From contig NZ_CM001440.1 in NCBI RefSeq assembly GCF_000244975.1, positions 248,001-312,000 of the forward strand: a stretch of 64,000 bases of DNA, in the 5' to 3' direction. The first letter of the stretch is position 1; each line of letters starts with the position of its first letter. This DNA comes from Saccharomonospora cyanea NA-134. Lineage in GTDB: Bacteria > Actinomycetota > Actinomycetes > Mycobacteriales > Pseudonocardiaceae. The notes under the pieces were generated by a model that was not told where the DNA came from, did not search any database, and saw only the letters and a list, made by a program, of their open reading frames with translations. Positions 1 to 64,000 of the stretch are shown one piece after another. The position numbers and the translations under genes were made by a program.

Positions 1-1
1 G

Positions 2-1159
2 TTCGCCATCACCGTCGTGGTGATCACCTGTCCGGACGCACTCGGGCTGGCCACCCCGACCGCGATCATGGTGGGTGCCGGGCTGGGCGCCAGGCGCGGT
101 GTGCTGTTCAAGAACGCCACCGCGCTGGAGACCGTGGCGCGGATCGACACGGTGGTGATGGACAAGACCGGCACGCTGACCAAGGGTGAGCCAGAGGTCA
201 CCGACGTGGTGGCGGACGGGATTCCCGATGCGGACCTGCTGGCGCTGACCGCGGCGGTGGAGCGGGAGTCGGAACACCCGCTGGCCGCGGCGATCGTCCG
301 GTACGCCGAGGAGCGGGGTGTTCCCTCGCTCGACGTGGCTGACTTCCGTAACGTGCCGGGCCACGGTGCCGACGCGCGGGTCGCGGGGCGGCGGGTGCTG
401 GTGGGCAACCGCAAGCTGATGGTGGCCGAGGGCGTCGAGGTCGGATCCCTGGTCGCGCGGCGGGACGAGTTGGCCGAGGCGGGACGGACCGCGGTGCTCG
501 TCGCGGTCGACGGGCGCGCGGTCGGGGTGATCGCGCTGGCCGACGCGCCCCGGGAGACGTCGGCCGCGGCGGTGGCGGAGCTGCACTCGCTGGCTGTCGA
601 GGTGGTCATGCTCAGCGGGGACAACGAGGCGACCGCACGCCGGATCGCCGGTCGGTTGGGCATCGACACGGTGATCGCCGAGGTGCTCCCGGGGGACAAG
701 GCCGCGAAGATCGCTGAGTTGCAGCGGGCCGGCAAGCGGGTGGCGATGGTCGGTGACGGGGTGAACGACGCACCGGCGCTGGCGCAAGCCGACCTGGGGG
801 TGGCCATCGGCGCGGGCACCGACGTGGCCATCGAGACCGCCGACGTGGTGCTGATGCGCTCGGACCCGCTGGACGTGCCGATCGCGCTACGCATCGGCAA
901 GGGGACGCTGCGCAAGATGCGGCAGAACCTGGGCTGGGCGATCGGCTACAACGCGGTGGCCCTGCCCATCGCGGCGGGCGTGTTCGCGCCCGCGTTAGGG
1001 CTGGTGCTGCGCCCGGAGATCGCCGCGTTGTCGATGTCGGGGTCGAGCCTGATCGTGGCGGTGAACGCGCTGCTGCTCAAGTGGCTGCGGCTGCCGGAAC
1101 CTCCGGCGCCGACCTCGGTGCCGGCGCGCCCGGAGGGGGAGCCGGTGGTCCAGCGGTGA
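2..1159 (+). CDS. P1B-type heavy-metal (copper) ATPase, 5'-truncated by window edge
   Basis: This is the C-terminal part (385 codons) of a metal-exporting P-type ATPase; the start lies outside the window. Counted from the first visible codon, the transmembrane metal motif CPDALGLATP is at about residue 10, the phosphorylation motif DKTGTLT near 54, the P1B signature HP (SEHPLA) near 90, and the hinge GDGVNDAP near 250. The last two membrane helices carry YN (GYNAV) and MSGSS, both typical of Cu(I) pumps. The odd feature is Cys-Pro-Asp in place of the usual Cys-Pro-Cys. The next gene downstream encodes a CueP-like copper lipoprotein, which supports copper as substrate, but the Asp could alter specificity. 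Confidence 0.93.
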   Translation, partial: FAITVVVITCPDALGLATPTAIMVGAGLGARRGVLFKNATALETVARIDTVVMDKTGTLTKGEPEVTDVVADGIPDADLLALTAAVERESEHPLAAAIVRYAEERGVPSLDVADFRNVPGHGADARVAGRRVLVGNRKLMVAEGVEVGSLVARRDELAEAGRTAVLVAVDGRAVGVIALADAPRETSAAAVAELHSLAVEVVMLSGDNEATARRIAGRLGIDTVIAEVLPGDKAAKIAELQRAGKRVAMVGDGVNDAPALAQADLGVAIGAGTDVAIETADVVLMRSDPLDVPIALRIGKGTLRKMRQNLGWAIGYNAVALPIAAGVFAPALGLVLRPEIAALSMSGSSLIVAVNALLLKWLRLPEPPAPTSVPARPEGEPVVQR

Positions 1160-1250
1160 CTGAGCGCCGGAGCCGGCGGCACCTCGTCCTCGGCCATCGG
1201 GGTGGGCAGGGGTCGGAGTGTGATCCACCCGATAAGGCAAGGTAAGGAGG

Positions 1251-1850
1251 GTGAAACGGCACCTGATCGCGGCGGGCGCGCTTCTCCTGGCGCTCGCCGG
1301 CTGCTCCACCACCGCGCCCGAGACCGACCAGGCGTCGCCCGGCGCACCGACCGTCACCACCGACAAGGCGGCCTTCCTCGCCGAACACGGCCTGGAAGGC
1401 ATGGACGGGGCGCAGATCATCGACCATCTCGACCAGGTACCCCTGGCCCAGCGCTCGACCGACCTCATGGCTTCCGTGCGCGCCGACCACCTCCTCCTCG
1501 CCGACGCCGAGCGGGAGTTCACGATCCCGCTCCCCGAGGACCGGTTCTATCTCGCCGTCGCTCCCTACGTCGACCACACCCACGAGTGCTACTACCACTC
1601 CCTGACCACCTGTCGTGGCGAGCTGGCCGGCGAAGAGCTCCGGATTCGCATCGTCGACGACGCCACCGGTGAGACTCTCGTCGAGGAGCAGGTCACCACC
1701 TTCGACAACGGTTTCGTCGGCTTCTGGCTTCCTCAGGGCGTCAACGGCACCATCGAGGCCGGTTACCAGGGGCGCACCGGCCGAAGTGCCTTCTCCACCA
1801 CGGACGAGGGAGCCACCTGCCTCACCACCCTCCAGCTCACCGAAGCCTGA
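1251..1850 (+). CDS. cueP: CueP-like copper-binding lipoprotein
   Basis: This 199-residue secreted protein has a signal peptide ending in a lipobox (LLLALAGC), so it should be anchored outside the membrane. The body matches the CueP family: an HECYYHSLTTCRGEL block with two cysteines (about residues 107-120), a DNGFVGFWLP block, and a C-terminal ATCLTTLQL block with a third cysteine. CueP in Salmonella binds copper in the periplasm and works downstream of a CopA-type exporter, which fits the P-type ATPase 91 bp upstream. The GTG start is the first in-frame start after a stop at 1221. AAGGAGG lies directly against it (1244-1250) with no spacer, which is unusual and may mean weak or alternative initiation. 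Confidence 0.9.
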   Translation: MKRHLIAAGALLLALAGCSTTAPETDQASPGAPTVTTDKAAFLAEHGLEGMDGAQIIDHLDQVPLAQRSTDLMASVRADHLLLADAEREFTIPLPEDRFYLAVAPYVDHTHECYYHSLTTCRGELAGEELRIRIVDDATGETLVEEQVTTFDNGFVGFWLPQGVNGTIEAGYQGRTGRSAFSTTDEGATCLTTLQLTEA

Positions 1851-1867
1851 GAGGCAGGCACCGAGCG

Positions 1868-1950
1868 GCGACTTGAGCGTCCAGATCGCGATCGACTATT
1901 CCGAGATCACTCGCAACCTCCTTGAACGGCCCGTCGAAGATCAGGTCCCG
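1868..1950 (+). pseudogene. 3'-end remnant of a tyrosine recombinase gene
   Basis: The stretch translates to a piece reading QIAIDYSEITRNLLERPVED. It closely matches the extreme C-terminus of the complete recombinase ending at 5150 (QTAIDYSEIAHQLAARPIED), including the presumed catalytic Tyr. No start or remaining domain is present. It begins about 20 bp after the cueP stop. A second, older copy of the same cassette probably sat here and was lost except for its tail, so this may mark a former element junction. Confidence 0.75.
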
Positions 1951-2293
1951 AGCCGCCGGTCGCTGGCCAGCTCCAAGACGCCGCCCGTCCTTGCCCTGCG
2001 TTCGGGACACCGGGATCGTGCGGCACCCACTGCGTTTTGCACGTTGACGACCAGAAACCCGCTGGGTTCCCACAGACAAGGTTTCACGGAGGCTGAACTC
2101 GTCCGGTTCTACGCAACAACCAGCGCGTTCGAGCTGGCTTTCGCTCCGGACGCCGTTCCGCGCTGACCTGCTGACCAGGTGAAGCCCGCCATACCACCTG
2201 CTTCAGGGGGCAACTGAAGTTCGTTCATCCTAGATGGCAAGATCACGCTCAAGATGATGGAGTTTCACTGTGGATGAACAATGAGGGAGCGGG
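1951..2293. other. Intergenic region upstream of recombinase cassette, no gene seen
   Basis: No convincing coding sequence is visible; open frames here lack a ribosome site and family resemblance. The last 30 bases hold GAGGGAG (2283-2289), the probable ribosome site of the recombinase. The region must contain the cassette promoter, but no clear -35/-10 pair stands out, and no obvious terminal inverted repeat was found. Confidence 0.5.
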
Positions 2294-3370
2294 TTGGTGC
2301 TGGCAGTTGTTCAGCCGCTGCGGGAGCGGCGCATCCCGGCGACCGAGGAGGAGCTGGCCGACTTCGAGTTGGACGTACTGGCCGAGTTCGTTCTCGCGCG
2401 GCACGCCGCTGGGCTGACTGACAGCACCATCCAAGGGGACACGACCCACCTGCGGCTGGTGCGGGACTGGTTTGAGCGCCCGCTGTGGGAGATGGAGCCG
2501 CGTGACGCTGACCGCTACTTCGGCACGGTGCTGCGCAAGGTGGCCCGGTCGACGCGGGCCGCACGGGCGCAGGCCTTGGTGACTTACTTCGAGTTCCTGG
2601 AGTTGCGGCACAAGGTCGAGTTGTGTGAGCTCACAGGCCGAGTCGTCGAGTGTCCAATCGACGAGATGAATCGGCCCCGGATGTCGGTTCAGGCTCAGGT
2701 CCGAGTTCCGCCGACCGAGGTGGAGATCGAGCAGTTGTTCGATGGTTGGCGCGAGGACCTACTGATCTGCCGTAAGTTCACGCCGGCCGCCCGCAACTAC
2801 ATGGTGGCCCGGCTGCTAGCCGACGTTGGGCTGCGGATCAATGAGGCCCGCATGCTCAACCTCGGCGACGTCCGGTGGGAGCTTGGCCGATTCGGCAAAC
2901 TCAACGTCCGTCACGGCAAAGGATCGCGCCGGAAGGGGCCGAGGCAGCGCTTGGTGCCGCTGATCAACGGCGCGGACCGGGCGCTAACTTGGTTTGTCGA
3001 GGACGTCTGGAGTCAGTTCGACGTCGACGACTCCCTGCCGGGCGCACCGCTGTTTCCGTCCGAACGCCACTGCGCCGACGGTCCCGGGACGCGAGTGACC
3101 GCCGATGTGCTGCGACGGGCGTTGGCGCGGGCCGTCGAGCAGCACCTGCCGAGCTGGCGTGGCCAGCTGACACCGCATGTGCTGAGGCACTACTGCGCCA
3201 GCCAGCTCTACCAGGCCGGGGTCGACATCCTGGCCATCCAGGAACTGCTCGGGCACTCGTGGATCGCCACGACGATGCGCTACGTCCACGTGCACGGAAC
3301 CCGCATCGAGACCGCCATCGAGCGTGGTCACCAGCGTGCCGCCCAGCGGTGGGAAGGGTTGAACCCATGA
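2294..3370 (+). CDS. Tyrosine site-specific recombinase (first of cassette)
   Basis: This 358-residue protein has a SAM-like DNA-binding N-terminal half (about 25-130) and a catalytic phage-integrase domain. The catalytic residues are visible in order: Arg in GLRINEAR near 181, His-x-x-Arg in HVLRH near 295, His in LLGHSW near 320 and the nucleophile Tyr in MRYVHVHG near 330. It cuts and rejoins DNA through a 3'-phosphotyrosine link. The start is TTG 2294 or GTG 2297, since an in-frame stop at 2282 rules out anything further upstream; GAGGGAG precedes it. Its stop overlaps the next start (ATGA), so the three genes 2294-5150 form one translationally coupled cassette. Confidence 0.93.
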   Translation: MVLAVVQPLRERRIPATEEELADFELDVLAEFVLARHAAGLTDSTIQGDTTHLRLVRDWFERPLWEMEPRDADRYFGTVLRKVARSTRAARAQALVTYFEFLELRHKVELCELTGRVVECPIDEMNRPRMSVQAQVRVPPTEVEIEQLFDGWREDLLICRKFTPAARNYMVARLLADVGLRINEARMLNLGDVRWELGRFGKLNVRHGKGSRRKGPRQRLVPLINGADRALTWFVEDVWSQFDVDDSLPGAPLFPSERHCADGPGTRVTADVLRRALARAVEQHLPSWRGQLTPHVLRHYCASQLYQAGVDILAIQELLGHSWIATTMRYVHVHGTRIETAIERGHQRAAQRWEGLNP

Positions 3371-3714
3371 AGTGGAACCTGCGGATGGCCGCCGCTCAGC
3401 GCGGTATCTGGAAGGCCAGTGAATTCCGTCGGTTGCTCGCCGAACGCGGGATCGAGATGAGCGTTGGCAAGCTTTCTGGTCTCTGGTCGGGCACTCCGAG
3501 CGTCCTGCGCCCAGACGAGCTGGATGCCTTCTGCGCGGTGCTCGGTTGCACGATCAGCGACCTGATCGAGGCCGAGCCGGACACCGTTCCGGCGCCGGCG
3601 GCCGACGCCGAGGAGCACGGCCAGGCGGTTGGCCAGGACCGAGACACCGCTGTTGGCCCGGTCCGGCGGGTTACGCCGAAGCCGAGGACGGGACGCTCCC
3701 TGCCACCGCGGTGA
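3367..3714 (+). CDS. Small HTH (Cro/C1-like) protein of the recombinase cassette
   Basis: This 115-residue protein starts at ATG 3367, overlapping the recombinase stop by four bases. The first 75 residues form an XRE-like helix-turn-helix (KASEFRRLLAERGIEMSVGK then LDAFCAVLGCTISDLIEAEP), followed by a polar, probably disordered tail. The pattern MKWNLRMAAAQRGIWKASE is shared, from memory, by small regulators placed between paired recombinases in actinobacteria. It probably directs or regulates the two recombinases; Tn554-type elements similarly use two recombinases plus a small accessory protein. Its stop overlaps the next gene's GTG by four bases. Confidence 0.82.
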   Translation: MKWNLRMAAAQRGIWKASEFRRLLAERGIEMSVGKLSGLWSGTPSVLRPDELDAFCAVLGCTISDLIEAEPDTVPAPAADAEEHGQAVGQDRDTAVGPVRRVTPKPRTGRSLPPR

Positions 3715-5150
3715 CCGTTCACGAAGGCCGCCCGGCGTCCTGCCGGACCTGCGCGCGCCCGATTCAGTCGCACACCGGCTCACGCGGTGGACGTCCGCGC
3801 CAACACTGCCTGGAATGCAGGCCGTCAAAGACAGCTGCGCGGCGAACTGGACAGGTTTCGCCGGTCGTGACTGCGCCCTGCCGAGGTTGTGGCGGGCCAG
3901 TGAACCGAACCAGGCCTGTCAGCGGGCGCGGGCGCTACCGGCTGTACTGCCACGGTTGTAGACCAACCCGGGAGCAGCTCCGCGCCTCCGATGTCCAACT
4001 GGAGGAACTGGTCAGCGGCTCGGACGCCTCGCCCGTGCAGTTCGCGGTGCTGGGACAATTGCTCAACCTCGCGCAGGTCGGGAACTGGACGGCGATCACC
4101 CTGCGCCGCCAGGCCGCTGGACTCTTGCGTGTGCTGGCTGACCATCCCGAAGGCCAGCGGGTTCGGCGCAGCCTGCTCGACGCCGCACTCGGGGCCGGGC
4201 GAGCCCGCGTTGCGGCCAGCATCCTCGCTAGCTGTGGACTCTTGATCGAGGACACCGTGCCTGGCATCCGGATCTGGGTCGACCGACAGGCCGCGACGCT
4301 GCCGGAGAACTTCCAGGCGGACGTGCGAGCGTGGTTGTTAGCGCTGCTGGACGGCGAGGAACGAGCCAGGCCGCGGTCCCCGCAGACGTTGTACGCCTAC
4401 TTCGGGCGGGTTCGGCCGCACCTGCTGACCTGGTCACAAACTCGAGCGCACCTGCGGGAGGTGACCCATGATGACGTCGCTGCCGTGCTGGACAGCCTTC
4501 GCGGTCACCAACGGGTTGGGACGTTCACCTCGCTGCGGTCGCTGTTCCAGTTCGCCAAGCGCCACCGTTTGATCTTCGCCGACCCGAGCCGTCTACTCAG
4601 CGTCGGTCAAGCACCCAAGCGCACGGTACTGCCGATGACCGATGAGCAGATCGCGACGGTAAAGGAGGCCGTGAAGAGCCCGGCACAGCGGCTGGTCGTC
4701 GGCCTGGTGGCCGTCTACGCCGCCCGAGCCAAGGCAATCCGCGAACTCACAGTGGACGACATCGACCTTCCGGGCCGGGCAATCACGATCGGCGGCGTCC
4801 GCCACCAGTTGACCGAGTTCGCGCGTGACATCGTGGCGGCGTGGCTGGAGTACCGGCACCGCCGATGGCCGTACACCTTGAACCGCCACGTCCTGGTAAC
4901 GACCGAGTCCGCGCTCGGCGAGGCGCCAATCAATGACTACTACCTGACCTGGAACCTTTTGCTACGCGGCGTCCAACTGGAACACATCCGCGCCGACCGG
5001 GTGCTTCAGGAAGCCCTCGCGATCAACGCCGATCCACTACACCTGGCCATGGCATTCGGCCTGAGCACCCAGACTGCGATCGACTACTCCGAGATCGCCC
5101 ACCAACTCGCCGCACGACCGATCGAGGACGTGGACCATAAGAACCAGTGA
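3711..5150 (+). CDS. Second, divergent tyrosine recombinase with N-terminal zinc ribbons
   Basis: This 479-residue protein starts at GTG 3711, coupled to the HTH gene. Its first 85 residues contain two CxxC...CxxC sets (CRTC/CLEC and CRGC/CHGC), which look like tandem zinc ribbons. A central helical core-binding region follows (about 200-310), then a degenerate integrase domain: AARAKAIREL holds the first Arg, DPLHLAMAFGLS occupies the HxxR/GH region, and TAIDYSEI holds the presumed Tyr near 459. The second Arg/His pair is not canonical, so it may act only together with the 2294 recombinase. The fixed gene order and double coupling suggest a heteromeric recombinase machine. Confidence 0.85.
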   Translation: MTVHEGRPASCRTCARPIQSHTGSRGGRPRQHCLECRPSKTAARRTGQVSPVVTAPCRGCGGPVNRTRPVSGRGRYRLYCHGCRPTREQLRASDVQLEELVSGSDASPVQFAVLGQLLNLAQVGNWTAITLRRQAAGLLRVLADHPEGQRVRRSLLDAALGAGRARVAASILASCGLLIEDTVPGIRIWVDRQAATLPENFQADVRAWLLALLDGEERARPRSPQTLYAYFGRVRPHLLTWSQTRAHLREVTHDDVAAVLDSLRGHQRVGTFTSLRSLFQFAKRHRLIFADPSRLLSVGQAPKRTVLPMTDEQIATVKEAVKSPAQRLVVGLVAVYAARAKAIRELTVDDIDLPGRAITIGGVRHQLTEFARDIVAAWLEYRHRRWPYTLNRHVLVTTESALGEAPINDYYLTWNLLLRGVQLEHIRADRVLQEALAINADPLHLAMAFGLSTQTAIDYSEIAHQLAARPIEDVDHKNQ

Positions 5151-5231
5151 TCGAACAGACGGCCGTCACAGGCCTTGCGCTATGAGCGAAACCGACTGTC
5201 ACCCATCGTTGTCAATCGGCAGTCTGTCACC

Positions 5232-6020
5232 ATGAATCTGGGTTTCCGAGGTGAGGTTGTCGACTTCTACCACCAGTACCGACGTGGCTATCCGCCCCAG
5301 GTCATCAACGCCTTGGCGGCCAGGTTCGAGCTGACCGCCGATGACGTCGTGGTTGATCTCGGTTGCGGAACCGGTCAGCTCGCCGTGCCCCTCGCCAGGC
5401 GGGTCCGCGCCGTGGTCGCCGTCGACCCGGAACCGGACATGCTGGCGCGAGGTCGTCGTGCCGCAGCCGAGCAGGCAATCCCCAACCTGAGCTGGATGCT
5501 CGGAGCGGACACCGACATACCCGCTCTGCCGGCCCTGCTCGGCAACCGATCGGTCGGCGCGGTCACCATCGGTCAAGCCCTGCACTGGATGAACCACCAC
5601 GAACTGTTCCCAGCCCTGGTACCCCTCGTTCGGCCGGGCGGAGGCGTGGCCATCGTGACCAACGGAGCACCACTGTGGTTACAGGACAGTGGCTGGTCAC
5701 ACGCACTACGCGACTACCTGGAGAACTGGCTGGGCACCCCTCTCACCCGCACCTGCGGCGCTGACGAGACAACGCAGCAGCAGTATCGCGACAGCATGGC
5801 CGCCGCCGGATTCCAAGTCCACATGGAGAGCATCGACTACACGGACACGCTGGATCTCCCGCAGATCGTGGGTGGGATCTTCTCAGCACTGCACGCAGAC
5901 CACCTACCCGCGCCCGATGACCGGCCGCACTTCGCCGAACAGGTTCGCCGTGCGCTAGAGCCCCACGCCCCGTTCACCGAGCATATCCACGTGCCCATCC
6001 TGACCGGCCGACTCGTATAG
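5232..6020 (+). CDS. Class I SAM-dependent methyltransferase
   Basis: The 262-residue protein opens with MNLGFRGEVVDFYHQYRRGYP and carries SAM-binding motif I VVDLGCGTGQ near residue 40, an acidic motif II (VVAVDPEPDML) and a motif IV-like region (VTIGQALHWMNHHE), the layout of type-11 methyltransferases. The substrate is unknown. It follows the recombinase cassette by 81 bp on the same strand and may be cargo. ATG 5232 is preferred because family resemblance begins there; a longer TTG start at 5175 would add unrelated residues. No good ribosome site is seen, so it may be weakly translated. Confidence 0.82.
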   Translation: MNLGFRGEVVDFYHQYRRGYPPQVINALAARFELTADDVVVDLGCGTGQLAVPLARRVRAVVAVDPEPDMLARGRRAAAEQAIPNLSWMLGADTDIPALPALLGNRSVGAVTIGQALHWMNHHELFPALVPLVRPGGGVAIVTNGAPLWLQDSGWSHALRDYLENWLGTPLTRTCGADETTQQQYRDSMAAAGFQVHMESIDYTDTLDLPQIVGGIFSALHADHLPAPDDRPHFAEQVRRALEPHAPFTEHIHVPILTGRLV

Positions 6021-6438
6021 ACCTCCGCACCAGTGGCAACCGCATCCCTTCGCTACTCCCCGTTGTGGCCTTCACGGGTCTGGCCCAGAAGTTACCCCCG
6101 CTGTCCCTCAACAACGGTCATCACGGCCGCCGCTTGCGCTGGAACCGGCCGCTGTTCCGGCACCGGCAGCGTGTTTTGCGGTGGGTTCCCGCTGAAGAAG
6201 CTTCAGTCACGGTGAACTCACGTACTTCTACAAGAAACTCACCAAGTAAGACACGCACTAAAAGCGTCCTAATTCAGCGTGCCGACTGAGGTGCCACTCT
6301 CGCTGGAAGAGCTGCCGTCGGAGTAGTCCGCCCTCCATGACGGTGCCCCGGCGGACGGTTGATTCCAACCCGCGGCGCCTGCTGAGCTCCGAACGAAATC
6401 ATTGTGGGATGTGACGGAAGCGATGGGATGCTGAACAG
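6021..6438. other. Intergenic region with no supported gene
   Basis: Base composition drops towards AT here, more so after 6190, compared with the flanks. Short open frames exist but none has a ribosome site or recognisable domain. A short frame ending in GELTYFYKKLTK at about 6209-6249 may be the tail of a lost gene; it has a stop only a few codons upstream. The region looks like scar DNA between two acquired segments. Confidence 0.45.
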
Positions 6439-7419
6439 ATGAGTGAGAAGAAGCCAAAGTCCGGTGACATCACTGAGAATCCGGGGTGGTTCGGGTCGGG
6501 CTACAGCCGCAGCGGTGGTGAGATGATCCTCGGCATCCACGCGAACTGGCCAGCATACCCGTGCGCGCCAGGCGGTGGGCACGGTCTATTCGACCTGGCA
6601 CAGTTTCCAGTCGGTACTCGCTTCTTTCCGATCGACGACATCGACCGCTGCGTGCTCTTCTGCGCCTACAACTACGACCCGAAGAAGCCTGAGCGTACCA
6701 AGGATCCGATGTCGCCTGACGCGTTCCAGGTCGCGATCTGGCATGAGGACCTTGTGCCTCTCCAGGAACAGGGCCTGATCAGGGGGATCACGTTGGTCAG
6801 CGAGCGAGAGTTCGAGATCCGCCGGCGGGCCGAGTGGGGCTGGCCGAAAAGACGGCTATTCATGAAGCTCGAGGATGGCACTTTAGAAGAGATGGTTCTT
6901 CCGCCATTGCCACCAGCGCCAGAAGAAGACTTCTTGTACGGGAGCCCTTACATATTTCCGGCCTTCGACGACAACGAGAGCGAGGGCGCCATCACGATCA
7001 CCCCCGCTGGCTGGGAATTGGTCACAGAACAACTCGCCGAGCACCTCGAACTTCCGGGCAGCATGCCTGACCTGAAGAAGCTCCTGGACAGCGAGCTGTA
7101 CGACCATGCAGTGCGTGAGGTCGGCATCGCTATCGAAGAGGAGCTGCGGCTTGTGGTAGGCAACGATGACGACTTCGGACAACGGCTCGTTGGTGGGTTC
7201 ATCAAGCACCTGGATGAAAAGCTCTTCGCTTACAACACCCTCCTCAAGATCTATCGCTTACGGCTCCGCACGTTCTTCAAGTTCACCCGGAACCCGCATG
7301 CTCATCGCAAGATCACTCTTACGCGTCCTCACGCGCTGGCACTGACGTCCCATGCACTGGAACTACTGAGCGACATCCAGCAGTTCCACAAAGAAGAGAG
7401 CGGAACAGAAGCCGTGTGA
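6439..7419 (+). CDS. Unknown protein with C-terminal TIGR02391/Ymh-like helical domain
   Basis: This 326-residue protein is not recognised over its N-terminal half, which is rich in aromatic residues and prolines (PPLPPAPEEDFLYGSPYIFP). The C-terminal 130 residues are helical and end in FFKFTRNPHAHRKI...ALALTSHALELLSDI. The NPHAHR block and the helix after it resemble the Ymh family (TIGR02391), often found near restriction and abortive-infection genes. That family match is from memory and tentative. The gene is less GC-rich than its neighbours and sits in acquired DNA beside phage remnants, so a defence role is possible but not shown. No strong ribosome site precedes ATG 6439. Confidence 0.7.
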   Translation: MSEKKPKSGDITENPGWFGSGYSRSGGEMILGIHANWPAYPCAPGGGHGLFDLAQFPVGTRFFPIDDIDRCVLFCAYNYDPKKPERTKDPMSPDAFQVAIWHEDLVPLQEQGLIRGITLVSEREFEIRRRAEWGWPKRRLFMKLEDGTLEEMVLPPLPPAPEEDFLYGSPYIFPAFDDNESEGAITITPAGWELVTEQLAEHLELPGSMPDLKKLLDSELYDHAVREVGIAIEEELRLVVGNDDDFGQRLVGGFIKHLDEKLFAYNTLLKIYRLRLRTFFKFTRNPHAHRKITLTRPHALALTSHALELLSDIQQFHKEESGTEAV

Positions 7420-7576
7420 CCAACGTGGTCACGTAAACCTGTTGTCTTCACTCGGCGAGGTGGCGTGGATGCCGATCGACCAAGACCCGCAGGGCAGGTG
7501 GTGGCAGTGCGGCCAGCGCCAGAGTCAGTACAGGCGAACCCGTGATGGGAGCTCGTCCCGCTCGAATAGGGCGGAG

Positions 7577-7837
7577 CTGTCCGTCGAGCAGCAGAACAGC
7601 ATCCTCGACGCCACACGACGCGTGAACCTCTACTGCGGGGCCATCCGCAGCGGGAAGGCCCATCGGTTCCATCGTCACCAGCTCATGTACGTGCGCACCG
7701 CCCCGGCTGGCCCGTTGGCGATGCTTGGGAAGACGCGCGACACCATTGCCGGAAACGTGTTCGACGTCATCGCCGACATGGCCCCACCCCTGCACAATCT
7801 TCTACTCCATAGTGGCGACGCCTACCTAGATTTATGA
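7577..7837 (+). pseudogene. Remnant of phage terminase large subunit (N-terminal part)
   Basis: The frame contains LSVEQQNSILDATRRVNLY, then a P-loop-like CGAIRSGKA, then MYVRTAPAGPLAMLGKTRDT and NVFDVIADM. These match the N-terminal ATPase region of actinophage terminases, where the P-loop normally ends in SGKT. Here the Thr is replaced and the following residues are scrambled (HRFHRHQL), then the frame stops after 87 codons although terminases exceed 400. It is a decayed prophage fragment. Confidence 0.72.
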
Positions 7838-7877
7838 GAAGTTCTAGAGATGATTCGGCCAGCACCTAGCGGGGAAC

Positions 7878-8458
7878 ATGGATAACGCACAGGCGCTTGC
7901 CTGTGGCATCGGCTATGCCGCAATGGCCAGTGCTCGGCTCGACAGTAAGCTTCGGTGGTTACTTGCCAGTCTGTTGGGAGATGGCAACTTTATCCCCTCG
8001 TACCTCCTCTTGGAGGGGCGTTCAACGGAGTGGCTACGCGATTCCATCAAGTTGGTACTGCATGAGATAGACCCATACTTCCGGACGTGGCCAGAAAAGG
8101 CGCACGTGCGACTATGCGACCTCCTCGAGCAAGCGCGTCGGCTACAGGACTTAAGAAACACTGTGATTCATGGCGAGTGGAACAACCACGCAGCTCAAGA
8201 AGAGAGCGACATTCGCGCCCGTCCACGTGGCCCGAGGTGGGGGAGGTGCAACTCGACGTCTTCCCTGAACCCGGCCTGTGCCAGGTAGAGGACGATTCTC
8301 TCTGGTATTGCCACAGAGGCCGCAATTGGAAGATCGCACCGGATTGCAAATTAATAACCTCGGATGTGTGGTTACTGGGTGAAAAGCTCGACCGTCTAGC
8401 GAGCGCTGTCCAAGAAATGGTGCTGGAATTCTACCCGCCGGAGCAGGAAGTCGATTAG
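7878..8458 (+). pseudogene. Frameshifted gene with HEPN-like RNTVIH motif
   Basis: The first frame (7878 to about 8215) starts MDNAQALACGIGYAAMASAR and is helical, with LQDLRNTVIHGEW near residue 93-105. It then turns into low-quality sequence. The coding signal resumes in another frame from about 8230 (STWPEVGEVQLDVFPEPG...EVD) to the stop at 8458. One small insertion or deletion near 8195-8240 would join them into a protein of about 190 residues. The Arg-x4-His spacing and trailing Gly match the RxxxxH motif of HEPN domains, many of which are RNases in toxin or phage-defence systems. Family assignment is tentative; a sequencing error is an alternative to true decay. Confidence 0.6.
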
Positions 8459-8603
8459 CGTCCTCGCCCCCTTCTCCCTTGTCGCTGCTTTGCGCCGTGG
8501 TGGCCTTATCAAGGGTGAGCGCAGCAGCTCGTTCCTGCTTCAAAAAGATCAAACAAGCTAAATGAGACACGGTCTAAGCGAACTCTGCGGCCACCTCACT
8601 CAA

Positions 8604-9353
8604 TTACGGGACAGCCTCACGCCCTGATGTCTCAACCTGGACCGCTTCGCCAGACGTGGCGTCTCGTTTCACCAGTGACGCCAGGCCGCTCGCCAATCCG
8701 AGTACGAGCAGGGGTACGCACGCCACGACCGTGGTGACCGGCCACGGTGCGGTGGCGGTGCCCGCAGCCTCCATGACGTGGCTGGCGACTTGTGCGCCAC
8801 CCCCGACGACCAGGCTCGCTGTGAAGGTGCGGCGAGCGAATGTGCGGGTACGTGTGGTGAGTTGGTCGGAGACGAGTAGCACTCTGAGTGCGTAGGCGGA
8901 GTAGAACTCCACGGACAGCGGTAGCACGACCGCGGTGTTCACGGTGAGACCGGACCCGATGCCTGGTAGGAGGTTGATCGGGCCGAAGCCGGTCAGTTCG
9001 CCGAGCCGGACCCAGCCACCCCAGATGGCGACAGCCGCGGCCAAGCCGATGACGGCCAGCGGCCAGGGACGGGGGAGACGAGCGCCTCGGACAGCGGGTG
9101 CAGTCTCGCGCCGTGAGGCCGGTCGACCGGTGTTTTCCGGGTGTCCGCCAGTGGTTGGTTCGGCTGGCGACAGGCTGGCGGCGGTGTTGTTCTCGCTGGC
9201 TGCCAGCGTCGCCAGCGCCTTCCGGACGGCGTAATCGGTGGCGCCGGTCAACCGCACCAACGCAGGGCGTCCCGGCCGTGGTCGACCAGCTCGATGTGCT
9301 GTTTCGAGCGCTTGGCGCACCTGAACGACCAGCGCATCCTCTGTCGTGGTCAC
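8604..9353 (-). CDS. Membrane protein with N-terminal HTH-like segment (DUF2637/Spd-like)
   Basis: This 249-residue protein has a short HTH-like N-terminus (ALVRLTGATDYAVRKALATL, about 30-50), a disordered linker, and four hydrophobic segments between about 98 and 230. The pattern, with polar QVASHVMEA in the third-fourth segment region, resembles DUF2637-type proteins of Streptomyces plasmids and integrative elements, some of which are transfer or spread proteins. The family match is tentative. Its start overlaps the stop of the upstream HTH gene by four bases, so they form one minus-strand operon. A shrunken relic of both genes lies at 14617-15050. Confidence 0.62.
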   Translation of the reverse strand: MTTTEDALVVQVRQALETAHRAGRPRPGRPALVRLTGATDYAVRKALATLAASENNTAASLSPAEPTTGGHPENTGRPASRRETAPAVRGARLPRPWPLAVIGLAAAVAIWGGWVRLGELTGFGPINLLPGIGSGLTVNTAVVLPLSVEFYSAYALRVLLVSDQLTTRTRTFARRTFTASLVVGGGAQVASHVMEAAGTATAPWPVTTVVACVPLLVLGLASGLASLVKRDATSGEAVQVETSGREAVP

Positions 9354-10069
9354 CGGCGGCCTCCCTGTGGCTTGCCTACCGGCGACTCGTGTCGTGGATC
9401 AGCGGTCTTCTCGCCTCCGCTGGTGAAATCCTCGCTACTGGTGGGGTCGTCCGTGTCGACGCTCTTGGCCGGATGGCATCGAGGACAGCGGACCGACCTG
9501 GTTCGGTCAACATCCAGCCAGACGACACGGGCGCTCACCGGGTCGGAGTCGCGGCCGTCGCACTGCCCGCAGACGGGGCCGACGGTGCCCGGCGCGGCGC
9601 GCTTGCCCGCAGGACGGTTCTTGTCACGGTTAAGGACGGTTCGGGGGCAATCTCTGCCCCTCGTCGTGCGGCTCTTTGCCCCTCGTGCCTGCTGTGTTTG
9701 CCCCTCGTGCTGGTCACCAGGGGGCAAGTTCTGCCCCTCGCCGGGAGGGTTGTCCACAGGTTGCCGAATGACCAGGTCGTAGTTGTTCGGACGCCGGTCC
9801 GCCCGCTTGCGGTATGCGGCGACGATCTCCTGGTCGGCTGAGCGCCGGATGAGGCCGAGTTCTTCCAGCGCGCGCAGGGCGTAGCGCACCGAGCGCTCGG
9901 AGAGCCGGGTGTAGCGCATCAGCCGGTTCAGTGAGGGGAAGGCGTTGCGGCCGTCCGGGTCCGCGTGGTTGGCGAGCCCGACCAGGACTATCGCCAGGCT
10001 GGATGCGTCTCGGCGGTGGGTGGGGATCGGAGCGGTGTTGAGTGCCCAGTTGATGGCTTCGATGCTCAC
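9350..10069 (-). CDS. Winged-helix HTH protein of integrative-element type
   Basis: The 239-residue protein begins VSIEAINWALNTAPIP and has a clear winged-helix region (FPSLNRLMRYTRLSERSVRY then ALRALEELGLIRR, about residues 45-85), as in replication-associated or regulatory proteins of actinomycete plasmids and AICEs. The rest is polar, with a CGQC...CPRC pair near the end that may bind zinc. GTG 10069 is chosen because the family-like sequence starts there and because it overlaps the stop of a 25-codon upstream ORF, giving coupled translation. A longer in-frame start at 10159 would overlap that ORF in another frame. Confidence 0.72.
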   Translation of the reverse strand: MSIEAINWALNTAPIPTHRRDASSLAIVLVGLANHADPDGRNAFPSLNRLMRYTRLSERSVRYALRALEELGLIRRSADQEIVAAYRKRADRRPNNYDLVIRQPVDNPPGEGQNLPPGDQHEGQTQQARGAKSRTTRGRDCPRTVLNRDKNRPAGKRAAPGTVGPVCGQCDGRDSDPVSARVVWLDVDRTRSVRCPRCHPAKSVDTDDPTSSEDFTSGGEKTADPRHESPVGKPQGGRR

Positions 10070-10143
10070 CAGGCCACCGCCTCGAAGAGGACGTGCAACG
10101 GCTGGTTGAAGAGGTCGTGCGGGCTGCGGATGGGCTCGGTCAT
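10066..10143 (-). CDS. 25-residue ORF translationally coupled to the HTH gene
   Basis: Reading on the minus strand, ATG at 10143 is preceded by GGAGG at ideal spacing and opens a 25-codon frame (MTEPIRSPHDLF...EAVAW) whose TGA overlaps the GTG of the HTH gene. The HTH gene itself lacks an obvious ribosome site, so this ORF probably delivers ribosomes to it. Whether the peptide has its own function is unknown. Confidence 0.55.
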   Translation of the reverse strand: MTEPIRSPHDLFNQPLHVLFEAVAW

Positions 10144-10288
10144 CGGCGCCTCCGTTCAAACATCCCGTCTCACACCTGTCTCACGGACTGGCTGGACGGG
10201 GCTGGATGGGAGGCCTTGACCCGGACTGCCCACAGGAAGCTGGCCTGCGGAAACGCGCTCGACGGACGTCGAGGGAAGATTCCTTCGC

Positions 10289-10334
10289 GACTACGGATCA
10301 GAAGGTTTGGGGTTCGAATCCCTACGGGCGCGCA
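10289..10334 (+). other. 3' half of tRNA-Arg(ACG): integrative-element attachment site
   Basis: The sequence runs from the anticodon loop (CTACGGA, anticodon ACG) through the 3' anticodon strand (TCAGA), the variable loop, the T-arm with GGTTCGAATCC and an acceptor-like end (CGGGCGCGCA). No matching D-arm or 5' acceptor strand precedes it, so the gene is only the 3' half. Tyrosine integrases of actinomycete integrative elements use exactly this part of tRNA genes as att site. The native-looking terminator lies just downstream, so the chromosome resumes to the right and the element lies to the left. The intact tRNA copy should be beyond the left edge of the window. Confidence 0.8.
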
Positions 10335-10342
10335 AGGGTTTA

Positions 10343-10376
10343 TCAGCGGGCTTGTCCTCTCGGGCAAGCCCGCTGA
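10343..10376 (+). terminator. Hairpin terminator behind the tRNA fragment
   Basis: TCAGCGGGCTTG (10343-10354) pairs perfectly with CAAGCCCGCTGA (10365-10376) across a 10-base loop, giving a 12-bp GC-rich stem followed by a short T run (ATTTTCC). It starts 8 bases after the tRNA 3' end and is probably the original terminator of the tRNA gene. Confidence 0.75.
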
Positions 10377-10612
10377 GTCATTTTCCGGTTGGTGTAATGC
10401 AAGTGTGGTCCCACCGTGCCGCGCTACGACCTTCGCAGCCTGCTCAGCCGCCACCGCTTCGAGCGAAGGCGAGAACCGTCCTCCACGGCAGACGTTGTGA
10501 GGCCCAGTCGGCACGGGTTGCGGAGCAGTCCCGACTCGAGCGGTCCGGGGTTACATTCGTCGGAATCCGCGAGGTAATAGACGACCACGAAGAGCTACTG
10601 GGGTAGGCCGAC

Positions 10613-11062
10613 ATGATCGATGCTTCCGTGCTCGACGAACTCACCGCTCAAGCCGAGAACGACGGGGTGCGGCAACTCGTCGTCGGGGCTGTCGTGCAGA
10701 TGGACGGCAAGGTGCTGTTGCTCAAGCGTCCGGCGGACGACTTCATGGGTGGTATCTACGAGTTGCCGAGCGGCAAGGTCGAAGGGGAGGAGACGCTCGA
10801 CGCCGCGCTGGTCCGGGAGGTCGGCGAGGAGACCGGTCTGACGGTGACTGGCATCGTCGCCTACCTGGGCAGTTTCGACTACACCTCGGGCGGCGGGAAG
10901 AAGAGCCGCCAGTTCAACTTCGCCGCCCACGTGAAGAAGTCCGAGCCGGTTCGCCTGACCGAACACGACTCACACCTGTGGGCCTCGCTCGACGAACAGC
11001 CCCCGGTGACGGACGCGGTCAAAGAGATCGTCCAGACCTACCGGGGGCTGCACCAGGTGTGA
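10613..11062 (+). CDS. Nudix hydrolase
   Basis: This 149-residue protein contains a perfect Nudix box (GX5EX7REUXEEXGU) at about residues 54-76, with the metal-binding REVGEETGL core. Such enzymes cleave nucleoside diphosphates linked to another moiety; the substrate cannot be told. Nudix genes are common in the regulatory module of actinomycete integrative elements, and this one starts 280 bp beyond the tRNA att fragment. ATG 10613 is preceded by GGGGTAGG. A near-identical but frameshifted copy lies at 13073-13520. Confidence 0.92.
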   Translation: MIDASVLDELTAQAENDGVRQLVVGAVVQMDGKVLLLKRPADDFMGGIYELPSGKVEGEETLDAALVREVGEETGLTVTGIVAYLGSFDYTSGGGKKSRQFNFAAHVKKSEPVRLTEHDSHLWASLDEQPPVTDAVKEIVQTYRGLHQV

Positions 11063-11287
11063 CTGATACTGAGGCCTTTCGAACCTGCGGGACGCGGGGC
11101 CAGCGGGGGTAGCGCTTGGACACGGGTAGTGAAGTTTTGTCAGACAGGTCCGCTTCCTGCTTATCAGGACAGGCCCTAGTCGGTCTGTCCCGCCGCATCA
11201 GTACCTGACAGTAATCAGTCCTGTGTTTCGTGCGTCGCGTATCGGCGGTGGGTTGGTGGTCTCTGCACGTCGGTCGGTAGCGGGCGT

Positions 11288-11719
11288 TCAGCGACTGTCA
11301 CCGGACAGCAATCGCTCGACGATCTCCTTGAGCACTGTCGCGTCGTCAGGGTCGAGCCGGTCCAGCAGGTGACGACGGGTCGAGGCCTCCAGGGCTGGCA
11401 CCGACGCGTCGATCGTGCGTCGGCCCGCTGGTCGCAGAGTGACCTCGACACCGTTCGCGACCTTGCCGCGCGCGACGTAGTCGCGTTTCTCCATCCTGGT
11501 CAGTAGGTGCGAGAGCCTCGTCCGGTCCCAGCCCAGGGCTGTGGCGATGGCGTTCTGACGCAGAACACCGCCGGATTCGTGCAGGCACACCAAGACACTC
11601 AGCTCTGATTCCGAGAGGCCGGATGCCGTAGTCATGTCGGCGATGATCGCGGCGCGAGTCGTCTCGTACGCGCGCTTCCACAACAGCCACAGTTCGGTCG
11701 CCTGACCCTGTGTTGACAT
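11288..11719 (-). CDS. MarR-family transcriptional regulator
   Basis: The 143-residue protein has the MarR winged-helix layout: an N-terminal dimer helix, LSESELSVLVCLHE, recognition region NAIATALGWDRTRLSHLLTR (about 55-75), and a wing ending in GVEVTLRPAGRR, then C-terminal dimer helices. It starts at ATG 11719, inside a perfect 16-bp palindrome (11711-11726), so it probably represses itself and the divergent membrane-protein gene at 11780. The effector ligand is unknown. Confidence 0.9.
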   Translation of the reverse strand: MSTQGQATELWLLWKRAYETTRAAIIADMTTASGLSESELSVLVCLHESGGVLRQNAIATALGWDRTRLSHLLTRMEKRDYVARGKVANGVEVTLRPAGRRTIDASVPALEASTRRHLLDRLDPDDATVLKEIVERLLSGDSR

Positions 11720-11726
11720 GTCAACA
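11711..11726. promoter_or_regulatory. Perfect palindrome, probable MarR operator
   Basis: TGTTGACATGTCAACA is a perfect 16-bp palindrome of MarR-site size. It covers the start codon of the MarR gene and lies 54 bp before the divergent gene at 11780. Binding there would block translation-start-proximal transcription of the regulator. Confidence 0.75.
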
Positions 11727-11779
11727 CCGCCCTTCTAGTGTTCGACCATACAAGGCCTCCCACACGTAAGGACTCTGCG

Positions 11780-12310
11780 ATGCTCGATGCTCGACGGCAC
11801 TACGTCAGCCTGCGCTCGTTGGCGCTTCTTCCTCTCGTGCTGTTCTTTCCGGCCGTGATCGCCTTCTTCGTGGACCCAGACGTGGCGTGGGGGGAATACT
11901 TGGGAGTCTTCTTCCACCTTTCCATCCTTTTCCTCGTCTCTCGCCTGGAAGCGGCACCGTGGGCCAGGGCGGCCGGCTACGGATGGGTGACACTGGACGT
12001 GCTCGCCGGCATTTTGATGATCAACGAGATCGCGTACGACACTGCTTGGGCGGTTCGGCTCGGCGGGCACGTCCTTGCCGGTGTCTGGATCGTGTCGAGC
12101 TCCCTGGTCAGCCGGGCCTGGCCGGTCAGCGCGGTCGGCGTGATCACGGGTCTCTGGCTTGCCGCGTACTCCTTCGTGGGACACGTGCTTCCAGAGTCAT
12201 TCCTGCGTCCGGCCGGCATCTTGATTCTGGTCTGGTTCGCCCTCCTGGCGATCTTTCACCGACCAGCGGAGGATCGATCGGCGACACCGACGAGGCCAGC
12301 GCCGGCGTAA
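11780..12310 (+). CDS. Integral membrane protein, likely target of the MarR regulator
   Basis: This 176-residue protein has about five hydrophobic segments (for example LALLPLVLFFPAVIAFF and YLGVFFHLSILFLV) and a short polar C-terminus. No family is recognised. It is divergent from the MarR gene and shares its operator region, so it is probably the regulated target. ATG 11780 is preferred over 11738 because AAGGAC precedes it at good spacing and the upstream residues are polar and within the promoter. Confidence 0.7.
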   Translation: MLDARRHYVSLRSLALLPLVLFFPAVIAFFVDPDVAWGEYLGVFFHLSILFLVSRLEAAPWARAAGYGWVTLDVLAGILMINEIAYDTAWAVRLGGHVLAGVWIVSSSLVSRAWPVSAVGVITGLWLAAYSFVGHVLPESFLRPAGILILVWFALLAIFHRPAEDRSATPTRPAPA

Positions 12311-12671
12311 CGCGTGTCGCGATCTGCCGGGAATTGGCGCCTGAACGACGGCAGCGCAGTGGGGAGCCGCTTGTTGTCACGTGATCCGGCAAATACGAAA
12401 CGCTGCGGGCAGAGCGCTCGTGATGGTCGCACAGCACGGGCTCGCTCACATCCTGTCTGAGGCTGGGATTCCGAGGAGATGGAAGCTCACCCCAAACAGC
12501 AGGAGTTTCTGAGGCGTTACGGCCGCGTGGGCGCACCGGCCGGGCGAGCACCGAAAACCCTCGTGCTCGCTCGTCTCGTCCGGTACGGTCGCCAGCTGTT
12601 CCACTGCGAAGAGCCCGAGAGAGTCACGCGCGGCCGCCCTGTCCGTTCCCCGTTGAGAGCAGGTTTCGTCA
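12311..12671. other. Intergenic stretch without a supported gene
   Basis: Open frames on both strands have no ribosome site, no family resemblance and atypical composition for genes. No strong hairpin or repeat was seen. The last bases should hold the start signals of the VOC gene, but no good ribosome site is evident. Confidence 0.45.
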
Positions 12672-13061
12672 ATGGCATGTCGTATCGGTGAGCTCGTGCT
12701 CGATTGCCGTGACCCCGAGGTGCTGGCGCGGTTCTGGTGCGAGGTCCTGGACTTCGTGGAGCTCGGTCGCGAAGAGGGCGAAGGGGGTTACGCCATCGAG
12801 ATCGGGCCGCGCGAAGGGCTCGGCGGACCGCAGCCGACGATCATCCTCAGAGCCGGGGACGTGCCGGAGCAGAGGAAGTCCCTGCTGCACATCGACGTCA
12901 ACCCCACCGACCGCGACCAGGACGCCGAACTCGAACGCCTCCTGAAGCTCGGGGCACGGCCGGCCGACATCGGCCAGACCGGTGAGGAGCAGTGGCACGT
13001 CCTCGCCGACCCCGAGGGCAACGCGTTCTGCCTGCTCAAGGCTCGTCTCAACCCGCTCTAG
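12672..13061 (+). CDS. VOC (glyoxalase-like) superfamily protein
   Basis: The 129-residue protein has two betaalphabetabetabeta-type halves: IGELVLDCRDPEVLARFWCE at the start and LLHIDVNPTDRD...WHVLADPEGNAFCLL in the second half, with the DPEGNxFCL ending typical of this superfamily. Members include glyoxalases, dioxygenases and antibiotic-binding proteins. His and Glu ligands are not clearly all present, so enzyme activity is uncertain. It lies between the two Nudix copies. Confidence 0.82.
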   Translation: MACRIGELVLDCRDPEVLARFWCEVLDFVELGREEGEGGYAIEIGPREGLGGPQPTIILRAGDVPEQRKSLLHIDVNPTDRDQDAELERLLKLGARPADIGQTGEEQWHVLADPEGNAFCLLKARLNPL

Positions 13062-13072
13062 GGCGAGTCGGC

Positions 13073-13520
13073 ATGATCGGTTCTTCCGTGCTCGCAGCAC
13101 TCACCACTCAGGCCTTCAGCGACGGGTGCGGCAACTCGTCGTCGGGGCTGTCGTGCAGATGGACGGCAAGGTGCTGTTGCTCAAGCGTCCGGCGGACGAC
13201 TTCATGGGTGGTATCTACGAGTTGCCGAGCGGCAAGGTCGAAGGGGAGGAGACGCTCGACGCCGCGCTGGTCCGGGAGGTCGGCGAGGAGACCGGTCTGA
13301 CGGTGACTGGCATCGTCGCCTACCTGGGCATTTCGACTACACCTCGGGCAGCGGGAAGAAGAGCCGCCAGTTCAACTTCGCCGCCCACGTGAAGAAGTCC
13401 GAGCCGGTTCGCCTGACCGAACACGACTCGTATCTGTGGGCCTCGCTCGACGAACAGCCCCCGGTGACGGACGCGGTCAAAAAGATCGTCCAGACCTACC
13501 GGGAGCTTCACCAGGTGTGA
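13073..13520 (+). pseudogene. Frameshifted duplicate of the Nudix hydrolase gene
   Basis: From 13125 to 13520 the DNA is nearly identical to 10667-11062. Two single-base losses destroy the frame: one G is missing in the GACGGGGTG stretch near 13125, and one base is missing where CAGTTTCG became CATTTCG near 13330. Scattered substitutions lie near the 3' end. The 5' 50 bases are more diverged. The duplicate must be recent in its core yet is already dead. Confidence 0.9.
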
Positions 13521-13589
13521 TCGTAAGTGCTTTCGGGCTTGGTTCCCACCGCTTGAGTCGAGCATCGCGTCGATTTGACGCTGCGGAGG

Positions 13590-14549
13590 CTAGGACATTT
13601 CGGTGCGATTGGCGTGGTGTTCCGATGTGGGGCAGTAGTACAGCTGGAGAGCGTAGCCTCGACCGATCGTGACCCCGACCGGGTCCGAGAGGTCCCGTCC
13701 CGACTCGGCTTCCTCGCTCGGCCGCCAGCTCCTGGTTCCGCCGTCGAATTCTCCGGAAGCAGCGGTGAACAGCGGTAACTGTTCCTCACCGCACTCGCAC
13801 ATCATGGGGTACGGGTCGATGATGCCCCAGTACCCGCCGTGCCCCATGACCTTCCAGCCGGGTGCGGTGGCGATGTCCTGGCTGTAAGCGGTGCTGTTGC
13901 CGGTTTGGTCCTCCCAGTCGCCGATTGCTCGCCGCAGAGCCTCGGGCAAGGTGGAGATGTTCGGATACTCGGTCACGACCTCGGGACACACCACGCACGG
14001 GTTCGGGACGTATTCGTCGACGCACATCACCGGTCGCGGCTGGACGGCGAGCTTCTCGTGGACCTCTTCGGTTCGGCGCCAGCGGATCTGGAACGCCGGG
14101 CAGTAGGGGGTGTCGGTTCTGGTCCCGGTGTGGTCGAGCGGACACCACAGGATCTGGAGCAGGTCGTATCGGTCGGCCCACGGCAGGCCCGGCACGTCGC
14201 GGTAGTACAGCTGAGCGACCGGGATGAGCGGTACCGGGGCATTCCGGTCGTGGCTTGGAGGTGCCTCTCGGGTGGTCTGGAGCTCCGGTTCGCACCAGCG
14301 ATGTGATCCCTCGGCGACGCGATGGCGAAGAATCCCGTCGAATGGTTCTTCCATCCCCGGCTCGTGCGACAGTCCGCACACCGGCCACGGTTCGTCGGCC
14401 GGCCAGAGCAGGGGACCACCGATCGACGACTGGTCGATGCCGGGGGCACCCTTTCTCGGGTGCAGCCGCACCGCCGACTTGGCGTAGGGGGCGAGCCCGG
14501 GGAAGTGCTTGAGGATGTCATAGGGGCGCGGAGGCGTCGTGAGGGTCAT
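13590..14549 (-). CDS. DUF1963 (YwqG-like) domain protein
   Basis: The 319-residue protein contains SSIGGPLLWPADEPWPVC (about 42-60) and a later LLQILWCPLDH and GHGGYWGIIDPYPMMCECG, matching the DUF1963/YwqG layout of actinobacterial proteins. Function of the family is unknown. Two CxC/CxxC patterns (PNPCVVCPE and MCECGEE) could bind metal. It lies alone on the minus strand between the Nudix relic and the ICE-gene relic. Confidence 0.78.
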   Translation of the reverse strand: MTLTTPPRPYDILKHFPGLAPYAKSAVRLHPRKGAPGIDQSSIGGPLLWPADEPWPVCGLSHEPGMEEPFDGILRHRVAEGSHRWCEPELQTTREAPPSHDRNAPVPLIPVAQLYYRDVPGLPWADRYDLLQILWCPLDHTGTRTDTPYCPAFQIRWRRTEEVHEKLAVQPRPVMCVDEYVPNPCVVCPEVVTEYPNISTLPEALRRAIGDWEDQTGNSTAYSQDIATAPGWKVMGHGGYWGIIDPYPMMCECGEEQLPLFTAASGEFDGGTRSWRPSEEAESGRDLSDPVGVTIGRGYALQLYYCPTSEHHANRTEMS

Positions 14550-14616
14550 GGGTCTGGAATTCCACTAAAGTTCAAGGGTCCGAGGACCATACCGCCGCGC
14601 GGTGACACCTCCCGCT

Positions 14617-15050
14617 GAAGCGAACTCCGCGGCACCGCCAAGCCCGCCGCCATTCGAACACCTGCAGCCAGATCGGCCACCTCACTCAGTTACGGGACAG
14701 CCTCACGCCCCGGCGTCCCAGCTTGGACTGCTTCGCCGGACGTGGCGTCTCGGTTCACCAGTGGCGCCAGACCGCTCGCCAATCCGAGTCGAGCAAGGGG
14801 TACGCAGGCCAGGACCGTGGTGTTCACGGTGAGCCCGGATCCGATGCCCGGTAGGAGGTTGATCGGGCCACCTCAGATGGCGACAGCCTCGGCCAAGCCG
14901 ATGCCGACCAGCGGCCGGGGACGGGGGTGTCACGGCCGTCGCACCGCCCGTAGACGGGCCCCTCGCCGGGAGGGTTGTCCACAGGTCGGTGGGACGCCGG
15001 TCCGCCCGTTTGCGGCATGTGACGATTTCCTGGTCGGCTGAACGCCGCAC
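14617..15050 (-). pseudogene. Deleted relic of the 8.6-9.8 kb ICE-type gene pair
   Basis: Blocks of this region match 8577-9850 in the same order and orientation: the gene end CACTCAGTTACGGGACAGCC, the part around GGTAGGAGGTTGATCGGGCC, GGGAGGGTTGTCCACAGG and GATTTCCTGGTCGGCTGA. Several large deletions shrink about 1,250 bp to about 430 bp, fusing ends of the membrane-protein gene and the HTH gene. No protein can be made. It indicates an earlier, related integration at this locus. Confidence 0.85.
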
Positions 15051-15067
15051 CGGCTTCGGTGGCGTGG

Positions 15068-16093
15068 TCAGCCTTCGAGGAAGCGCATCAGCTCTGTGGT
15101 GACGAACTCGGGGTTCTCCTCGACGAGCCAGTGTCCCGCGTGTGGTACGTCCACCGCTCGCACGATGTTGGTCATTCGCGGGGTCACTGTGGCCTGGACC
15201 GCGTCGAGTTGCCCCTGGGCGGTCAGGAGCAGGGTCGGGGCCTGGACCGGTGCCGCTGCCACGGTGTCGCGGACGTCCTTGTCGAGGGCGCGGTAGAGCT
15301 CGAAGCCACCCGACAGGGCCGCAGGCCTGCTGTAGGTCCGTGCGTACTCGTCGATCTCGGTGTCGGTGAAAGGGGATCGGTCCGAGGTGCCGCCGAACGC
15401 CGTTCCGTCGAACGAGACCTGGGGATAGAACAGTGCCAGGTAGTCGCGGACGTCGTCGCTCACGACCGCCTCGGGGACCTGCCGCTGGGAGTGGAAGGCG
15501 ATGTGCCAGCTCAGAGTGCGGTAGGTGGCCGCGTCGATCCCAGGCCCCGGTAGCGGCAGGTCGAAGTAGGCGAGGCGGGCGGTGTCGTCGGGGAACTGGC
15601 TGGCGTACTGGAACGCCACCGCGGCGCCCAAGTCGTGCCCGACGACGGCGGCGTCCCGGACGCCTAGCCGGTCTGCGATCAGGGTGTGCACGTACCGGGC
15701 CAGGGTGGCTTTGTCGTAGCCGGTCGGTCGGCCGGTGCTGTCGCCCAGTCCGGGGAGGTCGACCGCGTAGACGGTGTGGTGTTCGGCGAGTGCGGGCATG
15801 ATCGGCCACCAGCCGTACCAGGTCTGTGGCCAGCCGTGTATCAGCACTACCGGTGTGCCGCTGCCGCCGGTGACGTAGTGCATGCGAACGCCGTCGACCT
15901 CGGCGAACTCGTGCCGGAAGGTGCCCCGGAAAGCCGGGTCGTTCTGGGTGGCGACGGCGTGGGGAGGGATGTCGTCGGCGGTCGGTGTGGAGCAGGCCGC
16001 GGTGCCGATCGTGAGCAGGATGGTGAGCACGAGGGCCGCTGTGCGCGTGGTCGGGCGGATGCGGCCTTTCGGCGGCCGGGCTGTGGTGGTCAT
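15068..16093 (-). CDS. Exported alpha/beta hydrolase, epoxide-hydrolase type
   Basis: The 341-residue protein starts with a signal peptide ending in a lipobox (TIGTAACS), so it is probably a lipoprotein. The hydrolase domain shows the oxyanion motif HGWPQTWYGW, the nucleophile elbow VGHDLGAA with Asp (as in epoxide hydrolases and haloalkane dehalogenases, not Ser esterases), and the catalytic His in HAGHW near the end. It would hydrolyse epoxides or halides through an alkyl-enzyme ester; an external location for this fold is less common. ATG 16093 is chosen because the signal peptide follows at once. Confidence 0.88.
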   Translation of the reverse strand: MTTTARPPKGRIRPTTRTAALVLTILLTIGTAACSTPTADDIPPHAVATQNDPAFRGTFRHEFAEVDGVRMHYVTGGSGTPVVLIHGWPQTWYGWWPIMPALAEHHTVYAVDLPGLGDSTGRPTGYDKATLARYVHTLIADRLGVRDAAVVGHDLGAAVAFQYASQFPDDTARLAYFDLPLPGPGIDAATYRTLSWHIAFHSQRQVPEAVVSDDVRDYLALFYPQVSFDGTAFGGTSDRSPFTDTEIDEYARTYSRPAALSGGFELYRALDKDVRDTVAAAPVQAPTLLLTAQGQLDAVQATVTPRMTNIVRAVDVPHAGHWLVEENPEFVTTELMRFLEG

Positions 16094-16223
16094 GGTTCCT
16101 GTCCTTGTGGGGTGATGGAGTCGGCGTCCGGTCGTGCCGTCGATGAGCTCGTGGGGTGGCCGAGGCATCCGCACAGGACCTCGGCCAAAGCCGTCGCCGG
16201 TCCGGGCGGCTTTGGCCGTTGGG

Positions 16224-16850
16224 TCAGGTGGTGCGGCGGACGAGCAGGACGTGGTCGGTGACCTCGGCGGTGCGCCCACCTGGTCCCGTCGCGATCCTGC
16301 GGGGCGTGTCTGCCCGCTCGACCGTCCACGTCGCCGGGTCCAGGTCGATGCCCTCGGCGACCTCCTGCGGGCTCGGGTACCGGACGCCGGGGTCCTGGTT
16401 CCACGACCACGGCGCGGTCGAGCCGTGGTCGACGACCAGCAGCCGCCCGCCCGCGCGCAACGCGTGCGCGGCCGAGCGCAGGACGGCCGCCCGGTCCAGG
16501 TCGGAGGGGGTGTGCAGGTAGTGGGCGCAGACCAGGTCGAACTCGCCGCGCGGGAAGGTCTCACTCAGGTCGTGCCGCACGGCGGTGACCCGGTCGTCGA
16601 GGCCGTGAGAGCCGGCGAAGGCGGCGAGCCGTTCGACTGCCACGGCCGAGATGTCGACGGCGGTGACGTGCCACCCCTGACCGGCGAGCCACAGTGCGTC
16701 GCCGCCGTCGCCGCATCCGAGGTCCAACGCGTCGCCAGGCGACAGGCCGGTGACGGTCTCGGTGAGTCGGGCGTTCGGCTGCGGGACGGTGGTCGCCGGT
16801 CGAGACGCGTGGACGCCGTCCCAGAACGTGACCGCAGCGGCGGCGTTCAT
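16224..16850 (-). CDS. Class I SAM-dependent methyltransferase
   Basis: This 208-residue protein has motif I ALDLGCGDGGDALWLA near residue 45, motif II VTAVDISAVAVERL, and FDLVCAHYLHTP as motif IV. The composition and WDGVHAS opening resemble thiopurine/tellurite-type or small-molecule methyltransferases of actinobacteria. ATG 16850 is chosen because a purine-rich GAAGG lies upstream and a longer start would run into the divergent promoter. It is divergent from the XRE-cupin regulator at 16939, with an inverted repeat between them. Confidence 0.83.
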   Translation of the reverse strand: MNAAAAVTFWDGVHASRPATTVPQPNARLTETVTGLSPGDALDLGCGDGGDALWLAGQGWHVTAVDISAVAVERLAAFAGSHGLDDRVTAVRHDLSETFPRGEFDLVCAHYLHTPSDLDRAAVLRSAAHALRAGGRLLVVDHGSTAPWSWNQDPGVRYPSPQEVAEGIDLDPATWTVERADTPRRIATGPGGRTAEVTDHVLLVRRTT

Positions 16851-16911
16851 CGGTGTTTTTTCCTTCGGCATGGGGCTCAGTTTCGCCAGGTGCACACCGA
16901 TCTGGCACGGA

Positions 16912-16932
16912 ATCTTGCGGTTCCGGCAAGAT
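16912..16932. promoter_or_regulatory. Inverted repeat, probable operator of the XRE-cupin regulator
   Basis: ATCTTGC (16912-16918) and GCAAGAT (16926-16932) form a perfect 7-bp inverted repeat with a 7-bp spacer, immediately before the regulator start and 61 bp before the divergent methyltransferase. Position and symmetry suit a dimeric HTH protein controlling both genes. Confidence 0.65.
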
Positions 16933-16938
16933 GGCCTC

Positions 16939-17544
16939 ATGGACCGCGACACGAACGAAGTGCTCGACGCGGTAGGGCCGCGACTCCGCGCGTTGCGCCG
17001 TCACCGCGGTATCACCCTCGCCGACCTCGCGACGACGACCGGCGTTTCGGAGAGCACCCTGTCCCGACTGGAGAACGGGCAGCGCCGGGCAACCCTGGAG
17101 TTGCTGCTCCCGCTCGCCCGCACCTACGACGTTCCACTGGACGACCTCGTCGGCGCCCCGCGCACCGGCGACCCCCGCGTCCACCTCACGCCCATTCGCC
17201 GGTTCGGGATGACCTTCGTGCCCCTGTCCCGGCGACCCGGCGGGGTGCACGCGTTCAAAATGATCATCCCGGCGTGGTCCGAACCGCTCGAACCGACCCC
17301 GCAGACCCACGACGGCTTCGAATGGCTGTACGTGCTCAACGGACACCTGCGGCTGGTGCTCGGCGAGCGTGACCTGACATTGCCACCCGGGGAGGCAGCC
17401 GAATTCGACACGTCCTCGCCGCACTGGCTGGGAAGCGCCGACGGCGGGGTGGTCGAGCTACTCATCCTGTTCGACCCGCAAGGGATGCGTACCCACATCC
17501 ACGCCGACCCGCATCGGTCCTCTCCCGGCGGGAGCGAGCGATGA
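16939..17544 (+). CDS. XRE-family regulator with C-terminal cupin domain
   Basis: The 201-residue protein has an N-terminal Cro/C1-type HTH (LRALRRHRGITLADLATTTG then SESTLSRLENGQR, about 16-50) and a C-terminal cupin barrel (WLYVLNGHLRLVLGERDLTL ... DTSSPHWL), which senses a small ligand in this family. It probably regulates the divergent methyltransferase and itself via the inverted repeat at 16912-16932. The cupin contains the His residues typical of metal or ligand binding (HDGFEW, SPHW). Confidence 0.9.
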   Translation: MDRDTNEVLDAVGPRLRALRRHRGITLADLATTTGVSESTLSRLENGQRRATLELLLPLARTYDVPLDDLVGAPRTGDPRVHLTPIRRFGMTFVPLSRRPGGVHAFKMIIPAWSEPLEPTPQTHDGFEWLYVLNGHLRLVLGERDLTLPPGEAAEFDTSSPHWLGSADGGVVELLILFDPQGMRTHIHADPHRSSPGGSER

Positions 17545-17704
17545 ACTCGGCGAGAGATATCGCGTTCGCGCCCGGCAGCGAGCCGTGTGGTGCGGCAGCC
17601 GCGATCACTGAGAACCATTGACCGGAAACGATGTTCTCCAGGCGCCGAGCATGTGTCCGCCCCGGGCCGGGGGATCCTCGTGTTCCGGTGGGCGCCCCGT
17701 GGTG

Positions 17705-18349
17705 TCACAGCACCAAAAGGTTGTCCGTCACGATCATCCAGACGAACGCGGTGGTTCCGACGGCCACCAGCGCGGCGCACACCCGCCCGGCACGCTGGAT
17801 GGCAGTGCGGGACACGCCTTCGTCGGTGGCGTATCGACGGAGACTGAGGAGCAGGCACACACCCATCGCCAAAAACCACGGTTCGTAGAGCAACAGGTCC
17901 CACAGGAACAGCGCGGCCGGGTCGAGGTTCACCCATGCCTCGGTGGGCAACGGCACCTGGGCGACGCCGAGCAACGCGAGCAGCTTCGTGACCCCGCCCC
18001 CGAGTCCGTGGACGACGGCGTACAGGCCGCCCACCAGCACCGGCACCGCGCACAGTGGAACGAGCAGCGCGGCGGGGACCTCCCGCCCGCCGGACATCGG
18101 CAGCCATGCGGGTGCGCGCCGCAGCCGAGGAGTGGTGAGAACCAGGCAGGCCACCCCGCCGAGAAGGATCACGACCCCGGCCACGAAGGAAGTGAACTGG
18201 AACGTGGGGAGGTCACGGGGCACCGAACCTCCGAGGCCGATCGTGCCCCCGGCGGCCTGGTAGAACCGCACGAACACCGCGTAGAACACGGCCAGCAGAA
18301 GCCCCCACACGCCGGCCCGGGAAGGTGCGCTTTCGTCGCGAGACGTCAT
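17705..18349 (-). CDS. Integral membrane protein, unknown function
   Basis: The 214-residue protein shows five hydrophobic segments, at about residues 13-33, 52-73, 92-113, 150-168 and 190-210. The pattern resembles small DUF3995-type membrane proteins of actinobacteria, but no firm family is recognised. It is 10 bp downstream of the EamA transporter gene on the same strand and is probably co-transcribed with it. Confidence 0.7.
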   Translation of the reverse strand: MTSRDESAPSRAGVWGLLLAVFYAVFVRFYQAAGGTIGLGGSVPRDLPTFQFTSFVAGVVILLGGVACLVLTTPRLRRAPAWLPMSGGREVPAALLVPLCAVPVLVGGLYAVVHGLGGGVTKLLALLGVAQVPLPTEAWVNLDPAALFLWDLLLYEPWFLAMGVCLLLSLRRYATDEGVSRTAIQRAGRVCAALVAVGTTAFVWMIVTDNLLVL

Positions 18350-18359
18350 GGTGCGAGTC

Positions 18360-19247
18360 TCACCGGCTGTGTCGTGGTCGTCCTCCCTCCTGGCGGGGAA
18401 CGGTCTCCCCCTCAGGTGGGACGTCCTGCTCGCGCGAGCGGAGCGTCACGGCGGTGGCGGCGATGATCACACACCCGACGCCGACGAGCTGGGTTGGGGT
18501 GAGCAGTTCGTCCAGCAGCACGAGTCCGGCGAGTGCGGCGACCACCGGCTCGCCGCACTGCAACACGGCCACGATGCGCGGTGCGAGGCGGCGCAGCGCC
18601 GCCATCTCCAGCGAGTACGGGATCACCGCCGACGTCAGGCCGAGCGCGACACCCACCGCGAGGAGGTCGGGTGCCAGCACGGCATCACCACTGTGGACCA
18701 GACCCGCTGGTACCCCGAGGACCGCGGCCACGGTCACCGCCCACGCCAGCCCTCCCAGACCGGCCGTGTCCCGCCCCACCCGCCGCGACAGCAACAGGTA
18801 CGCGGCCATCGAGGCGGCCGAGGCCACGGCGAGTACCAGACCCTGCCACGGCAGCGCGCCCGCCGACGAGTCGCGCACGAGCAGCACACCGAGTACCGCC
18901 ACACCTGCGAACACCAGGTCGGCGGCTCGGCGGGACGTGCAGACGGCGACGGCCAAGGGGCCCAGCAGTTGGATCGTGCTCGCCACACCGACCGGCAGCC
19001 ACCGCAGGGCGGGATAGACCAGGTTCATGCCCGCGATCGCGGCGCCCAGCGCGCAGACGAACGCGAGGTCCCGGCCCCTCGGCAGAGCGGGACGGTGCAG
19101 GGCCAGCAGGATCAACGCGGCCGAGGCGAGTCGCAACGCCACGACGCCGAGCGGTCCTGCCTCGGTGAACAGGAGCTTGCCCCACGCCTGGCCGGTCTGC
19201 ACCGACACCGCGGCGCCGAGGACGAGAAGGTGTGGGGGAACAGCCAC
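18360..19247 (-). CDS. EamA/DMT-family exporter
   Basis: This 295-residue protein has ten hydrophobic helices arranged as two EamA repeats, with typical patterns GPLGVVALRLASAALILL in the first and QCGEPVVAALAGLVLLDE in the second. Members export amino acids, metabolites or drugs (RhtA/RhaT-like). A LysR regulator is divergent at 19322, a common arrangement in which the regulator controls the exporter when its substrate accumulates. The substrate cannot be told. Confidence 0.88.
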   Translation of the reverse strand: MAVPPHLLVLGAAVSVQTGQAWGKLLFTEAGPLGVVALRLASAALILLALHRPALPRGRDLAFVCALGAAIAGMNLVYPALRWLPVGVASTIQLLGPLAVAVCTSRRAADLVFAGVAVLGVLLVRDSSAGALPWQGLVLAVASAASMAAYLLLSRRVGRDTAGLGGLAWAVTVAAVLGVPAGLVHSGDAVLAPDLLAVGVALGLTSAVIPYSLEMAALRRLAPRIVAVLQCGEPVVAALAGLVLLDELLTPTQLVGVGCVIIAATAVTLRSREQDVPPEGETVPRQEGGRPRHSR

Positions 19248-19296
19248 GACTCCAGGGTCGCGCCACCGGATCGTGCGCGTCCATCAAAAAATCAGG

Positions 19297-19316
19297 CGAG
19301 GATTCGTTTAGCCTCG
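19297..19316. promoter_or_regulatory. Possible LysR binding site
   Basis: CGAGG (19297-19301) and CCTCG (19312-19316) form an interrupted inverted repeat with a 10-bp spacer, close to the T-N11-A geometry of LysR sites, in the 74-bp gap between the divergent EamA and LysR genes. Confidence 0.4.
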
Positions 19317-19321
19317 GCTAC

Positions 19322-20257
19322 ATGATTGACCTGAGGCGGGTGCAGGTGCTGCGTGTACTGGCCGATCGCGGCACCGTGACGGCCACCGCGGAGGCGCTGC
19401 ACCTCACGCCGTCGGCCGTGTCGCAGCAGATCCGGCTGCTCGCCGACGACCTCGGGGTCGAGCTACTCGAACGGACGGGCCGGAACGTGCGGCTCACCGT
19501 GGCCGCGCACGCGCTGCTCCGCCACGCCGACGCCCTGCACGAGCAGTGGGAGCGGGCTCGCGCCGAACTCGCGGTCGGCAGCCGGGTGACCGGAACCCTG
19601 CGCTTGTGCGGGGTGTCCTCGGCCGTCGCCGCCCTGATGGCCCCGGCCGTGGCGCGGCTGCGCCGCGACTTTCCCGAACTCGACGTGCACGTCGCGGAGG
19701 AGGAGAGCGAGGACTGCTTCACGCTGCTACTGGCGGGGCAGGCCGACATCGCCGTGGTGCTGCCCACCGCGGGCACCCCACCGGTGGACGACGCGCGGTT
19801 CGACCAGCACGTGCTGCACGAGGACCCGCAGGATCTGCTCGTGTGGCGCGGGCACCCGTTCGCCGAGGGCGGTGGCGGTGGTGGCGGCGGTGACGTTGAC
19901 GGGGTCCGCCTGTCCGACGCCGCCGCCGAGAACTGGATCGTCAAACCTCGGCACAACGACACCTACGACCTGCTGCTGGCCGCGTGCTCGGCGGCGGGGT
20001 TCACGCCCCGCGTCACGCACCACGTGAAGGAGTGGTTCGCCGTGTCGGCGCTCGTGGCCGAGGGCTTCGGGGTGTGCCTGTTGCCGAGGTTGGTTCCGGT
20101 GCCGGGCGAACACCCTGTGGTGCGCGTGCCGGTGCGCGGGAACCCCCGGCCGGTGCGGAAGTTCCTCTGCTGCGTGCGCCGGGGTAGCGGGTCGCATCCC
20201 GCCCTCGCCGAGGGAGTGCGGGCGCTGCGTGCCGCGGTGGGCCGGCTGCCGGGTTGA
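19322..20257 (+). CDS. LysR-family transcriptional regulator
   Basis: The 311-residue protein starts MIDLRRVQVLRVLADRGTVT with the LysR HTH (AEALHLTPSAVSQQIRLLAD, about 24-43) followed by a periplasmic-binding-like effector domain. An unusual run of eight glycines (about residues 182-189) sits in the middle of the effector domain, likely a slippage-prone linker. ATG 19322 is chosen because family resemblance starts there. It probably controls the divergent EamA exporter. Confidence 0.9.
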   Translation: MIDLRRVQVLRVLADRGTVTATAEALHLTPSAVSQQIRLLADDLGVELLERTGRNVRLTVAAHALLRHADALHEQWERARAELAVGSRVTGTLRLCGVSSAVAALMAPAVARLRRDFPELDVHVAEEESEDCFTLLLAGQADIAVVLPTAGTPPVDDARFDQHVLHEDPQDLLVWRGHPFAEGGGGGGGGDVDGVRLSDAAAENWIVKPRHNDTYDLLLAACSAAGFTPRVTHHVKEWFAVSALVAEGFGVCLLPRLVPVPGEHPVVRVPVRGNPRPVRKFLCCVRRGSGSHPALAEGVRALRAAVGRLPG

Positions 20258-20285
20258 CGGGAAACCCCTGGCTCTTTCGCGGAGG

Positions 20286-20711
20286 TCAGGACGCCAGGAG
20301 CAGGACGCCGGTCACGAGGAGGGCGATGGTCTTGACCGCTTCCAGCGCCACGTAGACGTAGTGGGCGCGGGAGCGCGGGACGTTCTCGCCCGTCAGCACG
20401 CGGTTCGAGCGGCGGGTCAACCGCGGTCGCACCGCCGCGAGCTGCACGGCGAGGGCCGCGAACACCACCGCACCGGACACCAGCGCGGAGGTCCCGGGCG
20501 GATCGACGGCCAGCGCGATCACCGCCGTGAGCGCGAGGACCGCCTCGGCGGTGTTGAGCGCACGGAAGACGAGCCTGCCGATGCCGAGACCGATGGGGAC
20601 CGTCACTCCGGGGGCACGGAACTTCAAGGGTGCTTCCAGAAACGAGATCGCCAGCACCATGCCCAGCCACACGAACACCGCCGCGGTCGCCACCGCGAGT
20701 CCCGGAGCCAT
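20286..20711 (-). CDS. Small four-helix membrane protein
   Basis: The 141-residue protein has four hydrophobic segments (starting LAVATAAVFVWLGMVLAISF and ending LEAVKTIALLVTGVLLLAS) and conserved-looking polar FLEAPLKFRAPGV and FRALNTAEA. It resembles small hypothetical membrane proteins of many bacteria; no function is known. GGAAGGA precedes ATG 20711 at good spacing. Confidence 0.75.
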   Translation of the reverse strand: MAPGLAVATAAVFVWLGMVLAISFLEAPLKFRAPGVTVPIGLGIGRLVFRALNTAEAVLALTAVIALAVDPPGTSALVSGAVVFAALAVQLAAVRPRLTRRSNRVLTGENVPRSRAHYVYVALEAVKTIALLVTGVLLLAS

Positions 20712-20824
20712 CGACGTTCCTTCCTGGGAGAAAGCCGCCGCTCGGAATTCTACGTCGGCGGTGCCGTGACAGTTCCCCACGCGACGAGCGGGCCGTTCGA
20801 AGCGTCGGAGTCGTGCGCGGCACC

Positions 20825-22354
20825 TCACCAGCCGGCGAAGCGGCCGATGAGGTGCTTGGGGTCGACACCCGTGAGCTCGCGCTGGAACAGGCGGTAGTAG
20901 GCGAGTTCCTCGCGGGAGCGCAGCGGCGGATCGAGCTCGCCGCGTTCCGCCTCGAACTCGTCGGCGGACACAGTGGACGCGTAGTACTCGCCGAGGACGT
21001 CTCTCGCGCCGGTGCCCTGACCGAACTGCTGTTTCGGCCGCCACAGCAGGTGCTCGGGCAACCAGCCCTCGAACGCCTTGCGCAGCAACCACTTCTCGGC
21101 GCGGTCACCGCTGAGCTTCCAGCGGGCGGGCAGGCTCAGAGCGAGTTCGACCACGTCGAGGTCGAGGAACGGGGTCCTCGGTTCGAGGCCCGTGGCGCCC
21201 GCGACACGGTCGACCCGTTGCAGGCCACCGATGTGGAGGCCCTGGAGGGTGGAGAGCAGTTCCTCGTGCAGCTCGGTGTCGCTGTCGATCTCGCTGTAGT
21301 AGCCGTAGCCCGCGAAGAGTTCGTCGGCGCCCTCACCGATGAGGACGACCTTCACCGTGCGGGCCGCGAGCTTCGACACCAGCAGGTTGGGCACGGAGCT
21401 GTGGACGAGCGAGGGGTCGAACGACTCGATCACTCTGATCACTTCGGGCACCCAGTCGATGAGTTCGTCGTCGGTGTAGACGCGCTCGTGGTGGTCGGTG
21501 CCCAGGGCGTCGGCGACCTCGCGGGCGGCCACGAGGTCGGCGCTGCCCGCAAGGCCCACGGAGAACGTGGGAAAGCGCCGCCCCGTGCGGTGGGCGTGCC
21601 TCGCGGCGATGGCGGTGACGATGCTGGAGTCGAGCCCACCGGAGAGCAGGGCGCCGACGCCCACGTCGGCGGCGAGGAACCGCTCCACCGCCCTGATCAA
21701 CGTGTCGCGGACGGCGGCGAGCACCTCCTCCGGTGGGTCGGCACCGGAGTCGCCGGGCGCGGCGGTAGGGGTGGTGTCGGTGAGCACCCGAAACGGTGTC
21801 AACCCGTCCTCGGGGGTCCAGACGTGGCCGGGCGGGAACGGCTCGACGTCGGGACGGCGGTGCGGGTCGAAGGCCTTGAGTTCGCTGGCGAAGATCGCCG
21901 TGCCGTCGTGCCTGGCCCAGTACAGCGGCGCGATGCCCATCGTGTCGCGGGCGGCGAAGAAGCGCCCGTCGACCTCGGCACCGGCGAACGCGAACATGCC
22001 CCACAGCCGGGACAGCGCCGCGGGCCCGTCCGCCTCGATGAGGTGCAGGGCGCTCTCCTGGTCGGCGCGGGTGCGGAAGACGTGGCCGCGGCCTTCGAGT
22101 TCGGTGCGCAGCCGCTCGTGGTTGTAGATCTCCCCGTCCCCGACGAGCCAGTACCTGCCCGCCGGGTCGTGGAGTGGCTGCGCACCGCCTTCCAGGTCCA
22201 CGACGGCGAGCCTGCGGTGACCGAGCCAGGCATGGTCGAGTGCGCGGCTGCCCTGCCCGTCGGGGCCGCGATGGGCGAGCCGGTCGAGCATGCGCATGCC
22301 TTCGAGCGGGTCGAAGGGGCCGTGTGCGGCGACGATGCCGGAGATGGTTCTCAC
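20825..22354 (-). CDS. asnB: Asparagine synthetase with degenerate glutaminase site
   Basis: The 509-residue protein has the AsnB architecture: an N-terminal class II glutaminase-like domain (1-190) and a C-terminal synthetase domain with the pyrophosphate loop LLSGGLDSSIVTAIA and GEGADELFAGYGYY. It would make asparagine from aspartate and ATP. In active enzymes the mature protein begins with Cys (MCGI). Here the start reads VRTISGIVA, with Ser in place of Cys and three residues before it, and the usual NGEIYNH reads DGEIYNH. Both changes should abolish glutamine hydrolysis, so free ammonia or a partner amidase may be the nitrogen donor. GTG 22354 has GAGG upstream. Confidence 0.9.
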   Translation of the reverse strand: MRTISGIVAAHGPFDPLEGMRMLDRLAHRGPDGQGSRALDHAWLGHRRLAVVDLEGGAQPLHDPAGRYWLVGDGEIYNHERLRTELEGRGHVFRTRADQESALHLIEADGPAALSRLWGMFAFAGAEVDGRFFAARDTMGIAPLYWARHDGTAIFASELKAFDPHRRPDVEPFPPGHVWTPEDGLTPFRVLTDTTPTAAPGDSGADPPEEVLAAVRDTLIRAVERFLAADVGVGALLSGGLDSSIVTAIAARHAHRTGRRFPTFSVGLAGSADLVAAREVADALGTDHHERVYTDDELIDWVPEVIRVIESFDPSLVHSSVPNLLVSKLAARTVKVVLIGEGADELFAGYGYYSEIDSDTELHEELLSTLQGLHIGGLQRVDRVAGATGLEPRTPFLDLDVVELALSLPARWKLSGDRAEKWLLRKAFEGWLPEHLLWRPKQQFGQGTGARDVLGEYYASTVSADEFEAERGELDPPLRSREELAYYRLFQRELTGVDPKHLIGRFAGW

Positions 22355-22403
22355 CTGTCCTCGTTGCCGGTGCTGCTGCCGGTGTACCCCGCCGGTCGGC
22401 TGA

Positions 22404-22985
22404 TCACGCGTCCAGGGCGGGGCCGTGCCGCAGCCCGGCGAGCGCGATGTCGAGGCAGCGGGACACGGTGTCGGCCGGAAGGTCGAGTTCCACCAGCCTG
22501 CCGAGCGCGGCGAGCAGGCCGAGTACGTCGTCGGGGCCGACACCCGCGCGGAGGGCCCCCTCGGCGTGGGCGGCGGCGACGAGCTCCGCCACCAGGGGGC
22601 CCAGGTACTTCCGGCACCCGGAAAGGCCGGCGGAGTCGGTGGTGGCGGCGAGGTTCTCCAGCAGCGCGCGGTCACGCCGCTGATAGGTGAGGGCGTCGGC
22701 GATGAACGCGGCCAGCGCCTCCCACGCGTTCGGGCGGGTGCGGGCCGAGCGCCGCGCCGCCTCCACCCAGTGCGCGTAACTCTCGGCGACCAGGGTCTCG
22801 ATGAGCGCGTCCTTGGAGGGGAAGTGCCGGTACAGGGTGCCCATGCCGACACCGGCGCAGCGGGCGATTTCCCTGACGTCGACGGCCCGACCGCGTTTCG
22901 AGAACGCGGCGGCGGCGGCTCGCAGGATCGCCGCGCGGTTGCTGAGGGCGTCGCGGCGCCGTGGCGTGCCGACCTGCTGAGTCAT
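22404..22985 (-). CDS. TetR-family regulator
   Basis: The 193-residue protein has an N-terminal TetR HTH ([20 protein letters not shown], about 44-63) and a C-terminal helical domain ([14 protein letters not shown] ... [12 protein letters not shown]) resembling the SbtR-type. It is divergent from a luciferase-like oxidoreductase gene with two TetR-sized inverted repeats between them, so it probably represses both. The start is ATG 22985; ATG 22994 is an alternative, and neither has a strong ribosome site. Confidence 0.9.
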
Positions 22986-23014
22986 GGCTCTCATCGTAGG
23001 TCGCCGCGGGAAGA

Positions 23015-23028
23015 GGAGCGGGCGCTCC
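23015..23028. promoter_or_regulatory. TetR operator candidate O1
   Basis: GGAGCG-GG-CGCTCC is a perfect 6-bp inverted repeat with 2-bp spacer in the divergent promoter region. It has the same core and spacing as the repeat centred 33 bp away (23046-23063). Confidence 0.6.
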
Positions 23029-23045
23029 GGCGTCAGTAGAGTGGA

Positions 23046-23063
23046 GCGGAGCAAGTGCTCCGC
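23046..23063. promoter_or_regulatory. TetR operator candidate O2
   Basis: GCGGAGCA-AG-TGCTCCGC is a perfect 8-bp inverted repeat with 2-bp spacer, 25 bp before the oxidoreductase start. A -10-like TAGAGT (23037-23042) lies between the two operators, so binding should block transcription of the oxidoreductase. Confidence 0.68.
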
Positions 23064-23088
23064 CTCGCCGTGTCGAAAGGGATTTCCC

Positions 23089-24075
23089 GTGACCGTCAAC
23101 TACTCGATCCTCGACCTCGCCACGTTCGGCGGGGAAGAGACGCCGAGGCAGGCCCTCGAGGCGAGTGTGGCGCTGGCGCGCCGCGCCGAGGAGACCGGGT
23201 ACCGCCGCGTCTGGTACGCCGAACACCACAACTTCCCCTCGATCGCGTCGTCGGCCACCAGCGTGGTGATCGCCCACGTCGCCGCGCACACGGACAGCAT
23301 CCGGCTCGGTGCGGGCGGTGTCATGCTGCCCAACCACTCACCGCTCACGATCGCCGAGCAGTTCGGGACGCTGGAGACGTTGCACCCGGGCCGCATCGAC
23401 CTCGGCCTCGGTCGCGCACCGGGCACCGACCAGAAGACCCTGCGCGCGCTGCGCCGCGACCCGACGTCGGCCGACTCGTTCCCGCAGGACGTGCAGGAGC
23501 TCGCGGGTTACCTGCGTGGCGAGTCGCTGATCCCCGGCGTCGACGCCATACCGGGCAAGGGCACGAACGTGCCGCTCTACATCCTCGGTTCCTCGCTGTT
23601 CGGGGCGCAGCTCGCCGCCGCGCTCGGGCTGCCCTACGCGTTCGCGTCGCACTTCGCGCCCGACGCCCTGCGGCAGGCCGTGGCGGTGTACCGGGAGCAG
23701 TTCCAGCCCTCCGAACAGCTCGCCGAGCCGTACGTCATCGCGGGCGTCAACGTGATCGCGGCCGACGACGAGGAGTCCGCGCAGGAGCAGTTCCTCACCA
23801 TGAAGCGTCAGCGCGTGAGCATGCTGCTGGGCCGGGGCCGCACGTTCACCGACGAGGAGGCGGACATGGTGCTGGCCTCCCCGCAAGGTGCGCAGCTGCT
23901 CAACATGGTCAGGTACACGGCCGTTGGCACGCCGGAGAAGGTCAAGGAGTTCCTGGACGACTTCGCCGCGCACGCCGACGCCGACGAACTCATCACCGCA
24001 CACCAGTCGCCCTCCGTGACCCAGCGGCTCCGGTCGGTGGAACTCCTGGCCAAGGTGGCGGGTCTGAAGTCGTGA
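23089..24075 (+). CDS. Luciferase-like (LLM) flavin-dependent oxidoreductase
   Basis: This 328-residue protein opens with [11 protein letters not shown] and has [20 protein letters not shown] and [21 protein letters not shown], signatures of the MsnO8-type branch of bacterial luciferase-like monooxygenases. These use FMN or F420 supplied by a reductase to oxidise small molecules. GTG 23089 is preceded by GAAAGGGA. The divergent TetR regulator and twin operators suggest it is induced by its substrate or a related toxic compound. Confidence 0.9.
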
Positions 24076-24140
24076 TCCGATAACGGTGCGCGCTCATCCC
24101 GGCCCCGGCGACGCTCGGGTGTGCTGAGGTGCCGGGTGGG

Positions 24141-24440
24141 ATGAGCGGACAACGTGACGAACAGGGTGACGACATGGCGACGCACGAGGAGACGTTGGCG
24201 CAGCTCTATCAGGGCGTGGAGAACTGCACGAACATCCACAACGCCATCCAGCACGCGCTGTCGATGGCGTCGGGCCTTTCGGAGCTGCTGCAGAACAGCC
24301 TCGGCGGCACGGGCGCGTACGACGAGGTGGGCGGCTACAGCGAGAGCGTGCTGACCCAGTTGGAGCTGTCCGCTCAGACGGTGGAGCAGACCAAGCACGC
24401 CATCGAGAACCTGATGGTGCGGTTCGACATCGTGTACTGA
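24141..24440 (+). CDS. Small conserved-looking helical protein, unknown
   Basis: The roughly 99-residue protein is hydrophilic and helical, with ETLAQLYQGVENCTNIHNAI and SGLSELLQNSLGG near the middle and VEQTKHAIENLMVRFDIVY at the end. The size and two-helix feel recall WXG100 proteins, but there is no Trp-x-Gly turn, so that assignment is not made. GTG 24129, ATG 24141 and ATG 24174 are possible starts. It precedes the metallophore operon but is separated from it by two Zur-like boxes. Confidence 0.65.
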   Translation: MSGQRDEQGDDMATHEETLAQLYQGVENCTNIHNAIQHALSMASGLSELLQNSLGGTGAYDEVGGYSESVLTQLELSAQTVEQTKHAIENLMVRFDIVY

Positions 24441-24449
24441 GGTCGGCAA

Positions 24450-24464
24450 CGAGAATCGTTTTCA
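24450..24464. promoter_or_regulatory. Zur/Fur-like box, distal
   Basis: CGAGAATCGTTTTCA (reverse TGAAAACGATTCTCG) matches the actinobacterial Zur 7-1-7 pattern TGAAAATGATTTTCA at 12 of 15 positions. It lies 80 bp before the MFS start codon. Confidence 0.5.
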
Positions 24465-24513
24465 TTCAAGTGGCCCACGCCACAGATCGCGGGGTTGTCC
24501 GCGAGCCTTGAAA

Positions 24514-24528
24514 TGGTAATGATTTTCA
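24514..24528. promoter_or_regulatory. Zur-like box overlapping a leaderless promoter
   Basis: TGGTAATGATTTTCA matches the Zur pattern TGAAAATGATTTTCA at 13 of 15 positions and ends one base before GTG 24530. TAATGA (24517-24522) inside it is well placed as a -10 element for a transcript starting at the GTG, and no ribosome site exists upstream. Binding would therefore cover the promoter itself. Confidence 0.65.
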
Positions 24529-24529
24529 T

Positions 24530-25942
24530 GTGCTTAACACGGCGGTCGGCACCGCGGCATCCTCACCGGCGTGGTCGGACCCCGGCCTGTGTGCCGACTT
24601 CCGCCGGTACGTCGCGGCCAGGGTCGTCACGGTGGCGGGCGGGCTGGTCTGCGTCGTCGTCCTGCCCGTCCTCACCTACCGGCTGACCGGATCGGCGGGG
24701 TGGACCTCGGCGGTCGCGGTGGCGGAGGCGCTGCCGTACCTGGTCTTCGGGCTGGTGGCGGGCGCCGTCGCCGACCGGGCGCCCCGTCGCGCCGTGCTCA
24801 TCGGTGTCGATCTGGCGGCGGCGGCTCTGCTGGCCAGTCTCGCGCTCGCCTGGTGGCTGGGCGGGTTGACTGCGGTTCACGTACTCGTCGTGGGCTTCGC
24901 CGTGCAGTCGCTGTTCGTCTTCGGTGACGCCGCCGGGTTCGGCGCACTGGCCACTTTGGTCGGCCGGAGGAGACTGACCACCGCGTACTCCACCGTCTTC
25001 TCCGCCACGGCGATCACCGAGATCACCGTGCCGCCGCTCGTGGGACTGGCCGTCGCGGTGCTGGCGCCCGCGCCCCTGCTGGCACTGAACGCCGTGTTCG
25101 CGGTCGCCTCGGCGCTGTTGTTGCGGGCTGTCGTGCGGCCACTGTCGGCGGAGCCGACGACCGAGCCACTGTCGGCGGAGCCGACGATCGAGCCACTGTC
25201 GGCGGAGCCGGCGAGCGGCCCGCCCTCGGCGGAGTCGACGGGGCGTCGATGGAGACCCTGGGTCGGTGACGTGGCGGCCGATGTCCGCGCGGGGCTCCGA
25301 TTCGTCTTCCGGCATCCGGTCGTGCGCGTGCTGACCCTCGTGGGAGCCACACATTCCGCTGCGGGCGGGGCGTGGGTGGCCCTGCTCGTCCCGTTCGCCG
25401 ACCACGCGCTCGGCATCGCACCGTCGGGTGATGTCCGGCTCGCGGCGCTGTTCACGTGCTGGGGTCTCGGCGGCGTGGTCGCCGGGCAGGTGACGCCGCG
25501 GCTCACAGGGAGGTACGGACACGCGCGAGTCGCGCTCGCCGTGCTGCCGTGCTCCCTGGCGTGCTCGCTGGTGACAGCGCTGTCCCCGCACTGGATCGTG
25601 GCCGTGGTGTCGGTGACGTGCTGGGGACTCTCGCACAGCGTGGTGGTCGTCAACGCCGTCACCTACCGGGCGCAGCTCAGTCCCGACGCCATGCAGGCCA
25701 GGGTGAACACCACCGGACGCATGCTCGCGTGGGGCGTCGGCCACCCCGTCGGGGCCGCCCTCGCCGGGTCCGTGGCCGTCACGGGTGCGGGCGTGCGCGG
25801 CGGACTGGTCGCGGGGTCGGTGTTGCTCGCGGTCGGCGTCGTGATCGCGTGGTGCAGTCCCGCGCTGCGCTCACGAACCCATCGTTCGTCCCACCGTCGA
25901 AAGGACAATCCGTGCTCGGACGTCGCGGCGTCGTCGCGCTGA
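24530..25942 (+). CDS. MFS transporter, likely metallophore exporter
   Basis: The 470-residue protein has about 12 hydrophobic segments in the pattern of the Enterobactin-exporter (EntS-like) MFS branch, with GAVADRAPRRAVLIGVDL after helix 2 and FGDAAGFGALATLVGRRRL. It heads an operon whose next four genes form a siderophore-type ABC importer, so it probably exports the metallophore. Its middle loop contains an in-frame 27-nt tandem repeat. The GTG start lacks a ribosome site and appears leaderless. Its 3' end overlaps the binding-protein gene by 31 bp. Confidence 0.87.
   Translation: MLNTAVGTAASSPAWSDPGLCADFRRYVAARVVTVAGGLVCVVVLPVLTYRLTGSAGWTSAVAVAEALPYLVFGLVAGAVADRAPRRAVLIGVDLAAAALLASLALAWWLGGLTAVHVLVVGFAVQSLFVFGDAAGFGALATLVGRRRLTTAYSTVFSATAITEITVPPLVGLAVAVLAPAPLLALNAVFAVASALLLRAVVRPLSAEPTTEPLSAEPTIEPLSAEPASGPPSAESTGRRWRPWVGDVAADVRAGLRFVFRHPVVRVLTLVGATHSAAGGAWVALLVPFADHALGIAPSGDVRLAALFTCWGLGGVVAGQVTPRLTGRYGHARVALAVLPCSLACSLVTALSPHWIVAVVSVTCWGLSHSVVVVNAVTYRAQLSPDAMQARVNTTGRMLAWGVGHPVGAALAGSVAVTGAGVRGGLVAGSVLLAVGVVIAWCSPALRSRTHRSSHRRKDNPCSDVAASSR
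25141..25235 (+). repeat. 27-nt tandem repeat inside the MFS gene
   Basis: Three near-identical 27-bp units and a partial fourth encode PLSAEPTTE / PLSAEPTIE / PLSAEPASG in the cytoplasmic loop between the two six-helix halves. The period keeps the frame, so copy number can change without breaking the protein. Confidence 0.9.
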
Positions 25943-26901
25943 CCGTACTTCCCCTCGCTGCCGCCGCCTGCGCGCCGACTCCGGCGGACGAGGGTGGGCG
26001 GCATCGCCCCCCTCCGCACGTCGAGCGCACTGTGGCGCCGCTCGCACCGTCGCTGACGGTCACGGACCCGCGTGGCCGGACGGTGACCTTGGAGGAGCCT
26101 CCGGAACGCATCGTCTGCCTCAGCGGACTCTGTGACGACATCGTGGTGGCGTTGGGGATGACCCCGGCCGGCACGAGCAACCCGGACGTGCTCACCAGCC
26201 CGGCGTTGCTGGGCGCGGAGGGTGAGGCGGTGCCCGTGGTCGCGGGAACGTTCGGCAACGAGGACGTCGAGAGCATCGCCGCGCTGGAGCCGGATCTTGT
26301 CATCGGACTGTCCGGTGTGCACGACGGCCTCGCGCAGACGGTGGAGGAGTTCGCCCCGCTGTGGCTCACCGAACCGGCCACCTGGCAGGAGTCCGTGGGG
26401 TACCTGCGCGCGCTGGGCGCGCTCACCGGACGGGTGGAGCAGGCCGTGGCGGAGGAGGAGCGGTTCCGCGGGATGCTGGCCGACGCCGCCACGACCACGC
26501 ACCGCGACGGCCGTTCGGAACGCACCGCGGTGCTGGTGTACGGCAGCGTGGACGCCATCGGCGTGGACACGACCGCGTCGCTGAAGGGTGACCTTCTGGA
26601 CCATCTGTTCCACTACCCGTTCCCCGCGCGCGGCTCCGACGCGGAGACGGCGTCGAACTACAGCGTGGAGGAGCTGCTCGCGCGGGCTCCCGAGGTGGTG
26701 TTCGTCTACTCCCTGCTGTTCTCCGACCACGACGAGCCGCTGTCCACGCAGCTCGCGGACAACCCCGTGTGGCGGCGGATCCCGGCCGTCGAGGCGGGTG
26801 CCGTCCACGAGATGGACGCGGCGCTGTGGGGCAAGGCCAGGGGCACTCGCGGACTCGCGGCCGTCGTCGAGCAGGCCCTCGACGCGGTGCCGGCCGCGTG
26901 A
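25912..26901 (+). CDS. Metallophore-binding lipoprotein of ABC importer
   Basis: The 329-residue protein has a lipobox (PLAAAACAP) and a FecB/FepB-type fold: LTVTDPRGRTVTLEEPPERI at the start, VVAGTFGNEDVESIAALEPD, and LLARAPEVVFVYSLLF later. It captures the metal-chelator complex outside the cell and passes it to the permeases. GTG 25912 has AAAGGAC at ideal spacing and overlaps the MFS 3' end; its stop overlaps the first permease start (GTGA). Confidence 0.9.
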   Translation: MLGRRGVVALTVLPLAAAACAPTPADEGGRHRPPPHVERTVAPLAPSLTVTDPRGRTVTLEEPPERIVCLSGLCDDIVVALGMTPAGTSNPDVLTSPALLGAEGEAVPVVAGTFGNEDVESIAALEPDLVIGLSGVHDGLAQTVEEFAPLWLTEPATWQESVGYLRALGALTGRVEQAVAEEERFRGMLADAATTTHRDGRSERTAVLVYGSVDAIGVDTTASLKGDLLDHLFHYPFPARGSDAETASNYSVEELLARAPEVVFVYSLLFSDHDEPLSTQLADNPVWRRIPAVEAGAVHEMDAALWGKARGTRGLAAVVEQALDAVPAA

Positions 26902-27902
26902 CGGCGCGACTCCCGCGCTCTCTCGCACTGGTCGTCGGTGTCGGCGGGGCCCTCGGCGTGCTCGTGGCCGCGATGTGTCTCGGTGAACCGGTCGTCGCGC
27001 CGACCCGGCTGCTCGACGTCCTCGTCGGCGCCGACTCGCTGGAGCGGGTCGTGGTCGTGGAACTGCGCGCGCCTCGCGTGTTGCTGGGGCTGTTCGCCGG
27101 TGCGGTGCTCGGGGCGGCGGGTCTGCTGCTCCAGGAATCGCTGCGCAACCCGCTGGCCGTGCCCGAGCTGCTCGGGGTGTCGACCGGCGCCGCGGCCTCC
27201 GTGGCGTTGACCGTCGTGTTCTCGGTCGCCGTTCCCGGCGCGCCGCTGGTGCCCGCGCTCGGGGGTGCTCTGGTGGGCGGCGGGCTCACGCTGCTCGCGG
27301 CTCGTGGTGCGGTGGGGCCCGCTGCCGTGTTGCTCGTCGGCGCGGCCGTCAGCGCCGCCCTCACGGCTGTGCTGCTGTCCGGAGTGGCGCTGTCGGACTC
27401 GCGCGAGCAGGGAGTTCTCGTGCGCTACCTGCTGGGCTCGTTGACAGGCACGACCTGGGAGACCGTGGCGACGGCGCTGCCCGGTGTGGTGCTGGCCCTG
27501 CCGTTGGCGGTGCTGGTGCTGCCCGCGCTCGGGGTGCTGCGGCTCGGTGACGACACCGCCACGGTCCTCGGACTGTCGACCGGGCGGGCCCGCGGCGCCG
27601 TGCTCGCGGTCGCGTGCGCGCTGGTGGCTGCGGTCGTGTCGGTGTGCGGGCCGGTGGCGTGGGTGGGTTTCCTCGCGCCGCACCTCGCCCGCGGGTTGCG
27701 TCCGGAGGCGGACCCGCGAGTGTGGTTGGGCTGGTCGGTGGTGGCGGGCGCGTTCGTGGTCGTGGTGGCGGACCTCGTGGCCCGGACCGTGCTGTATCCC
27801 GTCGAACTGCCCGTCGGCGGGCTCACCGCGGTGGTGGGCGTGGGAGGCGGAGCGGTGCTGGCGGCGGGACACCGCCGGACCCCGGGGAGGACCAGGACGT
27901 GA
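26898..27902 (+). CDS. FecCD-type metallophore permease 1
   Basis: The 334-residue protein has nine or ten hydrophobic helices with FecCD family signatures LRAPRVLLGLFAGAVLGAAG, LLLQESLRNPLAVPELLGVS and CGPVAWVGFLAPHLAR. It forms half of the membrane channel with the next gene's product. The start is GTG 26898, overlapping the binding-protein stop by four bases, and its own stop overlaps the next GTG, so translation is coupled. Confidence 0.93.
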   Translation: MTARLPRSLALVVGVGGALGVLVAAMCLGEPVVAPTRLLDVLVGADSLERVVVVELRAPRVLLGLFAGAVLGAAGLLLQESLRNPLAVPELLGVSTGAAASVALTVVFSVAVPGAPLVPALGGALVGGGLTLLAARGAVGPAAVLLVGAAVSAALTAVLLSGVALSDSREQGVLVRYLLGSLTGTTWETVATALPGVVLALPLAVLVLPALGVLRLGDDTATVLGLSTGRARGAVLAVACALVAAVVSVCGPVAWVGFLAPHLARGLRPEADPRVWLGWSVVAGAFVVVVADLVARTVLYPVELPVGGLTAVVGVGGGAVLAAGHRRTPGRTRT

Positions 27903-28912
27903 CGGCCCGCTCGTTCGCGGTGTGGGCCGCCCTGCTGGGTCTGCTGCCGCTCGTGGTGCTGCTGCACCTCACCACGGGGACTTCCGGCGCCGACAGCCTC
28001 GCCGCGCTCGTCGGTGGCGGCGACGACCTGACCCGGCGCATCGTGACGGAACTGCGCCTCCCGCGCGTGTTGGTGGCCCTGGCAGCCGGCGCGTGCCTCG
28101 GTGTCGCGGGGTGCGTGCTCCAGGCCGTGCTGCGTAACCCGCTGGCCTCGCCCGAGGTGACGGGCATCGGCTCCGGCGCGGTGCTCGGCGCCGTCGCGGC
28201 CACCGTGCTCGGAGCCGCGGGGGCGGAGCGGGGACCTGCCGGGCTCGCGGTGTGGGCGATCGTGGGCGGCGTCGTCGGTGGCGGCCTGTTGTGGCTCGTC
28301 GCCGCCCGTGCCGCGCGGGACGAACACCGGTTGGTGGTCGTCGGCGTGCTGGTGTCGGCCGTGCTCTCCGGGGCCACGCTCGTGCTGCTCACCGCGCGAC
28401 CGCAGCTCGCGGGCGCCCTCACCCAGTGGTTGATCGGGTCGCTGACCGGCCGGGGCTGGGTGCACTGGCACCTGCTCTGGCCGTGGCTGCTCGCGGTGTC
28501 GGTGGCGGCGGTCGCGATCGCGGGCGTGCTCGACGTCCTCGCGGTGGGCTCCGACCACGCTGCCGTGGTCGGAGTGGAGGTGCGTACGTGGCAGGGCGGG
28601 GCGCTGCTCGTGGCGGTGCTCGCCGCCTCGGTGGCCATCGCGACGGTCGGCGCCCTCGCCTTCGTCGGGCTGCTGGCCCCCCACGCGGCGCGGCGCCTCG
28701 TCGGCACCGCGCACCGCGCGACCATCCCGGCGAGCGCACTGCTGGGGGCGGTCACCGTGTCGGCGGCCGATGCGGTGGCGACGCGGGTCACGGCGTGGGT
28801 CTCGGCCTCCGAGCAGCAGTTCGGGCTCCCCGCCGGAGCGATCACCGCTGTGCTCGGCGCGCTGGTGCTGATCCGCGTCGCCCGCAGGCCCACGACCTCG
28901 AAAGGACAGTGA
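27899..28912 (+). CDS. FecCD-type metallophore permease 2
   Basis: The 337-residue protein is the partner permease: LRLPRVLVALAAGACLGVAG, VLQAVLRNPLASPEVTGIGS and VGALAFVGLLAPHAAR are the FecCD signatures. Two different permeases in one operon mean a heterodimeric channel, as in FepDG. GTG 27899 overlaps the previous stop by four bases. Confidence 0.93.
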   Translation: MTARSFAVWAALLGLLPLVVLLHLTTGTSGADSLAALVGGGDDLTRRIVTELRLPRVLVALAAGACLGVAGCVLQAVLRNPLASPEVTGIGSGAVLGAVAATVLGAAGAERGPAGLAVWAIVGGVVGGGLLWLVAARAARDEHRLVVVGVLVSAVLSGATLVLLTARPQLAGALTQWLIGSLTGRGWVHWHLLWPWLLAVSVAAVAIAGVLDVLAVGSDHAAVVGVEVRTWQGGALLVAVLAASVAIATVGALAFVGLLAPHAARRLVGTAHRATIPASALLGAVTVSAADAVATRVTAWVSASEQQFGLPAGAITAVLGALVLIRVARRPTTSKGQ

Positions 28913-28918
28913 TCCTCG

Positions 28919-29719
28919 ATGCCGTCGACTTCACCCGTCGAACCGCTCCGGGCGCGCGGGCTCGCGCACTCCTTCGGCGATCGCGCCGTGCTCCGGGGCG
29001 TCGACCTGACCGTCAGGCAGGGGGAATGGCTGGCACTGGTGGGCCGCAACGGCTGCGGCAAGTCGACCCTCCTGCGGATGTTCGCGGGCCTGCTGCGGCC
29101 CGACACCGGCACGGTGACGTTGCACGGCAGACCCCTGACGTCCTGCTCGCGTAGGCATGTCGCCCGGTCCCTGGCGATGCTGCCGCAGGCGACGGCCACG
29201 GTGCCCGCCCTCACCGTGCGCCAGCTCGTGCGCCAGGGCCGGTACGCCACGCGCGGACCGCTCGGGATGCTCGCCGCGGGCGACGACGACCACGTTCTCA
29301 AGGCGATGGCCGACACCGGCGTCGAGGCGTTCGCCGACACCGCCGTGGACCGGCTCTCCGGTGGCGAACGCCAGCGGGCCCGGCTCGCTCTCGCGCTGGC
29401 CCAGGACGCACCGTTGCTGCTCCTCGACGAACCGACGACCTACCTCGACGTCCGCCACCAGATCGAGGTCCTCGAACTCGTGGCCCGGCTGCGCGTCGAA
29501 CGCGGCCTCACCGTGGTGACCGTGCTGCACGACCTCGCTCAGGCCGCTCGCTACGCCGACCGCGTGGTGGCGCTGAAGGACGGCCGCGTGCACGCGGACG
29601 GGCTCGCCGCCGAGGTGGTCGACGCGGACCTGCTCCACAGCGTGTTCGGTGTCCGTGGCCGGGTGTGGCGCGACGACGTGACGGGACGACCGCTGTGTGC
29701 GTACGACAGCCTTGCCTGA
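28919..29719 (+). CDS. Metallophore ABC importer ATPase
   Basis: This 266-residue ATPase has Walker A VGRNGCGKST (about 42-51), Q-loop MLPQATATVP, ABC signature LSGGERQRARLAL (about 146-158), Walker B PLLLLDEPTTYLD and the switch His in VTVLHDLAQAARYAD, as in FepC/FecE. It powers the two FecCD permeases. It starts 6 bp after the permease stop with AAAGGAC within the preceding gene. Immediately after its stop lies a 21-nt tandem repeat array. Confidence 0.93.
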   Translation: MPSTSPVEPLRARGLAHSFGDRAVLRGVDLTVRQGEWLALVGRNGCGKSTLLRMFAGLLRPDTGTVTLHGRPLTSCSRRHVARSLAMLPQATATVPALTVRQLVRQGRYATRGPLGMLAAGDDDHVLKAMADTGVEAFADTAVDRLSGGERQRARLALALAQDAPLLLLDEPTTYLDVRHQIEVLELVARLRVERGLTVVTVLHDLAQAARYADRVVALKDGRVHADGLAAEVVDADLLHSVFGVRGRVWRDDVTGRPLCAYDSLA

Positions 29720-29724
29720 CCACC

Positions 29725-29780
29725 GTGTCCGCACCCTGTGCACTCGTGTCCGCGCCTTGTGCGCGCCCGTACGCGGGCTT
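29725..29780. repeat. 21-nt GTGTCCGCA tandem repeat array A
   Basis: Two full 21-bp units beginning GTGTCCGC (29725-29745, 29746-29766) and a degraded third fill the gap between the convergent stop codons of the ABC ATPase (29719) and the YdcF-like gene (29780). Confidence 0.8.
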
Positions 29781-30454
29781 CACGCCGGACGCAGCAGCCG
29801 CGCCGTGTACCCGGCGGCGACCAGGCGGCGGTAGGCGGCGTCGACCTCGCCCGGCACGTCCTGGGCGATCGTGAACCCGCGCTCGGCGTAGGCGGTGACG
29901 CGCTGGGTCTCGCCAACGAGCATGTGCACCACGCGGTCGGGATCGCCGATCGCGGCCAGGTAGTCGTCCAGCGACGTGTGTGACGCCGAACAGCGCACGG
30001 CCAGCTCCGGCCACAGCTTCCGGCAGGTCGCGTACGCCCTGCGCTGCTGGTACGGCTTGCACACCAGTGTCGCCGTGCGCACCGGGACATCCCGCTCGGC
30101 GAGCAGTCGCCGGGTGAGGGTGACGTTCTCTCCGGTGTTGCGGGCGCGCGGCTCCACCAGCACGGCGTCGGCGGGGACACCCAGCGCGAGCGCCCGCTCC
30201 CGGTAGTGCACGGCCTCCCCACGCGGGAAGTGGTCCACCGTCGTGGGCGCGGTCGCACCCGTGAACACCACGAGTGGGAACCGCCCCGCCAGGTAGAGGG
30301 CCGCCGTGTGGTCGGCCACCCCCAGGTCGTGACTGCCGAGGCCCACACCCACGTCGCTCCGGCGGGGAGCGTGGTCCAGGACGTGGTAGCGCCACAGGAT
30401 CTCGGCGTCGGCGCGCACGGAGTCGTGAAGGGCCGTCGGATGTCGTCGTGCCAT
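29780..30454 (-). CDS. YdcF/SanA-like (DUF218) protein
   Basis: The 224-residue protein has a Rossmann-like DUF218 pattern: VGVGLGSHDLGVADHTAALY, PLVVFTGATAP, and VEPRARNTGENVTLTRRLL with the conserved SxNTxEN-like core. No membrane anchor is visible, so it is probably cytoplasmic, like E. coli YdcF, which binds SAM. Its reaction is unknown. The gene is alone on its strand. Confidence 0.82.
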   Translation of the reverse strand: MARRHPTALHDSVRADAEILWRYHVLDHAPRRSDVGVGLGSHDLGVADHTAALYLAGRFPLVVFTGATAPTTVDHFPRGEAVHYRERALALGVPADAVLVEPRARNTGENVTLTRRLLAERDVPVRTATLVCKPYQQRRAYATCRKLWPELAVRCSASHTSLDDYLAAIGDPDRVVHMLVGETQRVTAYAERGFTIAQDVPGEVDAAYRRLVAAGYTARLLRPA

Positions 30455-30558
30455 GAGACAGGGATACCGCGAAAACCGGCGGCGTCACGGTCGGGCTGAG
30501 GTGGTCCCCGGAAAACGCTGCCCGGCGACCGCTGGGTGAGTCTTCGTGCGGCGTGGGG

Positions 30559-30933
30559 TCAGGCGTCCGCGGTGGCCAGTTCCTCCAGTGCCGAGCGCAC
30601 GTCGGACAGGTGCGTCGGCCACGCGTCCTTCACCGCCTGCCACGCGGCGCGCAGTGACACGTTCTCGGCGAGCACGAGTACCGGCCCCTCGCCCCACCTG
30701 CTGGCCACCACCGTGCCGACGCGGTCGGCCTCGTCGGGCAGCGGCGCGCCGCCCGGGAGGAAGTCCACGGTGAGCGATGCGCCCGAGCCCGTGCCCGTGA
30801 CATCGTCGGTGACACCTCGCATGGCCGCGCGGTAGCCGCGCAGGACGCTTCTCTTGTGGCGCTCCGCCGGGAACGGGGTGGTGGGGTGGGCGGCGTTGTA
30901 CGCCTCCACGGACTCGAACATCTCTGGTGTCAC
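30559..30933 (-). CDS. Hypothetical protein, divergent from MerR regulator
   Basis: The 124-residue, probably soluble protein begins MTPEMFESVEAYNAAHPTTP and has alternating beta-strand-like and helical segments. No family is recognised. It shares a 119-bp promoter region with the MerR-type gene at 31052, where a MerR-like operator lies, and may be its target. Confidence 0.68.
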   Translation of the reverse strand: MTPEMFESVEAYNAAHPTTPFPAERHKRSVLRGYRAAMRGVTDDVTGTGSGASLTVDFLPGGAPLPDEADRVGTVVASRWGEGPVLVLAENVSLRAAWQAVKDAWPTHLSDVRSALEELATADA

Positions 30934-30947
30934 AGAAGCGAATTCTA

Positions 30948-30961
30948 CCCTGACGTTAGGG
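30948..30961. promoter_or_regulatory. Candidate MerR-type operator
   Basis: CCCTGACGTTAGGG is a nearly perfect 14-bp palindrome (one mismatched pair) between the divergent hypothetical gene and the MerR gene, 15 bp from the start of the former. Its CTGACGTTAGG-like core is typical of actinobacterial MerR sites. Confidence 0.55.
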
Positions 30962-31051
30962 CAAGTTTGCGTGACCTCCTCGGCTCTCGTTCTCGCTTAC
31001 CGGTCCTTTGTAGACATTCTGCGTCCAAGATCGAAAAGGAGTACGGTGATC

Positions 31052-31498
31052 ATGTCACCGGCCGAGGAAGTGAGGGTTCATCACGTGGATGAGCACATGC
31101 GCATCGGTGAAGTGTCCGCCCGGACGGGCCTCTCCCTGCGCACCATCCGCTACTACGAGGAAGTCGGACTGGTGACCCCCAGCGCGCGCAGCCAGGGAGG
31201 CTTCCGCCTGTACACGGAGCCGGACGTCGCGCGCCTGACACTCGTTCGCCGGATGAAACCCCTCGGGTTCCAGCTCGACGAGATGAAGGAGCTGCTCGAC
31301 CTCCTGTATCCGGCGCAGCGGACCGGCGACGGCGCCGGGACGCTCGACGAGCACGAACTGCGCAGGTTGCGCGAGTTCACCGAGCGAGCGGAACGTCGCT
31401 GCGCGCAACTGCGGGCCACCCTCGACACGGCTGAGGACTTCGCGGCCATGCTCCGCGACAGCCTCACCCGCCACCTGGAACGAGCCCGCCGCGCCTGA
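31052..31498 (+). CDS. MerR-family regulator
   Basis: The 148-residue protein has the MerR HTH (MRIGEVSARTGLSLRTIRYY ... GLVTPSARSQGGFRLY) and a long dimer helix (LDEHELRRLREFTERAERRC). The C-terminal part lacks the paired cysteines of metal sensors, so it likely senses stress or a small molecule. ATG 31052 or GTG 31046 may be the start; AAAAGGAG lies before both. It is divergent from a small hypothetical gene. Confidence 0.85.
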   Translation: MSPAEEVRVHHVDEHMRIGEVSARTGLSLRTIRYYEEVGLVTPSARSQGGFRLYTEPDVARLTLVRRMKPLGFQLDEMKELLDLLYPAQRTGDGAGTLDEHELRRLREFTERAERRCAQLRATLDTAEDFAAMLRDSLTRHLERARRA

Positions 31499-31505
31499 AG
31501 GCACC

Positions 31506-31606
31506 GTGTCCGCAGGTTACGTACGCGTGTCCGGAGCTCCCGTCCGTGTGGTCACACGCGCGCCGTGAGGTTGTGTGCACAGACTGCGGACACGATGTCC
31601 GCGGGT
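31506..31606. repeat. 21-nt GTGTCCGCA tandem repeat array B with inverted tail
   Basis: Units start at 31506, 31527 and (degraded) 31548, then an inverted unit (CTGCGGACACGATGTCCGCG) ends at the stop of the convergent gene (31606). The array fills the whole gap between the MerR and ADP-ribosylglycohydrolase stops. Confidence 0.75.
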
Positions 31607-32547
31607 CACGCCAGGTGTTCGGCGTAGAGATGGAGGTCCTTCGCGGCTTCGAGTCGGGACACGGCGTGGGACGGTAGCGCTGTGTAGCCGCTGTGCGCGC
31701 CCGCGAGGGCACCGGCCATCGCGGCGACGGTGTCGGTGTCCCCTCCCGCGCGGATGGCGAACCGGAGGGTGGCATCCGGCCTGCCGGGGTGCCGCAGGAA
31801 CGCCAGCAGGGCCAGCGGCACCGAGGCGGGCGCGGACACGTCGTTGCCCAGCTCCGCGGCGGCCTCTGCCGGGTCGGCCTCCTGCTCGGCCAGTTCGACC
31901 ACACGGTCGAGCTTGTCCTCCCACAGCGGCGAGGGCACGGCCTGGCGCACCGGTGGCACGAACTCCCGGGCCCGCACGGGCTCCGTGGGGGCGAGTTCGA
32001 GTGCGAGGTGGGCGGCCACGGCCTGACACACGGCGCCGTGCAGCGCGTCGGGATGGGCGTGGGTGACCTCGGCACTGCGGCGGGCGAGTTCCGCGACTTC
32101 CCGGACGTCACCGCCCACGAGCGCGATCGGTGCGACCCGCATCGCGCCGCCGTTGCCGAACGATCCGTCGGGGAACACGGCGCGGATCGCCTCACGCCAC
32201 GCTGTGCCCGCCACGATGAGCTCGAACGACTTGGTGACGCCGCCGCCGTAGCCGCGCCACGGTTCGGCGCGCCACGCCTCGGCGAACTCCAGCGCGAGCA
32301 CGTCGGCGTCGATGCGGCCGGTCGCCGTTCGCGGCGTGCCGCCGAGCCGGCGCGAGAGGTGCCGGGCGAGCACGAGCGCCAGCGCCGTGTCGTCGGTGTG
32401 GCGGAGCAGGTCGGTGCCGTTCTGCATGGCGATGATGTCGGCCTCGGTGACCCCGGACCTGCCTTCGAAGGGGGCGCCGAGGCAGTCGCCGAGCGCGAGC
32501 CCGAACAGCAGGCCGCGCGCCTTGTCGATACGGGACGTGTCATCCAT
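31606..32547 (-). CDS. ADP-ribosylglycohydrolase family protein
   Basis: This 313-residue protein has the family's metal-site motifs: GLALGDCLGAPFEG at the start, HTDDTALALVLARHL (about 50-64) and RAGGDTDTVAAMAGALAGA near the C-terminus. These bind two Mg ions in DraG-type enzymes, which remove ADP-ribose from proteins. ATG 32547 is where the family resemblance starts. Its target in this organism is unknown. Confidence 0.9.
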   Translation of the reverse strand: MDDTSRIDKARGLLFGLALGDCLGAPFEGRSGVTEADIIAMQNGTDLLRHTDDTALALVLARHLSRRLGGTPRTATGRIDADVLALEFAEAWRAEPWRGYGGGVTKSFELIVAGTAWREAIRAVFPDGSFGNGGAMRVAPIALVGGDVREVAELARRSAEVTHAHPDALHGAVCQAVAAHLALELAPTEPVRAREFVPPVRQAVPSPLWEDKLDRVVELAEQEADPAEAAAELGNDVSAPASVPLALLAFLRHPGRPDATLRFAIRAGGDTDTVAAMAGALAGAHSGYTALPSHAVSRLEAAKDLHLYAEHLA

Positions 32548-32640
32548 CGCAGGGCTTCCTCGCTGTCTCGCCGGCACCCCTCGGACACCTCGCCGGTACC
32601 CTGGTCCGGGTATGTGCATCTCCGATCAGGACAGCTTGGC

Positions 32641-34257
32641 ATGAGTTCTCGTGCGAGCGCAGCTACTTCTCCGGGTGGCGACGTCGCGGCGCAGGCACGC
32701 CGTCGACGGTCGTTCGCCGTCATCAGCCACCCCGACGCGGGCAAGTCGACGTTGACGGAGGCGTTGGCTCTGCACGCGCGCGTGATCGCCGAGGCGGGCG
32801 CCGTGCACGGGAAGGCGGGCAGACAGGGCGTGGTGTCCGACTGGATGGAGATGGAGCGCGCCCGCGGCATCTCGATCACGTCGGCGGCGTTGCAGTTCGC
32901 CTACCGCGACGCGGTGGTGAACCTGCTGGACACGCCGGGTCACGCGGACTTCTCCGAGGACACCTACCGGGTGTTGTCGGCCGTCGACTCGGCGGTGATG
33001 CTGCTGGACGCCGCGAAGGGCCTGGAGCCGCAGACGTTGAAGCTGTTCGACGTGTGCCGCCACCGCGGTATCCCGGTGATCACGTTCATCAACAAGTGGG
33101 ACCGCCCCGGCCGGGAGGCCCTCGCCCTCTGCGACGAGCTCACGGAGCGCATCGGGCTGACCCCGATGCCGTTGACGTGGCCTGTCGGCGAAGCCGGCCG
33201 GTTCCGCGGTGTCCTCGACGTCACGGACGGCTCGTTCGTGGCGTTCGAGCGGACCGCGGGCGGTGCCACGGTGGCCGGGGAGCAGCGGTTGCCCGCCACG
33301 CGTGCCGAGGAGGAGCTGGGGGAGGACTTCACCCGCGCGACGGAGGAGGCGGAGCTCGTCGCCGCGTCGGGTGGGGAGTTCGACCTCTCCGCCTACCTGC
33401 GGGGCAGCGCGACGCCGGTGCTGTTCGGCGCCGCGGTGCTGAACTTCGGGGTTCGGCATCTGCTGGACCTGCTGGTCGAGCTGGCGCCGAGGCCCGAGCC
33501 CAGGGTGGACGTCGACGGCAACCCCCGCCCGCTGGACGACGAGTTCTCGGCGTTCGTGTTCAAGGTGCAGACGGGTATGGACCCGGCGCATCGCGACCAG
33601 GTGGCGTTCGCGCGGGTGTGTTCGGGGGTGTTCGAACGGGGCATGGTGGTCACGAACGCCACCACGAAACGGCCGTTCGCCACGAAGTACGCCCACCAGG
33701 TCTTCGGGCAGCAACGCTCCACAGTGGACGTCGCGTATCCCGGTGACGTGATCGGCCTGGTCAACGCCTCCGCGCTGCGGGTCGGCGACACTCTGTACGC
33801 CGGGAAGCCCGCGGTGCGGTTCCCCGGTCTGCCGAGCTTCGCGCCCGCGCACTTCGCGGTGGCGCGGCCCTCGGACCTCAGCAAGGCCAAGCAGTTCCGC
33901 AAGGGGGTGGAGCAGTTGTCGTCGGAGGGCGTGGTGCAGTTGCTGACCTCCGATCTGCGGGGGGACGCCGCTCCCGTGTTCGCGGCGGTGGGGCCGATGC
34001 AGTTCGAGGTCGCCGCCCACCGCATGGAGTACGAGTTCAACTCGCCGGTGAAGCTCGACCGGTTGCCGTACTCGACGGTGCGGAGGTTGGCCGACCCGGC
34101 GCAGCGCGCGCTGGTGGACGCGGGCCGCAACAGTGAGGTGCTGACCCGGGCCGACGGCACCGACCTGGCGTTGTTCGCCGACGACATGAGCATGCGCCTC
34201 CTGCTGCGCCGCCACCCGGAGCTCCGGTTGGAGGCGCTGGTCGCGACCGGCGACTGA
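32641..34257 (+). CDS. prfC: Peptide chain release factor 3
   Basis: The 538-residue GTPase has P-loop SHPDAGKST near residue 28, DTPGHADFSEDTYR as switch II, and INKWDRPGREAL as the G4 loop, followed by EF-Tu-like domains II and III ending in the RF3-type VGPMQFEVAAHRMEYE. It removes RF1 or RF2 from the ribosome after peptide release. Length matches RF3 (about 530). ATG 32641 is selected because the protein family starts there, although an open frame continues upstream. Confidence 0.96.
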   Translation: MSSRASAATSPGGDVAAQARRRRSFAVISHPDAGKSTLTEALALHARVIAEAGAVHGKAGRQGVVSDWMEMERARGISITSAALQFAYRDAVVNLLDTPGHADFSEDTYRVLSAVDSAVMLLDAAKGLEPQTLKLFDVCRHRGIPVITFINKWDRPGREALALCDELTERIGLTPMPLTWPVGEAGRFRGVLDVTDGSFVAFERTAGGATVAGEQRLPATRAEEELGEDFTRATEEAELVAASGGEFDLSAYLRGSATPVLFGAAVLNFGVRHLLDLLVELAPRPEPRVDVDGNPRPLDDEFSAFVFKVQTGMDPAHRDQVAFARVCSGVFERGMVVTNATTKRPFATKYAHQVFGQQRSTVDVAYPGDVIGLVNASALRVGDTLYAGKPAVRFPGLPSFAPAHFAVARPSDLSKAKQFRKGVEQLSSEGVVQLLTSDLRGDAAPVFAAVGPMQFEVAAHRMEYEFNSPVKLDRLPYSTVRRLADPAQRALVDAGRNSEVLTRADGTDLALFADDMSMRLLLRRHPELRLEALVATGD

Positions 34258-34294
34258 GCTCCGCCGTCCTGCCGTACCCGGTCCGCACCGCCGC

Positions 34295-34759
34295 TCAGTC
34301 GGGCAGCGCCGTACACAGGTAGCAGCCCGCGGTGGCGCTGCGCACGTGGATGTAGTCCACGTCGGGCCGGGCCAGCAGCTCGTCGAGCGCGGGCTCGGCG
34401 TCGGCGTGCGCGACCCGGTGGGCCAGGACGAGCCGCCTGCCGTCGCCGTAGCAGTTGAGCAGCAGGCCGCTGCGGCCGAGTCTCGCCGGGTAGACACCCG
34501 GTTCCGCGTAGGGCTCGCAGCGCCGCTCGTGGACGAAGACCGGGCCGGGAAGGGGAACGTCCTCGCGCTCGCGGAAGGGGTCGTAGGTGAACGCGATGAG
34601 CGCCTCCCTGCCCGGCTCGATGGCGTCGAGGCACACCCGGCACGGAGCGGCTTCGGTCGGCACCTCGCGCCACGCCGGGTGTCCGTAGCCGGGGGCCCGT
34701 AGCGTGGTGCGGACCTCGTCGGCCAGCGCGGTGTCCATCGGTACGATCCGGAAACCCAT
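34295..34759 (-). CDS. DUF1203-like protein
   Basis: This 154-residue protein opens MGFRIVPMDTALADEVRTTL and has PCRVCLDAIEPGREALIAFT and GPVFVHERRCEPYA, features of the DUF1203 family, with a C-terminal ATAGCYLC. The paired cysteines suggest metal binding. Function is unknown. Confidence 0.8.
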   Translation of the reverse strand: MGFRIVPMDTALADEVRTTLRAPGYGHPAWREVPTEAAPCRVCLDAIEPGREALIAFTYDPFREREDVPLPGPVFVHERRCEPYAEPGVYPARLGRSGLLLNCYGDGRRLVLAHRVAHADAEPALDELLARPDVDYIHVRSATAGCYLCTALPD

Positions 34760-34788
34760 GCCCCGACCCTGCCTTGCCAGGGCGGAGG

Positions 34789-35250
34789 TCACCGGCGGTT
34801 TTCCGACCTGGACCTCACGTTGTCCACGGCCCAGCGGCCGGGACCGAAGACCGCGAGGAGCAGGAAGATCCAACTGTACAGCGCCGCGGGCTCGCCCATG
34901 TTCTCCAGCGGGAACAGGGCTGTCGGCTGGTGCACGACGAAGTAGGCGTAGGCCATGGCCCCCGAGCACAACAGCGCCGCCGGCCGTGTGAACAGCCCGG
35001 CCAGCACCAGGCCGCCCGCGCCGACCTCGATCACGCTCGCCCACCAGCCCGGCCACGAACCGAACGGCACGCCCGTGCCCGCGCCGTCGATGCCGCCGAA
35101 CGCGCCGAATCCCTGAACGCCGTGGCAGACGAAGAGGAATGCCACCACCATCCGGAACACGGCGAGCACGCTCGCCTCGGTCCGGCTCCGCCGTGACGTC
35201 GTGGTCGCGGACTCGGTGGTGTGCGGGGTCCTCCCGGTGGTGACGCTCAT
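34789..35250 (-). CDS. DoxX-family membrane protein
   Basis: The 153-residue protein has four hydrophobic helices with VFRMVVAFLFVCHGVQGFGA and SVIEVGAGGLVLAGLFTRPAA, the DoxX layout. DoxX proteins are small membrane proteins often tied to redox stress (in mycobacteria, part of a complex with SodA and SseA). The start ATG 35250 lies just before a short polar N-terminus. Confidence 0.85.
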   Translation of the reverse strand: MSVTTGRTPHTTESATTTSRRSRTEASVLAVFRMVVAFLFVCHGVQGFGAFGGIDGAGTGVPFGSWPGWWASVIEVGAGGLVLAGLFTRPAALLCSGAMAYAYFVVHQPTALFPLENMGEPAALYSWIFLLLAVFGPGRWAVDNVRSRSENRR

Positions 35251-35374
35251 AGCTCGCTCCCTCATGTCTCGGTGTCGTCACCAGGACGTCGAACGGGAGC
35301 GGCCGACTTCGACATCACCACCGAACTTTCTTCCGGCCGGTTCTCCCTTCGACGGGAGCGGCCGTGGGCGCGGT

Positions 35375-35455
35375 TCAGAACCAGCCGCGTTCGCGGGCGA
35401 GCCTGGCCGCCTCGGTGCGGTTGCGGGCGTCGGTTCGTCGCGGTGTGCGCTGGAG
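35375..35455 (-). pseudogene. C-terminal remnant of a LuxR-type response regulator
   Basis: Reading on the minus strand, the last 20 codons before the stop spell DARNRTEAARLARERGWF, the usual end of a NarL/LuxR response-regulator DNA-binding domain. No HTH, receiver domain or start remains. It directly follows the decayed ABC permease and suggests a lost regulator of that transporter. Confidence 0.65.
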
Positions 35456-35462
35456 GTCGTGG

Positions 35463-36199
35463 TCATGGTTTCGCACGACGATAGGACAGCGCGGCCACAC
35501 CGGCCATGACCACGGTCCACCCGGCGAGCACGGCGAGGTGACCGACGACCGCCGCGCCGTCGAACTGGGCCGTCGCCAGCCCGGCGAGGTGGTAGGTCGG
35601 CAGGACGAGGCGACGGTGCCGAAGAAGCCGGGCAGGATCTCCAGCGGCATCCACAGCCCGGCGACGACCGCGGTCGGCATCAGGATCGCGTGGAGCACCG
35701 CCGTGGTGGTGTTGGGTTTGGCCTGGAATCCCGCGGCCAGGCCGAGCAGCGCGAACGGCACGGCGCCGAGGACGAGAACGCCGTACAGGCGCAGCACCTC
35801 GAACACGGAGGCCTGCAACGTCCCGGTCAGCGCGGCGGTGAGCGTCATCGCCAGCAACACGCCCACCGAGTAGGGCAGCGCGGCGAGCACCTTGGCCGCC
35901 AGTGTCACCGGCAACGGCACCGCCTGCACCCGCTTCACCCGTAGCCAACCGATCTGGCGGTCCTGCGCCACGCCGATGCCCGGGTTCGTCAACGTCACGG
36001 TCAACACGCCGAAGGTGCCGAAGGTGGCCAGCATCCGAGTGCCCGCGGACAGCTCCTCCGACGAGTAGCCACCGAACATCGACACGAACAGGGCGAAGAA
36101 ACCGACCGGCATCAGGATCGAGAAGAACAGCGCGGTGGGTTCCCGCCAGATCGCCCGCAGCTCGTCGAGAACCTCCACGTCGAGCAGTCGCCGAGTCAC
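35463..36199 (-). pseudogene. Frameshifted ABC-2 type permease
   Basis: The first frame encodes a typical ABC-2 exporter permease through residue about 200 (VLDELRAIWREPTALFFSIL ... WMPLEILPGFFGTVAS). Near 35600-35615 the frame breaks, and the C-terminus continues in another frame (LPTYHLAGLATAQF ... LSYRRAKP) to a stop at 35463. One small indel explains it. The upstream ATPase gene is also broken, so the transporter is probably dead unless these are assembly errors. Confidence 0.85.
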
Positions 36200-37105
36200 C
36201 GGACCACCTCCTGCCGCGCGCGCTGCGGTCGCGAGGTGGGTGTCACGACCGCCTCCTCCAGCCCCGCGCCCTCGACCCGGAGATCGCTCAGTTCGGGGTC
36301 CTCGGCGAGCAGTCGCCGCAACAGTGCCTCGGGGGAGCGAGTGGCGATCCGGACCAGCTCTCCCTCCCGGTCGAGCGAGGCCACCCCGGGCAGTGCGGTG
36401 AGCACGTCGTCGTCGAGGACGGTGCGTGCGACGACCGTGCGGTCCGGCAACCGGGAGATCAACTTCTCCGGGGTGTCCGAGGCGAGCACCCGGCCCCGGT
36501 CGATCACCACGACGCGGTCGGACACGGTCGCCGCCTCGTCGATCAGGTGGGTGGTGAGCAGGATCGCCGTGCCCTTCGCCCGCCGTGTCGCGAGGATCTG
36601 CCAGAACCGCCTGCGGACGGGTGTGTCCAGCCCGCAGGCGGTTCGTCGAGTACCAGCAGTGCCGGATCGTTGACCAGCGCCATGGCCAGTTGCAGGCGCT
36701 GTTTCTGGCCTCCGGACAGCTTCGCCGCGCGGCGGTCGGCCAGGTCGGTCAGTCCCAGTTCCGCCATGATCGGCCCGGCGCTCGACCTCGGCAGTCCACC
36801 CCGGACAGCCGAACCGGCGACCAGCTCGCCGACCTTCAGCGTGCTGGGGTGGCCCAGCGATGCTGCACGACCCCCAACCACCGCCGCGTCGAGGCGTTCC
36901 TCGGATCACCACCGGCCAGACTGATCTCACCCCGCTGCCGGGGCAGCAACCCCACGAGCAGGTTCACCAGCGTCGTCTTGCCCGCACCGTTGGGGCCGAG
37001 CAGTGCCACGCACCCGCCTGCCCCGACGGTCAGGTCGACGCCGTCGAGGGCCGTCGTCCCGCCGTAGCGGTGAGCCAACCCCCGCGCACTCAACACCGTT
37101 CGCAC
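36196..37105 (-). pseudogene. Frameshifted ABC exporter ATPase (two breaks)
   Basis: Walker A GPNGAGKTT lies in the first frame (37105 to about 36860), the signature [13 protein letters not shown] and Walker [11 protein letters not shown] in a second frame (about 36860-36640), and the switch [14 protein letters not shown] plus the C-terminal domain in a third (about 36640-36196). Two separate small indels are needed. The stop overlaps the start of the permease pseudogene by four bases. Together with that gene and the regulator remnant this is a decaying drug-exporter-type operon. Confidence 0.85.
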
Positions 37106-37230
37106 ATCTCCTCCACTGTCGTCTCGAAAGAGACCGTGCCCGTCGGGGCCGGTTCCCGGTAGTGAAGGTGTGGCACGTGCGGGGAGTGACGAATGTCAAC
37201 CGCGCTGGTGGCGGCACGGTCAGACGTTGT

Positions 37231-37425
37231 TCAACGAGTGGTGAGAGCCGCGGCCAGGCACCACACGGCCGCCGCTGCCAGAGCGGCGGCCAGCACGCCC
37301 GGCCACCACTCCGAGGTGGAAGCTGCCAGAGACACCTGTATCGCCGCCGTCGTCGCGAACGTCAGCGCGAGGACGAACAGGGCCATGCGGGTGGTTGGCC
37401 ACGGTCTCGGAATACGTTGCGGCAT
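37231..37425 (-). CDS. Small membrane protein, two helices
   Basis: The 64-residue protein (MPQRIPRPWP...) has two hydrophobic segments (MALFVLALTFATTAAIQVSL and WWPGVLAAALAAAAVWCLAA). GAGGAGG precedes ATG 37425 at 9 bases, which favours it over GTG 37431. No family is recognised. Confidence 0.62.
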   Translation of the reverse strand: MPQRIPRPWPTTRMALFVLALTFATTAAIQVSLAASTSEWWPGVLAAALAAAAVWCLAAALTTR

Positions 37426-37525
37426 CGACACCGGCCTCCTCGGTGCGGGACATGCGGGATATCGCTCGTCCCGCCCCGGGAGTTACTCCGGTGGTGCCAG
37501 GTCACACGGTGCTCGAACGGTGCGA

Positions 37526-38134
37526 TCAGAAGTCGGAGCAGGAGGCGGTGTTGTACGCCCCGCTGGCCGTGGCGGTCCTGGCCTCCTTGCCGTCGACGAT
37601 CACGGTGCACTCCACGCTGCCGCCCTCGGCACCGAGGGTGACACTGAGCGAGCCGCCCTTGAGGAGTCCACTGGCCTCGGTGGTCTTCTCCCACGGCAGT
37701 TCGGTGACGTCCTCGGTCGCCGAGCTCGTGCTGTCGCCGTAGGTCGTGTAGGAGATGGTGGCCTCGGGCGCGTCGCCGGTCACCCGGTAGGTGATGTCCA
37801 CCGTGCGGTCGGCCTCTTCGGTGATCTCCTTCGCCGCCTGGTCGTAGGCGAGGTACATCACGACGCTGACCACCACGCCGAGGATGGACAGCACGAGCCC
37901 GGCGATCGAGAGCCCCTTGTTGGTGGCCTTCCGCGCCTTCACGCGGGAGATGCCCACGGCGGAGAAGATCACGCCCAGCACGACCAGGGGCCAGGCCAGA
38001 ATGCCGATGAACGGCAGCGGCGACAGGATCAGTCCGATGAGGCCGACGACGAACCCGGCGGTGCCCAGCCCGTTGCGGGCCACCTCAGGCGACGCAGTGG
38101 GGGCCGCCGTCCTCGTGTCCGGTCGTGTTGTCAT
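37526..38134 (-). CDS. DUF4190 membrane protein with MmpS-like domain
   Basis: The 202-residue protein has a DUF4190-type pair of helices (GTAGFVVGLIGLILSPLPFI then GLSIAGLVLSILGVVVSVVM, about 23-100) and a C-terminal extracellular domain (VDITYRVTGDAPEATISYTT ... LPWEKTTEASGLLKGG ... ECTVIVDGKEARTATASG) matching the MmpS pattern of mycobacteria. MmpS proteins assist lipid or siderophore export by MmpL; here no MmpL is adjacent. It is divergent from the histidine kinase at 38303 with a perfect palindrome between them. Confidence 0.82.
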   Translation of the reverse strand: MTTRPDTRTAAPTASPEVARNGLGTAGFVVGLIGLILSPLPFIGILAWPLVVLGVIFSAVGISRVKARKATNKGLSIAGLVLSILGVVVSVVMYLAYDQAAKEITEEADRTVDITYRVTGDAPEATISYTTYGDSTSSATEDVTELPWEKTTEASGLLKGGSLSVTLGAEGGSVECTVIVDGKEARTATASGAYNTASCSDF

Positions 38135-38220
38135 GTCCAGTCCTCCCAGTTGGTTGCGATGCTCGACATGCAACCGCGTTCGCCGCCTCCGCCGCGTCGC
38201 CCGCGGGTCGGTGATCTCGT

Positions 38221-38234
38221 ACGACTTAAGTCGT
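38221..38234. promoter_or_regulatory. Perfect 14-bp palindrome, possible response-regulator site
   Basis: ACGACTTAAGTCGT is perfectly symmetric and lies between the divergent MmpS-like gene (start 38134) and the kinase gene (start 38303). NarL/LuxR-type regulators bind such short inverted repeats, so the regulator at 39572 may control both directions. Confidence 0.6.
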
Positions 38235-38302
38235 CGTCCACGGCCCGCGCGAGCGCCGATCCGCTGATCACTCCTTCCGGCTCGCCGCCGTACGCTCGGG
38301 CA

Positions 38303-39550
38303 ATGCGCGAGTCCGCCTCCTCCCGAGCCAGGTCCGTGCTCGGCGTGCTGGTCACGGTGCTTGCCGTCGGTACGAGCGTGTTGAGCAGCCTCTACGTGTT
38401 CGCCGCGGAGACCTACGTTCCGCACTCGGAGCAACTCGACGTCACGTGGCGACCCGCGCTCGGAGTGCTCGCCGCACTCACGGCGGGCGTGCTCCTGTGC
38501 TGGCGACACAGCCGCCCCGTCGTGGTGACGGGAGTGGCCGTCATTCCGCCGGTGGTGTTCGTGGCCGACGCTCTCGCCGCGTTGATCTCGCTCGCGGCGC
38601 TGACCGCGCACCGGCGCGACCGGGTCGGCTGGCTCGGGGTGGCGGCCGTGTTCGTGGCCACCACCGTGGGGGTGGCCCACGACGCGCACCGGCACGCCGA
38701 CGTCTCGGTCATCAAGATCATCTTTGGGGCGGACGGGGTTCCGTTCGTGGTCGTCGTGCTCGTGGCGGCGCTGCTGACGGCCATCCCCGCCGCACTCGGC
38801 ACGCACCGGGGCACGAAACGCGAGCTGGCGCGACACACGCAGGCCGAGCGGGCGTTGCAGGCGGAGATGGCCCGAAAGGACGAGCGTTCCCGCATCGCCA
38901 GGGAGATGCACGACGTCCTGGGCCACCGGCTGTCGCTGCTGTCCCTGCACGCGGGAGCCCTGGAAGTCATGGCGCCACAGGAGTCCGACCGTGCGGCGGA
39001 GGTCGCGCGCACGGTCCGGACCACGGCGCGGCAGTCGCTGGAGGACCTGCGTCAGGTGATCGGCGTGCTCAAGGACGGCAGGGGGTTCGGCTCCCAGGCG
39101 CCCGACCGGCCCCGAAGATACGGCCCGCCCGGGCTGACGGATCTGCCCACGCTGATCGGCAACACCCGGGAGGCAGGTCTGCCGGTGAACGTCACCGTGC
39201 TCGTCGACAACGCGGGTGAGGCACCGGAAACACTGGCCACGACCGCCTACCGCGTGGTGCAGGAGTCGCTCACCAACGTCCTCAAGCACGCACCCTCGAC
39301 GACCGTGGACGTGACGGTGCGAGGCGGCCCCGGAGTCGGTCTGACGGTGGAGATCGGCAACCCGCTGCCCGAGTCCGCGCCGGCCGAGGCGCCGATCGGT
39401 TCGGGCAGCGGTCTCGCCGGGCTCGCCGAGCGGGTGGCGCAGCTGGAGGGCACCATCAGCTACGGCTCCACCGAGCAGGGCCGCTTCGCCGTCAAGGCGT
39501 GGCTGCCCTGGGCGCAGGGGGGAGACGCGGGCGGTGTGAGAGCCGGGTGA
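38303..39550 (+). CDS. Two-component sensor histidine kinase (HisKA_3 type)
   Basis: This 415-residue protein has about six hydrophobic segments in its first 160 residues, then the HisKA_3 phospho-acceptor motif SRIAREMHDVLGHRLSLLSL with His near 206, and a HATPase domain (QESLTNVLKHAP ... GSGLAGLAERVAQLEG). It autophosphorylates on His in response to a membrane signal. It pairs with the NarL-type regulator 22 bp downstream. The upstream ABC transporter typical of such kinases is decayed. Confidence 0.92.
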   Translation: MRESASSRARSVLGVLVTVLAVGTSVLSSLYVFAAETYVPHSEQLDVTWRPALGVLAALTAGVLLCWRHSRPVVVTGVAVIPPVVFVADALAALISLAALTAHRRDRVGWLGVAAVFVATTVGVAHDAHRHADVSVIKIIFGADGVPFVVVVLVAALLTAIPAALGTHRGTKRELARHTQAERALQAEMARKDERSRIAREMHDVLGHRLSLLSLHAGALEVMAPQESDRAAEVARTVRTTARQSLEDLRQVIGVLKDGRGFGSQAPDRPRRYGPPGLTDLPTLIGNTREAGLPVNVTVLVDNAGEAPETLATTAYRVVQESLTNVLKHAPSTTVDVTVRGGPGVGLTVEIGNPLPESAPAEAPIGSGSGLAGLAERVAQLEGTISYGSTEQGRFAVKAWLPWAQGGDAGGVRAG

Positions 39551-39571
39551 ACAGCTCCCTAGCATGGCCGG

Positions 39572-40231
39572 GTGCCGCTGCGTGTAGTGCTCGTCGACGA
39601 CGATCCGCTGGTCCGGACCGGTCTCGCCATGATTCTCGACAGCACGCCGGACATCGAGGTCGTAGGACAGGCGAGCGACGGTGACGAGGTCGTGCCCCTG
39701 GTCAACCGGCACGCGCCTGACGTCGTCGTCATGGACATCCGGATGGCCCGCATGGACGGGCTCGCCGCGACGGCGGCGGTCCGCGCGCTGCCCCGGCCAC
39801 CCAAGGTACTGGTCCTGACCACGTTCGACCTCGACGAATACGTGTTCGACGCGCTCACGGCGGGCGCCAACGGCTTCCTGCTCAAGGAGAGCTCACCGCA
39901 GGAGATCATCGACGCGGTACGCGTGGTCGCGCGAGGTGAGTCGATGCTGTCTCCCCGAAGCACAACGCAGTTGATCGGTCACTTCGTGTCGTTGAAGGCG
40001 AATCCACGGCGTCGGGAGGCCGCGGTGAAACTGAGCACACTGACCGATCGCGAACGCGAGGTCGTCACAGCGGTTGCGCAGGGAAAACCCAACGCGGGCA
40101 TCGCCGAGGAGCTGTTCATGAGTGAGGCCACCGTGAAGACGCACATCACACGGGTCTTTGCCAAACTCGACGTCGCAAATAGAGTCCAGCTGACAATTTT
40201 CGCCTACGAGGCGGGCCTCGTGACTCCGTGA
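39572..40231 (+). CDS. NarL/LuxR-family response regulator
   Basis: The 219-residue protein has a receiver domain (VVLVDDDPLVRTGLAMIL with DD at the start, phospho-Asp in VVVMDIRMARMDG near 54, Lys in LLKESSP) and a C-terminal LuxR HTH (LTDREREVVTAVAQGKPNAG then EATVKTHITRVFAKL). The kinase gene ends 21 bp upstream. It may bind the palindrome at 38221-38234. Confidence 0.93.
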   Translation: MPLRVVLVDDDPLVRTGLAMILDSTPDIEVVGQASDGDEVVPLVNRHAPDVVVMDIRMARMDGLAATAAVRALPRPPKVLVLTTFDLDEYVFDALTAGANGFLLKESSPQEIIDAVRVVARGESMLSPRSTTQLIGHFVSLKANPRRREAAVKLSTLTDREREVVTAVAQGKPNAGIAEELFMSEATVKTHITRVFAKLDVANRVQLTIFAYEAGLVTP

Positions 40232-40301
40232 CAGTCGCTTCCCACGCGACCCGGCGGACACACGTCATATTGACTCTCGTGAAGACACCTGCCTAACCTC
40301 G

Positions 40302-40321
40302 CGCTAAGCGGCGGCTTAGCG
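40302..40321. promoter_or_regulatory. Hairpin/inverted repeat upstream of the conservon
   Basis: CGCTAAGC-GGCG-GCTTAGCG is a perfect 8-bp inverted repeat with a 4-bp loop, 70 bp after the response-regulator stop and 72 bp before cvnA. Without a T run it is more likely an operator than a terminator. Confidence 0.5.
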
Positions 40322-40392
40322 ATGTCGGAGGCTGCGTTGAGTCCGTCGCACGGGTTTGGGGGCCCAATGAGATACGTGTCGCTGGAAGGGCC

Positions 40393-43158
40393 TTGAGCGC
40401 GTTGTTGAACAAGAGTGCCGCCTCACACAGTGGGCGTTCGACCATTCGCACCCGAGTGCTCGCCATCGCCTTCATCCCGAGCCTCGTGTTCCTGCTGACC
40501 GGCGTCGTGCTCACCGTGTACCTCGTCTTCGACGCGATACAGACCCGGTCCTTCAGCACCAAGGTTCACGAAGCCGCCAGACCCGCCGGTGTGCTGTTCG
40601 CGAACGTGCGCGAGGAACGCAGGCTGACGCTGCAGGAGCTCGCCATGACACGGTCGCTGCGGGTGGAGCTCACGGAGCAGCGCAAGCGGACCGACTCCGC
40701 GGCCAGTGGTATGGCCGACGACCTGCAGAGCATCGCCGAGGACGCCCCGGACAACGTCCGGCAGCACATCCGCGACGCCGAGGAGCGGATCTCGCGGCTC
40801 GGGGAGTTCCGCCGGGACGTCGACGCGGGGAACGTGTCGCTGCAGGAGGCGTACGACTTCTACAACGGGATCATCGACTCCTACGTGCTCGGCCTGAACG
40901 GCGTGGCGCAGGAGACGCCGAGCGCCGAGACGGCGTACAAGCGCATGGTGGCGATGCCGCTGTTCGTGAGCGCGGACGCCATGTCGCGTGGTGACGCGCT
41001 CGCCGCCGCAGGTATCGCGGGCGGCGGGCTGACCGAACAGGAGTTCCGCACCTACATCGGTCAGGTCGGTGCCTACCACTCCACGTTGCAGCAGTCGGTG
41101 CCCGACATGATCCCGTCGGTCCGCGAGAAGTACGAGGCGCTGGTGTCCGGCGACGCGTGGAAGACGCTGACCAGCGTCGAGAACGCGTTCCTGCGGGGCA
41201 ACACCACCGACCTGCCCGTGGCCGAGCCCGCGTGGCGAGCCGCGGCCGCCGAGGTCGGTGCCACACTGTGGAACCTCTACGTCGAACAAAGCACGGTGGC
41301 CACCGACCTCGCGCTCGACGAGGCGGACTCGACGCTGTACACGTCGATCATCGCGGGCGCGGCGATCATCGCGGCCGCCCTGGCGGTGTTCCTGCTGGCG
41401 TGGCGGTTGTCCGACCGGCTGGTGAAACGGCTCGTCGCACTCCGAGAGGCCACTCTCGACGTCGCCGAGGAACGCATGCCCCGCATCGTCGAACGGCTCC
41501 GAAAGGGAGAGCAGGTGGACCTCGCCACCGAGGTTTCCTACCTCGACCACGGTGACGACGAGATCGGCCAGGTCGCGGAGGCCTTCAACCAGGCACAGCG
41601 CACCGCCATCGCGGCGGCCGTCGACGAGGCCAAGACCAGGGAGGGCACCCAGAAGGTCTTCCTCAACATCGCCCACCGCAGCCAGGTCATCGTGCACCGG
41701 CAGCTGTCGGCACTCGACGCCGCCGAGCGCAAGCAGGAGGACCCCGACCAGCTCGACCTGCTGTTCAAGCTCGACCACCTTTCGACGCGGGCACGCCGCA
41801 ACGCCGAGAACCTGATCATTCTGGGTGGCGAGCAGCCCGGCAGGCAGTTCCGCAACCCCGTGCCGGTGGGCGACATCGTGCGCGGTGCGATCGCCGAGAC
41901 CGAGGACTACAAGCGCGTCAGCATGGGCAAGCTGCCCGGCTCCGCCGTCGCGGGCCCCGCCGTCAGCGACCTGGTGCACCTGCTCGCCGAGTTGATCGAC
42001 AACGCGACGTCGTTCTCACCACCGCAGTCGCGGGTGGAGGTGCGTGGCGAGCTCGTGGGCCGGGGCGCGGTCATCGAGATCGAGGACCAGGGCATCGGTA
42101 TGGAGCCCGAGGAACTGGACCGGCTCAACGAGATGCTGCGCAACCCGCCGGACTTCAGCTTCATGGCGCTGTCCGAGGAACCGAGGCTCGGACTGTTCGT
42201 GGTCGCCAGGCTGGCGGCGAAACACGGTCTCACCGTGACCCTGCGCGACTCGGCCTACGGCGGCACCCGGGCGATCGTGCTCGTGCGCGCCGACCTGCTG
42301 AGCGACGTGCCGGGTGACGAGGACGTCACGACACCACCCGAGACCGCTCGGGAACCGCAGAGCGACAGCCCGGTGGCGCCGGTCAGTCGCAGGCCGAGAG
42401 CCCTCCCGAGGCGCAACGGCAGCGAGAAGGTCAACGGCGCGAACGCGACCACCGTGACCACCACGCTGGAGCCGACGTTCACCGACGACCCGGGAACGGC
42501 CACCGTGCGCCGCGCGCCGGTGTCGCCGCCGAGCGAGCCCAAGCAGCTGCCCGCGGGCGGTGGCGACCACCTCGACCGCCCCGAACTGCCCCGGCGCAGG
42601 CGTCGCGGTGAGGAGGAGCCGGAAAACCCGGCGGGCGACCACTCCGAGAACACCGTCGAAGCCGTGCAGGGAGAACTGCTGGAGGAGGACGTGCTCGAGT
42701 GGACGCCGGACTCGTCGCGGAGCGTGGGCAGGCACGCCGAGGAGGACGCGGAGTCGGAGCCGACTCGATACGTGCCCAAGCTGCCGAGGGAACTGCCGAG
42801 AGCGGCACGCCCGGCCGGGGAGTCCCGGCCCCGGCACCAGGCCCGGCCCGCGCACGAGCGGCCGGTGCAGCCCGGTGGCCCGGAGAGCGCCAGGCCCGTC
42901 TCCGCCACGCCGCCCGCCGAAGGCGGCCTCGACGGGGAACGGCCGCCGCTACCGCGTCGCCGCAAGCAGCAGAACCTCGCGCCGCAGCTCATGGACGACA
43001 CCAGCACCCTCGATCGCGTGGGTGGCGGTGATGTCGCCGGGAACGAGGACGCCGGCGACACCTCGCCCGAGCAGGCCCGCAGCAGGCTCTCGGCGTTCCA
43101 GCAGGGAACCCGCCGAGCTCGACAGCACCAACCCGGCCCCGACGATTCTGGAGACTGA
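40393..43158 (+). CDS. cvnA: CvnA: nitrate-sensing-domain histidine-kinase-like protein of a conservon
   Basis: The 921-residue protein has a first membrane helix (about 22-48), an extracellular NIT-type sensing domain (about 50-310), a second helix (about 315-339), a HAMP segment, then a kinase-like core with N-box LAELIDNATSFSPPQ and G-boxes EIEDQGIGM and GLFVVARLAAKHG. A 280-residue polar, proline- and charge-rich tail follows. In Streptomyces, conservons resemble eukaryotic receptor-G-protein sets: CvnA is the membrane receptor-like part. TTG 40393 is used as start with GAAGGG close upstream. Confidence 0.9.
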   Translation: MSALLNKSAASHSGRSTIRTRVLAIAFIPSLVFLLTGVVLTVYLVFDAIQTRSFSTKVHEAARPAGVLFANVREERRLTLQELAMTRSLRVELTEQRKRTDSAASGMADDLQSIAEDAPDNVRQHIRDAEERISRLGEFRRDVDAGNVSLQEAYDFYNGIIDSYVLGLNGVAQETPSAETAYKRMVAMPLFVSADAMSRGDALAAAGIAGGGLTEQEFRTYIGQVGAYHSTLQQSVPDMIPSVREKYEALVSGDAWKTLTSVENAFLRGNTTDLPVAEPAWRAAAAEVGATLWNLYVEQSTVATDLALDEADSTLYTSIIAGAAIIAAALAVFLLAWRLSDRLVKRLVALREATLDVAEERMPRIVERLRKGEQVDLATEVSYLDHGDDEIGQVAEAFNQAQRTAIAAAVDEAKTREGTQKVFLNIAHRSQVIVHRQLSALDAAERKQEDPDQLDLLFKLDHLSTRARRNAENLIILGGEQPGRQFRNPVPVGDIVRGAIAETEDYKRVSMGKLPGSAVAGPAVSDLVHLLAELIDNATSFSPPQSRVEVRGELVGRGAVIEIEDQGIGMEPEELDRLNEMLRNPPDFSFMALSEEPRLGLFVVARLAAKHGLTVTLRDSAYGGTRAIVLVRADLLSDVPGDEDVTTPPETAREPQSDSPVAPVSRRPRALPRRNGSEKVNGANATTVTTTLEPTFTDDPGTATVRRAPVSPPSEPKQLPAGGGDHLDRPELPRRRRRGEEEPENPAGDHSENTVEAVQGELLEEDVLEWTPDSSRSVGRHAEEDAESEPTRYVPKLPRELPRAARPAGESRPRHQARPAHERPVQPGGPESARPVSATPPAEGGLDGERPPLPRRRKQQNLAPQLMDDTSTLDRVGGGDVAGNEDAGDTSPEQARSRLSAFQQGTRRARQHQPGPDDSGD

Positions 43159-43166
43159 GGAACACC

Positions 43167-43577
43167 ATGGCCAACTCGGTAGTCAACGAACTCGACTGGC
43201 TGCTCGACGATTTGGTGAGCCAGGTCGCTGGAGCCGACCGAGCTGTCGTCCTGTCGTCCGACGGACTGCTGATCGGTCGTTCGAGCAACTTGTCCGAAGG
43301 GGACGGTGAGCATCTCTCGGCCGTCGCCTCCGCCTTCCAGAGCCTCGCGAGGGGCACGGGACGGCACTTCGGCGGAGGGCAGGTGAGGCAGACGGTCGTC
43401 GAGATGGACCACGCCTTCCTGTTCGTCACGGCGGCCGGGCGCGGTGCGTGCCTCGCGCTGCTGACGTCCGAGGACGCGGACATGGGCATGGTGGCCTACG
43501 CGATGAACATGATGGTGAAGCGCGTCGGCGCCGTGCTGAGCGCCGCGCCTCGGGTGGAGCACCACATCACGCCATGA
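43167..43577 (+). CDS. cvnB: CvnB: roadblock/LC7-domain protein
   Basis: The 136-residue protein shows the roadblock/LC7 pattern (ELDWLLDDLVSQVAGADRAV then LSSDGLLIGRSS). Such proteins regulate small GTPases, here the CvnD product. It starts 8 bp after cvnA and its stop overlaps the cvnC start (ATGA). Confidence 0.93.
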   Translation: MANSVVNELDWLLDDLVSQVAGADRAVVLSSDGLLIGRSSNLSEGDGEHLSAVASAFQSLARGTGRHFGGGQVRQTVVEMDHAFLFVTAAGRGACLALLTSEDADMGMVAYAMNMMVKRVGAVLSAAPRVEHHITP

Positions 43578-43945
43578 GCCGAGACGACGAGGAGATGTGG
43601 TCGGACGAGGGCGCTGGCCTCGTCCGCTCGTATGTCGTGACCGGCGGCCGGACCCGGTCGGACAACTACGGCCTCGACATGATGACGCTGGTGGTGGCGC
43701 TGTGCACTCCGGCAGAGGCCACGCATCTCCCCGAGGAGTACGCGAAGATCGTCCGGCTGTGCCAACACCCGATGTCGGTGGCGGAGGTCGGAGGTCACAT
43801 CGACCTCCCCCTGCCCGTGGTGAAGGTTCTGCTCAGTGATTTGATCGAGCAGAACTACGTGATCTTCCGTAAGGCCGCGCCCCCGACCGAAACACCCAAC
43901 AAGCACGTACTGCAGGCGGTTCTCGATGGTATCCGCAAACTCTGA
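43574..43945 (+). CDS. cvnC: CvnC: DUF742 protein
   Basis: The 123-residue protein has the DUF742 layout: LVRSYVVTGGRTRSDNYGLD near the start, winged-helix-like EYAKIVRLCQHPMSVAEVGG, and LPLPVVKVLLSDLIEQNYV at the end. It bridges CvnB and CvnD in known conservons. ATG 43574 overlaps the cvnB stop; cvnD starts within its last codons. Confidence 0.92.
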   Translation: MSRDDEEMWSDEGAGLVRSYVVTGGRTRSDNYGLDMMTLVVALCTPAEATHLPEEYAKIVRLCQHPMSVAEVGGHIDLPLPVVKVLLSDLIEQNYVIFRKAAPPTETPNKHVLQAVLDGIRKL

Positions 43946-44519
43946 CGACCGGCGCCTGAGGGCGACGGCGGTGAAGCTGCTGATCGCCGGTGGTTTCGGT
44001 GTCGGCAAGACGACGATGGTGGGCTCGGTGAGCGAGGTACCGCCCTTGCGTACCGAGGAGATGCTGACGTCCGCGTCGGAAGGCGTCGACGATCTTTCCG
44101 GCGTGGAGGCCAAGAGCACCACCACGGTGGCGCTGGACTTCGGGCGCATCACGATCAGCCCCGACCTGATCCTGTACCTGTTCGGCACACCGGGACAGGA
44201 CCGGTTCTGGTTCATGTGGGACGAGCTGGCGCAGGGGGCGCTCGGCGCGGTGGTCCTCGCGGACACGCGCCGGTTGGAGTCCTGTTTCCCCGCCGTGGAC
44301 TTCTTCGAACGCAGGGGGCTGCCGTTCGTCGTCGGCGTGAACTGTTTCGACAAAGCCCACCGGTACGGCACCGAGGAGGTGCGCGCGGCGCTCGACGTGG
44401 GTCCGGGGGTGCCGGTGTTGCTGTGCGACGCGCGCGACCGCGAGTCCACCAAGCAGGTCCTCGTCACCCTGATCCAGCACGTGATGGCATCGGCGAACAT
44501 GGTCCCGGCCCCGTACTGA
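43926..44519 (+). CDS. cvnD: CvnD: small Ras-like GTPase of the conservon
   Basis: This 197-residue protein has P-loop LIAGGFGVGKTTMVGS near residue 20-35, switch region FGTPGQDRFWFMWDEL and NCFDKAH as an N(K)xD-like box, as in the CvnD GTPases. It completes the cvnABCD operon, starting 20 bp inside cvnC. The cycle of GTP binding probably relays the CvnA signal; the target is unknown. A 21-nt repeat array starts 5 bp after its stop. Confidence 0.93.
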   Translation: MVSANSDDRRLRATAVKLLIAGGFGVGKTTMVGSVSEVPPLRTEEMLTSASEGVDDLSGVEAKSTTTVALDFGRITISPDLILYLFGTPGQDRFWFMWDELAQGALGAVVLADTRRLESCFPAVDFFERRGLPFVVGVNCFDKAHRYGTEEVRAALDVGPGVPVLLCDARDRESTKQVLVTLIQHVMASANMVPAPY

Positions 44520-44523
44520 CATC

Positions 44524-44590
44524 GTGTCCGCAGGTTGTGCACGCGTGTCCGCACTTCCTGTACGGGTGTTCGCACTTCCCGTACGCGGGT
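44524..44590. repeat. 21-nt GTGTCCGCA tandem repeat array C
   Basis: Three consecutive 21-bp units start at 44524, 44545 and 44566, each with GTGTCCGCA or GTGTTCGCA followed by a TTCC/TTGT block and GTACG or GCACG. The array fills the gap between the convergent stops of cvnD (44519) and the methyltransferase (44591). Confidence 0.88.
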
Positions 44591-45220
44591 TCAGCGGGCG
44601 GGGCGTGCCGTCACCTGGATCATGGGACTCGCCGGCACCCAACGGGGGAGCTCGGCGAACTCCTCCACCTCGTCGAGCTCGAACTCGCCACGACGCCGCA
44701 GAGTGCCGAGAGTGTTCCGGTTGGGGTGACAGCCTGCGCCGAGGACCTTCCACAACGGTGTGATGCGGTCCTGAACGCGGGCCAGACGGCCGTCGCCCCG
44801 GACGTGTTCCAGCAGCACCAGCCGCCCGTCGTCGCGCAGCACGCGCCGAGCCTCCGCGAGTGCCGCGTCCGGGTCGGTGACGGTGCAGAGCACGAGCGTG
44901 AACACCACCGCGTCGAAGGAGGCGTCGGCGAACGGCAGCGCCTCGGCCGACGCGTCGGAGACATCCACGGGGATGCTCGTTTCGGCGGCTCGGCGAGCCA
45001 GCCGAACCCTCATGGCCGGGTCCGGCTCGACGGCCACGACACGCTCCGCAGAGCGGAGATAGGGCAGGTTGGCGCCGGTGCCCGCGCCGACGTCGAGGAC
45101 CGCCCCCGTCAGGCCGTGCAGCAGTGCCTCGCGACGCTGCCCGAGGAAGCTTCGCTCTGCGGCGGCGTTCAGCCGGTCGTAGTACGCGGCGAAGATTCGG
45201 TGTGCTCGCACGTGTCCCAC
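44591..45220 (-). CDS. UbiE-like SAM-dependent methyltransferase
   Basis: The 209-residue protein has motif I AVLDVGAGTGANLPYL near residue 42, VVAVEPDPAMRVRLARRA, and FDAVVFTLVLCTVTDPDAAL, similar to methyltransferase type-11 enzymes such as thiol or phospholipid N-methyltransferases. The HVRGDGRLARVQDRITPLWK segment resembles human METTL7-like proteins. It sits between two repeat arrays. Confidence 0.85.
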   Translation of the reverse strand: MGHVRAHRIFAAYYDRLNAAAERSFLGQRREALLHGLTGAVLDVGAGTGANLPYLRSAERVVAVEPDPAMRVRLARRAAETSIPVDVSDASAEALPFADASFDAVVFTLVLCTVTDPDAALAEARRVLRDDGRLVLLEHVRGDGRLARVQDRITPLWKVLGAGCHPNRNTLGTLRRRGEFELDEVEEFAELPRWVPASPMIQVTARPAR

Positions 45221-45253
45221 GCTAGTGCCTGAACGCCCGGAGCGTCGGCCGTC

Positions 45254-45358
45254 GTGTCCGCAGCTTGTCGACGCGTGTCCGCAGTTCCGGTACGTGTGTC
45301 CGCACTTCTCGAACGCGTGGCCGCGCCACAGGCTGCGGACACGCGTGCACAGGCTGGG
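45254..45358. repeat. 21-nt GTGTCCGCA tandem repeat array D with inverted tail
   Basis: Four units start at 45254, 45275, 45296 and 45317 (the last GTGGCCGCG), then an inverted unit (CTGCGGACACGCGTGCACAG) ends about 5 bp from the glcF stop (45363). This is the longest of the four arrays. Confidence 0.85.
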
Positions 45359-45362
45359 TCGG

Positions 45363-46646
45363 CTACCCCTCGGTCCCGTTGATCGCCCGGTCCAGTAGTT
45401 GGACCGGATGCATCATGGGGACGTCGTCGAGGTAGCGGCGGATCTGCAACAGGCAACCCGGGTTGGCCGTCACCAGCAGGTCCGGCGCGACGGCGCGGAC
45501 GTTGCCCGCCTTACGTTCACCGAGCTCGGCGGCGGGTTCCGGCTGGACGAGGTTGTAGATGCCCGCCGACCCACAACACAGTTCGGCCTCCGGCAGATCC
45601 ACCACTTCCAGTCCGGGGATGGTGCGCAGCACGGCCCTCGGCTGCTCGCGCACTCCCTGCGCGTGGCCGAGGTGGCACGCGTCGTGGTAGGCGACCCTGG
45701 CCTCCATCCGCTGCCTCGGCGCCCGCGGTTCCAGCTCCGCGAGCAGCTCGCTCACGTCCCGCACCTTGGCGCTGAACTCCCGCGCGCGGTCGGCCCACTC
45801 GGGGTCGTCGGCCAGCAGGTGCGCGTACTCCTTCATCGACGACCCGCACCCGGCCACGTTCACGACGATGGTGTCCACCGGCAGTTTCTCGAACGTGGCG
45901 ATGGTGCGCTTGGCGCGGTCGACGGCGTGTTCCTCGCGGCCCGCGTGCAGCCCCAACGCGCCACAGCAGCCCTGCTGCCTGGGCGTCAGCACCTCACAGC
46001 CCTCGGCGGCGAGCACGCGCTGCGTGGCGGCGTTGACCTCGTGGAAGAACACGTCCTGCACGCAGCCGGAGAGCATGGCGACCCGTCGCCGCACCGGCCC
46101 CTTCGGCCGGACGCGCCGGGGCAGGGACGCGAACGCGTCCCGCAGCCGCACGGGAGGGAGCAGCGCCTGGGCGGCACGCAGCCGTGGCGGGAGCACGCGT
46201 TCGAGGAGTTTCGGCACCCCGGACTTCTGGTAGGCCAGGCCCAGTACCGCCGCCGCACGCAGCCTGCGCCGATAGGGGAACAGCGCGAAGATGGCGTTCC
46301 GGAACAGCCGGTCGGGTGTCCGCCGCTCGACGTTGCGTTCGATCTGCGGGCGCGTGGCCTCCAGCAGCCGGTCGTACTGCACGCCGGACGGGCACGCGGT
46401 CACGCAGGCCATGCAGCCCAGGCACGCGTCGATGTGCTGGGTGAACGATCCGTCCAGCCCGATCTCGCCGCGTTCCGCGAGGTCCATCAGGTAGATCCGG
46501 CCGCGTGGGGAGTCCATCTCCTCTCCCCACAGCTGGTACGTCGGACACGTCGGCAGGCAGAACCCGCAGTGCACGCAGTCGTCGAGCAACTCCCTTTCCG
46601 GTGGGTTGTGGGAGTCGAAACTCGACTGTCCAGAAAGCTCGGTCAC
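45363..46646 (-). CDS. glcF: Glycolate oxidase iron-sulfur subunit GlcF
   Basis: The 427-residue protein has two 4Fe-4S clusters (CVHCGFCLPTCP near residue 24 and CLGCMACVTACP near 75) and two CCG domains (QGCCGALGLHAG and LCCGSAGIYN). It passes electrons from the flavin subunits to the respiratory chain. GTG 46646 has GGGAGG upstream and overlaps the glcE stop by four bases. Order glcD-glcE-glcF with two couplings supports a three-subunit glycolate/lactate dehydrogenase. Confidence 0.95.
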   Translation of the reverse strand: MTELSGQSSFDSHNPPERELLDDCVHCGFCLPTCPTYQLWGEEMDSPRGRIYLMDLAERGEIGLDGSFTQHIDACLGCMACVTACPSGVQYDRLLEATRPQIERNVERRTPDRLFRNAIFALFPYRRRLRAAAVLGLAYQKSGVPKLLERVLPPRLRAAQALLPPVRLRDAFASLPRRVRPKGPVRRRVAMLSGCVQDVFFHEVNAATQRVLAAEGCEVLTPRQQGCCGALGLHAGREEHAVDRAKRTIATFEKLPVDTIVVNVAGCGSSMKEYAHLLADDPEWADRAREFSAKVRDVSELLAELEPRAPRQRMEARVAYHDACHLGHAQGVREQPRAVLRTIPGLEVVDLPEAELCCGSAGIYNLVQPEPAAELGERKAGNVRAVAPDLLVTANPGCLLQIRRYLDDVPMMHPVQLLDRAINGTEG

Positions 46647-47761
46647 GGTGTCGCCTCCCGATCGTCCAACCACGACCCGAGGCGGCCGGGGCACAACCGG
46701 CCCTCCGGGTCGAGTTCGTCCTTCAGCGCCCGCAGCACCCGCACTGCCGACGGAACCTGGCCCCAGGCGCGCACGCCTCGTGGTACGGCGCGCCGGACCA
46801 CGGAGGTGCCCTGCGCGGCCGTGACGGCGTCGTGCACCGTCTCGATGTCCGGGTCGGGCACGGACAACGTCGCCACTCCCGTGCCGAGCCCGACGGCCGC
46901 CCCGGTGCCGCCGGTGCCGCACGCGGCGAGCACGCCGGGCAGCCTGCTGGGCCGCACTCCGATCCGGACGCTCGCCGCCTCGACCAGTTCGGCGTGCCGG
47001 GCCCACACCGTGTCGGCGGAGTCCTCGTCGAGCACGGTGCCTCCGAGGTCGGCCGCGAGCCGGCGTGCCCGTGCCTCGGTGCCTTCGGTGGTGCCTTCCA
47101 GCCGGGCCAGCAGCATCCCGTCGAACCACTCCAGGGCCACGGGTTCGCTCTGCCCCGACAGCACCGAGACGGCGTGTTCCGCGGCGGTGTGCAGGGGAAC
47201 CTCGACACACACCGTGCGGGTGGCCGACGGGATCGGGTGTACCCGCAGCACGATCTCGGCGAGCAGCCCGAACACGCCGTAGGAGCCGTGTGCGAGTTTG
47301 GCCAGGTCGTAGCCCGCGACGTTCTTGATGACGTGCCCACCGGTGCGGGCCACGGTGCCGTCGGCGAGCACGACCGTCGCGCCGATCACCAGGTCGCGCA
47401 GTGAACCGTAGGCCAGCGACAGCGGCCCGGAGTCCGCCGTCGCGACGAGACCGCCGACGGTGGCGCCGCGTTGCGTCCTGGCCGCGTCGAACGCGATCCG
47501 CTGCCGGTGTGCCGCGAGTTCGGCTTCGAGGACACGCAACGGCGTCCCGGCCCTGACGGACACGGTCATGTCCGCCGGGTTGTAGGTGAGCACTCCCGTC
47601 ATCCGGGTCGTGTCGAGCACGGTCGGGGCGATCCGCGCGGGATCGGCCCAGCCCGACGCGGTCCCGGCCCCGCGGATCTCGACGGGTCCTTGGGTGTCGG
47701 CGAGCGCCTCGTGCGCCTCGTGGATGTCGGTGGGCGCGAGCATGGTCGGCGTCGACGTCAT
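46643..47761 (-). CDS. glcE: Glycolate oxidase FAD-binding subunit GlcE
   Basis: This 372-residue protein has a PCMH-type FAD-binding fold (VEIRGAGTASGWADPARI, RTQRGATVGGLVATADSGPL and GGHVIKNVAGYDLAKL), shorter than GlcD, as for GlcE. ATG 47761 overlaps the glcD stop by four bases. Confidence 0.93.
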   Translation of the reverse strand: MTSTPTMLAPTDIHEAHEALADTQGPVEIRGAGTASGWADPARIAPTVLDTTRMTGVLTYNPADMTVSVRAGTPLRVLEAELAAHRQRIAFDAARTQRGATVGGLVATADSGPLSLAYGSLRDLVIGATVVLADGTVARTGGHVIKNVAGYDLAKLAHGSYGVFGLLAEIVLRVHPIPSATRTVCVEVPLHTAAEHAVSVLSGQSEPVALEWFDGMLLARLEGTTEGTEARARRLAADLGGTVLDEDSADTVWARHAELVEAASVRIGVRPSRLPGVLAACGTGGTGAAVGLGTGVATLSVPDPDIETVHDAVTAAQGTSVVRRAVPRGVRAWGQVPSAVRVLRALKDELDPEGRLCPGRLGSWLDDREATP

Positions 47762-49245
47762 AGCCGTTCGATCACTCCTGCCTCCTCCAGCGGGTGCGGG
47801 CGGTAGGGGCCCGGAGCCTCGCCGCAGAGCCTCGGCGTGGGCAGCAGCTTGCCGGGGTTGCACAGGCGCCGCGGGTCGAACGCCGAGCGCACACGGTCCA
47901 TCGTGGTGAGGTCGTCGACGCCGAACATGCGTGGCATCGAACATGCCTTGTCGGTGCCGATGCCGTGTTCGCCGGACAGCGAGCCGCCCAGCTCGACACA
48001 CAGTTCCGCGATCTGCTTGGACAACTTCTCGGCACGGTCCTGCTCGCCCGCGGCGGTGCTGTAGAGCACCAGCGGGTGGAGGTTGCCGTCGCCCGCGTGG
48101 AACACGTTGGCCACGCGCAGGCCCTCCTCGCGGCCCATCTCCTCGATGCGGCCGAGGACCTCGGCGAGGCGCGTACGGGGCACCACGCCGTCCTGCACGA
48201 AGTAGTCGGGGCTGATGCGTCCGACGGCGGCGAAGGCGGCCTTGCGGCCCTTCCAGATCTTGGCGCGTTCGACCGCGTTGCCCGCGATGTGCAGCCGCGT
48301 GCACCCGTGCCGTTCGCAGATGGCCTTGACCTGCTCGAACTGTTCGGCGCACTCGGTGGCGGGCCCGTCGAGCTCCACCACGAGCGCGGCGGCCGTGCTC
48401 AGCGTGTACCCGGCGTGCACGGCCTGCTCGGCGGCCTGGATGGCGAGGTTGTCCATCATCTCGACCGCGGCGGGCACGATGCCCGCGGCCACGATGTCGC
48501 TCACCACCTCTCCCGCGTCGCGTACGGAGTCGAAGTCGGCGAGCAGCGTGCGAACGGTCTCCGGCACCGGCAGCAGCCGCACCGTGACCTCGCAGACGAT
48601 GCCGAGCGTGCCTTCCGAGCCGATGAACACGCCGCGCAGGTCGGGCCCGAGTTGCTCGCCCGTGTCGCCGCCGAGCGTGACCACGTCTCCGTCGGGCAGC
48701 ACGACGGTCATCGACAGCACGTGGTTGGTGGTGAAGCCGTACTTCAGGCAGTGGGCGCCGCCGGAGTTCTCCGCCACGTTGCCGCCGATCGTGCAGACCT
48801 GCTGGCTGGACGGGTCGGGCGCGTAGTAGAGCCCGTGCGGCGCCGCGGCCCTGGTGATGTCGAGGTTGGTGACGCCGGGTTGCAGGGTGGCGCGCCGGTC
48901 GACGGGGTCGACCTCCAGCACCCGACGCAGTCGCTGGAGTGAGATCACCACGCCGTCGGCGACGGGCAGTGCGCCCCCGGACAGCCCGGTCCCGGCGCCT
49001 CTCGCCACGTACGGCACGCCGTGGTCGTGGCACGTGCGCACGGCGGCGGCGACGCTCGCGGTGTCGGTGGGCAGCACCACGAGATCGGGAACCACGCGGA
49101 AACCGGTGAGCCCGTCGCATTCGTAGCTGCGCAGGCCGACCGGGTCGGAGATGACGTTGTCCTCGCCGACCGCGGCGGCCAGTGTCGAACGCACCGTCGC
49201 GTCGAGCATCAGCACCCACCCGCTTTCCGCTTCACGGAATGTCAT
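47758..49245 (-). CDS. glcD: Glycolate oxidase subunit GlcD
   Basis: The 495-residue flavoprotein has the FAD-binding region VARGAGTGLSGGALPVADGV, GGNVAENSGGAHCLKYG, and the C-terminal catalytic SGEHGIGTDKACSM. It oxidises glycolate or D-lactate and transfers electrons via GlcE and GlcF. ATG 49245 is used; ATG 49209 (LDATVRS...) is a credible alternative since neither has a strong ribosome site. Confidence 0.95.
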   Translation of the reverse strand: MTFREAESGWVLMLDATVRSTLAAAVGEDNVISDPVGLRSYECDGLTGFRVVPDLVVLPTDTASVAAAVRTCHDHGVPYVARGAGTGLSGGALPVADGVVISLQRLRRVLEVDPVDRRATLQPGVTNLDITRAAAPHGLYYAPDPSSQQVCTIGGNVAENSGGAHCLKYGFTTNHVLSMTVVLPDGDVVTLGGDTGEQLGPDLRGVFIGSEGTLGIVCEVTVRLLPVPETVRTLLADFDSVRDAGEVVSDIVAAGIVPAAVEMMDNLAIQAAEQAVHAGYTLSTAAALVVELDGPATECAEQFEQVKAICERHGCTRLHIAGNAVERAKIWKGRKAAFAAVGRISPDYFVQDGVVPRTRLAEVLGRIEEMGREEGLRVANVFHAGDGNLHPLVLYSTAAGEQDRAEKLSKQIAELCVELGGSLSGEHGIGTDKACSMPRMFGVDDLTTMDRVRSAFDPRRLCNPGKLLPTPRLCGEAPGPYRPHPLEEAGVIERL

Positions 49246-49379
49246 TGCCGCTCTAAGGAAACGTTACCGCTCGGTGGGGCGTGGTCAAGACTTGTGTCCG
49301 TCACCTCCGGTCGTGTCGAGCGCCTCGCTGCGGGCGTGTCGCGCACGGCGGTGCCGGAGCCGGGTGGTACCAAGTCCGC

Positions 49380-49583
49380 ATGAGCTGTGTGAGCTGCCGG
49401 ACGGGTCTCGACCACTGCCACGGCACGGTGGTGCTGCACGTCGACGGCGGTGCCGACTGCACCGATCCCGGCTGCGCGGACGTGCAGCTTCTCAGGCACA
49501 CGCTCGTCATCCGGTGCGAGGACGTCGAGAGCGGCTGCGGTTGTGAGGGCGACCGTTACGGGGAGCTCAGGCGCGCTTCGTGA
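49380..49583 (+). CDS. Small cysteine-rich protein
   Basis: The 67-residue protein (MSCVSCRTGLDHCHG...) has nine cysteines and several histidines, including CxxC, DPGC and GCGC groups, so it probably binds zinc. No family is named. It starts at ATG 49380, is divergent from glcD, and its last 28 bp overlap the convergent P450 gene. Confidence 0.6.
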   Translation: MSCVSCRTGLDHCHGTVVLHVDGGADCTDPGCADVQLLRHTLVIRCEDVESGCGCEGDRYGELRRAS

Positions 49584-50932
49584 GGTTCGAAGGCGAACCG
49601 GAGCCCGAAGTTGTCCACGGTGGCGGGCAGACGGTCGTGCGCGTGAGTGCGTGATCGCAGAGTCCTCGGCGCCAGCAGCCGGTACTCGCCCTCGCGGAGC
49701 AACTCCGCCAACAGCGTGCTGGTGACCAGCAACACCAGGTTCTCACCGGGACACTTCCCGGGGCCCTCGCTGAACGGGACCAGCGCCGGAAAGTCGCGTG
49801 CCCGGCCGTCGAGCCACGCCTCGGGTGCGAACCGGTCCGCGAACGGCACGAGGTCGCTCTCGCGGTGGAAGTACGGCGCGAACACGACGAACAGCGTGTT
49901 CGGTGGCAGTTGCGTGCCCTGCCAGGAGGTGGCCGTGGTGCTTTCGCGCAACACCACCGGCGTCGTCGGCCACAGCCGCACGGTGTCGAGCACGCACGCC
50001 CGGAGGAACGGCCACGTGCGCTCGCCTCCGCTCAGTTCCTTCCTGGCCGCCTCGGCCTGCTCCGGGTGGGTGGCCAGCAAGGCCAGCGTGCGGAGCGTGA
50101 CCATGCCCGCGGCGTCGAAGGCGAACAGCCAGTGCGGCACCTGCCCGTGCGGATCCACTCCGTTCTCGGTGTTCTCAGCGTTTTCGGTGTTTTCAGTGTT
50201 TTCGGTGTTTCTGACGGGGTGTCGCGCGACCGTCGCCGCGAGGCTGCCCGGCTCGGCCCGGTGGAGGTAGGCGTCCAGGCGTTCGCGGAACCGCTCGCGA
50301 CGCTGACGTGCCCTGGGCGCCAGAAAAGCCCAGTTCCCGCGCAGTCGCAGCGCGGCGAGTGCGTCGGTGATCTCGGTGTCGTCGCGGGCCGAGTCGCCGA
50401 GCACGAGACGCCGAACGATCCGCCACCAGGCCCGTTGGAACCCGGACCAGTCGAGCTCGGTCGTGTCGGCGAGCAGTTGTCGCGTTTCCTCCCGCACCAG
50501 CACGCGGATCTGCGCGGCGAGCGAGTGCTCGGCGTGCGACGTCTCCAGCACCGCCTCGTTGTAGCGGCGACGCGGCGCTCGCTCGGGCATCGGGGTGGCC
50601 AGCACGGCGTGGGGTTGGAAGTGGCCGAGGGCTTTGCGTTTCTCCCACGCCGCGGGGCTGAACGGCGCCGGGGTGGCTTTCAGGACCCGGCTCACGTCGT
50701 CCGGGTCGAGCAGCACCGCGATCCGGCGACCCGGCACCCGCAGCAAGACGGGCCCGGTACCGTACCGGGCCCGAAGCCGCCGCAGCGTGCGTACCGCGAC
50801 GCGGTCGAGCTGCAGCCGGTCGGCCAGTGCCATGACGCGGGGTCTGCGTTTGAGCACGCCACCCGCGAGCGTCGGCACGAAGACCTCACCGGCGACCCTG
50901 ACCGTGTCGAGGACGCCGGCTCGACGTGTCAT
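49556..50932 (-). CDS. Cytochrome P450 with altered ExxR motif
   Basis: This 458-residue protein has the heme-thiolate loop PFSEGPGKCPGENL near residue 400 with the Cys ligand, and an I-helix AGMVT for oxygen activation. The K-helix ExxR is replaced by DTVR in VLDTVRLWPTTP. A nine-base repeat encodes NTENTENTENAENTE in the loop at about residues 240-255. The reading frame is intact and the start overlaps the stop of the 69-residue gene at 50929, so it is probably expressed. The substrate is unknown. Confidence 0.9.
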   Translation of the reverse strand: MTRRAGVLDTVRVAGEVFVPTLAGGVLKRRPRVMALADRLQLDRVAVRTLRRLRARYGTGPVLLRVPGRRIAVLLDPDDVSRVLKATPAPFSPAAWEKRKALGHFQPHAVLATPMPERAPRRRYNEAVLETSHAEHSLAAQIRVLVREETRQLLADTTELDWSGFQRAWWRIVRRLVLGDSARDDTEITDALAALRLRGNWAFLAPRARQRRERFRERLDAYLHRAEPGSLAATVARHPVRNTENTENTENAENTENGVDPHGQVPHWLFAFDAAGMVTLRTLALLATHPEQAEAARKELSGGERTWPFLRACVLDTVRLWPTTPVVLRESTTATSWQGTQLPPNTLFVVFAPYFHRESDLVPFADRFAPEAWLDGRARDFPALVPFSEGPGKCPGENLVLLVTSTLLAELLREGEYRLLAPRTLRSRTHAHDRLPATVDNFGLRFAFEPHEARLSSP

Positions 50933-51138
50933 CGAGTGCGTTGGGTGGGTACGGGCCTGCCCTCTTCGGGCGCCAGTCCCAGCGCTTCGAGCAGCTCTGC
51001 GCAGTCCTTGGCGTCGAGCGCCGCCGAGGCGACGGCTCGGACCGCCCTGCGGCGTTGCTCGGGGTCGGGTTCCTCGGTGTACGGCAGCACCGGCCGGGGG
51101 TTCTGGCTCGGAGCCGTCGAGGTGTGCGTCGTGTTCAC
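50929..51138 (-). CDS. Small protein coupled to the P450 gene
   Basis: The 69-residue, polar protein (MNTTHTSTAPSQNPRP...) ends in a helical, acidic part (AVASAALDAKDCAELLEALG). It precedes the P450 gene with an ATGA overlap, so the two are co-translated. No ferredoxin motif is present, so it is not the usual electron carrier; it may help P450 folding or regulation. Confidence 0.7.
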   Translation of the reverse strand: MNTTHTSTAPSQNPRPVLPYTEEPDPEQRRRAVRAVASAALDAKDCAELLEALGLAPEEGRPVPTQRTR

Positions 51139-51317
51139 GAGTGCTCCTGGTTGGTCTCGTCGGCGTACGCGAGGTCGGTGGGGTCGAAAGACAGCGCTGT
51201 GCCTGCCGTGAATGACACGTACCCGCTGGGTGGCGGCGTTACACGCCTGGTTTCTCGCAGCAGGCGACTGGGTACGAGCGGTGAGGTGACTTCGCTGGTC
51301 ACGGAAAGGAGGCTGAC

Positions 51318-51791
51318 GTGGGTACCGACGCTTACCTCGCGTTCATCGCCCTGGGCCTGATCATGATCGTGGCGGACGGTCAGATGCTCTACCGCAGTGG
51401 CAAGCGCTATTTGTCCGATGTGGACTCAGAGGGTGACTCCGTCCACTCGATGGCCAAACTCGTCACCGTTCTGTTCCACCTCGTCATGTTCGGTTTCCTG
51501 GCTCTGTTGTCCGTGTTGAACTTCGATTTCGGTGGGCACACCGTCCGCGCGATCGTCGGCAACCTCGGCATCCTGCTGTTGCTGCTGGCCCTCGTGCACG
51601 CGGTGACGATGGCGGTCATGTCCCAGATGCACGACGTCCGCGCCACCGACGAACGGTATGCGCGTCCCGCTCCACGGGCCACCACCGGCACGAACATCCA
51701 GTTGCAGCGGGGTCCGGTGGTGACGCCCGTTCCGGGGCAGCACGGCAGGGATCCGCAGCTGAGCCCGACCATCGAGGACCAGCGGAACTGA
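51318..51791 (+). CDS. Membrane protein, three helices
   Basis: The 157-residue protein has three hydrophobic segments (YLAFIALGLIMIVADG, VLFHLVMFGFLALLSVL and IVGNLGILLLLLALVHAVTM) and a polar, disordered C-terminal tail. AAAGGAGG precedes GTG 51318. No family is recognised. Confidence 0.75.
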   Translation: MGTDAYLAFIALGLIMIVADGQMLYRSGKRYLSDVDSEGDSVHSMAKLVTVLFHLVMFGFLALLSVLNFDFGGHTVRAIVGNLGILLLLLALVHAVTMAVMSQMHDVRATDERYARPAPRATTGTNIQLQRGPVVTPVPGQHGRDPQLSPTIEDQRN

Positions 51792-51969
51792 CCGCGGTGC
51801 ACGAGTTCGGAGGTCCGGCCGTTGCCGGGATTTCCCGGTGACAGCCGACCCCGGACAGGTCGCGGATTCGGTGAGGCCCACGGCACAATGTTGCACACGG
51901 TGAGCGGGACGTCGCGACTCGGATACGAACGGACGGGCGACACCTGTCCGCCGATCGGGTGGCCGCCGG

Positions 51970-52692
51970 TCATCGAGAGGCCCGTGCCCACGCGGCCCGG
52001 TTCGCGAGTACCAGGAGTGCCGCGAGCAAGGCGAAGTCGGCGACGAACACGAGGCGCTGGACCAGGCCCTCCGGCAGCGAGCCGAACAGCGTCAGCGGTG
52101 TCGACAACGGGAAGGTGTCGGCCGGGACCTTGTCGGCGAGGTAGGTCGCGCCGAACAGGACGAGCAGTGCGACCGAGACCCACGCGAGACGCAGTAGGGC
52201 GCGTCGCGTGTCGCGCAGGGCGTCGCCGGCCTCGCGGAGCTGGTCGAGCAGGCACAACGCGATGCCGGGCACCGAGAGGAACGCGATCAGGCTCGCGTAC
52301 TGGTGGATCACGCCGCTCACCGGGTCGATGTCCGAGGTGAACGTCGCCGGGAACAACGCCGCGGCCACCAGGCCCGTCGCCGCGGCGAACACCAGGATCG
52401 TGGCGGTGCGGCTGACAGTGAGGCCGGAGGCGAGCAGCGCGCCCCGCACCGCCACGACACCGACGGCGAAGGACAGCAGAGTCGCCTCCAGCATTCCCTG
52501 GCCCCTGTCGGTGAAGGCGTAGCGGCTGACCGGATCGGTGAGCGGGTCGAACGAACTGACGATGTGCAGGACCGTGAACGTGAACAACGCCCACCCCAGT
52601 GAGGCGGTGGCCGCGAATGTCCAGGAGTGCACCCGAGTGGTGGCGCTCTCGGCGCCCCTGATGGATGCCGCTTTTGTCCCCAGTTGCCCCAT
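51970..52692 (-). CDS. DUF998 membrane protein
   Basis: The 240-residue protein has about seven hydrophobic segments with a DUF998-like pattern (SFDPLTDPVSRYAFTDRGQG between helices 1 and 2 and PATFTSDIDPVSGVIHQYAS later). Function is unknown. Confidence 0.8.
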   Translation of the reverse strand: MGQLGTKAASIRGAESATTRVHSWTFAATASLGWALFTFTVLHIVSSFDPLTDPVSRYAFTDRGQGMLEATLLSFAVGVVAVRGALLASGLTVSRTATILVFAAATGLVAAALFPATFTSDIDPVSGVIHQYASLIAFLSVPGIALCLLDQLREAGDALRDTRRALLRLAWVSVALLVLFGATYLADKVPADTFPLSTPLTLFGSLPEGLVQRLVFVADFALLAALLVLANRAAWARASR

Positions 52693-52726
52693 ACAGCGAG
52701 TTTCCTCGCCTCACGGAGCGTTGTCC

Positions 52727-53518
52727 TCAGGGTTCGTCCCTGATTGTTGCCTGATCCGCAGCGAAGTCGATCACAACGAGGGCCTGGTCGTCGTGTCGTT
52801 TCGACCGCGGCCAGCGACGACACTCGGGGTCGTCGGCCTCCGCCCGCCGCACGGCGTCCAGTACCGCCTCGGCTCCCGCGCTGCGTGACAGCCGCAGCAC
52901 CCCGGGCCAGTCGAACACGCCGTAGGTGTCCACGCCTACCGACACGCCGTCGGTCGCGAGCACCGCGGCGTCGACGCCCGCGCGGGGCCAGCGACGACGG
53001 AGTGCGTGCGAAGCCGCCTCCGGGACGGCCTCGGCGACCCAGAAGCCGCCCTCGCTGTTGCGGAGCCGATCGACCTCGGCTCGTGTGCGTAGAGCACCCG
53101 CCGCGCGCAGCCGGTCCAGGCGGTCGTCGTGCACCACGTCGGGTCCGTCGGGCGTGAACGCGACCACCGGGCTGTCCGCGAGCACCAGCGCCTCGACGTG
53201 TTCGGGTGTCCAGCGCAGCATCGCCACCGTGCTCGACGGCGCGCGGCGCGGTGTCAGGTCCTGCTCCGCGGCCACGTGTGCGATCGACTCCGCCAGGAGC
53301 GTGCCGAGGTCCTCTCCCGCGTTCGCGCGCAGCCTGTCGCCGATCCGCTCGGCGAGGAGGCGGGAGTACCAGCCGCCGCTCGGCAGCCCCTCCCGCATCT
53401 CGGTCGCGCCGTCGAGGACCACCACGGTGTCGGCGGCGACGACGACCCGGTCCTCGGTGGGGCGGGGCAGGCCGTCGAGGCCCACGCCAGGGTGTTCGGC
53501 GATGTCGATTCGAGGCAC
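52727..53518 (-). CDS. PP2C-like serine/threonine phosphatase
   Basis: This 263-residue protein has PP2C-family motifs: TEDRVVVAADTVVVLDGATE with two Asp, VAMLRWTPEHVEALVLADSP, VLATDGVSVGVDTYG and the metal-binding KRHDDQALVVIDF at the end. The family removes phosphate from Ser/Thr. GTG 53518 is preferred; a longer TTG at 53554 would begin inside the operator repeats. It is divergent from the HTH gene at 53583 and may share its operators. Confidence 0.78.
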   Translation of the reverse strand: MPRIDIAEHPGVGLDGLPRPTEDRVVVAADTVVVLDGATEMREGLPSGGWYSRLLAERIGDRLRANAGEDLGTLLAESIAHVAAEQDLTPRRAPSSTVAMLRWTPEHVEALVLADSPVVAFTPDGPDVVHDDRLDRLRAAGALRTRAEVDRLRNSEGGFWVAEAVPEAASHALRRRWPRAGVDAAVLATDGVSVGVDTYGVFDWPGVLRLSRSAGAEAVLDAVRRAEADDPECRRWPRSKRHDDQALVVIDFAADQATIRDEP

Positions 53519-53546
53519 GGGACGACGGTATCGGTCGTCAATCTTG

Positions 53547-53580
53547 GTTGACAAAATCGGCGTGTCAACCTATGTTGACA
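53547..53580. promoter_or_regulatory. Three alternating GTTGACA/TGTCAAC half-sites
   Basis: GTTGACA (53547-53553), TGTCAAC (53563-53569) and GTTGACA (53574-53580) alternate with spacers of 9 and 4 bp, forming two overlapping inverted repeats directly before the HTH start (53583). They probably bind the HTH protein and give autoregulation, affecting the divergent phosphatase too. Confidence 0.72.
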
Positions 53581-53582
53581 CC

Positions 53583-53792
53583 ATGGTTGAGGCAACCGAA
53601 CTCGCGGCCAGGGTGGGCGATCGCGATCCGAGGATCGGGCTCCGTGCCGTGGCGGCGTTGCGGCGCCTGCTGGAGCAACTCGAAGCGGTCCAGGTGCGCA
53701 GCGCACGGGCACAGGGATGGTCCTGGCAGGAGATCGCCGACGCGTTGGGCGTGAGCAGGCAAGCGGTCCACAAGAAACACGGGAGGCGCTGA
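53583..53792 (+). CDS. Small HTH regulator coupled to Clp-N protein
   Basis: The 69-residue protein ends in a clear HTH (GWSWQEIADALGVSRQAVHK), preceded by a helical region (ALRRLLEQLEAVQVRSARAQ). It has no other domain. Its stop overlaps the start of the Clp-N gene (TGATG), so the two are made together. This HTH plus Clp-N pair is, from memory, recurrent in actinobacteria, probably as a stress-responsive module. Confidence 0.82.
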   Translation: MVEATELAARVGDRDPRIGLRAVAALRRLLEQLEAVQVRSARAQGWSWQEIADALGVSRQAVHKKHGRR

Positions 53793-54325
53793 TGTTCGAA
53801 AGATTCGACCGGGCCGTCAAGGACGTCGTCGTGGGATCACAGACCATCGCAGTGGAGCAGGGCTGCCCACACGTCGACTCCAGCCACCTGGCCTACGCAC
53901 TCCTCCGACAGCCCGTCGGTGCGGTGCATCGCGTGCTCGCCGAGAACGGGGTGGAACCCGGCATGGTCGAGGCGGAACTCGACAAGACGCGCCGACGCGG
54001 AGGTGTCAGCGACGCCGAGGTCGAGGCGTTGGCCGCCGTGGGAATCGACGTGGAGGACATGCTCGACCGGCTGGGCAGGGACCACGACGAGTCCTCCGGT
54101 CCCCGGCGCCGTCGAGGCTTCTTCGGCGGCCACCTGCCCTTCACCGACGCGACGCGGCGAGTGCTGCTCCGCTCACTGGAGGAGGCGAAGGAACTCGGCG
54201 AGAAGCGGATCACCGTGGACCACCTTCTGCTGGCCACGCTCGGGGTGCAGGGGCCGGTGGCCGACGTGCTGGCGGACGCGGGTGTCACCCGGAGCGCCGT
54301 GCGCAGGCACCTGGGAACCGCGTGA
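53792..54325 (+). CDS. Clp N-domain (ClpA/ClpC-like N-terminal) protein
   Basis: The 177-residue protein has two Clp-N repeats (MFERFDRAVKDVVVGSQTIA ... HVDSSHLAYALLRQP and LPFTDATRRVLLRSLEEAKE ... ITVDHLLLATLG) as in the N-terminus of ClpC, but no AAA domain. It could act as an adaptor or competitor of the ClpC unfoldase. It is translated together with the small HTH protein. Confidence 0.88.
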   Translation: MFERFDRAVKDVVVGSQTIAVEQGCPHVDSSHLAYALLRQPVGAVHRVLAENGVEPGMVEAELDKTRRRGGVSDAEVEALAAVGIDVEDMLDRLGRDHDESSGPRRRRGFFGGHLPFTDATRRVLLRSLEEAKELGEKRITVDHLLLATLGVQGPVADVLADAGVTRSAVRRHLGTA

Positions 54326-54335
54326 GGAGCGAACG

Positions 54336-54974
54336 TCACCCGCGCTTCGGCGACCACGTGACGTACGGCAGGAAGAACTGGGCCAGCGGGCCGATGGCCA
54401 GCGCGTACAGCACGGTGCCGACACCCACCGTGCCGCCGAGCAGCCACCCCGACGCGAGCACCACCAGTTCGATGGCCGTGCGAACCAACCGCACCGAGGC
54501 GCCCGTGCGCGCCGACAACCCCGTCATGAGCCCGTCCCGTGGTCCCGGCCCGAGGCGGGCCCCGACGTAGACGGCCGTCGCGAGGCCGTTCAACACGATC
54601 CCGCCGAGCAGCAAGGCCGCCTGCCACGCCAGGTGGTGCGCGTCGGGGAGCACGAACCTCACCACGTCGACGACCACGGCGATGACGACGACGTTGGCCA
54701 CGGTGCCGACACCGGGACGTTGCCGCAGTGGGATCCACAACCCGAGCACCACCACCGCGGTCAACGCGGTGACCGTGCCGAAGCTGAGCGCGGTGCGATC
54801 GGCCACGCCCTCGTGCAACACGTCCCACGGGTTCAGACCCAGCCCCGAGCGGGTCATCATCGCCATGCTCGTGCCGTAGCAGACCAAGCCGGCGAAGAGC
54901 TGGGTCAGCCGGCGGGTGGGAGCCGTGGTGACGGGGACGGGACTGAGTTCGACGGGGGCCTTCACCGATGCCAC
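54336..54974 (-). CDS. YczE/YitT-like membrane protein
   Basis: The 212-residue protein has five or six hydrophobic segments with GLGLNPWDVLHEGVADRTAL and GARLGPGPRDGLMTGLSART, the YczE family pattern. GTG 54974 or 54965 may be the start; neither has a clear ribosome site. The 500-bp region upstream is rich in hairpins. Confidence 0.82.
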   Translation of the reverse strand: MASVKAPVELSPVPVTTAPTRRLTQLFAGLVCYGTSMAMMTRSGLGLNPWDVLHEGVADRTALSFGTVTALTAVVVLGLWIPLRQRPGVGTVANVVVIAVVVDVVRFVLPDAHHLAWQAALLLGGIVLNGLATAVYVGARLGPGPRDGLMTGLSARTGASVRLVRTAIELVVLASGWLLGGTVGVGTVLYALAIGPLAQFFLPYVTWSPKRG

Positions 54975-55475
54975 TCGGTCAATATGCGAGAGAGCCGGGC
55001 GGCTGAACAGAGCCAATCCACCGGCCAATGGCCGAATCGGGGTGGGGTGCGACACAGCGGCGGGGGAACAGCCGGTGCGCCGGATGCGAGGTAAGGCCGT
55101 CACTCCAGGGAAAAGGACGGTGTGGCATCCGGCGCACCGGCTCGTCACCGTGCCCGGGGAAGGGCACGGGCGCCGTGGGCCGTTCCCGGCATCGCCCCTC
55201 GCCATGCCGGGAAGACCCTTCGGCTCAGGTGCGCATCGGTGCGGGGTCTTCGCCCGGCGCGGTGGGCGAAAACCGCCGACGCGCACCCGTGGGCCTCGAA
55301 ACCACGGGGGCATCGTGGAACCGAGGCCATGACCCGTCACGGCCGGGCGCGGTCGGCCGAGCGGGAAGAGTGGAATACACGGGACAACCTCTTGGTAAAC
55401 GGCGTCGATGGACGTGACCGTCGCCGGTGACACCCGCGAGAACGATGCGCGGACGACCGGCTACCGAGGGCCGTG
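54975..55475. other. Gene-free, hairpin-rich intergenic region
   Basis: No credible coding sequence lies here. It contains a perfect 17-bp inverted repeat (55071-55087 / 55125-55141), and further stems: CGTGCCC/GGGCACG around 55147, TTCGCCC/GGGCGAA around 55247, and CCCGTGG/CCACGGG around 55288. It lies upstream of the YczE-like gene on the minus strand, so it may be a structured leader, an sRNA or a miniature mobile element. Confidence 0.6.
55071..55141. repeat. 17-bp perfect inverted repeat
   Basis: GCCGGTGCGCCGGATGC and GCATCCGGCGCACCGGC are exact reverse complements separated by 37 bp. As RNA this gives a very stable stem. Confidence 0.85.
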
Positions 55476-56789
55476 TCAGTCAGGAGAGGTGGTGGGCAGC
55501 GCGGCTTCTCTGCTGACGCCGACGACGTCGTGATCGCGGCTGCTGCCGAGCAGGCGGAGTTGCGTCACCGTGGGGAGGTCGTCCAGGACGCCGTGCTCGC
55601 CGCGGTGAAGGTGCTGGGAGCCGTCCTGAGGCGACGCCGCAACGTTCGACGGCGCTGCGACGGACGCCGGAGCGGCCGGCGACGGAGCGACGGGCCCGAG
55701 GGGACGTGACGAGCGGCCGTCCTTCGCCTCGGTGCCGTCCTCGGCCTCAGGGACCGTCCAGTGGGAGGTGCCGGAGATCTCGGTCACGCGATCGCCGCTC
55801 TCAGCGGCGTGCCGTGGAGTGACGGGTGGCGGTTCCGGAGCCTTCCTCGGCGAGGCGACGGGCTCGATGCGTGCTTCGCCGTCCGGCCGGTCGGGTCGAT
55901 CGCCGGGGCCCACGGGGACGAGGTGGCCGATGTCGATCGGGAGCCGGGGCAGCGGGAATCCGGGGAGCACGTCCACGGGCGACCTACCGCCGGGCAGCGT
56001 GCCGGGCACGTCGACGACGTCCTCGATCGTGTCGCGAATCGGGTCGGTGACCTCCGGCAGAGCCCCGACCAGCAGGTCGGTGAGGCTGCCCGCGGTGTGT
56101 GCGAGGTCCCTCGTGGTGGACAGCAGCGTGCCGGTGGTGGCCCCCAGCAGCGGTCGGACGGGCTCCAGCAGCGTCGGTTCGCGGACCATCTCGGGCGACG
56201 GTGCCCCGGGGAGGGCGATGTCGACCTCGTCGGGAAGCTCGCCGGAGCCGGTGTCGGAGCTCCGGTCGGCACTGTCATCCGGGAGGTCGGTGCTGTCGGT
56301 GTCGTCGGTGTCCTTGTCCGGGGCGGGGAGTTCGGTGCCGGGCTGGACGACGGGCTGCTCGGAGTCGGTCCCGTCGGCGGACTCGGTGGGCTCGGTGGGG
56401 CCGGTGGGCTCGGTGGGCTCGGTCCCGTCCGTGGAGCCGGTGGAGTCGGACCCGTCGGTGGAGTCCGTGCTCCCGTCGGTGGAGTCGGTGCCGTCGGTGG
56501 TGTCCTCCGGGGAGGGCCGCGCCTCGCAGTCGTCGGGGTCGGCTCCGGCCTCCTGCACTCGGTCCTCGCGGGTGGCGACGGCCTCGTGGGAACACCCCGG
56601 CAGGTCGGGAGCCGGGCCGGAGGCCTCGTCGGCGGTCGCGGCGCCTGCGACGAGGACGGACACCACCCAGCCGCCGACCGCGAGCCCGAGTACGAGGAGA
56701 AGCCGGTGAAGAACGGCGACCCGCACGACGCGGCGCGCACACGCAGAGGAGGCCGTCGGAGAGCCCGTAGCTCTCACCGCCACCACCAC
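55476..56789 (-). CDS. Secreted low-complexity Asp/Ser/Thr/Pro-rich protein
   Basis: The 437-residue protein has an N-terminal hydrophobic export segment (RLLLVLGLAVGGWVVSVLVA) and then a disordered body with repeats such as DGTDSTDGSTDSTDGSDST and EPTEPTGPTEPTE, plus a central moderately hydrophobic section (about 205-300, LLEPVRPLLGATTGTLLSTT). No cell-wall sorting signal is visible. It is probably a secreted or surface-tethered protein of unknown role. Confidence 0.7.
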   Translation of the reverse strand: MVVAVRATGSPTASSACARRVVRVAVLHRLLLVLGLAVGGWVVSVLVAGAATADEASGPAPDLPGCSHEAVATREDRVQEAGADPDDCEARPSPEDTTDGTDSTDGSTDSTDGSDSTGSTDGTEPTEPTGPTEPTESADGTDSEQPVVQPGTELPAPDKDTDDTDSTDLPDDSADRSSDTGSGELPDEVDIALPGAPSPEMVREPTLLEPVRPLLGATTGTLLSTTRDLAHTAGSLTDLLVGALPEVTDPIRDTIEDVVDVPGTLPGGRSPVDVLPGFPLPRLPIDIGHLVPVGPGDRPDRPDGEARIEPVASPRKAPEPPPVTPRHAAESGDRVTEISGTSHWTVPEAEDGTEAKDGRSSRPLGPVAPSPAAPASVAAPSNVAASPQDGSQHLHRGEHGVLDDLPTVTQLRLLGSSRDHDVVGVSREAALPTTSPD

Positions 56790-56936
56790 CTGCCGTGCCT
56801 CGTCCGTGTGTTGCCGTCTCAGGGCTGCTGATCATCGCGCGAGCGCGACCCGGCTACCCCGTGAGTGCCATTCTTAGCATTGTGGGTGCTTGTTTCACCC
56901 CGTCGGTGTGCGATCCACCCCGGACGGCGCAACCCA

Positions 56937-58097
56937 TTACAAGGTACGCAACCGCTCAATCGCCTCGTCGAGCACCTCCTCGCGTTTACAGAAAGCAAAT
57001 CGCAACAGGTGTTGCCACTCTTCCGGGTGATCGGTGAACACGCTGACGGGTACTGCCGCGACCCCAATTGACTCTGGTAGGCGCCATGCGAGTTCCTCCG
57101 CATTGGTGAATCCGAGCGGCCGAACGTCGGCACACACGAAATACGTTCCCGCGCCCGGCCGTACCGCGAAGCCCGCGTCGGCCAGCCCGGCGCACAGTCG
57201 ATCGCGTTTGGCCTGCAGTGATTCGCGCAGGGATTCCACCCACGGCAGTTCGTGTCGCAGCGCGTGAGCGACGGCCGGTTGCAGTGGCCCCCCGGAGACG
57301 AACGTGAGGAACTGTTTCGCCGCTCGCACCGCGGCGGTGAGTTCCCTCGGCGCGCAGACCCAGCCGATTTTCCACCCGGTGCAGTTGAACGTCTTACCCG
57401 CGCTCGAGATGGACACCGTGCGCGACGACATCCCGGGAAATGTGGCCAGCGGGAGGTGTTCGGCGTCGTCGAAGACCAGATGTTCGTAGACCTCGTCGGT
57501 GATGGCGAGCAAATCGCGCTCGACGCACAGTTCGGCGAGTCCGGCGAGTTCGGTCCTGGTGAGGACGGTGCCCGTGGGATTGTGCGGGGAGTTGACCAGG
57601 ATGGCTCTCGTGTTCGGGTTGACGGCCGCGCGCACGGCGTCGAGGTCGAGTGCGAACCGGTCGCCGTCCGGCACCAGGGACACGACCCGCCGGGTGGCAC
57701 CGGCCATCGCCACCGCCGCGGCGTAGGAGTCGTAGTACGGCTCGATGACGATCACCTCGTCGCCGGGGCCGGTGAGCGCGAGCAGGCTCGCCGCGATGGC
57801 CTCGGTGGCACCTGCCGTGACGAGGATCTCGCCGTCGGGGTCGTACTCCGTGCCGTAGCGCGCACGGTGTGCCGCGATCGCCTCCCGCAGTTCGGGCCTG
57901 CCCGGACCCGGTGGGTACTGGTTGGCGCCGCCGAACAGGGCGTTTCTCGCTGCTTCCAGCATGCCTTCGGGGCCGTCGGTGTCCGGGAAACCCTGACCGA
58001 GGTTGACCGCCGAGGTTCGAGTGGCGAGCGCCGTCATCTCGGCGAAGATCGTGGAAGTGAACGGCCGCAGGCGTTCGACGAGTACAGGTTCACGCAC
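56937..58097 (-). CDS. dapC: N-succinyldiaminopimelate aminotransferase (DapC type)
   Basis: The 386-residue PLP enzyme opens with VERLRPFTSTIFAEMTALAT and has NLGQGFPDTDGPEGML, VNSPHNPTGTVL, ITDEVYEHLVFD and the PLP-Lys motif SSAGKTFNCTGWKIGW. This pattern is nearly identical to Rv0858c (DapC) of M. tuberculosis, which acts in the lysine/diaminopimelate pathway. Related family members are kynurenine or methionine aminotransferases, so the exact substrate is inference. Confidence 0.88.
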   Translation of the reverse strand: MREPVLVERLRPFTSTIFAEMTALATRTSAVNLGQGFPDTDGPEGMLEAARNALFGGANQYPPGPGRPELREAIAAHRARYGTEYDPDGEILVTAGATEAIAASLLALTGPGDEVIVIEPYYDSYAAAVAMAGATRRVVSLVPDGDRFALDLDAVRAAVNPNTRAILVNSPHNPTGTVLTRTELAGLAELCVERDLLAITDEVYEHLVFDDAEHLPLATFPGMSSRTVSISSAGKTFNCTGWKIGWVCAPRELTAAVRAAKQFLTFVSGGPLQPAVAHALRHELPWVESLRESLQAKRDRLCAGLADAGFAVRPGAGTYFVCADVRPLGFTNAEELAWRLPESIGVAAVPVSVFTDHPEEWQHLLRFAFCKREEVLDEAIERLRTL

Positions 58098-58126
58098 GAG
58101 GGCTCATCCTCACGGACAATCACCGT

Positions 58127-59422
58127 ATGGAGCAAACGAGGTCCACCGCCGTCCCGCTCGGCCCGCCGGGTGCGCTCGAACGGGAGGAGAGCAAGCGGCG
58201 GGGCCTGCGCAGGATGAAGTTGGTGGCGTTGAGCTTCCTGCTCGGCGCGACGGTGATCTTCCTGCTGGCCAGCTGGGCACAGGCCGCGGGTTGGCCCGGC
58301 TGGGTCGGCTACGTCCGCGCTGCCGCCGAGGCCGGCATGGTGGGCGCGCTCGCCGACTGGTTCGCGGTCACCGCGCTGTTCCGGCATCCGCTGGGACTGA
58401 AGATCCCGCACACCGCGATCATCCCGAACAAGAAGAACGTGCTGGGCAGCAGTCTCGGTGACTTCGTGGGCACGAACTTCCTCGCGGAGTCGGTGGTGCG
58501 CGACAAGCTCCGCAGGGTGGAGACGTCGAGGAGGGTCGGCGAGTGGTTGGCCAAACCCGAGAACGCGGAGCGGGTGACGGCGGAGGTGGCCACCGTCGTG
58601 CGCGGTGCCGTGACGGTGCTGCGCGACGAGGACGTGCAGGCCGTCATGGAGCAGGCGGTCGTGAAACGCGTCCTCGACCAGCAGTGGGGGCCGCCGCTGG
58701 GCAAGCTGCTGCAGCAGGTGCTGGCCGACGGTGCGCACTACCGCCTGGTGGACCTCGTCGTGGACCGGGCCTACGAGTGGGTGCGTGACAACCACGAGAC
58801 GGTGTTGCGGGTGGTGTCGGACCGGGCGCCGTCGTGGTCGCCGAGATTCGTCGACACGATGCTCGCCGACAGGGTCTACGGCGAGGTGCTGTCGTTCGCG
58901 TGGGCGGTGAAGACGGACGTCAACCATCCGATGCGGCTGGCGCTGGACCGCTTCCTCGCCGAGTTCGCGGGTGACCTGCAGAAGGACCCGGACACGATGT
59001 CGCGGGCGGAGGCGGTCAAGCAGCAGCTGGTGGAGCACCCCGAGGTGCGCAAGGTGATCGACTCGGCGTGGACGACGGCGAAGGAGATGTTGCTGGCCGC
59101 CGCCGAGGACCCGTCGAGCGAGCTGCGCAGGAGGGTGTCCACCGGACTGGCGTCGCTGGGCGGGCGGCTGCAGTCGGACGCCGCGCTGTCGGCGAAGGTC
59201 GACGGCTGGGTGGAAGGTGCGGCGGCGTACGTCGTGACGCACTACTCGGACGAGATCACCACCATCATCACCGACACGGTCGAGCGCTGGGACGCCGAGG
59301 AGACCTCTCGCAAGATCGAACTCCAGGTGGGTCGCGACCTGCAGTTCATCCGGATCAACGGCACCGTGGTGGGCGCGCTGGCCGGACTGGTGATCTACGC
59401 GGTGGCGCAGGCGCTGTTCTGA
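58127..59422 (+). CDS. DUF445 membrane-anchored protein
   Basis: The 431-residue protein has a first membrane helix (ALSFLLGATVIFLLASWAQA), then the DUF445 signature AAEAGMVGALADWFAVTALF and RHPLGLKIPHTAIIPNKKN, long helical repeats, and a C-terminal hydrophobic helix (VVGALAGLVIYAVAQALF). Such proteins are probably envelope-tethered; function is unknown. It is divergent from dapC. Confidence 0.9.
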   Translation: MEQTRSTAVPLGPPGALEREESKRRGLRRMKLVALSFLLGATVIFLLASWAQAAGWPGWVGYVRAAAEAGMVGALADWFAVTALFRHPLGLKIPHTAIIPNKKNVLGSSLGDFVGTNFLAESVVRDKLRRVETSRRVGEWLAKPENAERVTAEVATVVRGAVTVLRDEDVQAVMEQAVVKRVLDQQWGPPLGKLLQQVLADGAHYRLVDLVVDRAYEWVRDNHETVLRVVSDRAPSWSPRFVDTMLADRVYGEVLSFAWAVKTDVNHPMRLALDRFLAEFAGDLQKDPDTMSRAEAVKQQLVEHPEVRKVIDSAWTTAKEMLLAAAEDPSSELRRRVSTGLASLGGRLQSDAALSAKVDGWVEGAAAYVVTHYSDEITTIITDTVERWDAEETSRKIELQVGRDLQFIRINGTVVGALAGLVIYAVAQALF

Positions 59423-59495
59423 GACCGCGTGGTTGCCCGTCCGAGGCGGCTCGACCGGGTGAAGTTATCCACAGATCGGGGAGTTATCCACCGGG

Positions 59496-59993
59496 TTATC
59501 CACAGGATTGCTCCATGTGGGTGGTGGATGGTGTGGAGCGCTGCCGGAACGCCCGCGCCTTCTGCCGGTTGCCGCAGACGCGCATCGAGCACCACGTGCG
59601 CGACCGGTTGCGGGACCTGTCGTGGAATGCCCAGCGGCAGTCGTCGGCCGGGCAGATCTTGACGCGCCCCCACTCGCCGAGTGCGGTGAGCCGCGCGGCG
59701 GCGGCGTACACGGCCGCCACGGCGGTGTACGCCTCGAACACCACGCCGTCCACCGAGGGTGACGCCCGCACGCTTATGTGGACGGCGGGGGCGGTGTCCC
59801 CGTCCGCCTCGCGGTCCCCGGTGGCGGCACGGAGCGCCTCGCGGGCGCGCACGGCTTCCGGCAACGGGTCGGCGGTCAGTCCTCGTGCGGCGGCCCAGGC
59901 TTCCCAGTCCCTCTCCCCGCGCAGCACGTCCGTGCCCGCCTCGACGTCCCGCGTGTTGAGGAAGTCCAGCACCAGGGACACGTCGGGATCCAC
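59496..59993 (-). CDS. CGNR zinc-finger (ABATE) regulator
   Basis: The 165-residue protein has an N-terminal ABATE domain (LVLDFLNTRDVEAG ... LTALGEWGRVKICPADDC) and a C-terminal CGNR finger (WCSMRVCGNRQKARAF), with Cys pair CPADDC. These are stress-related DNA-binding regulators of actinobacteria. GTG 59993 is used. It is divergent from the VOC gene at 60067. Confidence 0.88.
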   Translation of the reverse strand: MDPDVSLVLDFLNTRDVEAGTDVLRGERDWEAWAAARGLTADPLPEAVRAREALRAATGDREADGDTAPAVHISVRASPSVDGVVFEAYTAVAAVYAAAARLTALGEWGRVKICPADDCRWAFHDRSRNRSRTWCSMRVCGNRQKARAFRQRSTPSTTHMEQSCG

Positions 59994-60066
59994 GGCGCCA
60001 GTGTAAGTCGGTTGCCGACTCGGTGGATAACCACCATACTTCGTTCACTGGTTACTGGGAGGTGCG

Positions 60067-60450
60067 ATGAGTGCTTCGATCAAGTTGGACTGCGTGGTGC
60101 TGGACTGCCCCGACCCGGTCGGCTTGGCCCGCTTCTACGGCGAGTTGCTGGGCTGGAAGGTCGACGACCCCGTCGGCGACCCGGACGACGGCGGGTGGGT
60201 GACGCTGCGGAACCCGGACGGCGGTGTACACCTGGCCTTCCAGCGGGACCCCGACTTCAAGGCCCCGACCTGGCCGTCCAGCGAACGGCCGCAGATGCTC
60301 CACCTCGACCTCCACGTGGCGGACTACGAGACCCACCACAGGCGGGCGTTGGAACTCGGCGCGACGGTGTTGCAGGACCAGGCCGCCACTTTCACGGTCT
60401 ACGCCGACCCGGCCGGGCACCCGTTCTGCTTGTGTCAGAACGAGATCTGA
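60067..60450 (+). CDS. VOC (glyoxalase-like) superfamily protein
   Basis: This 127-residue protein has the two-half VOC layout (LDCVVLDCPDPVGLARFYGE, then MLHLDLHVADYETHHRRALE ... TVYADPAGHPFCL). Its metal ligands are only partly visible. GGGAGG precedes ATG 60067 at good spacing. It belongs to the glyoxalase/bleomycin-resistance/dioxygenase group. Confidence 0.88.
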   Translation: MSASIKLDCVVLDCPDPVGLARFYGELLGWKVDDPVGDPDDGGWVTLRNPDGGVHLAFQRDPDFKAPTWPSSERPQMLHLDLHVADYETHHRRALELGATVLQDQAATFTVYADPAGHPFCLCQNEI

Positions 60451-60453
60451 GGC

Positions 60454-60498
60454 TATACACAGGGTGTATACAGCGGCGCTACACACCATGTGTATAGT
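60454..60498. promoter_or_regulatory. Twin operators on a leaderless promoter
   Basis: TATACAC-AGG-GTGTATA (60454-60470) and TACACA-CCA-TGTGTA (60480-60494) are inverted repeats sharing half-site TACAC. TATAGT (60493-60498) is a good -10 element nine bases before the ATG at 60508, which predicts a leaderless mRNA. Both operators would cover the promoter. Confidence 0.7.
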
Positions 60499-60507
60499 GC
60501 CGCTCGC

Positions 60508-62445
60508 ATGAGGGTGCTCTCCGATTTCCTGCTCGGGGTCCGGCTGGCCTTCGGCTCAGGTCGCTTGCGTGGGGTCGCAATGGTCCGGACCTCGCTCACA
60601 GCGGTCGGTATCGGGCTCGCGGTGGCCGGACTGCTGCTGGTGTTCGGGGCCTTCAACGGGCTGCAGGAACGCCTCGACCGGATCGGCGCCCGGACCCCGG
60701 TCGAGGCCGAGGCGGGTGAGCCCGTCCTCGACTACCTCTCCGTGCCGTCGTACTACCGGGACAGGGAGCTCACCGCGGTCTACCTGGAACCGAGGCACGA
60801 GGACGCTCCGGTGCCACCGGGACTCGGCGGCGTCCCCGCGCAGGGGCAGGCCGTGGTGTCCCCGGCCTTGGCCGAGCTGCTCGACTCCGACGAGGGTGCG
60901 CTGCTGCGTCCGCGTTTCACCGATCTGAAGATCGTCGGCATCATCGCCGAAGAGGGCGTGGCCGAGCCGGACGAGCTCTGGTACTACGTCGGTGGCCAGG
61001 GCCTACGGGAGGCTTGGAGCACCGTGGCGGTGGGGGACTTCGGGGTGCCGGTGAACCCCCTCGCTCTCGGGCCGTTCTGGACGGTCGTGCAGATCATCGT
61101 GGGCGCGGTGCTGGTGAGCCCGCTGCTCGTCCTCATCACGTCCAGCAGCAGACTCGCGAGCGCGGACAACGAGCGGCGACTGTCGGCCGTCCGCCTCGTG
61201 GGTGCCGACGCGGCCCAGATCAGACGGATCGCCGCCGCGGAATCCGTCGTGGGCGCCGGAGCGGGGCTCGTGCTCGCGGTGGGGTTCTTCTTCGCGGGTC
61301 GCCCACTCATCGCCGCAGCGAATCTCGGTGGGCTCACCCTGTACCCGGAGGCGCTGGTGCCGGCCTGGGAGATCGTGGTCGCCGTGGCGGTGCTGGCGCC
61401 GCTGCTGGCCGTCGGCTCCGCGCTCTTCGGGCTGCGGGACGTGATCGTGGAGCCGTACGGCGTCGTACGCGACAGCGAGTCCGTGCCCCGGCGCGGGCGG
61501 TGGCGCGTGACGCTCGTGGTGGTGGGTGTGGCGTTGTTCTTCCCCGACGTGTGGGGCGGGATGGAGCCGACGGGGGTCGCCGCCGCGTCGTGCGCGGGAG
61601 CGGGATCGATCCTGCTGCTGGTCGGTGTTCCGGTGCTGATGCCGTGGCTCACCGAACGCCTCGTCCGGCGCCTGCGCGGTGGCCCACCGTCCTGGCAACT
61701 GGGTGTGCGGCGCCTCCAGTTGGACGCCGGGACACCGGCGAGGGTGGTCGCAGGGATCACCGTGGTGCTCGCGGGAGCCGTGACCGTGCAGACCGTGTTC
61801 GGCGCCGTCACGGCACCCGAACGGCGGGAGGCGGAGACGGTCTCCGTGGTCACGGTGAGCGAGGGGGACGCCGAGGCCGTGCCGCTCGCGCTGTTGGGCG
61901 ACGTGCCCGGCCTGACACCGGTGAGCGAGGTCCGCTTCGCCGTGGATCCGGGTGTCCCGGACGCCGTGGAGCACCTCCGCAACGCGCTCGCGCCCCTGGG
62001 ATGGCGGGCACAGGTGTACTGGGAGGCCGACCGGGACGGCGCGGGGAACCCGACCGGCACCCTGAGGGTGCTGATCGGTACGGCTCTCGCCTTCACGCTG
62101 CTGCTCAGCGGCGGCAACCTCGTGGTCCTGACCAGTGCTCAGGTACTCCAGCGCCGCAGGGCCCTCGCGGCGTTGCGAGCGACCGGTGTGCCACGCGGCG
62201 TGCTGGGCCGTTCGTTGCTGTGGCAGAACGGAATCCCCGTGGTCGTGGGTGTCGGAGTCGCTTCGGGGGTCGGGGTGGGAGCGGCCGGGTTGCTCACGAG
62301 GCTGCTCGACACGCCGTTCCGTCTCGACTGGGGTGCCCTCGCCGCGTACGCGGTCACGGCCGTGGTCGTCGTCGGCGTCGTGACCGCAGCATCGGGGGTG
62401 GCTCTCAGAGCGGTCGAAGGGGAGACCTCGCTGCGCGGGGAGTAG
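60508..62445 (+). CDS. FtsX-like ABC permease without adjacent ATPase
   Basis: The 645-residue protein has an N-terminal helix, an extracellular domain, three helices (about 190-330), a second helical block and a C-terminal FtsX-like set of helices (GTALAFTLLLSGGNLVVLTS). It resembles the MacB/FtsX group, used for lipoprotein or peptide export and cell-envelope sensing. No ATPase gene lies next to it, so its partner must be elsewhere. ATG 60508 fits the leaderless promoter better than TTG/GTG codons upstream. Confidence 0.83.
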   Translation: MRVLSDFLLGVRLAFGSGRLRGVAMVRTSLTAVGIGLAVAGLLLVFGAFNGLQERLDRIGARTPVEAEAGEPVLDYLSVPSYYRDRELTAVYLEPRHEDAPVPPGLGGVPAQGQAVVSPALAELLDSDEGALLRPRFTDLKIVGIIAEEGVAEPDELWYYVGGQGLREAWSTVAVGDFGVPVNPLALGPFWTVVQIIVGAVLVSPLLVLITSSSRLASADNERRLSAVRLVGADAAQIRRIAAAESVVGAGAGLVLAVGFFFAGRPLIAAANLGGLTLYPEALVPAWEIVVAVAVLAPLLAVGSALFGLRDVIVEPYGVVRDSESVPRRGRWRVTLVVVGVALFFPDVWGGMEPTGVAAASCAGAGSILLLVGVPVLMPWLTERLVRRLRGGPPSWQLGVRRLQLDAGTPARVVAGITVVLAGAVTVQTVFGAVTAPERREAETVSVVTVSEGDAEAVPLALLGDVPGLTPVSEVRFAVDPGVPDAVEHLRNALAPLGWRAQVYWEADRDGAGNPTGTLRVLIGTALAFTLLLSGGNLVVLTSAQVLQRRRALAALRATGVPRGVLGRSLLWQNGIPVVVGVGVASGVGVGAAGLLTRLLDTPFRLDWGALAAYAVTAVVVVGVVTAASGVALRAVEGETSLRGE

Positions 62446-62490
62446 TGGTGTGGCTCCACCACGAGGCCGAAAGTGCGTAGGCTGTCGCTC

Positions 62491-62886
62491 GTGATCTGTC
62501 CCAAGTGCCAGAACGTGATGACGACGTTGGACAAGAACGGCATCCACATCGAGCAGTGCAGTGGCTGTCGGGGCATCTTTCTGGATCGGGGTGAACTCGA
62601 ACAGATCGTGAGCGCGGAGAACTCCTTCTACGGTTCCGCGCCCCCGCCGCCCTACAGCCCCGCCTCGCAGCCGCCGCCACCGCCCGTGGCGCCCACCCAG
62701 CACTACGGCGCTCACGGCCACTACGGCGACTCGCCGCGCCCCTACCGGGGCGGCCACGGTGGTCACTACGCGGACTCCCCGAGGCCGTACCGCGGCGGGC
62801 ATCACGACTCGCCGCGCCCGTACGGACACGGACACGGACACGGGCACCGGCGTAGGAAGAGCTTCCTGGAAAGCCTGTTCGACTGA
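62491..62886 (+). CDS. zf-TFIIB-type zinc-finger protein with His/Gly/Tyr-rich tail
   Basis: The 131-residue protein starts with VICPKCQNVMTT and EQCSGCRGIFLDRGELEQIV, a CxxC...CxxC zinc ribbon of the TFIIB-like family. The tail repeats SPRPYRGGH three times and ends in GHGHGHGHRRRK, so it is His-rich and may bind metal. GTG 62491 starts right at the zinc-finger. Confidence 0.85.
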   Translation: MICPKCQNVMTTLDKNGIHIEQCSGCRGIFLDRGELEQIVSAENSFYGSAPPPPYSPASQPPPPPVAPTQHYGAHGHYGDSPRPYRGGHGGHYADSPRPYRGGHHDSPRPYGHGHGHGHRRRKSFLESLFD

Positions 62887-62894
62887 CGCCGGAC

Positions 62895-63530
62895 GTGCTG
62901 GATCTCAAGATCTGCCCCGCCTGTGGCGACCGGGCGGAACTTCCCGTCGTCGAGGGGGAGCGGCTGGTGTGCGAGGTGTGCGGTCATCGCGCCGCGTTCC
63001 ACCGGCTGCCCCTGCTCGCTCTCACCGGGCCCAGCGGTGCGGGCAAGTCCACGGTGGGTCCCGAACTCGCGCGCCGGTTGTCGGGCGAGGTCGTGGTGCT
63101 GGAGCAGGACGTGCTCTGGACGGGGGCGCTGCGCGACGACGTGGACGGGCATCCCGCGTTCCGCTCGACGTGGTTGCGGATGGCGGCCATGATCCATCAG
63201 AGCGGCCGCCCGGTCGTGTTGTGCGGCACCGTCGTGCCGCCCGAGTTCGAGTCGTTGCCGGAGCGGGTGTTCTTCTCCGGCATCCACTACCTGGCGCTCG
63301 TCGCCGACTCCGACGTGCTGGCCCGCCGGTTGCGGGGCCGTCCGGCGTGGCGGGGCTGGGACGAGCCCCGGATCGTGGAGATGCTGGCGTTCAACGAATG
63401 GTTGCGTCAGGAAGGGCCGTCGATGTCTCCGCCGGTCGAGTTGTTCGACACCACCACCGTGCCGCTGGCCGACTCCGTGGAGCATGCGGAGAAGTGGGTG
63501 CGGCGGGTACTCGACGCGGGAACCGCCTGA
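62895..63530 (+). CDS. P-loop nucleotide kinase with N-terminal zinc ribbon
   Basis: The 211-residue protein has a zinc ribbon (CPACGDR ... CEVCGHR) and then P-loop LTGPSGAGKSTVG near residue 43-55, with DVLWTG and an Arg-rich lid (ARRLRGRPAWRGWD). It belongs to a shikimate/gluconate-kinase-like P-loop group. It starts 8 bp after the zinc-finger gene and may be co-transcribed with it. Confidence 0.82.
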   Translation: MLDLKICPACGDRAELPVVEGERLVCEVCGHRAAFHRLPLLALTGPSGAGKSTVGPELARRLSGEVVVLEQDVLWTGALRDDVDGHPAFRSTWLRMAAMIHQSGRPVVLCGTVVPPEFESLPERVFFSGIHYLALVADSDVLARRLRGRPAWRGWDEPRIVEMLAFNEWLRQEGPSMSPPVELFDTTTVPLADSVEHAEKWVRRVLDAGTA

Positions 63531-63535
63531 TCGAG

Positions 63536-63554
63536 TGCAAGCTGAGCGCTTGCA
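63536..63554. promoter_or_regulatory. Inverted repeat before the XRE regulator
   Basis: TGCAAGC-TGAGC-GCTTGCA is a perfect 7-bp inverted repeat with 5-bp spacer, 48 bp before the start of the XRE gene, and is a plausible autoregulatory site. Confidence 0.5.
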
Positions 63555-63602
63555 ATAGTTAGCACCCGGGCGTAGCGTCGATCTCGGAGGTGTGGGGACG
63601 TC

Positions 63603-64000
63603 ATGGAGCGGACGTCGGAGCGCGACGACCACGCGGGCGGCCCGATGGACCGGGTCGCCGATCTGGGAAAGGACATCGGCTCCTACATCCGGCAGCAGCG
63701 CAACAACGCCAAGATCTCGTTGCGGCAGCTCTCCAGGCTCGCCGGAGTGTCGAATCCTTACCTGAGCCAGATCGAACGGGGACTGCGCAAGCCGAGTGCG
63801 GAGATCCTGCAACAGATCGCCAAAGGGCTGCGCATCTCCGCCGAGGCGCTGTACGTGCAGGCGGGGATTCTCGATCATCCCGTCGGCGGTCCCGTGGTCG
63901 AAGCGGTCCGTGCCGACACCTCGCTGAGCGAGCGGCAGAAACAGGTGCTGCTCGATGTGTACGAGTCGTTCCGCCGGGAGAACCGGGGAACGACCCCCGC
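63603..64000 (+). CDS. XRE-family regulator, cut by window end
   Basis: The visible 132 codons encode an HTH (IRQQRNNAKISLRQLSRLAG ... NPYLSQIERGLRKPS, about 28-65) and part of the C-terminus (SEALYVQAGIL-like EALYVQAGIL). The sequence is very close to the regulator (Rv0474) placed before the heparin-binding hemagglutinin gene in mycobacteria. A similar neighbour may follow beyond the window. No stop is seen within the window. Confidence 0.85.
   Translation, partial: MERTSERDDHAGGPMDRVADLGKDIGSYIRQQRNNAKISLRQLSRLAGVSNPYLSQIERGLRKPSAEILQQIAKGLRISAEALYVQAGILDHPVGGPVVEAVRADTSLSERQKQVLLDVYESFRRENRGTTP

What the first reader, a model, noticed from the sequence alone, without database searches (positions are those of the whole stretch)
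29725..45358. Four copies of a 21-nt GTGTCCGCA tandem repeat family, each starting next to a stop codon
Arrays at 29725-29780, 31506-31606, 44524-44590 and 45254-45358 share units of exactly 21 bp (GTGTCCGCA plus 12 bp ending in a GTACG/GCACG-like block). Three of four fill gaps between convergent stop codons, and all four begin or end within about 8 bp of a stop. Two carry inverted terminal units. A 21-bp period equals two helix turns. The pattern suggests a shared 3'-end function such as bidirectional termination, RNA processing or protein binding.
Basis: partly seen in the sequence, partly recalled or inferred. Interest (0 to 1): 0.72.

Follow-up and report, generated by a model that had tools for sequence, protein, structure and literature searches.

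The report
Stop-codon-hugging 21-base repeat arrays
Many genes in this soil actinobacterium and its relatives are followed, a few bases after the stop codon, by short arrays repeating every 21 bases, whose core is kept while the rest is rewritten between species, so they look like a lineage-specific punctuation mark at gene ends whose function still has to be tested.

Summary
The four arrays are real and belong to a genome-wide family in Saccharomonospora. Its unit is GTGTCCGCA plus 12 variable bases, period 21. The own genome has 80 tandem pairs and 0 for the reversed pattern. The family occurs in 8 of 12 genus genomes and 0 of 49 others; the other 4 genus genomes carry a different 21-base family, GCGAGTCGCC. 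CCGCGAGT arrays of the same period occur in 8 of 60 genomes of the taxonomic family and 1 of 296 class-wide. Placement is not random: in an unselected 400 kb of a relative, 7 of 42 convergent gaps carry units against 2 of 217 others, and 42 of 188 stop-facing heads start exactly 4 nt after the stop. One-way arrays rarely show RNA structure; many array-less convergent gaps do. At orthologous sites the core differs at 2% and the spacer at 47% of positions, fourfold sites at 23%. Best reading: rows of recognition sites for an unknown sequence-specific factor that ends transcription (confidence 0.4). A REP-like selfish repeat is the main rival. Binding, termination and RNA 3' ends were not tested.

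The parts
29725..29780 (+). Array 1: exact core 29725-29733, degenerate core 29746-29754, 5 nt after the stop of an ABC transporter ATPase gene; fills the 60-base convergent gap before a DUF218 gene
   Evidence: sequence, gap and marking, Pfam names
31506..31606 (.). Array 2: exact core 31506-31514, degenerate core 31527-31535, inverted exact core 31585-31593; convergent gap between a MerR-type regulator and an ADP-ribosylglycohydrolase gene
   Evidence: sequence, marking, Pfam; shared with G001, absent in G005 and G007
44524..44590 (+). Array 3: cores 44524, 44545 (exact) and 44566 (GTGTTCGCA), first core 4 nt after the stop of a small GTPase-like gene (Pfam ATP_bind_1); convergent with a methyltransferase gene
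   Evidence: sequence, Pfam; units in the orthologous gap of 7 of 7 array-bearing species in which the methyltransferase orthologue was found, as exact cores in 5 and one-mismatch cores only in G003 and G004
45254..45358 (.). Array 4: exact cores 45254, 45275, 45296 and inverted exact core 45334-45342; gap between a methyltransferase start and the stop of a minus-strand iron-sulphur (CCG/Fer4) gene
   Evidence: sequence, Pfam; no units at the orthologous gap in G001, G005, G009 and G007; G003 has units there
44515..44523 (+). Stop codon TGA plus the 4-nt linker CATC before the first core of array 3, an example of the preferred 4-nt spacing with linker C-R-Y-C
   Evidence: 42 of 188 stop-facing heads at exactly 4 nt

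Best explanation
The arrays are rows of recognition sites placed just after stop codons. Each 21-bp unit carries one constant core (here C-GTGTCCGCA with a G seven bases further on) and a free spacer. On DNA a period of two helical turns would put the cores on one face. Inferred mechanism: an unidentified sequence-specific protein, whose specificity differs between lineages, binds the two to four cores and acts as a 3' boundary that stops or releases RNA polymerase, where relatives use a hairpin terminator. In convergent gaps each gene can have its own array with the head at its stop, which gives the inverted two-way form. Shown here: anatomy, period, placement, shared positions, constant core, little RNA structure in one-way arrays, lineage partition. 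Inferred: the protein, the binding, and the effect on transcription.
For: Genome-wide family with 0 control hits. Convergent enrichment in unselected DNA. First unit exactly 4 nt after the stop in 21 of 59 (G000) and 17 of 38 (G009) heads lying 1-14 nt from a stop, p about 1e-10 each against uniform. Core mismatches 4 of 189 against spacer 68 of 145 at orthologous sites G000-G001 with fourfold sites at 2771 of 12193. Given only the context outside the core, intergenic sites in the fetched loci split into 103 exact, 10 one-mismatch and 3 two-mismatch cores before the chance background; in the unselected 400 kb of G001 16, 2 and 0. 8 of 9 own-genome array gaps shared with G001. One-way arrays structured in 1 of 18 convergent gaps, array-less gaps in 34 of 74 (Fisher p 0.001). 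Same anatomy and exact period in GCGAGTCGCC and CCGCGAGT arrays of relatives.
Against: No binding protein, binding or RNA 3' end was seen. Orientation is a bias, not a rule: in tandem gaps 37 sense-only, 12 anti-only, 28 mixed over six genomes, and no bias in G007 (6 to 5) or G086 (6 to 5). Some units lie in divergent gaps (9 of 133 gaps). Most convergent gaps have no array (35 of 42 in unselected G001). Positions are not always shared: with G005 only 1 of 3 own-genome array gaps. Half or more of the array-less convergent gaps show no structure either (40 of 74). Core detection allowed at most two mismatches, which favours the core.
Confidence: 0.4

Rival explanations
1. A REP- or BIME-like selfish interspersed repeat. 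It spreads by an unknown mobilising activity and by slippage, survives where it does least harm (just after genes), and has no function of its own.
For: Array 4 is absent at the orthologous gap in four relatives. Copy number varies from 30 to 321 pairs between array-bearing species. Long runs of identical units occur, for example in G003 and G001. REPs are also described as lying within 20 bp of 3' ends between convergent genes (PMC3733652, passages).
Against: Core constant while spacers are at saturation; few decayed copies; sharp 4-nt distance from stops, not expected from mere tolerance; little overlap with structured gaps. A targeted insertion could still explain the 4-nt peak.
Confidence: 0.35
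2. Arrayed Rho-loading (rut-like) sites: an unstructured, C-richer RNA exposed right after the stop codon, giving Rho-dependent termination without a dedicated protein.
For: C minus G excess of the 60 nt after the stop: 0.08 against 0.00 in G000, 0.05 in G001, 0.06 in G009, 0.23 against 0.01 in G007 (p 9e-7, 0.03, 0.004, 3e-5). Low structure of one-way arrays.
Against: Rho (recalled) needs pyrimidine-C dimers, not a fixed 9-mer or exact period; YC counts are not raised in G000 (10.6 against 10.4) or G001 (9.1 against 10.3), only in G009 and G007; antisense arrays occur.
Confidence: 0.12
3. Binding array for a nucleoid or supercoiling protein: the sites organise the chromosome or absorb supercoils between convergent genes and do not end transcripts.
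For: Exact two-turn period, convergent preference, no strict orientation, dispersed sites with few in one part of the chromosome (5 of 80 pairs between 2.5 and 3.7 Mb, list).
Against: The 4-nt peak after stops and the rarity of structured RNA in one-way array gaps point to transcript ends rather than to architecture alone.
Confidence: 0.1

Closest known systems
REP/BIME elements (GTAG- and CGTC-tagged palindromic repeats, PMC3733652; abstract and passages seen)
   Same: Short, high copy, intergenic, mostly between convergent and unidirectional genes, close to 3' ends, sometimes in opposed pairs, species-specific families.
   Different: Units here are direct tandem repeats of exactly 21 bp without base-pair covariation, without GTAG or CGTC tag in the unit logo, and the own genome has no Y1/RAYT gene.
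GGGAATC heptamer arrays of Xanthomonas and GGGGA(C/T)T arrays of Nostoc (PMC4692102; abstract and passages seen)
   Same: Tandem arrays near stop codons, sometimes inverted in convergent orientation, at conserved positions.
   Different: Those are 7-base G-rich units proposed to form quadruplexes, with 16% between convergent ORFs; here 21-base units with a free spacer and strong convergent enrichment.
Intrinsic hairpin terminators
   Same: Occupy the same gaps in array-less relatives, by eye.
   Different: One-way arrays rarely have structure beyond shuffles, and no hairpin with a T-run was found at the window arrays.
Site-specific termination arrays bound by protein (Sal boxes of TTF-I) and plasmid iterons (both recalled, no call)
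   Same: Oriented tandem protein sites; iterons have a similar 21-22-bp period.
   Different: Those are single loci with known binding proteins; here there are hundreds of dispersed sites and no known protein.

Membership tests
REP elements | Palindromic (hairpin) unit of 20-40 bp | tested here: not met
   Paired cells equal the independent expectation at the possible pairs of the unit; unit RNA energy -4.3 against -3.8 for shuffles. Tail-to-tail pairs of units are palindromic but are only part of the arrays.
REP elements | GTAG or CGTC tag at one end | tested here: not met
   Logo of heads, spacers and downstream flanks shows neither
REP elements | Associated RAYT (Y1) transposase flanked by the repeats | tested here: not met
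   PF01797 absent from the own genome and from 5 of 8 array-bearing genus genomes; no exact core within the five Y1 loci examined, about 1.5 kb each side
REP elements | Intergenic, close to 3' ends, convergent preference | tested here: met
Intrinsic terminators | GC hairpin followed by a U-run | tested here: not met
   No such site at the window arrays; one-way arrays structured in 1 of 18 gaps. Two-way arrays do form hairpins (14 of 26) but no U-run test was made on them outside the window.
Rho-dependent (rut) sites | C over G, unstructured RNA after the stop | tested here: inconclusive
   Skew met in four data sets, YC count raised in only two of four
Rho-dependent (rut) sites | Termination sensitive to bicyclomycin | not testable with these tools
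   Needs RNA data
Protein-bound terminator arrays | Specific protein binding that stops polymerase | not testable with these tools
   Needs biochemistry; only core conservation and phasing were seen
Rfam RNA families | Match at the gathering score | tested here: not met
   0 matches in the whole window

The most novel reading that the evidence does not exclude
A fast-evolving punctuation system of part of the Pseudonocardiaceae: gene ends carry 21-bp-phased arrays of sites for a dedicated terminator protein whose specificity has changed several times (CCGCGAGT types; GTGTCCGCA with ACGC tails; GTGTCCGCA with TAGCC and other tails). The arrays are rewritten genome-wide to follow it while many of their places stay put, by an activity that exchanges or re-copies units between loci.
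Probability: 0.2. Interest if true: 0.85.

Novelty: new variant of a known kind. Interest (0 to 1): 0.6.

Why it matters
If the arrays end transcripts, part of a bacterial family punctuates genes by a sequence-specific factor beside hairpins and Rho, and the sign changes between close species while many positions stay. That would make factor-dependent termination in GC-rich actinobacteria directly testable and give a bait for finding the factor. If they are selfish, they are a non-palindromic counterpart of REPs with an unusually exact relation to stop codons, and what copies them is an open question.

Tried and rejected
RAYT-driven REP: rejected as the present driver in the own genome. PF01797 is absent there and from 5 of 8 array bearers, and the five Y1 loci examined have no exact core nearby.

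Unit as an RNA hairpin: no covariation. Intrinsic terminator: no T-run hairpin at the window arrays, little structure in one-way arrays. Two-way arrays are structured (14 of 26), so for them a hairpin role is not excluded.

The element supplies the stop codon (TGA as part of the repeat): rejected, because only 6 of 207 heads not placed at 4 nt have a stop triplet at -7 to -5.

'Units in convergent gaps point away from a stop' (106 of 106): discarded as evidence, because it is true by definition.

A search for 21-base periodicity in 120-140 kb of each of six other genera gave a weak GCGAGT signal in G025 (two pairs at 21) and none in G086, although later showed 111 triplets elsewhere in G086: such samples are too small to show absence.

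Literature: eight searches of open-licence PMC text. Judged from the listed titles and abstract starts (of 20, 266 and 169 papers only 15, 12 and 15 were listed), none describes these arrays. Two papers were read in passages only.

Limits: genes were called by a home-made codon-usage caller, checked by eye in the window only. Own-genome loci were chosen because they hold units, except ten 20-kb stretches. The 400 kb of G001 and the 317-kb contig of G007 were not chosen for units, but the G007 contig was chosen because the methyltransferase lies on it. Dropped before counts: gaps under 20 bases, gaps outside 40-260 bases, cores inside called genes (10 of 231), predicted proteins under 50 aa, all but the first run on each side of an orthologous gap.
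Full report
WHAT IS THERE. The four arrays exist as described. The window is bases 248001-312000 of a 5,408,301-base genome in one contig. The pattern core-N12-core has 80 matches in the own genome and none for the reversed control.

ANATOMY. I fetched stretches around the array places listed (one search listed 100 of 138 places; one search listed its 80) plus ten unselected 20-kb stretches. With the window this is 805,366 bases. There, 221 of 231 exact GTGTCCGCA are intergenic. The unit is C-GTGTCCGCA, six freer bases, G, then Y-ACGC; heads are preceded by a loose C-R-Y-C, of which only the last C is strong. Runs hold 1 (40), 2 (80), 3 (22) or 4 (1) units. Distal units are more often degenerate or missing: of 133 own-genome heads the second core is exact in 69 and the third in 8; in G009 56 and 41 of 64. 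Opposed cores tail to tail are 8, 28-29 or 49-50 bases apart in 22 of 39 own-genome cases, and 8 apart in 13 of 20 in G009, close to 8 plus multiples of 21, as expected if units were added to or lost from a symmetric ancestor. Same-strand neighbouring exact cores 19-21 bases apart are exactly 21 apart in 80 of 82 cases in G000; in G001, G009 and G002 all neighbours closer than 42 bases are 21 apart (16, 150 and 60 pairs).

PLACEMENT. In the first 400 kb of G001, not chosen for arrays, 7 of 42 convergent, 1 of 152 tandem and 1 of 65 divergent gaps of 20 bases or more carry units; density is 5.2 against 0.16 and 0.17 per kb (Fisher p 5e-5). The nine heads facing a stop there lie 2-12 nt after it. 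In the own genome's loci, mostly chosen for arrays, the counts are 42 of 110, 41 of 304 and 9 of 133. Over six genomes 188 heads face a stop and 42 start exactly 4 nt after it. In tandem gaps sense-only outnumber anti-only 37 to 12, with 28 mixed (p 0.0005). This orientation bias is absent in the related arrays of G007 and G086, 6 to 5 each.

RELATION TO HAIRPINS. Convergent gaps of 40-260 bases without exact units are structured beyond shuffles (z below -2) in 34 of 74 cases, one-way array gaps in 1 of 18, two-way in 14 of 26 (20 shuffles each). By eye, where array 2 or 3 is missing in G007 a hairpin or inverted repeats stand in the gap. I looked after the same GTPase-like gene in 22 of the 30 loci that one search gave. 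Of the 20 from other genera, 10 gave no gene call at that place. Of the other 10, five have a gap of 0-11 bases or overlap, three (G100, G083, G096) have a GC hairpin by eye, and two have another layout.

SHARED PLACE, REWRITTEN CONTENT. By adjacent orthologous genes, 8 of 9 own-genome array gaps that could be paired with G001 carry units in both; the exception is array 4. With G005 it is 1 of 3. With G009 10 gaps have units in both, 4 in the own genome only and 1 in G009 only, but those G009 loci were chosen for arrays. In the GTPase-methyltransferase gap all 7 array-bearing species in which the orthologue was found have units, exact cores in 5, one-mismatch cores only in G003 and G004; G002's orthologue was not found. 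At G000-G001 sites the core differs at 4 of 189 positions, positions 10-16 at 68 of 145, positions 17-21 at 29 of 100. Units were recognised by at most two core mismatches, which favours the core; but position 16, not used for detection, is also nearly constant (mismatch 0.10, 0.03 and 0.06 in three comparisons). Fourfold sites of 82 genes differ at 2771 of 12193, 22.7%. Spacers at the same site are no more alike than rank-matched shuffles (3.35 against 3.39 of 7, n 20). So spacers have changed more than silent sites while core and place stayed. Spacer types are shared between species more than independent columns predict for G009 in G000 (0.64 against 0.48) and G002 in G000 (0.82 against 0.60), but not for G001 (0.52 against 0.48), which suggests, not proves, a moving pool of unit types.

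LINEAGE PARTITION. Of 12 genus genomes, ACGC-tailed pairs occur in five (G000 67, G001 128, G003 37, G004 15, G010 122) and TAGCC-tailed pairs in three others (G009 244, G002 40, G005 30), with no overlap. These are not all pairs: the totals are 80, 197, 46, 30, 202 and 321, 138, 156, so G002 and G005 mostly use further tails. The remaining four (G006, G007, G008, G011) have no GTGTCCGCA pair but carry GCGAGTCGCC-N11 pairs (9, 73, 34, 56), which none of the other 76 genomes of that search has. In G007 those arrays begin 2-18 nt after the stop in 16 of 18 stop-facing heads, in 9 of 63 convergent, 13 of 172 tandem and 1 of 73 divergent gaps (one unselected contig plus 20 chosen loci). CCGCGAGT-N13 triplets occur in 8 of 60 genomes of the taxonomic family, six genera, up to 111 per genome, control 0, and in 1 of 296 class-wide genomes, with one match. 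In G086 such arrays begin 0-29 nt after the stop in 19 of 21 stop-facing heads; 11 of 23 convergent, 12 of 54 tandem and 1 of 20 divergent gaps carry them (loci chosen for arrays). The strings CGCGTGTCC-GC and CGCGAGTCCTGC align with one substitution and one indel, so common descent is plausible but not shown. If true, the period was restored to 21 after an indel, and the period itself is constrained.

INTERPRETATION. Constant core, exact period, shared place, free spacer and the rarity of RNA structure fit a row of recognition sites at transcript ends better than a passive repeat. The lack of strict orientation and the constant 9-mer favour DNA binding over an RNA element; the C over G excess of the sense strand keeps a Rho reading open. 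A selfish repeat is nearly as likely, because lineage-specific arrays, copy-number differences and runs of identical units are seen. No experiment on binding or RNA ends was possible.

COMPARISON. REPs share the placement (PMC3733652, passages), but their hairpin unit, tag and transposase were tested and not met. The Xanthomonas GGGAATC repeats are the nearest published analogue seen for tandem arrays near stops (PMC4692102, abstract and passages). None of the eight literature searches listed a description of these arrays.

Noticed in passing
G007 contig C64 (L291-L306) and loci L265, L266, L267: A third family, GTGAAGGACTCCTTCCCTGC-like units of period 30 with inverted copies, fills gaps after stop codons in the species that lack GTGTCCGCA; it looks like repeated hairpin terminators.
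   Followed up: partly
G024 stretches L405-L410: Another period-30 intergenic family (GGCGAACGGCACCTTCGCCTCGTGTGGTGG) in a different genus, also hairpin-like by eye.
   Followed up: no
own genome C1:652276-662897 (L184): Four array copies about 3.5 kb apart, three of them with the same flank (TGCGGACTCACCCGG...), in a region that looks like a tandem multiplication. The genes there were not identified.
   Followed up: no
own genome, for example L219, L230, L232, L235: Head-to-head arrays with 14-15 bases between cores (9 own-genome cases), several with a GAGAC-N5-GTCTC palindrome; this may mark an ancestral element end.
   Followed up: partly
L198 6010-6201 against L080 6597-6678: An array present in the own genome and absent in S. 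piscinae right after the stop codon, with a second TGA at the far junction; a possible insertion at the stop codon.
   Followed up: no
L182 3424-3834: A divergent gap with an array and a conserved stretch ending in a hairpin with a T-run, shared with G001, possibly an unannotated small RNA.
   Followed up: no
window 9651-9710, 25138-25240, 50161-50210, 56361-56504: Other tandem repeats (periods 22, 27, 9/18, 9/27) lie inside predicted genes and are unrelated to the 21-base arrays.
   Followed up: yes
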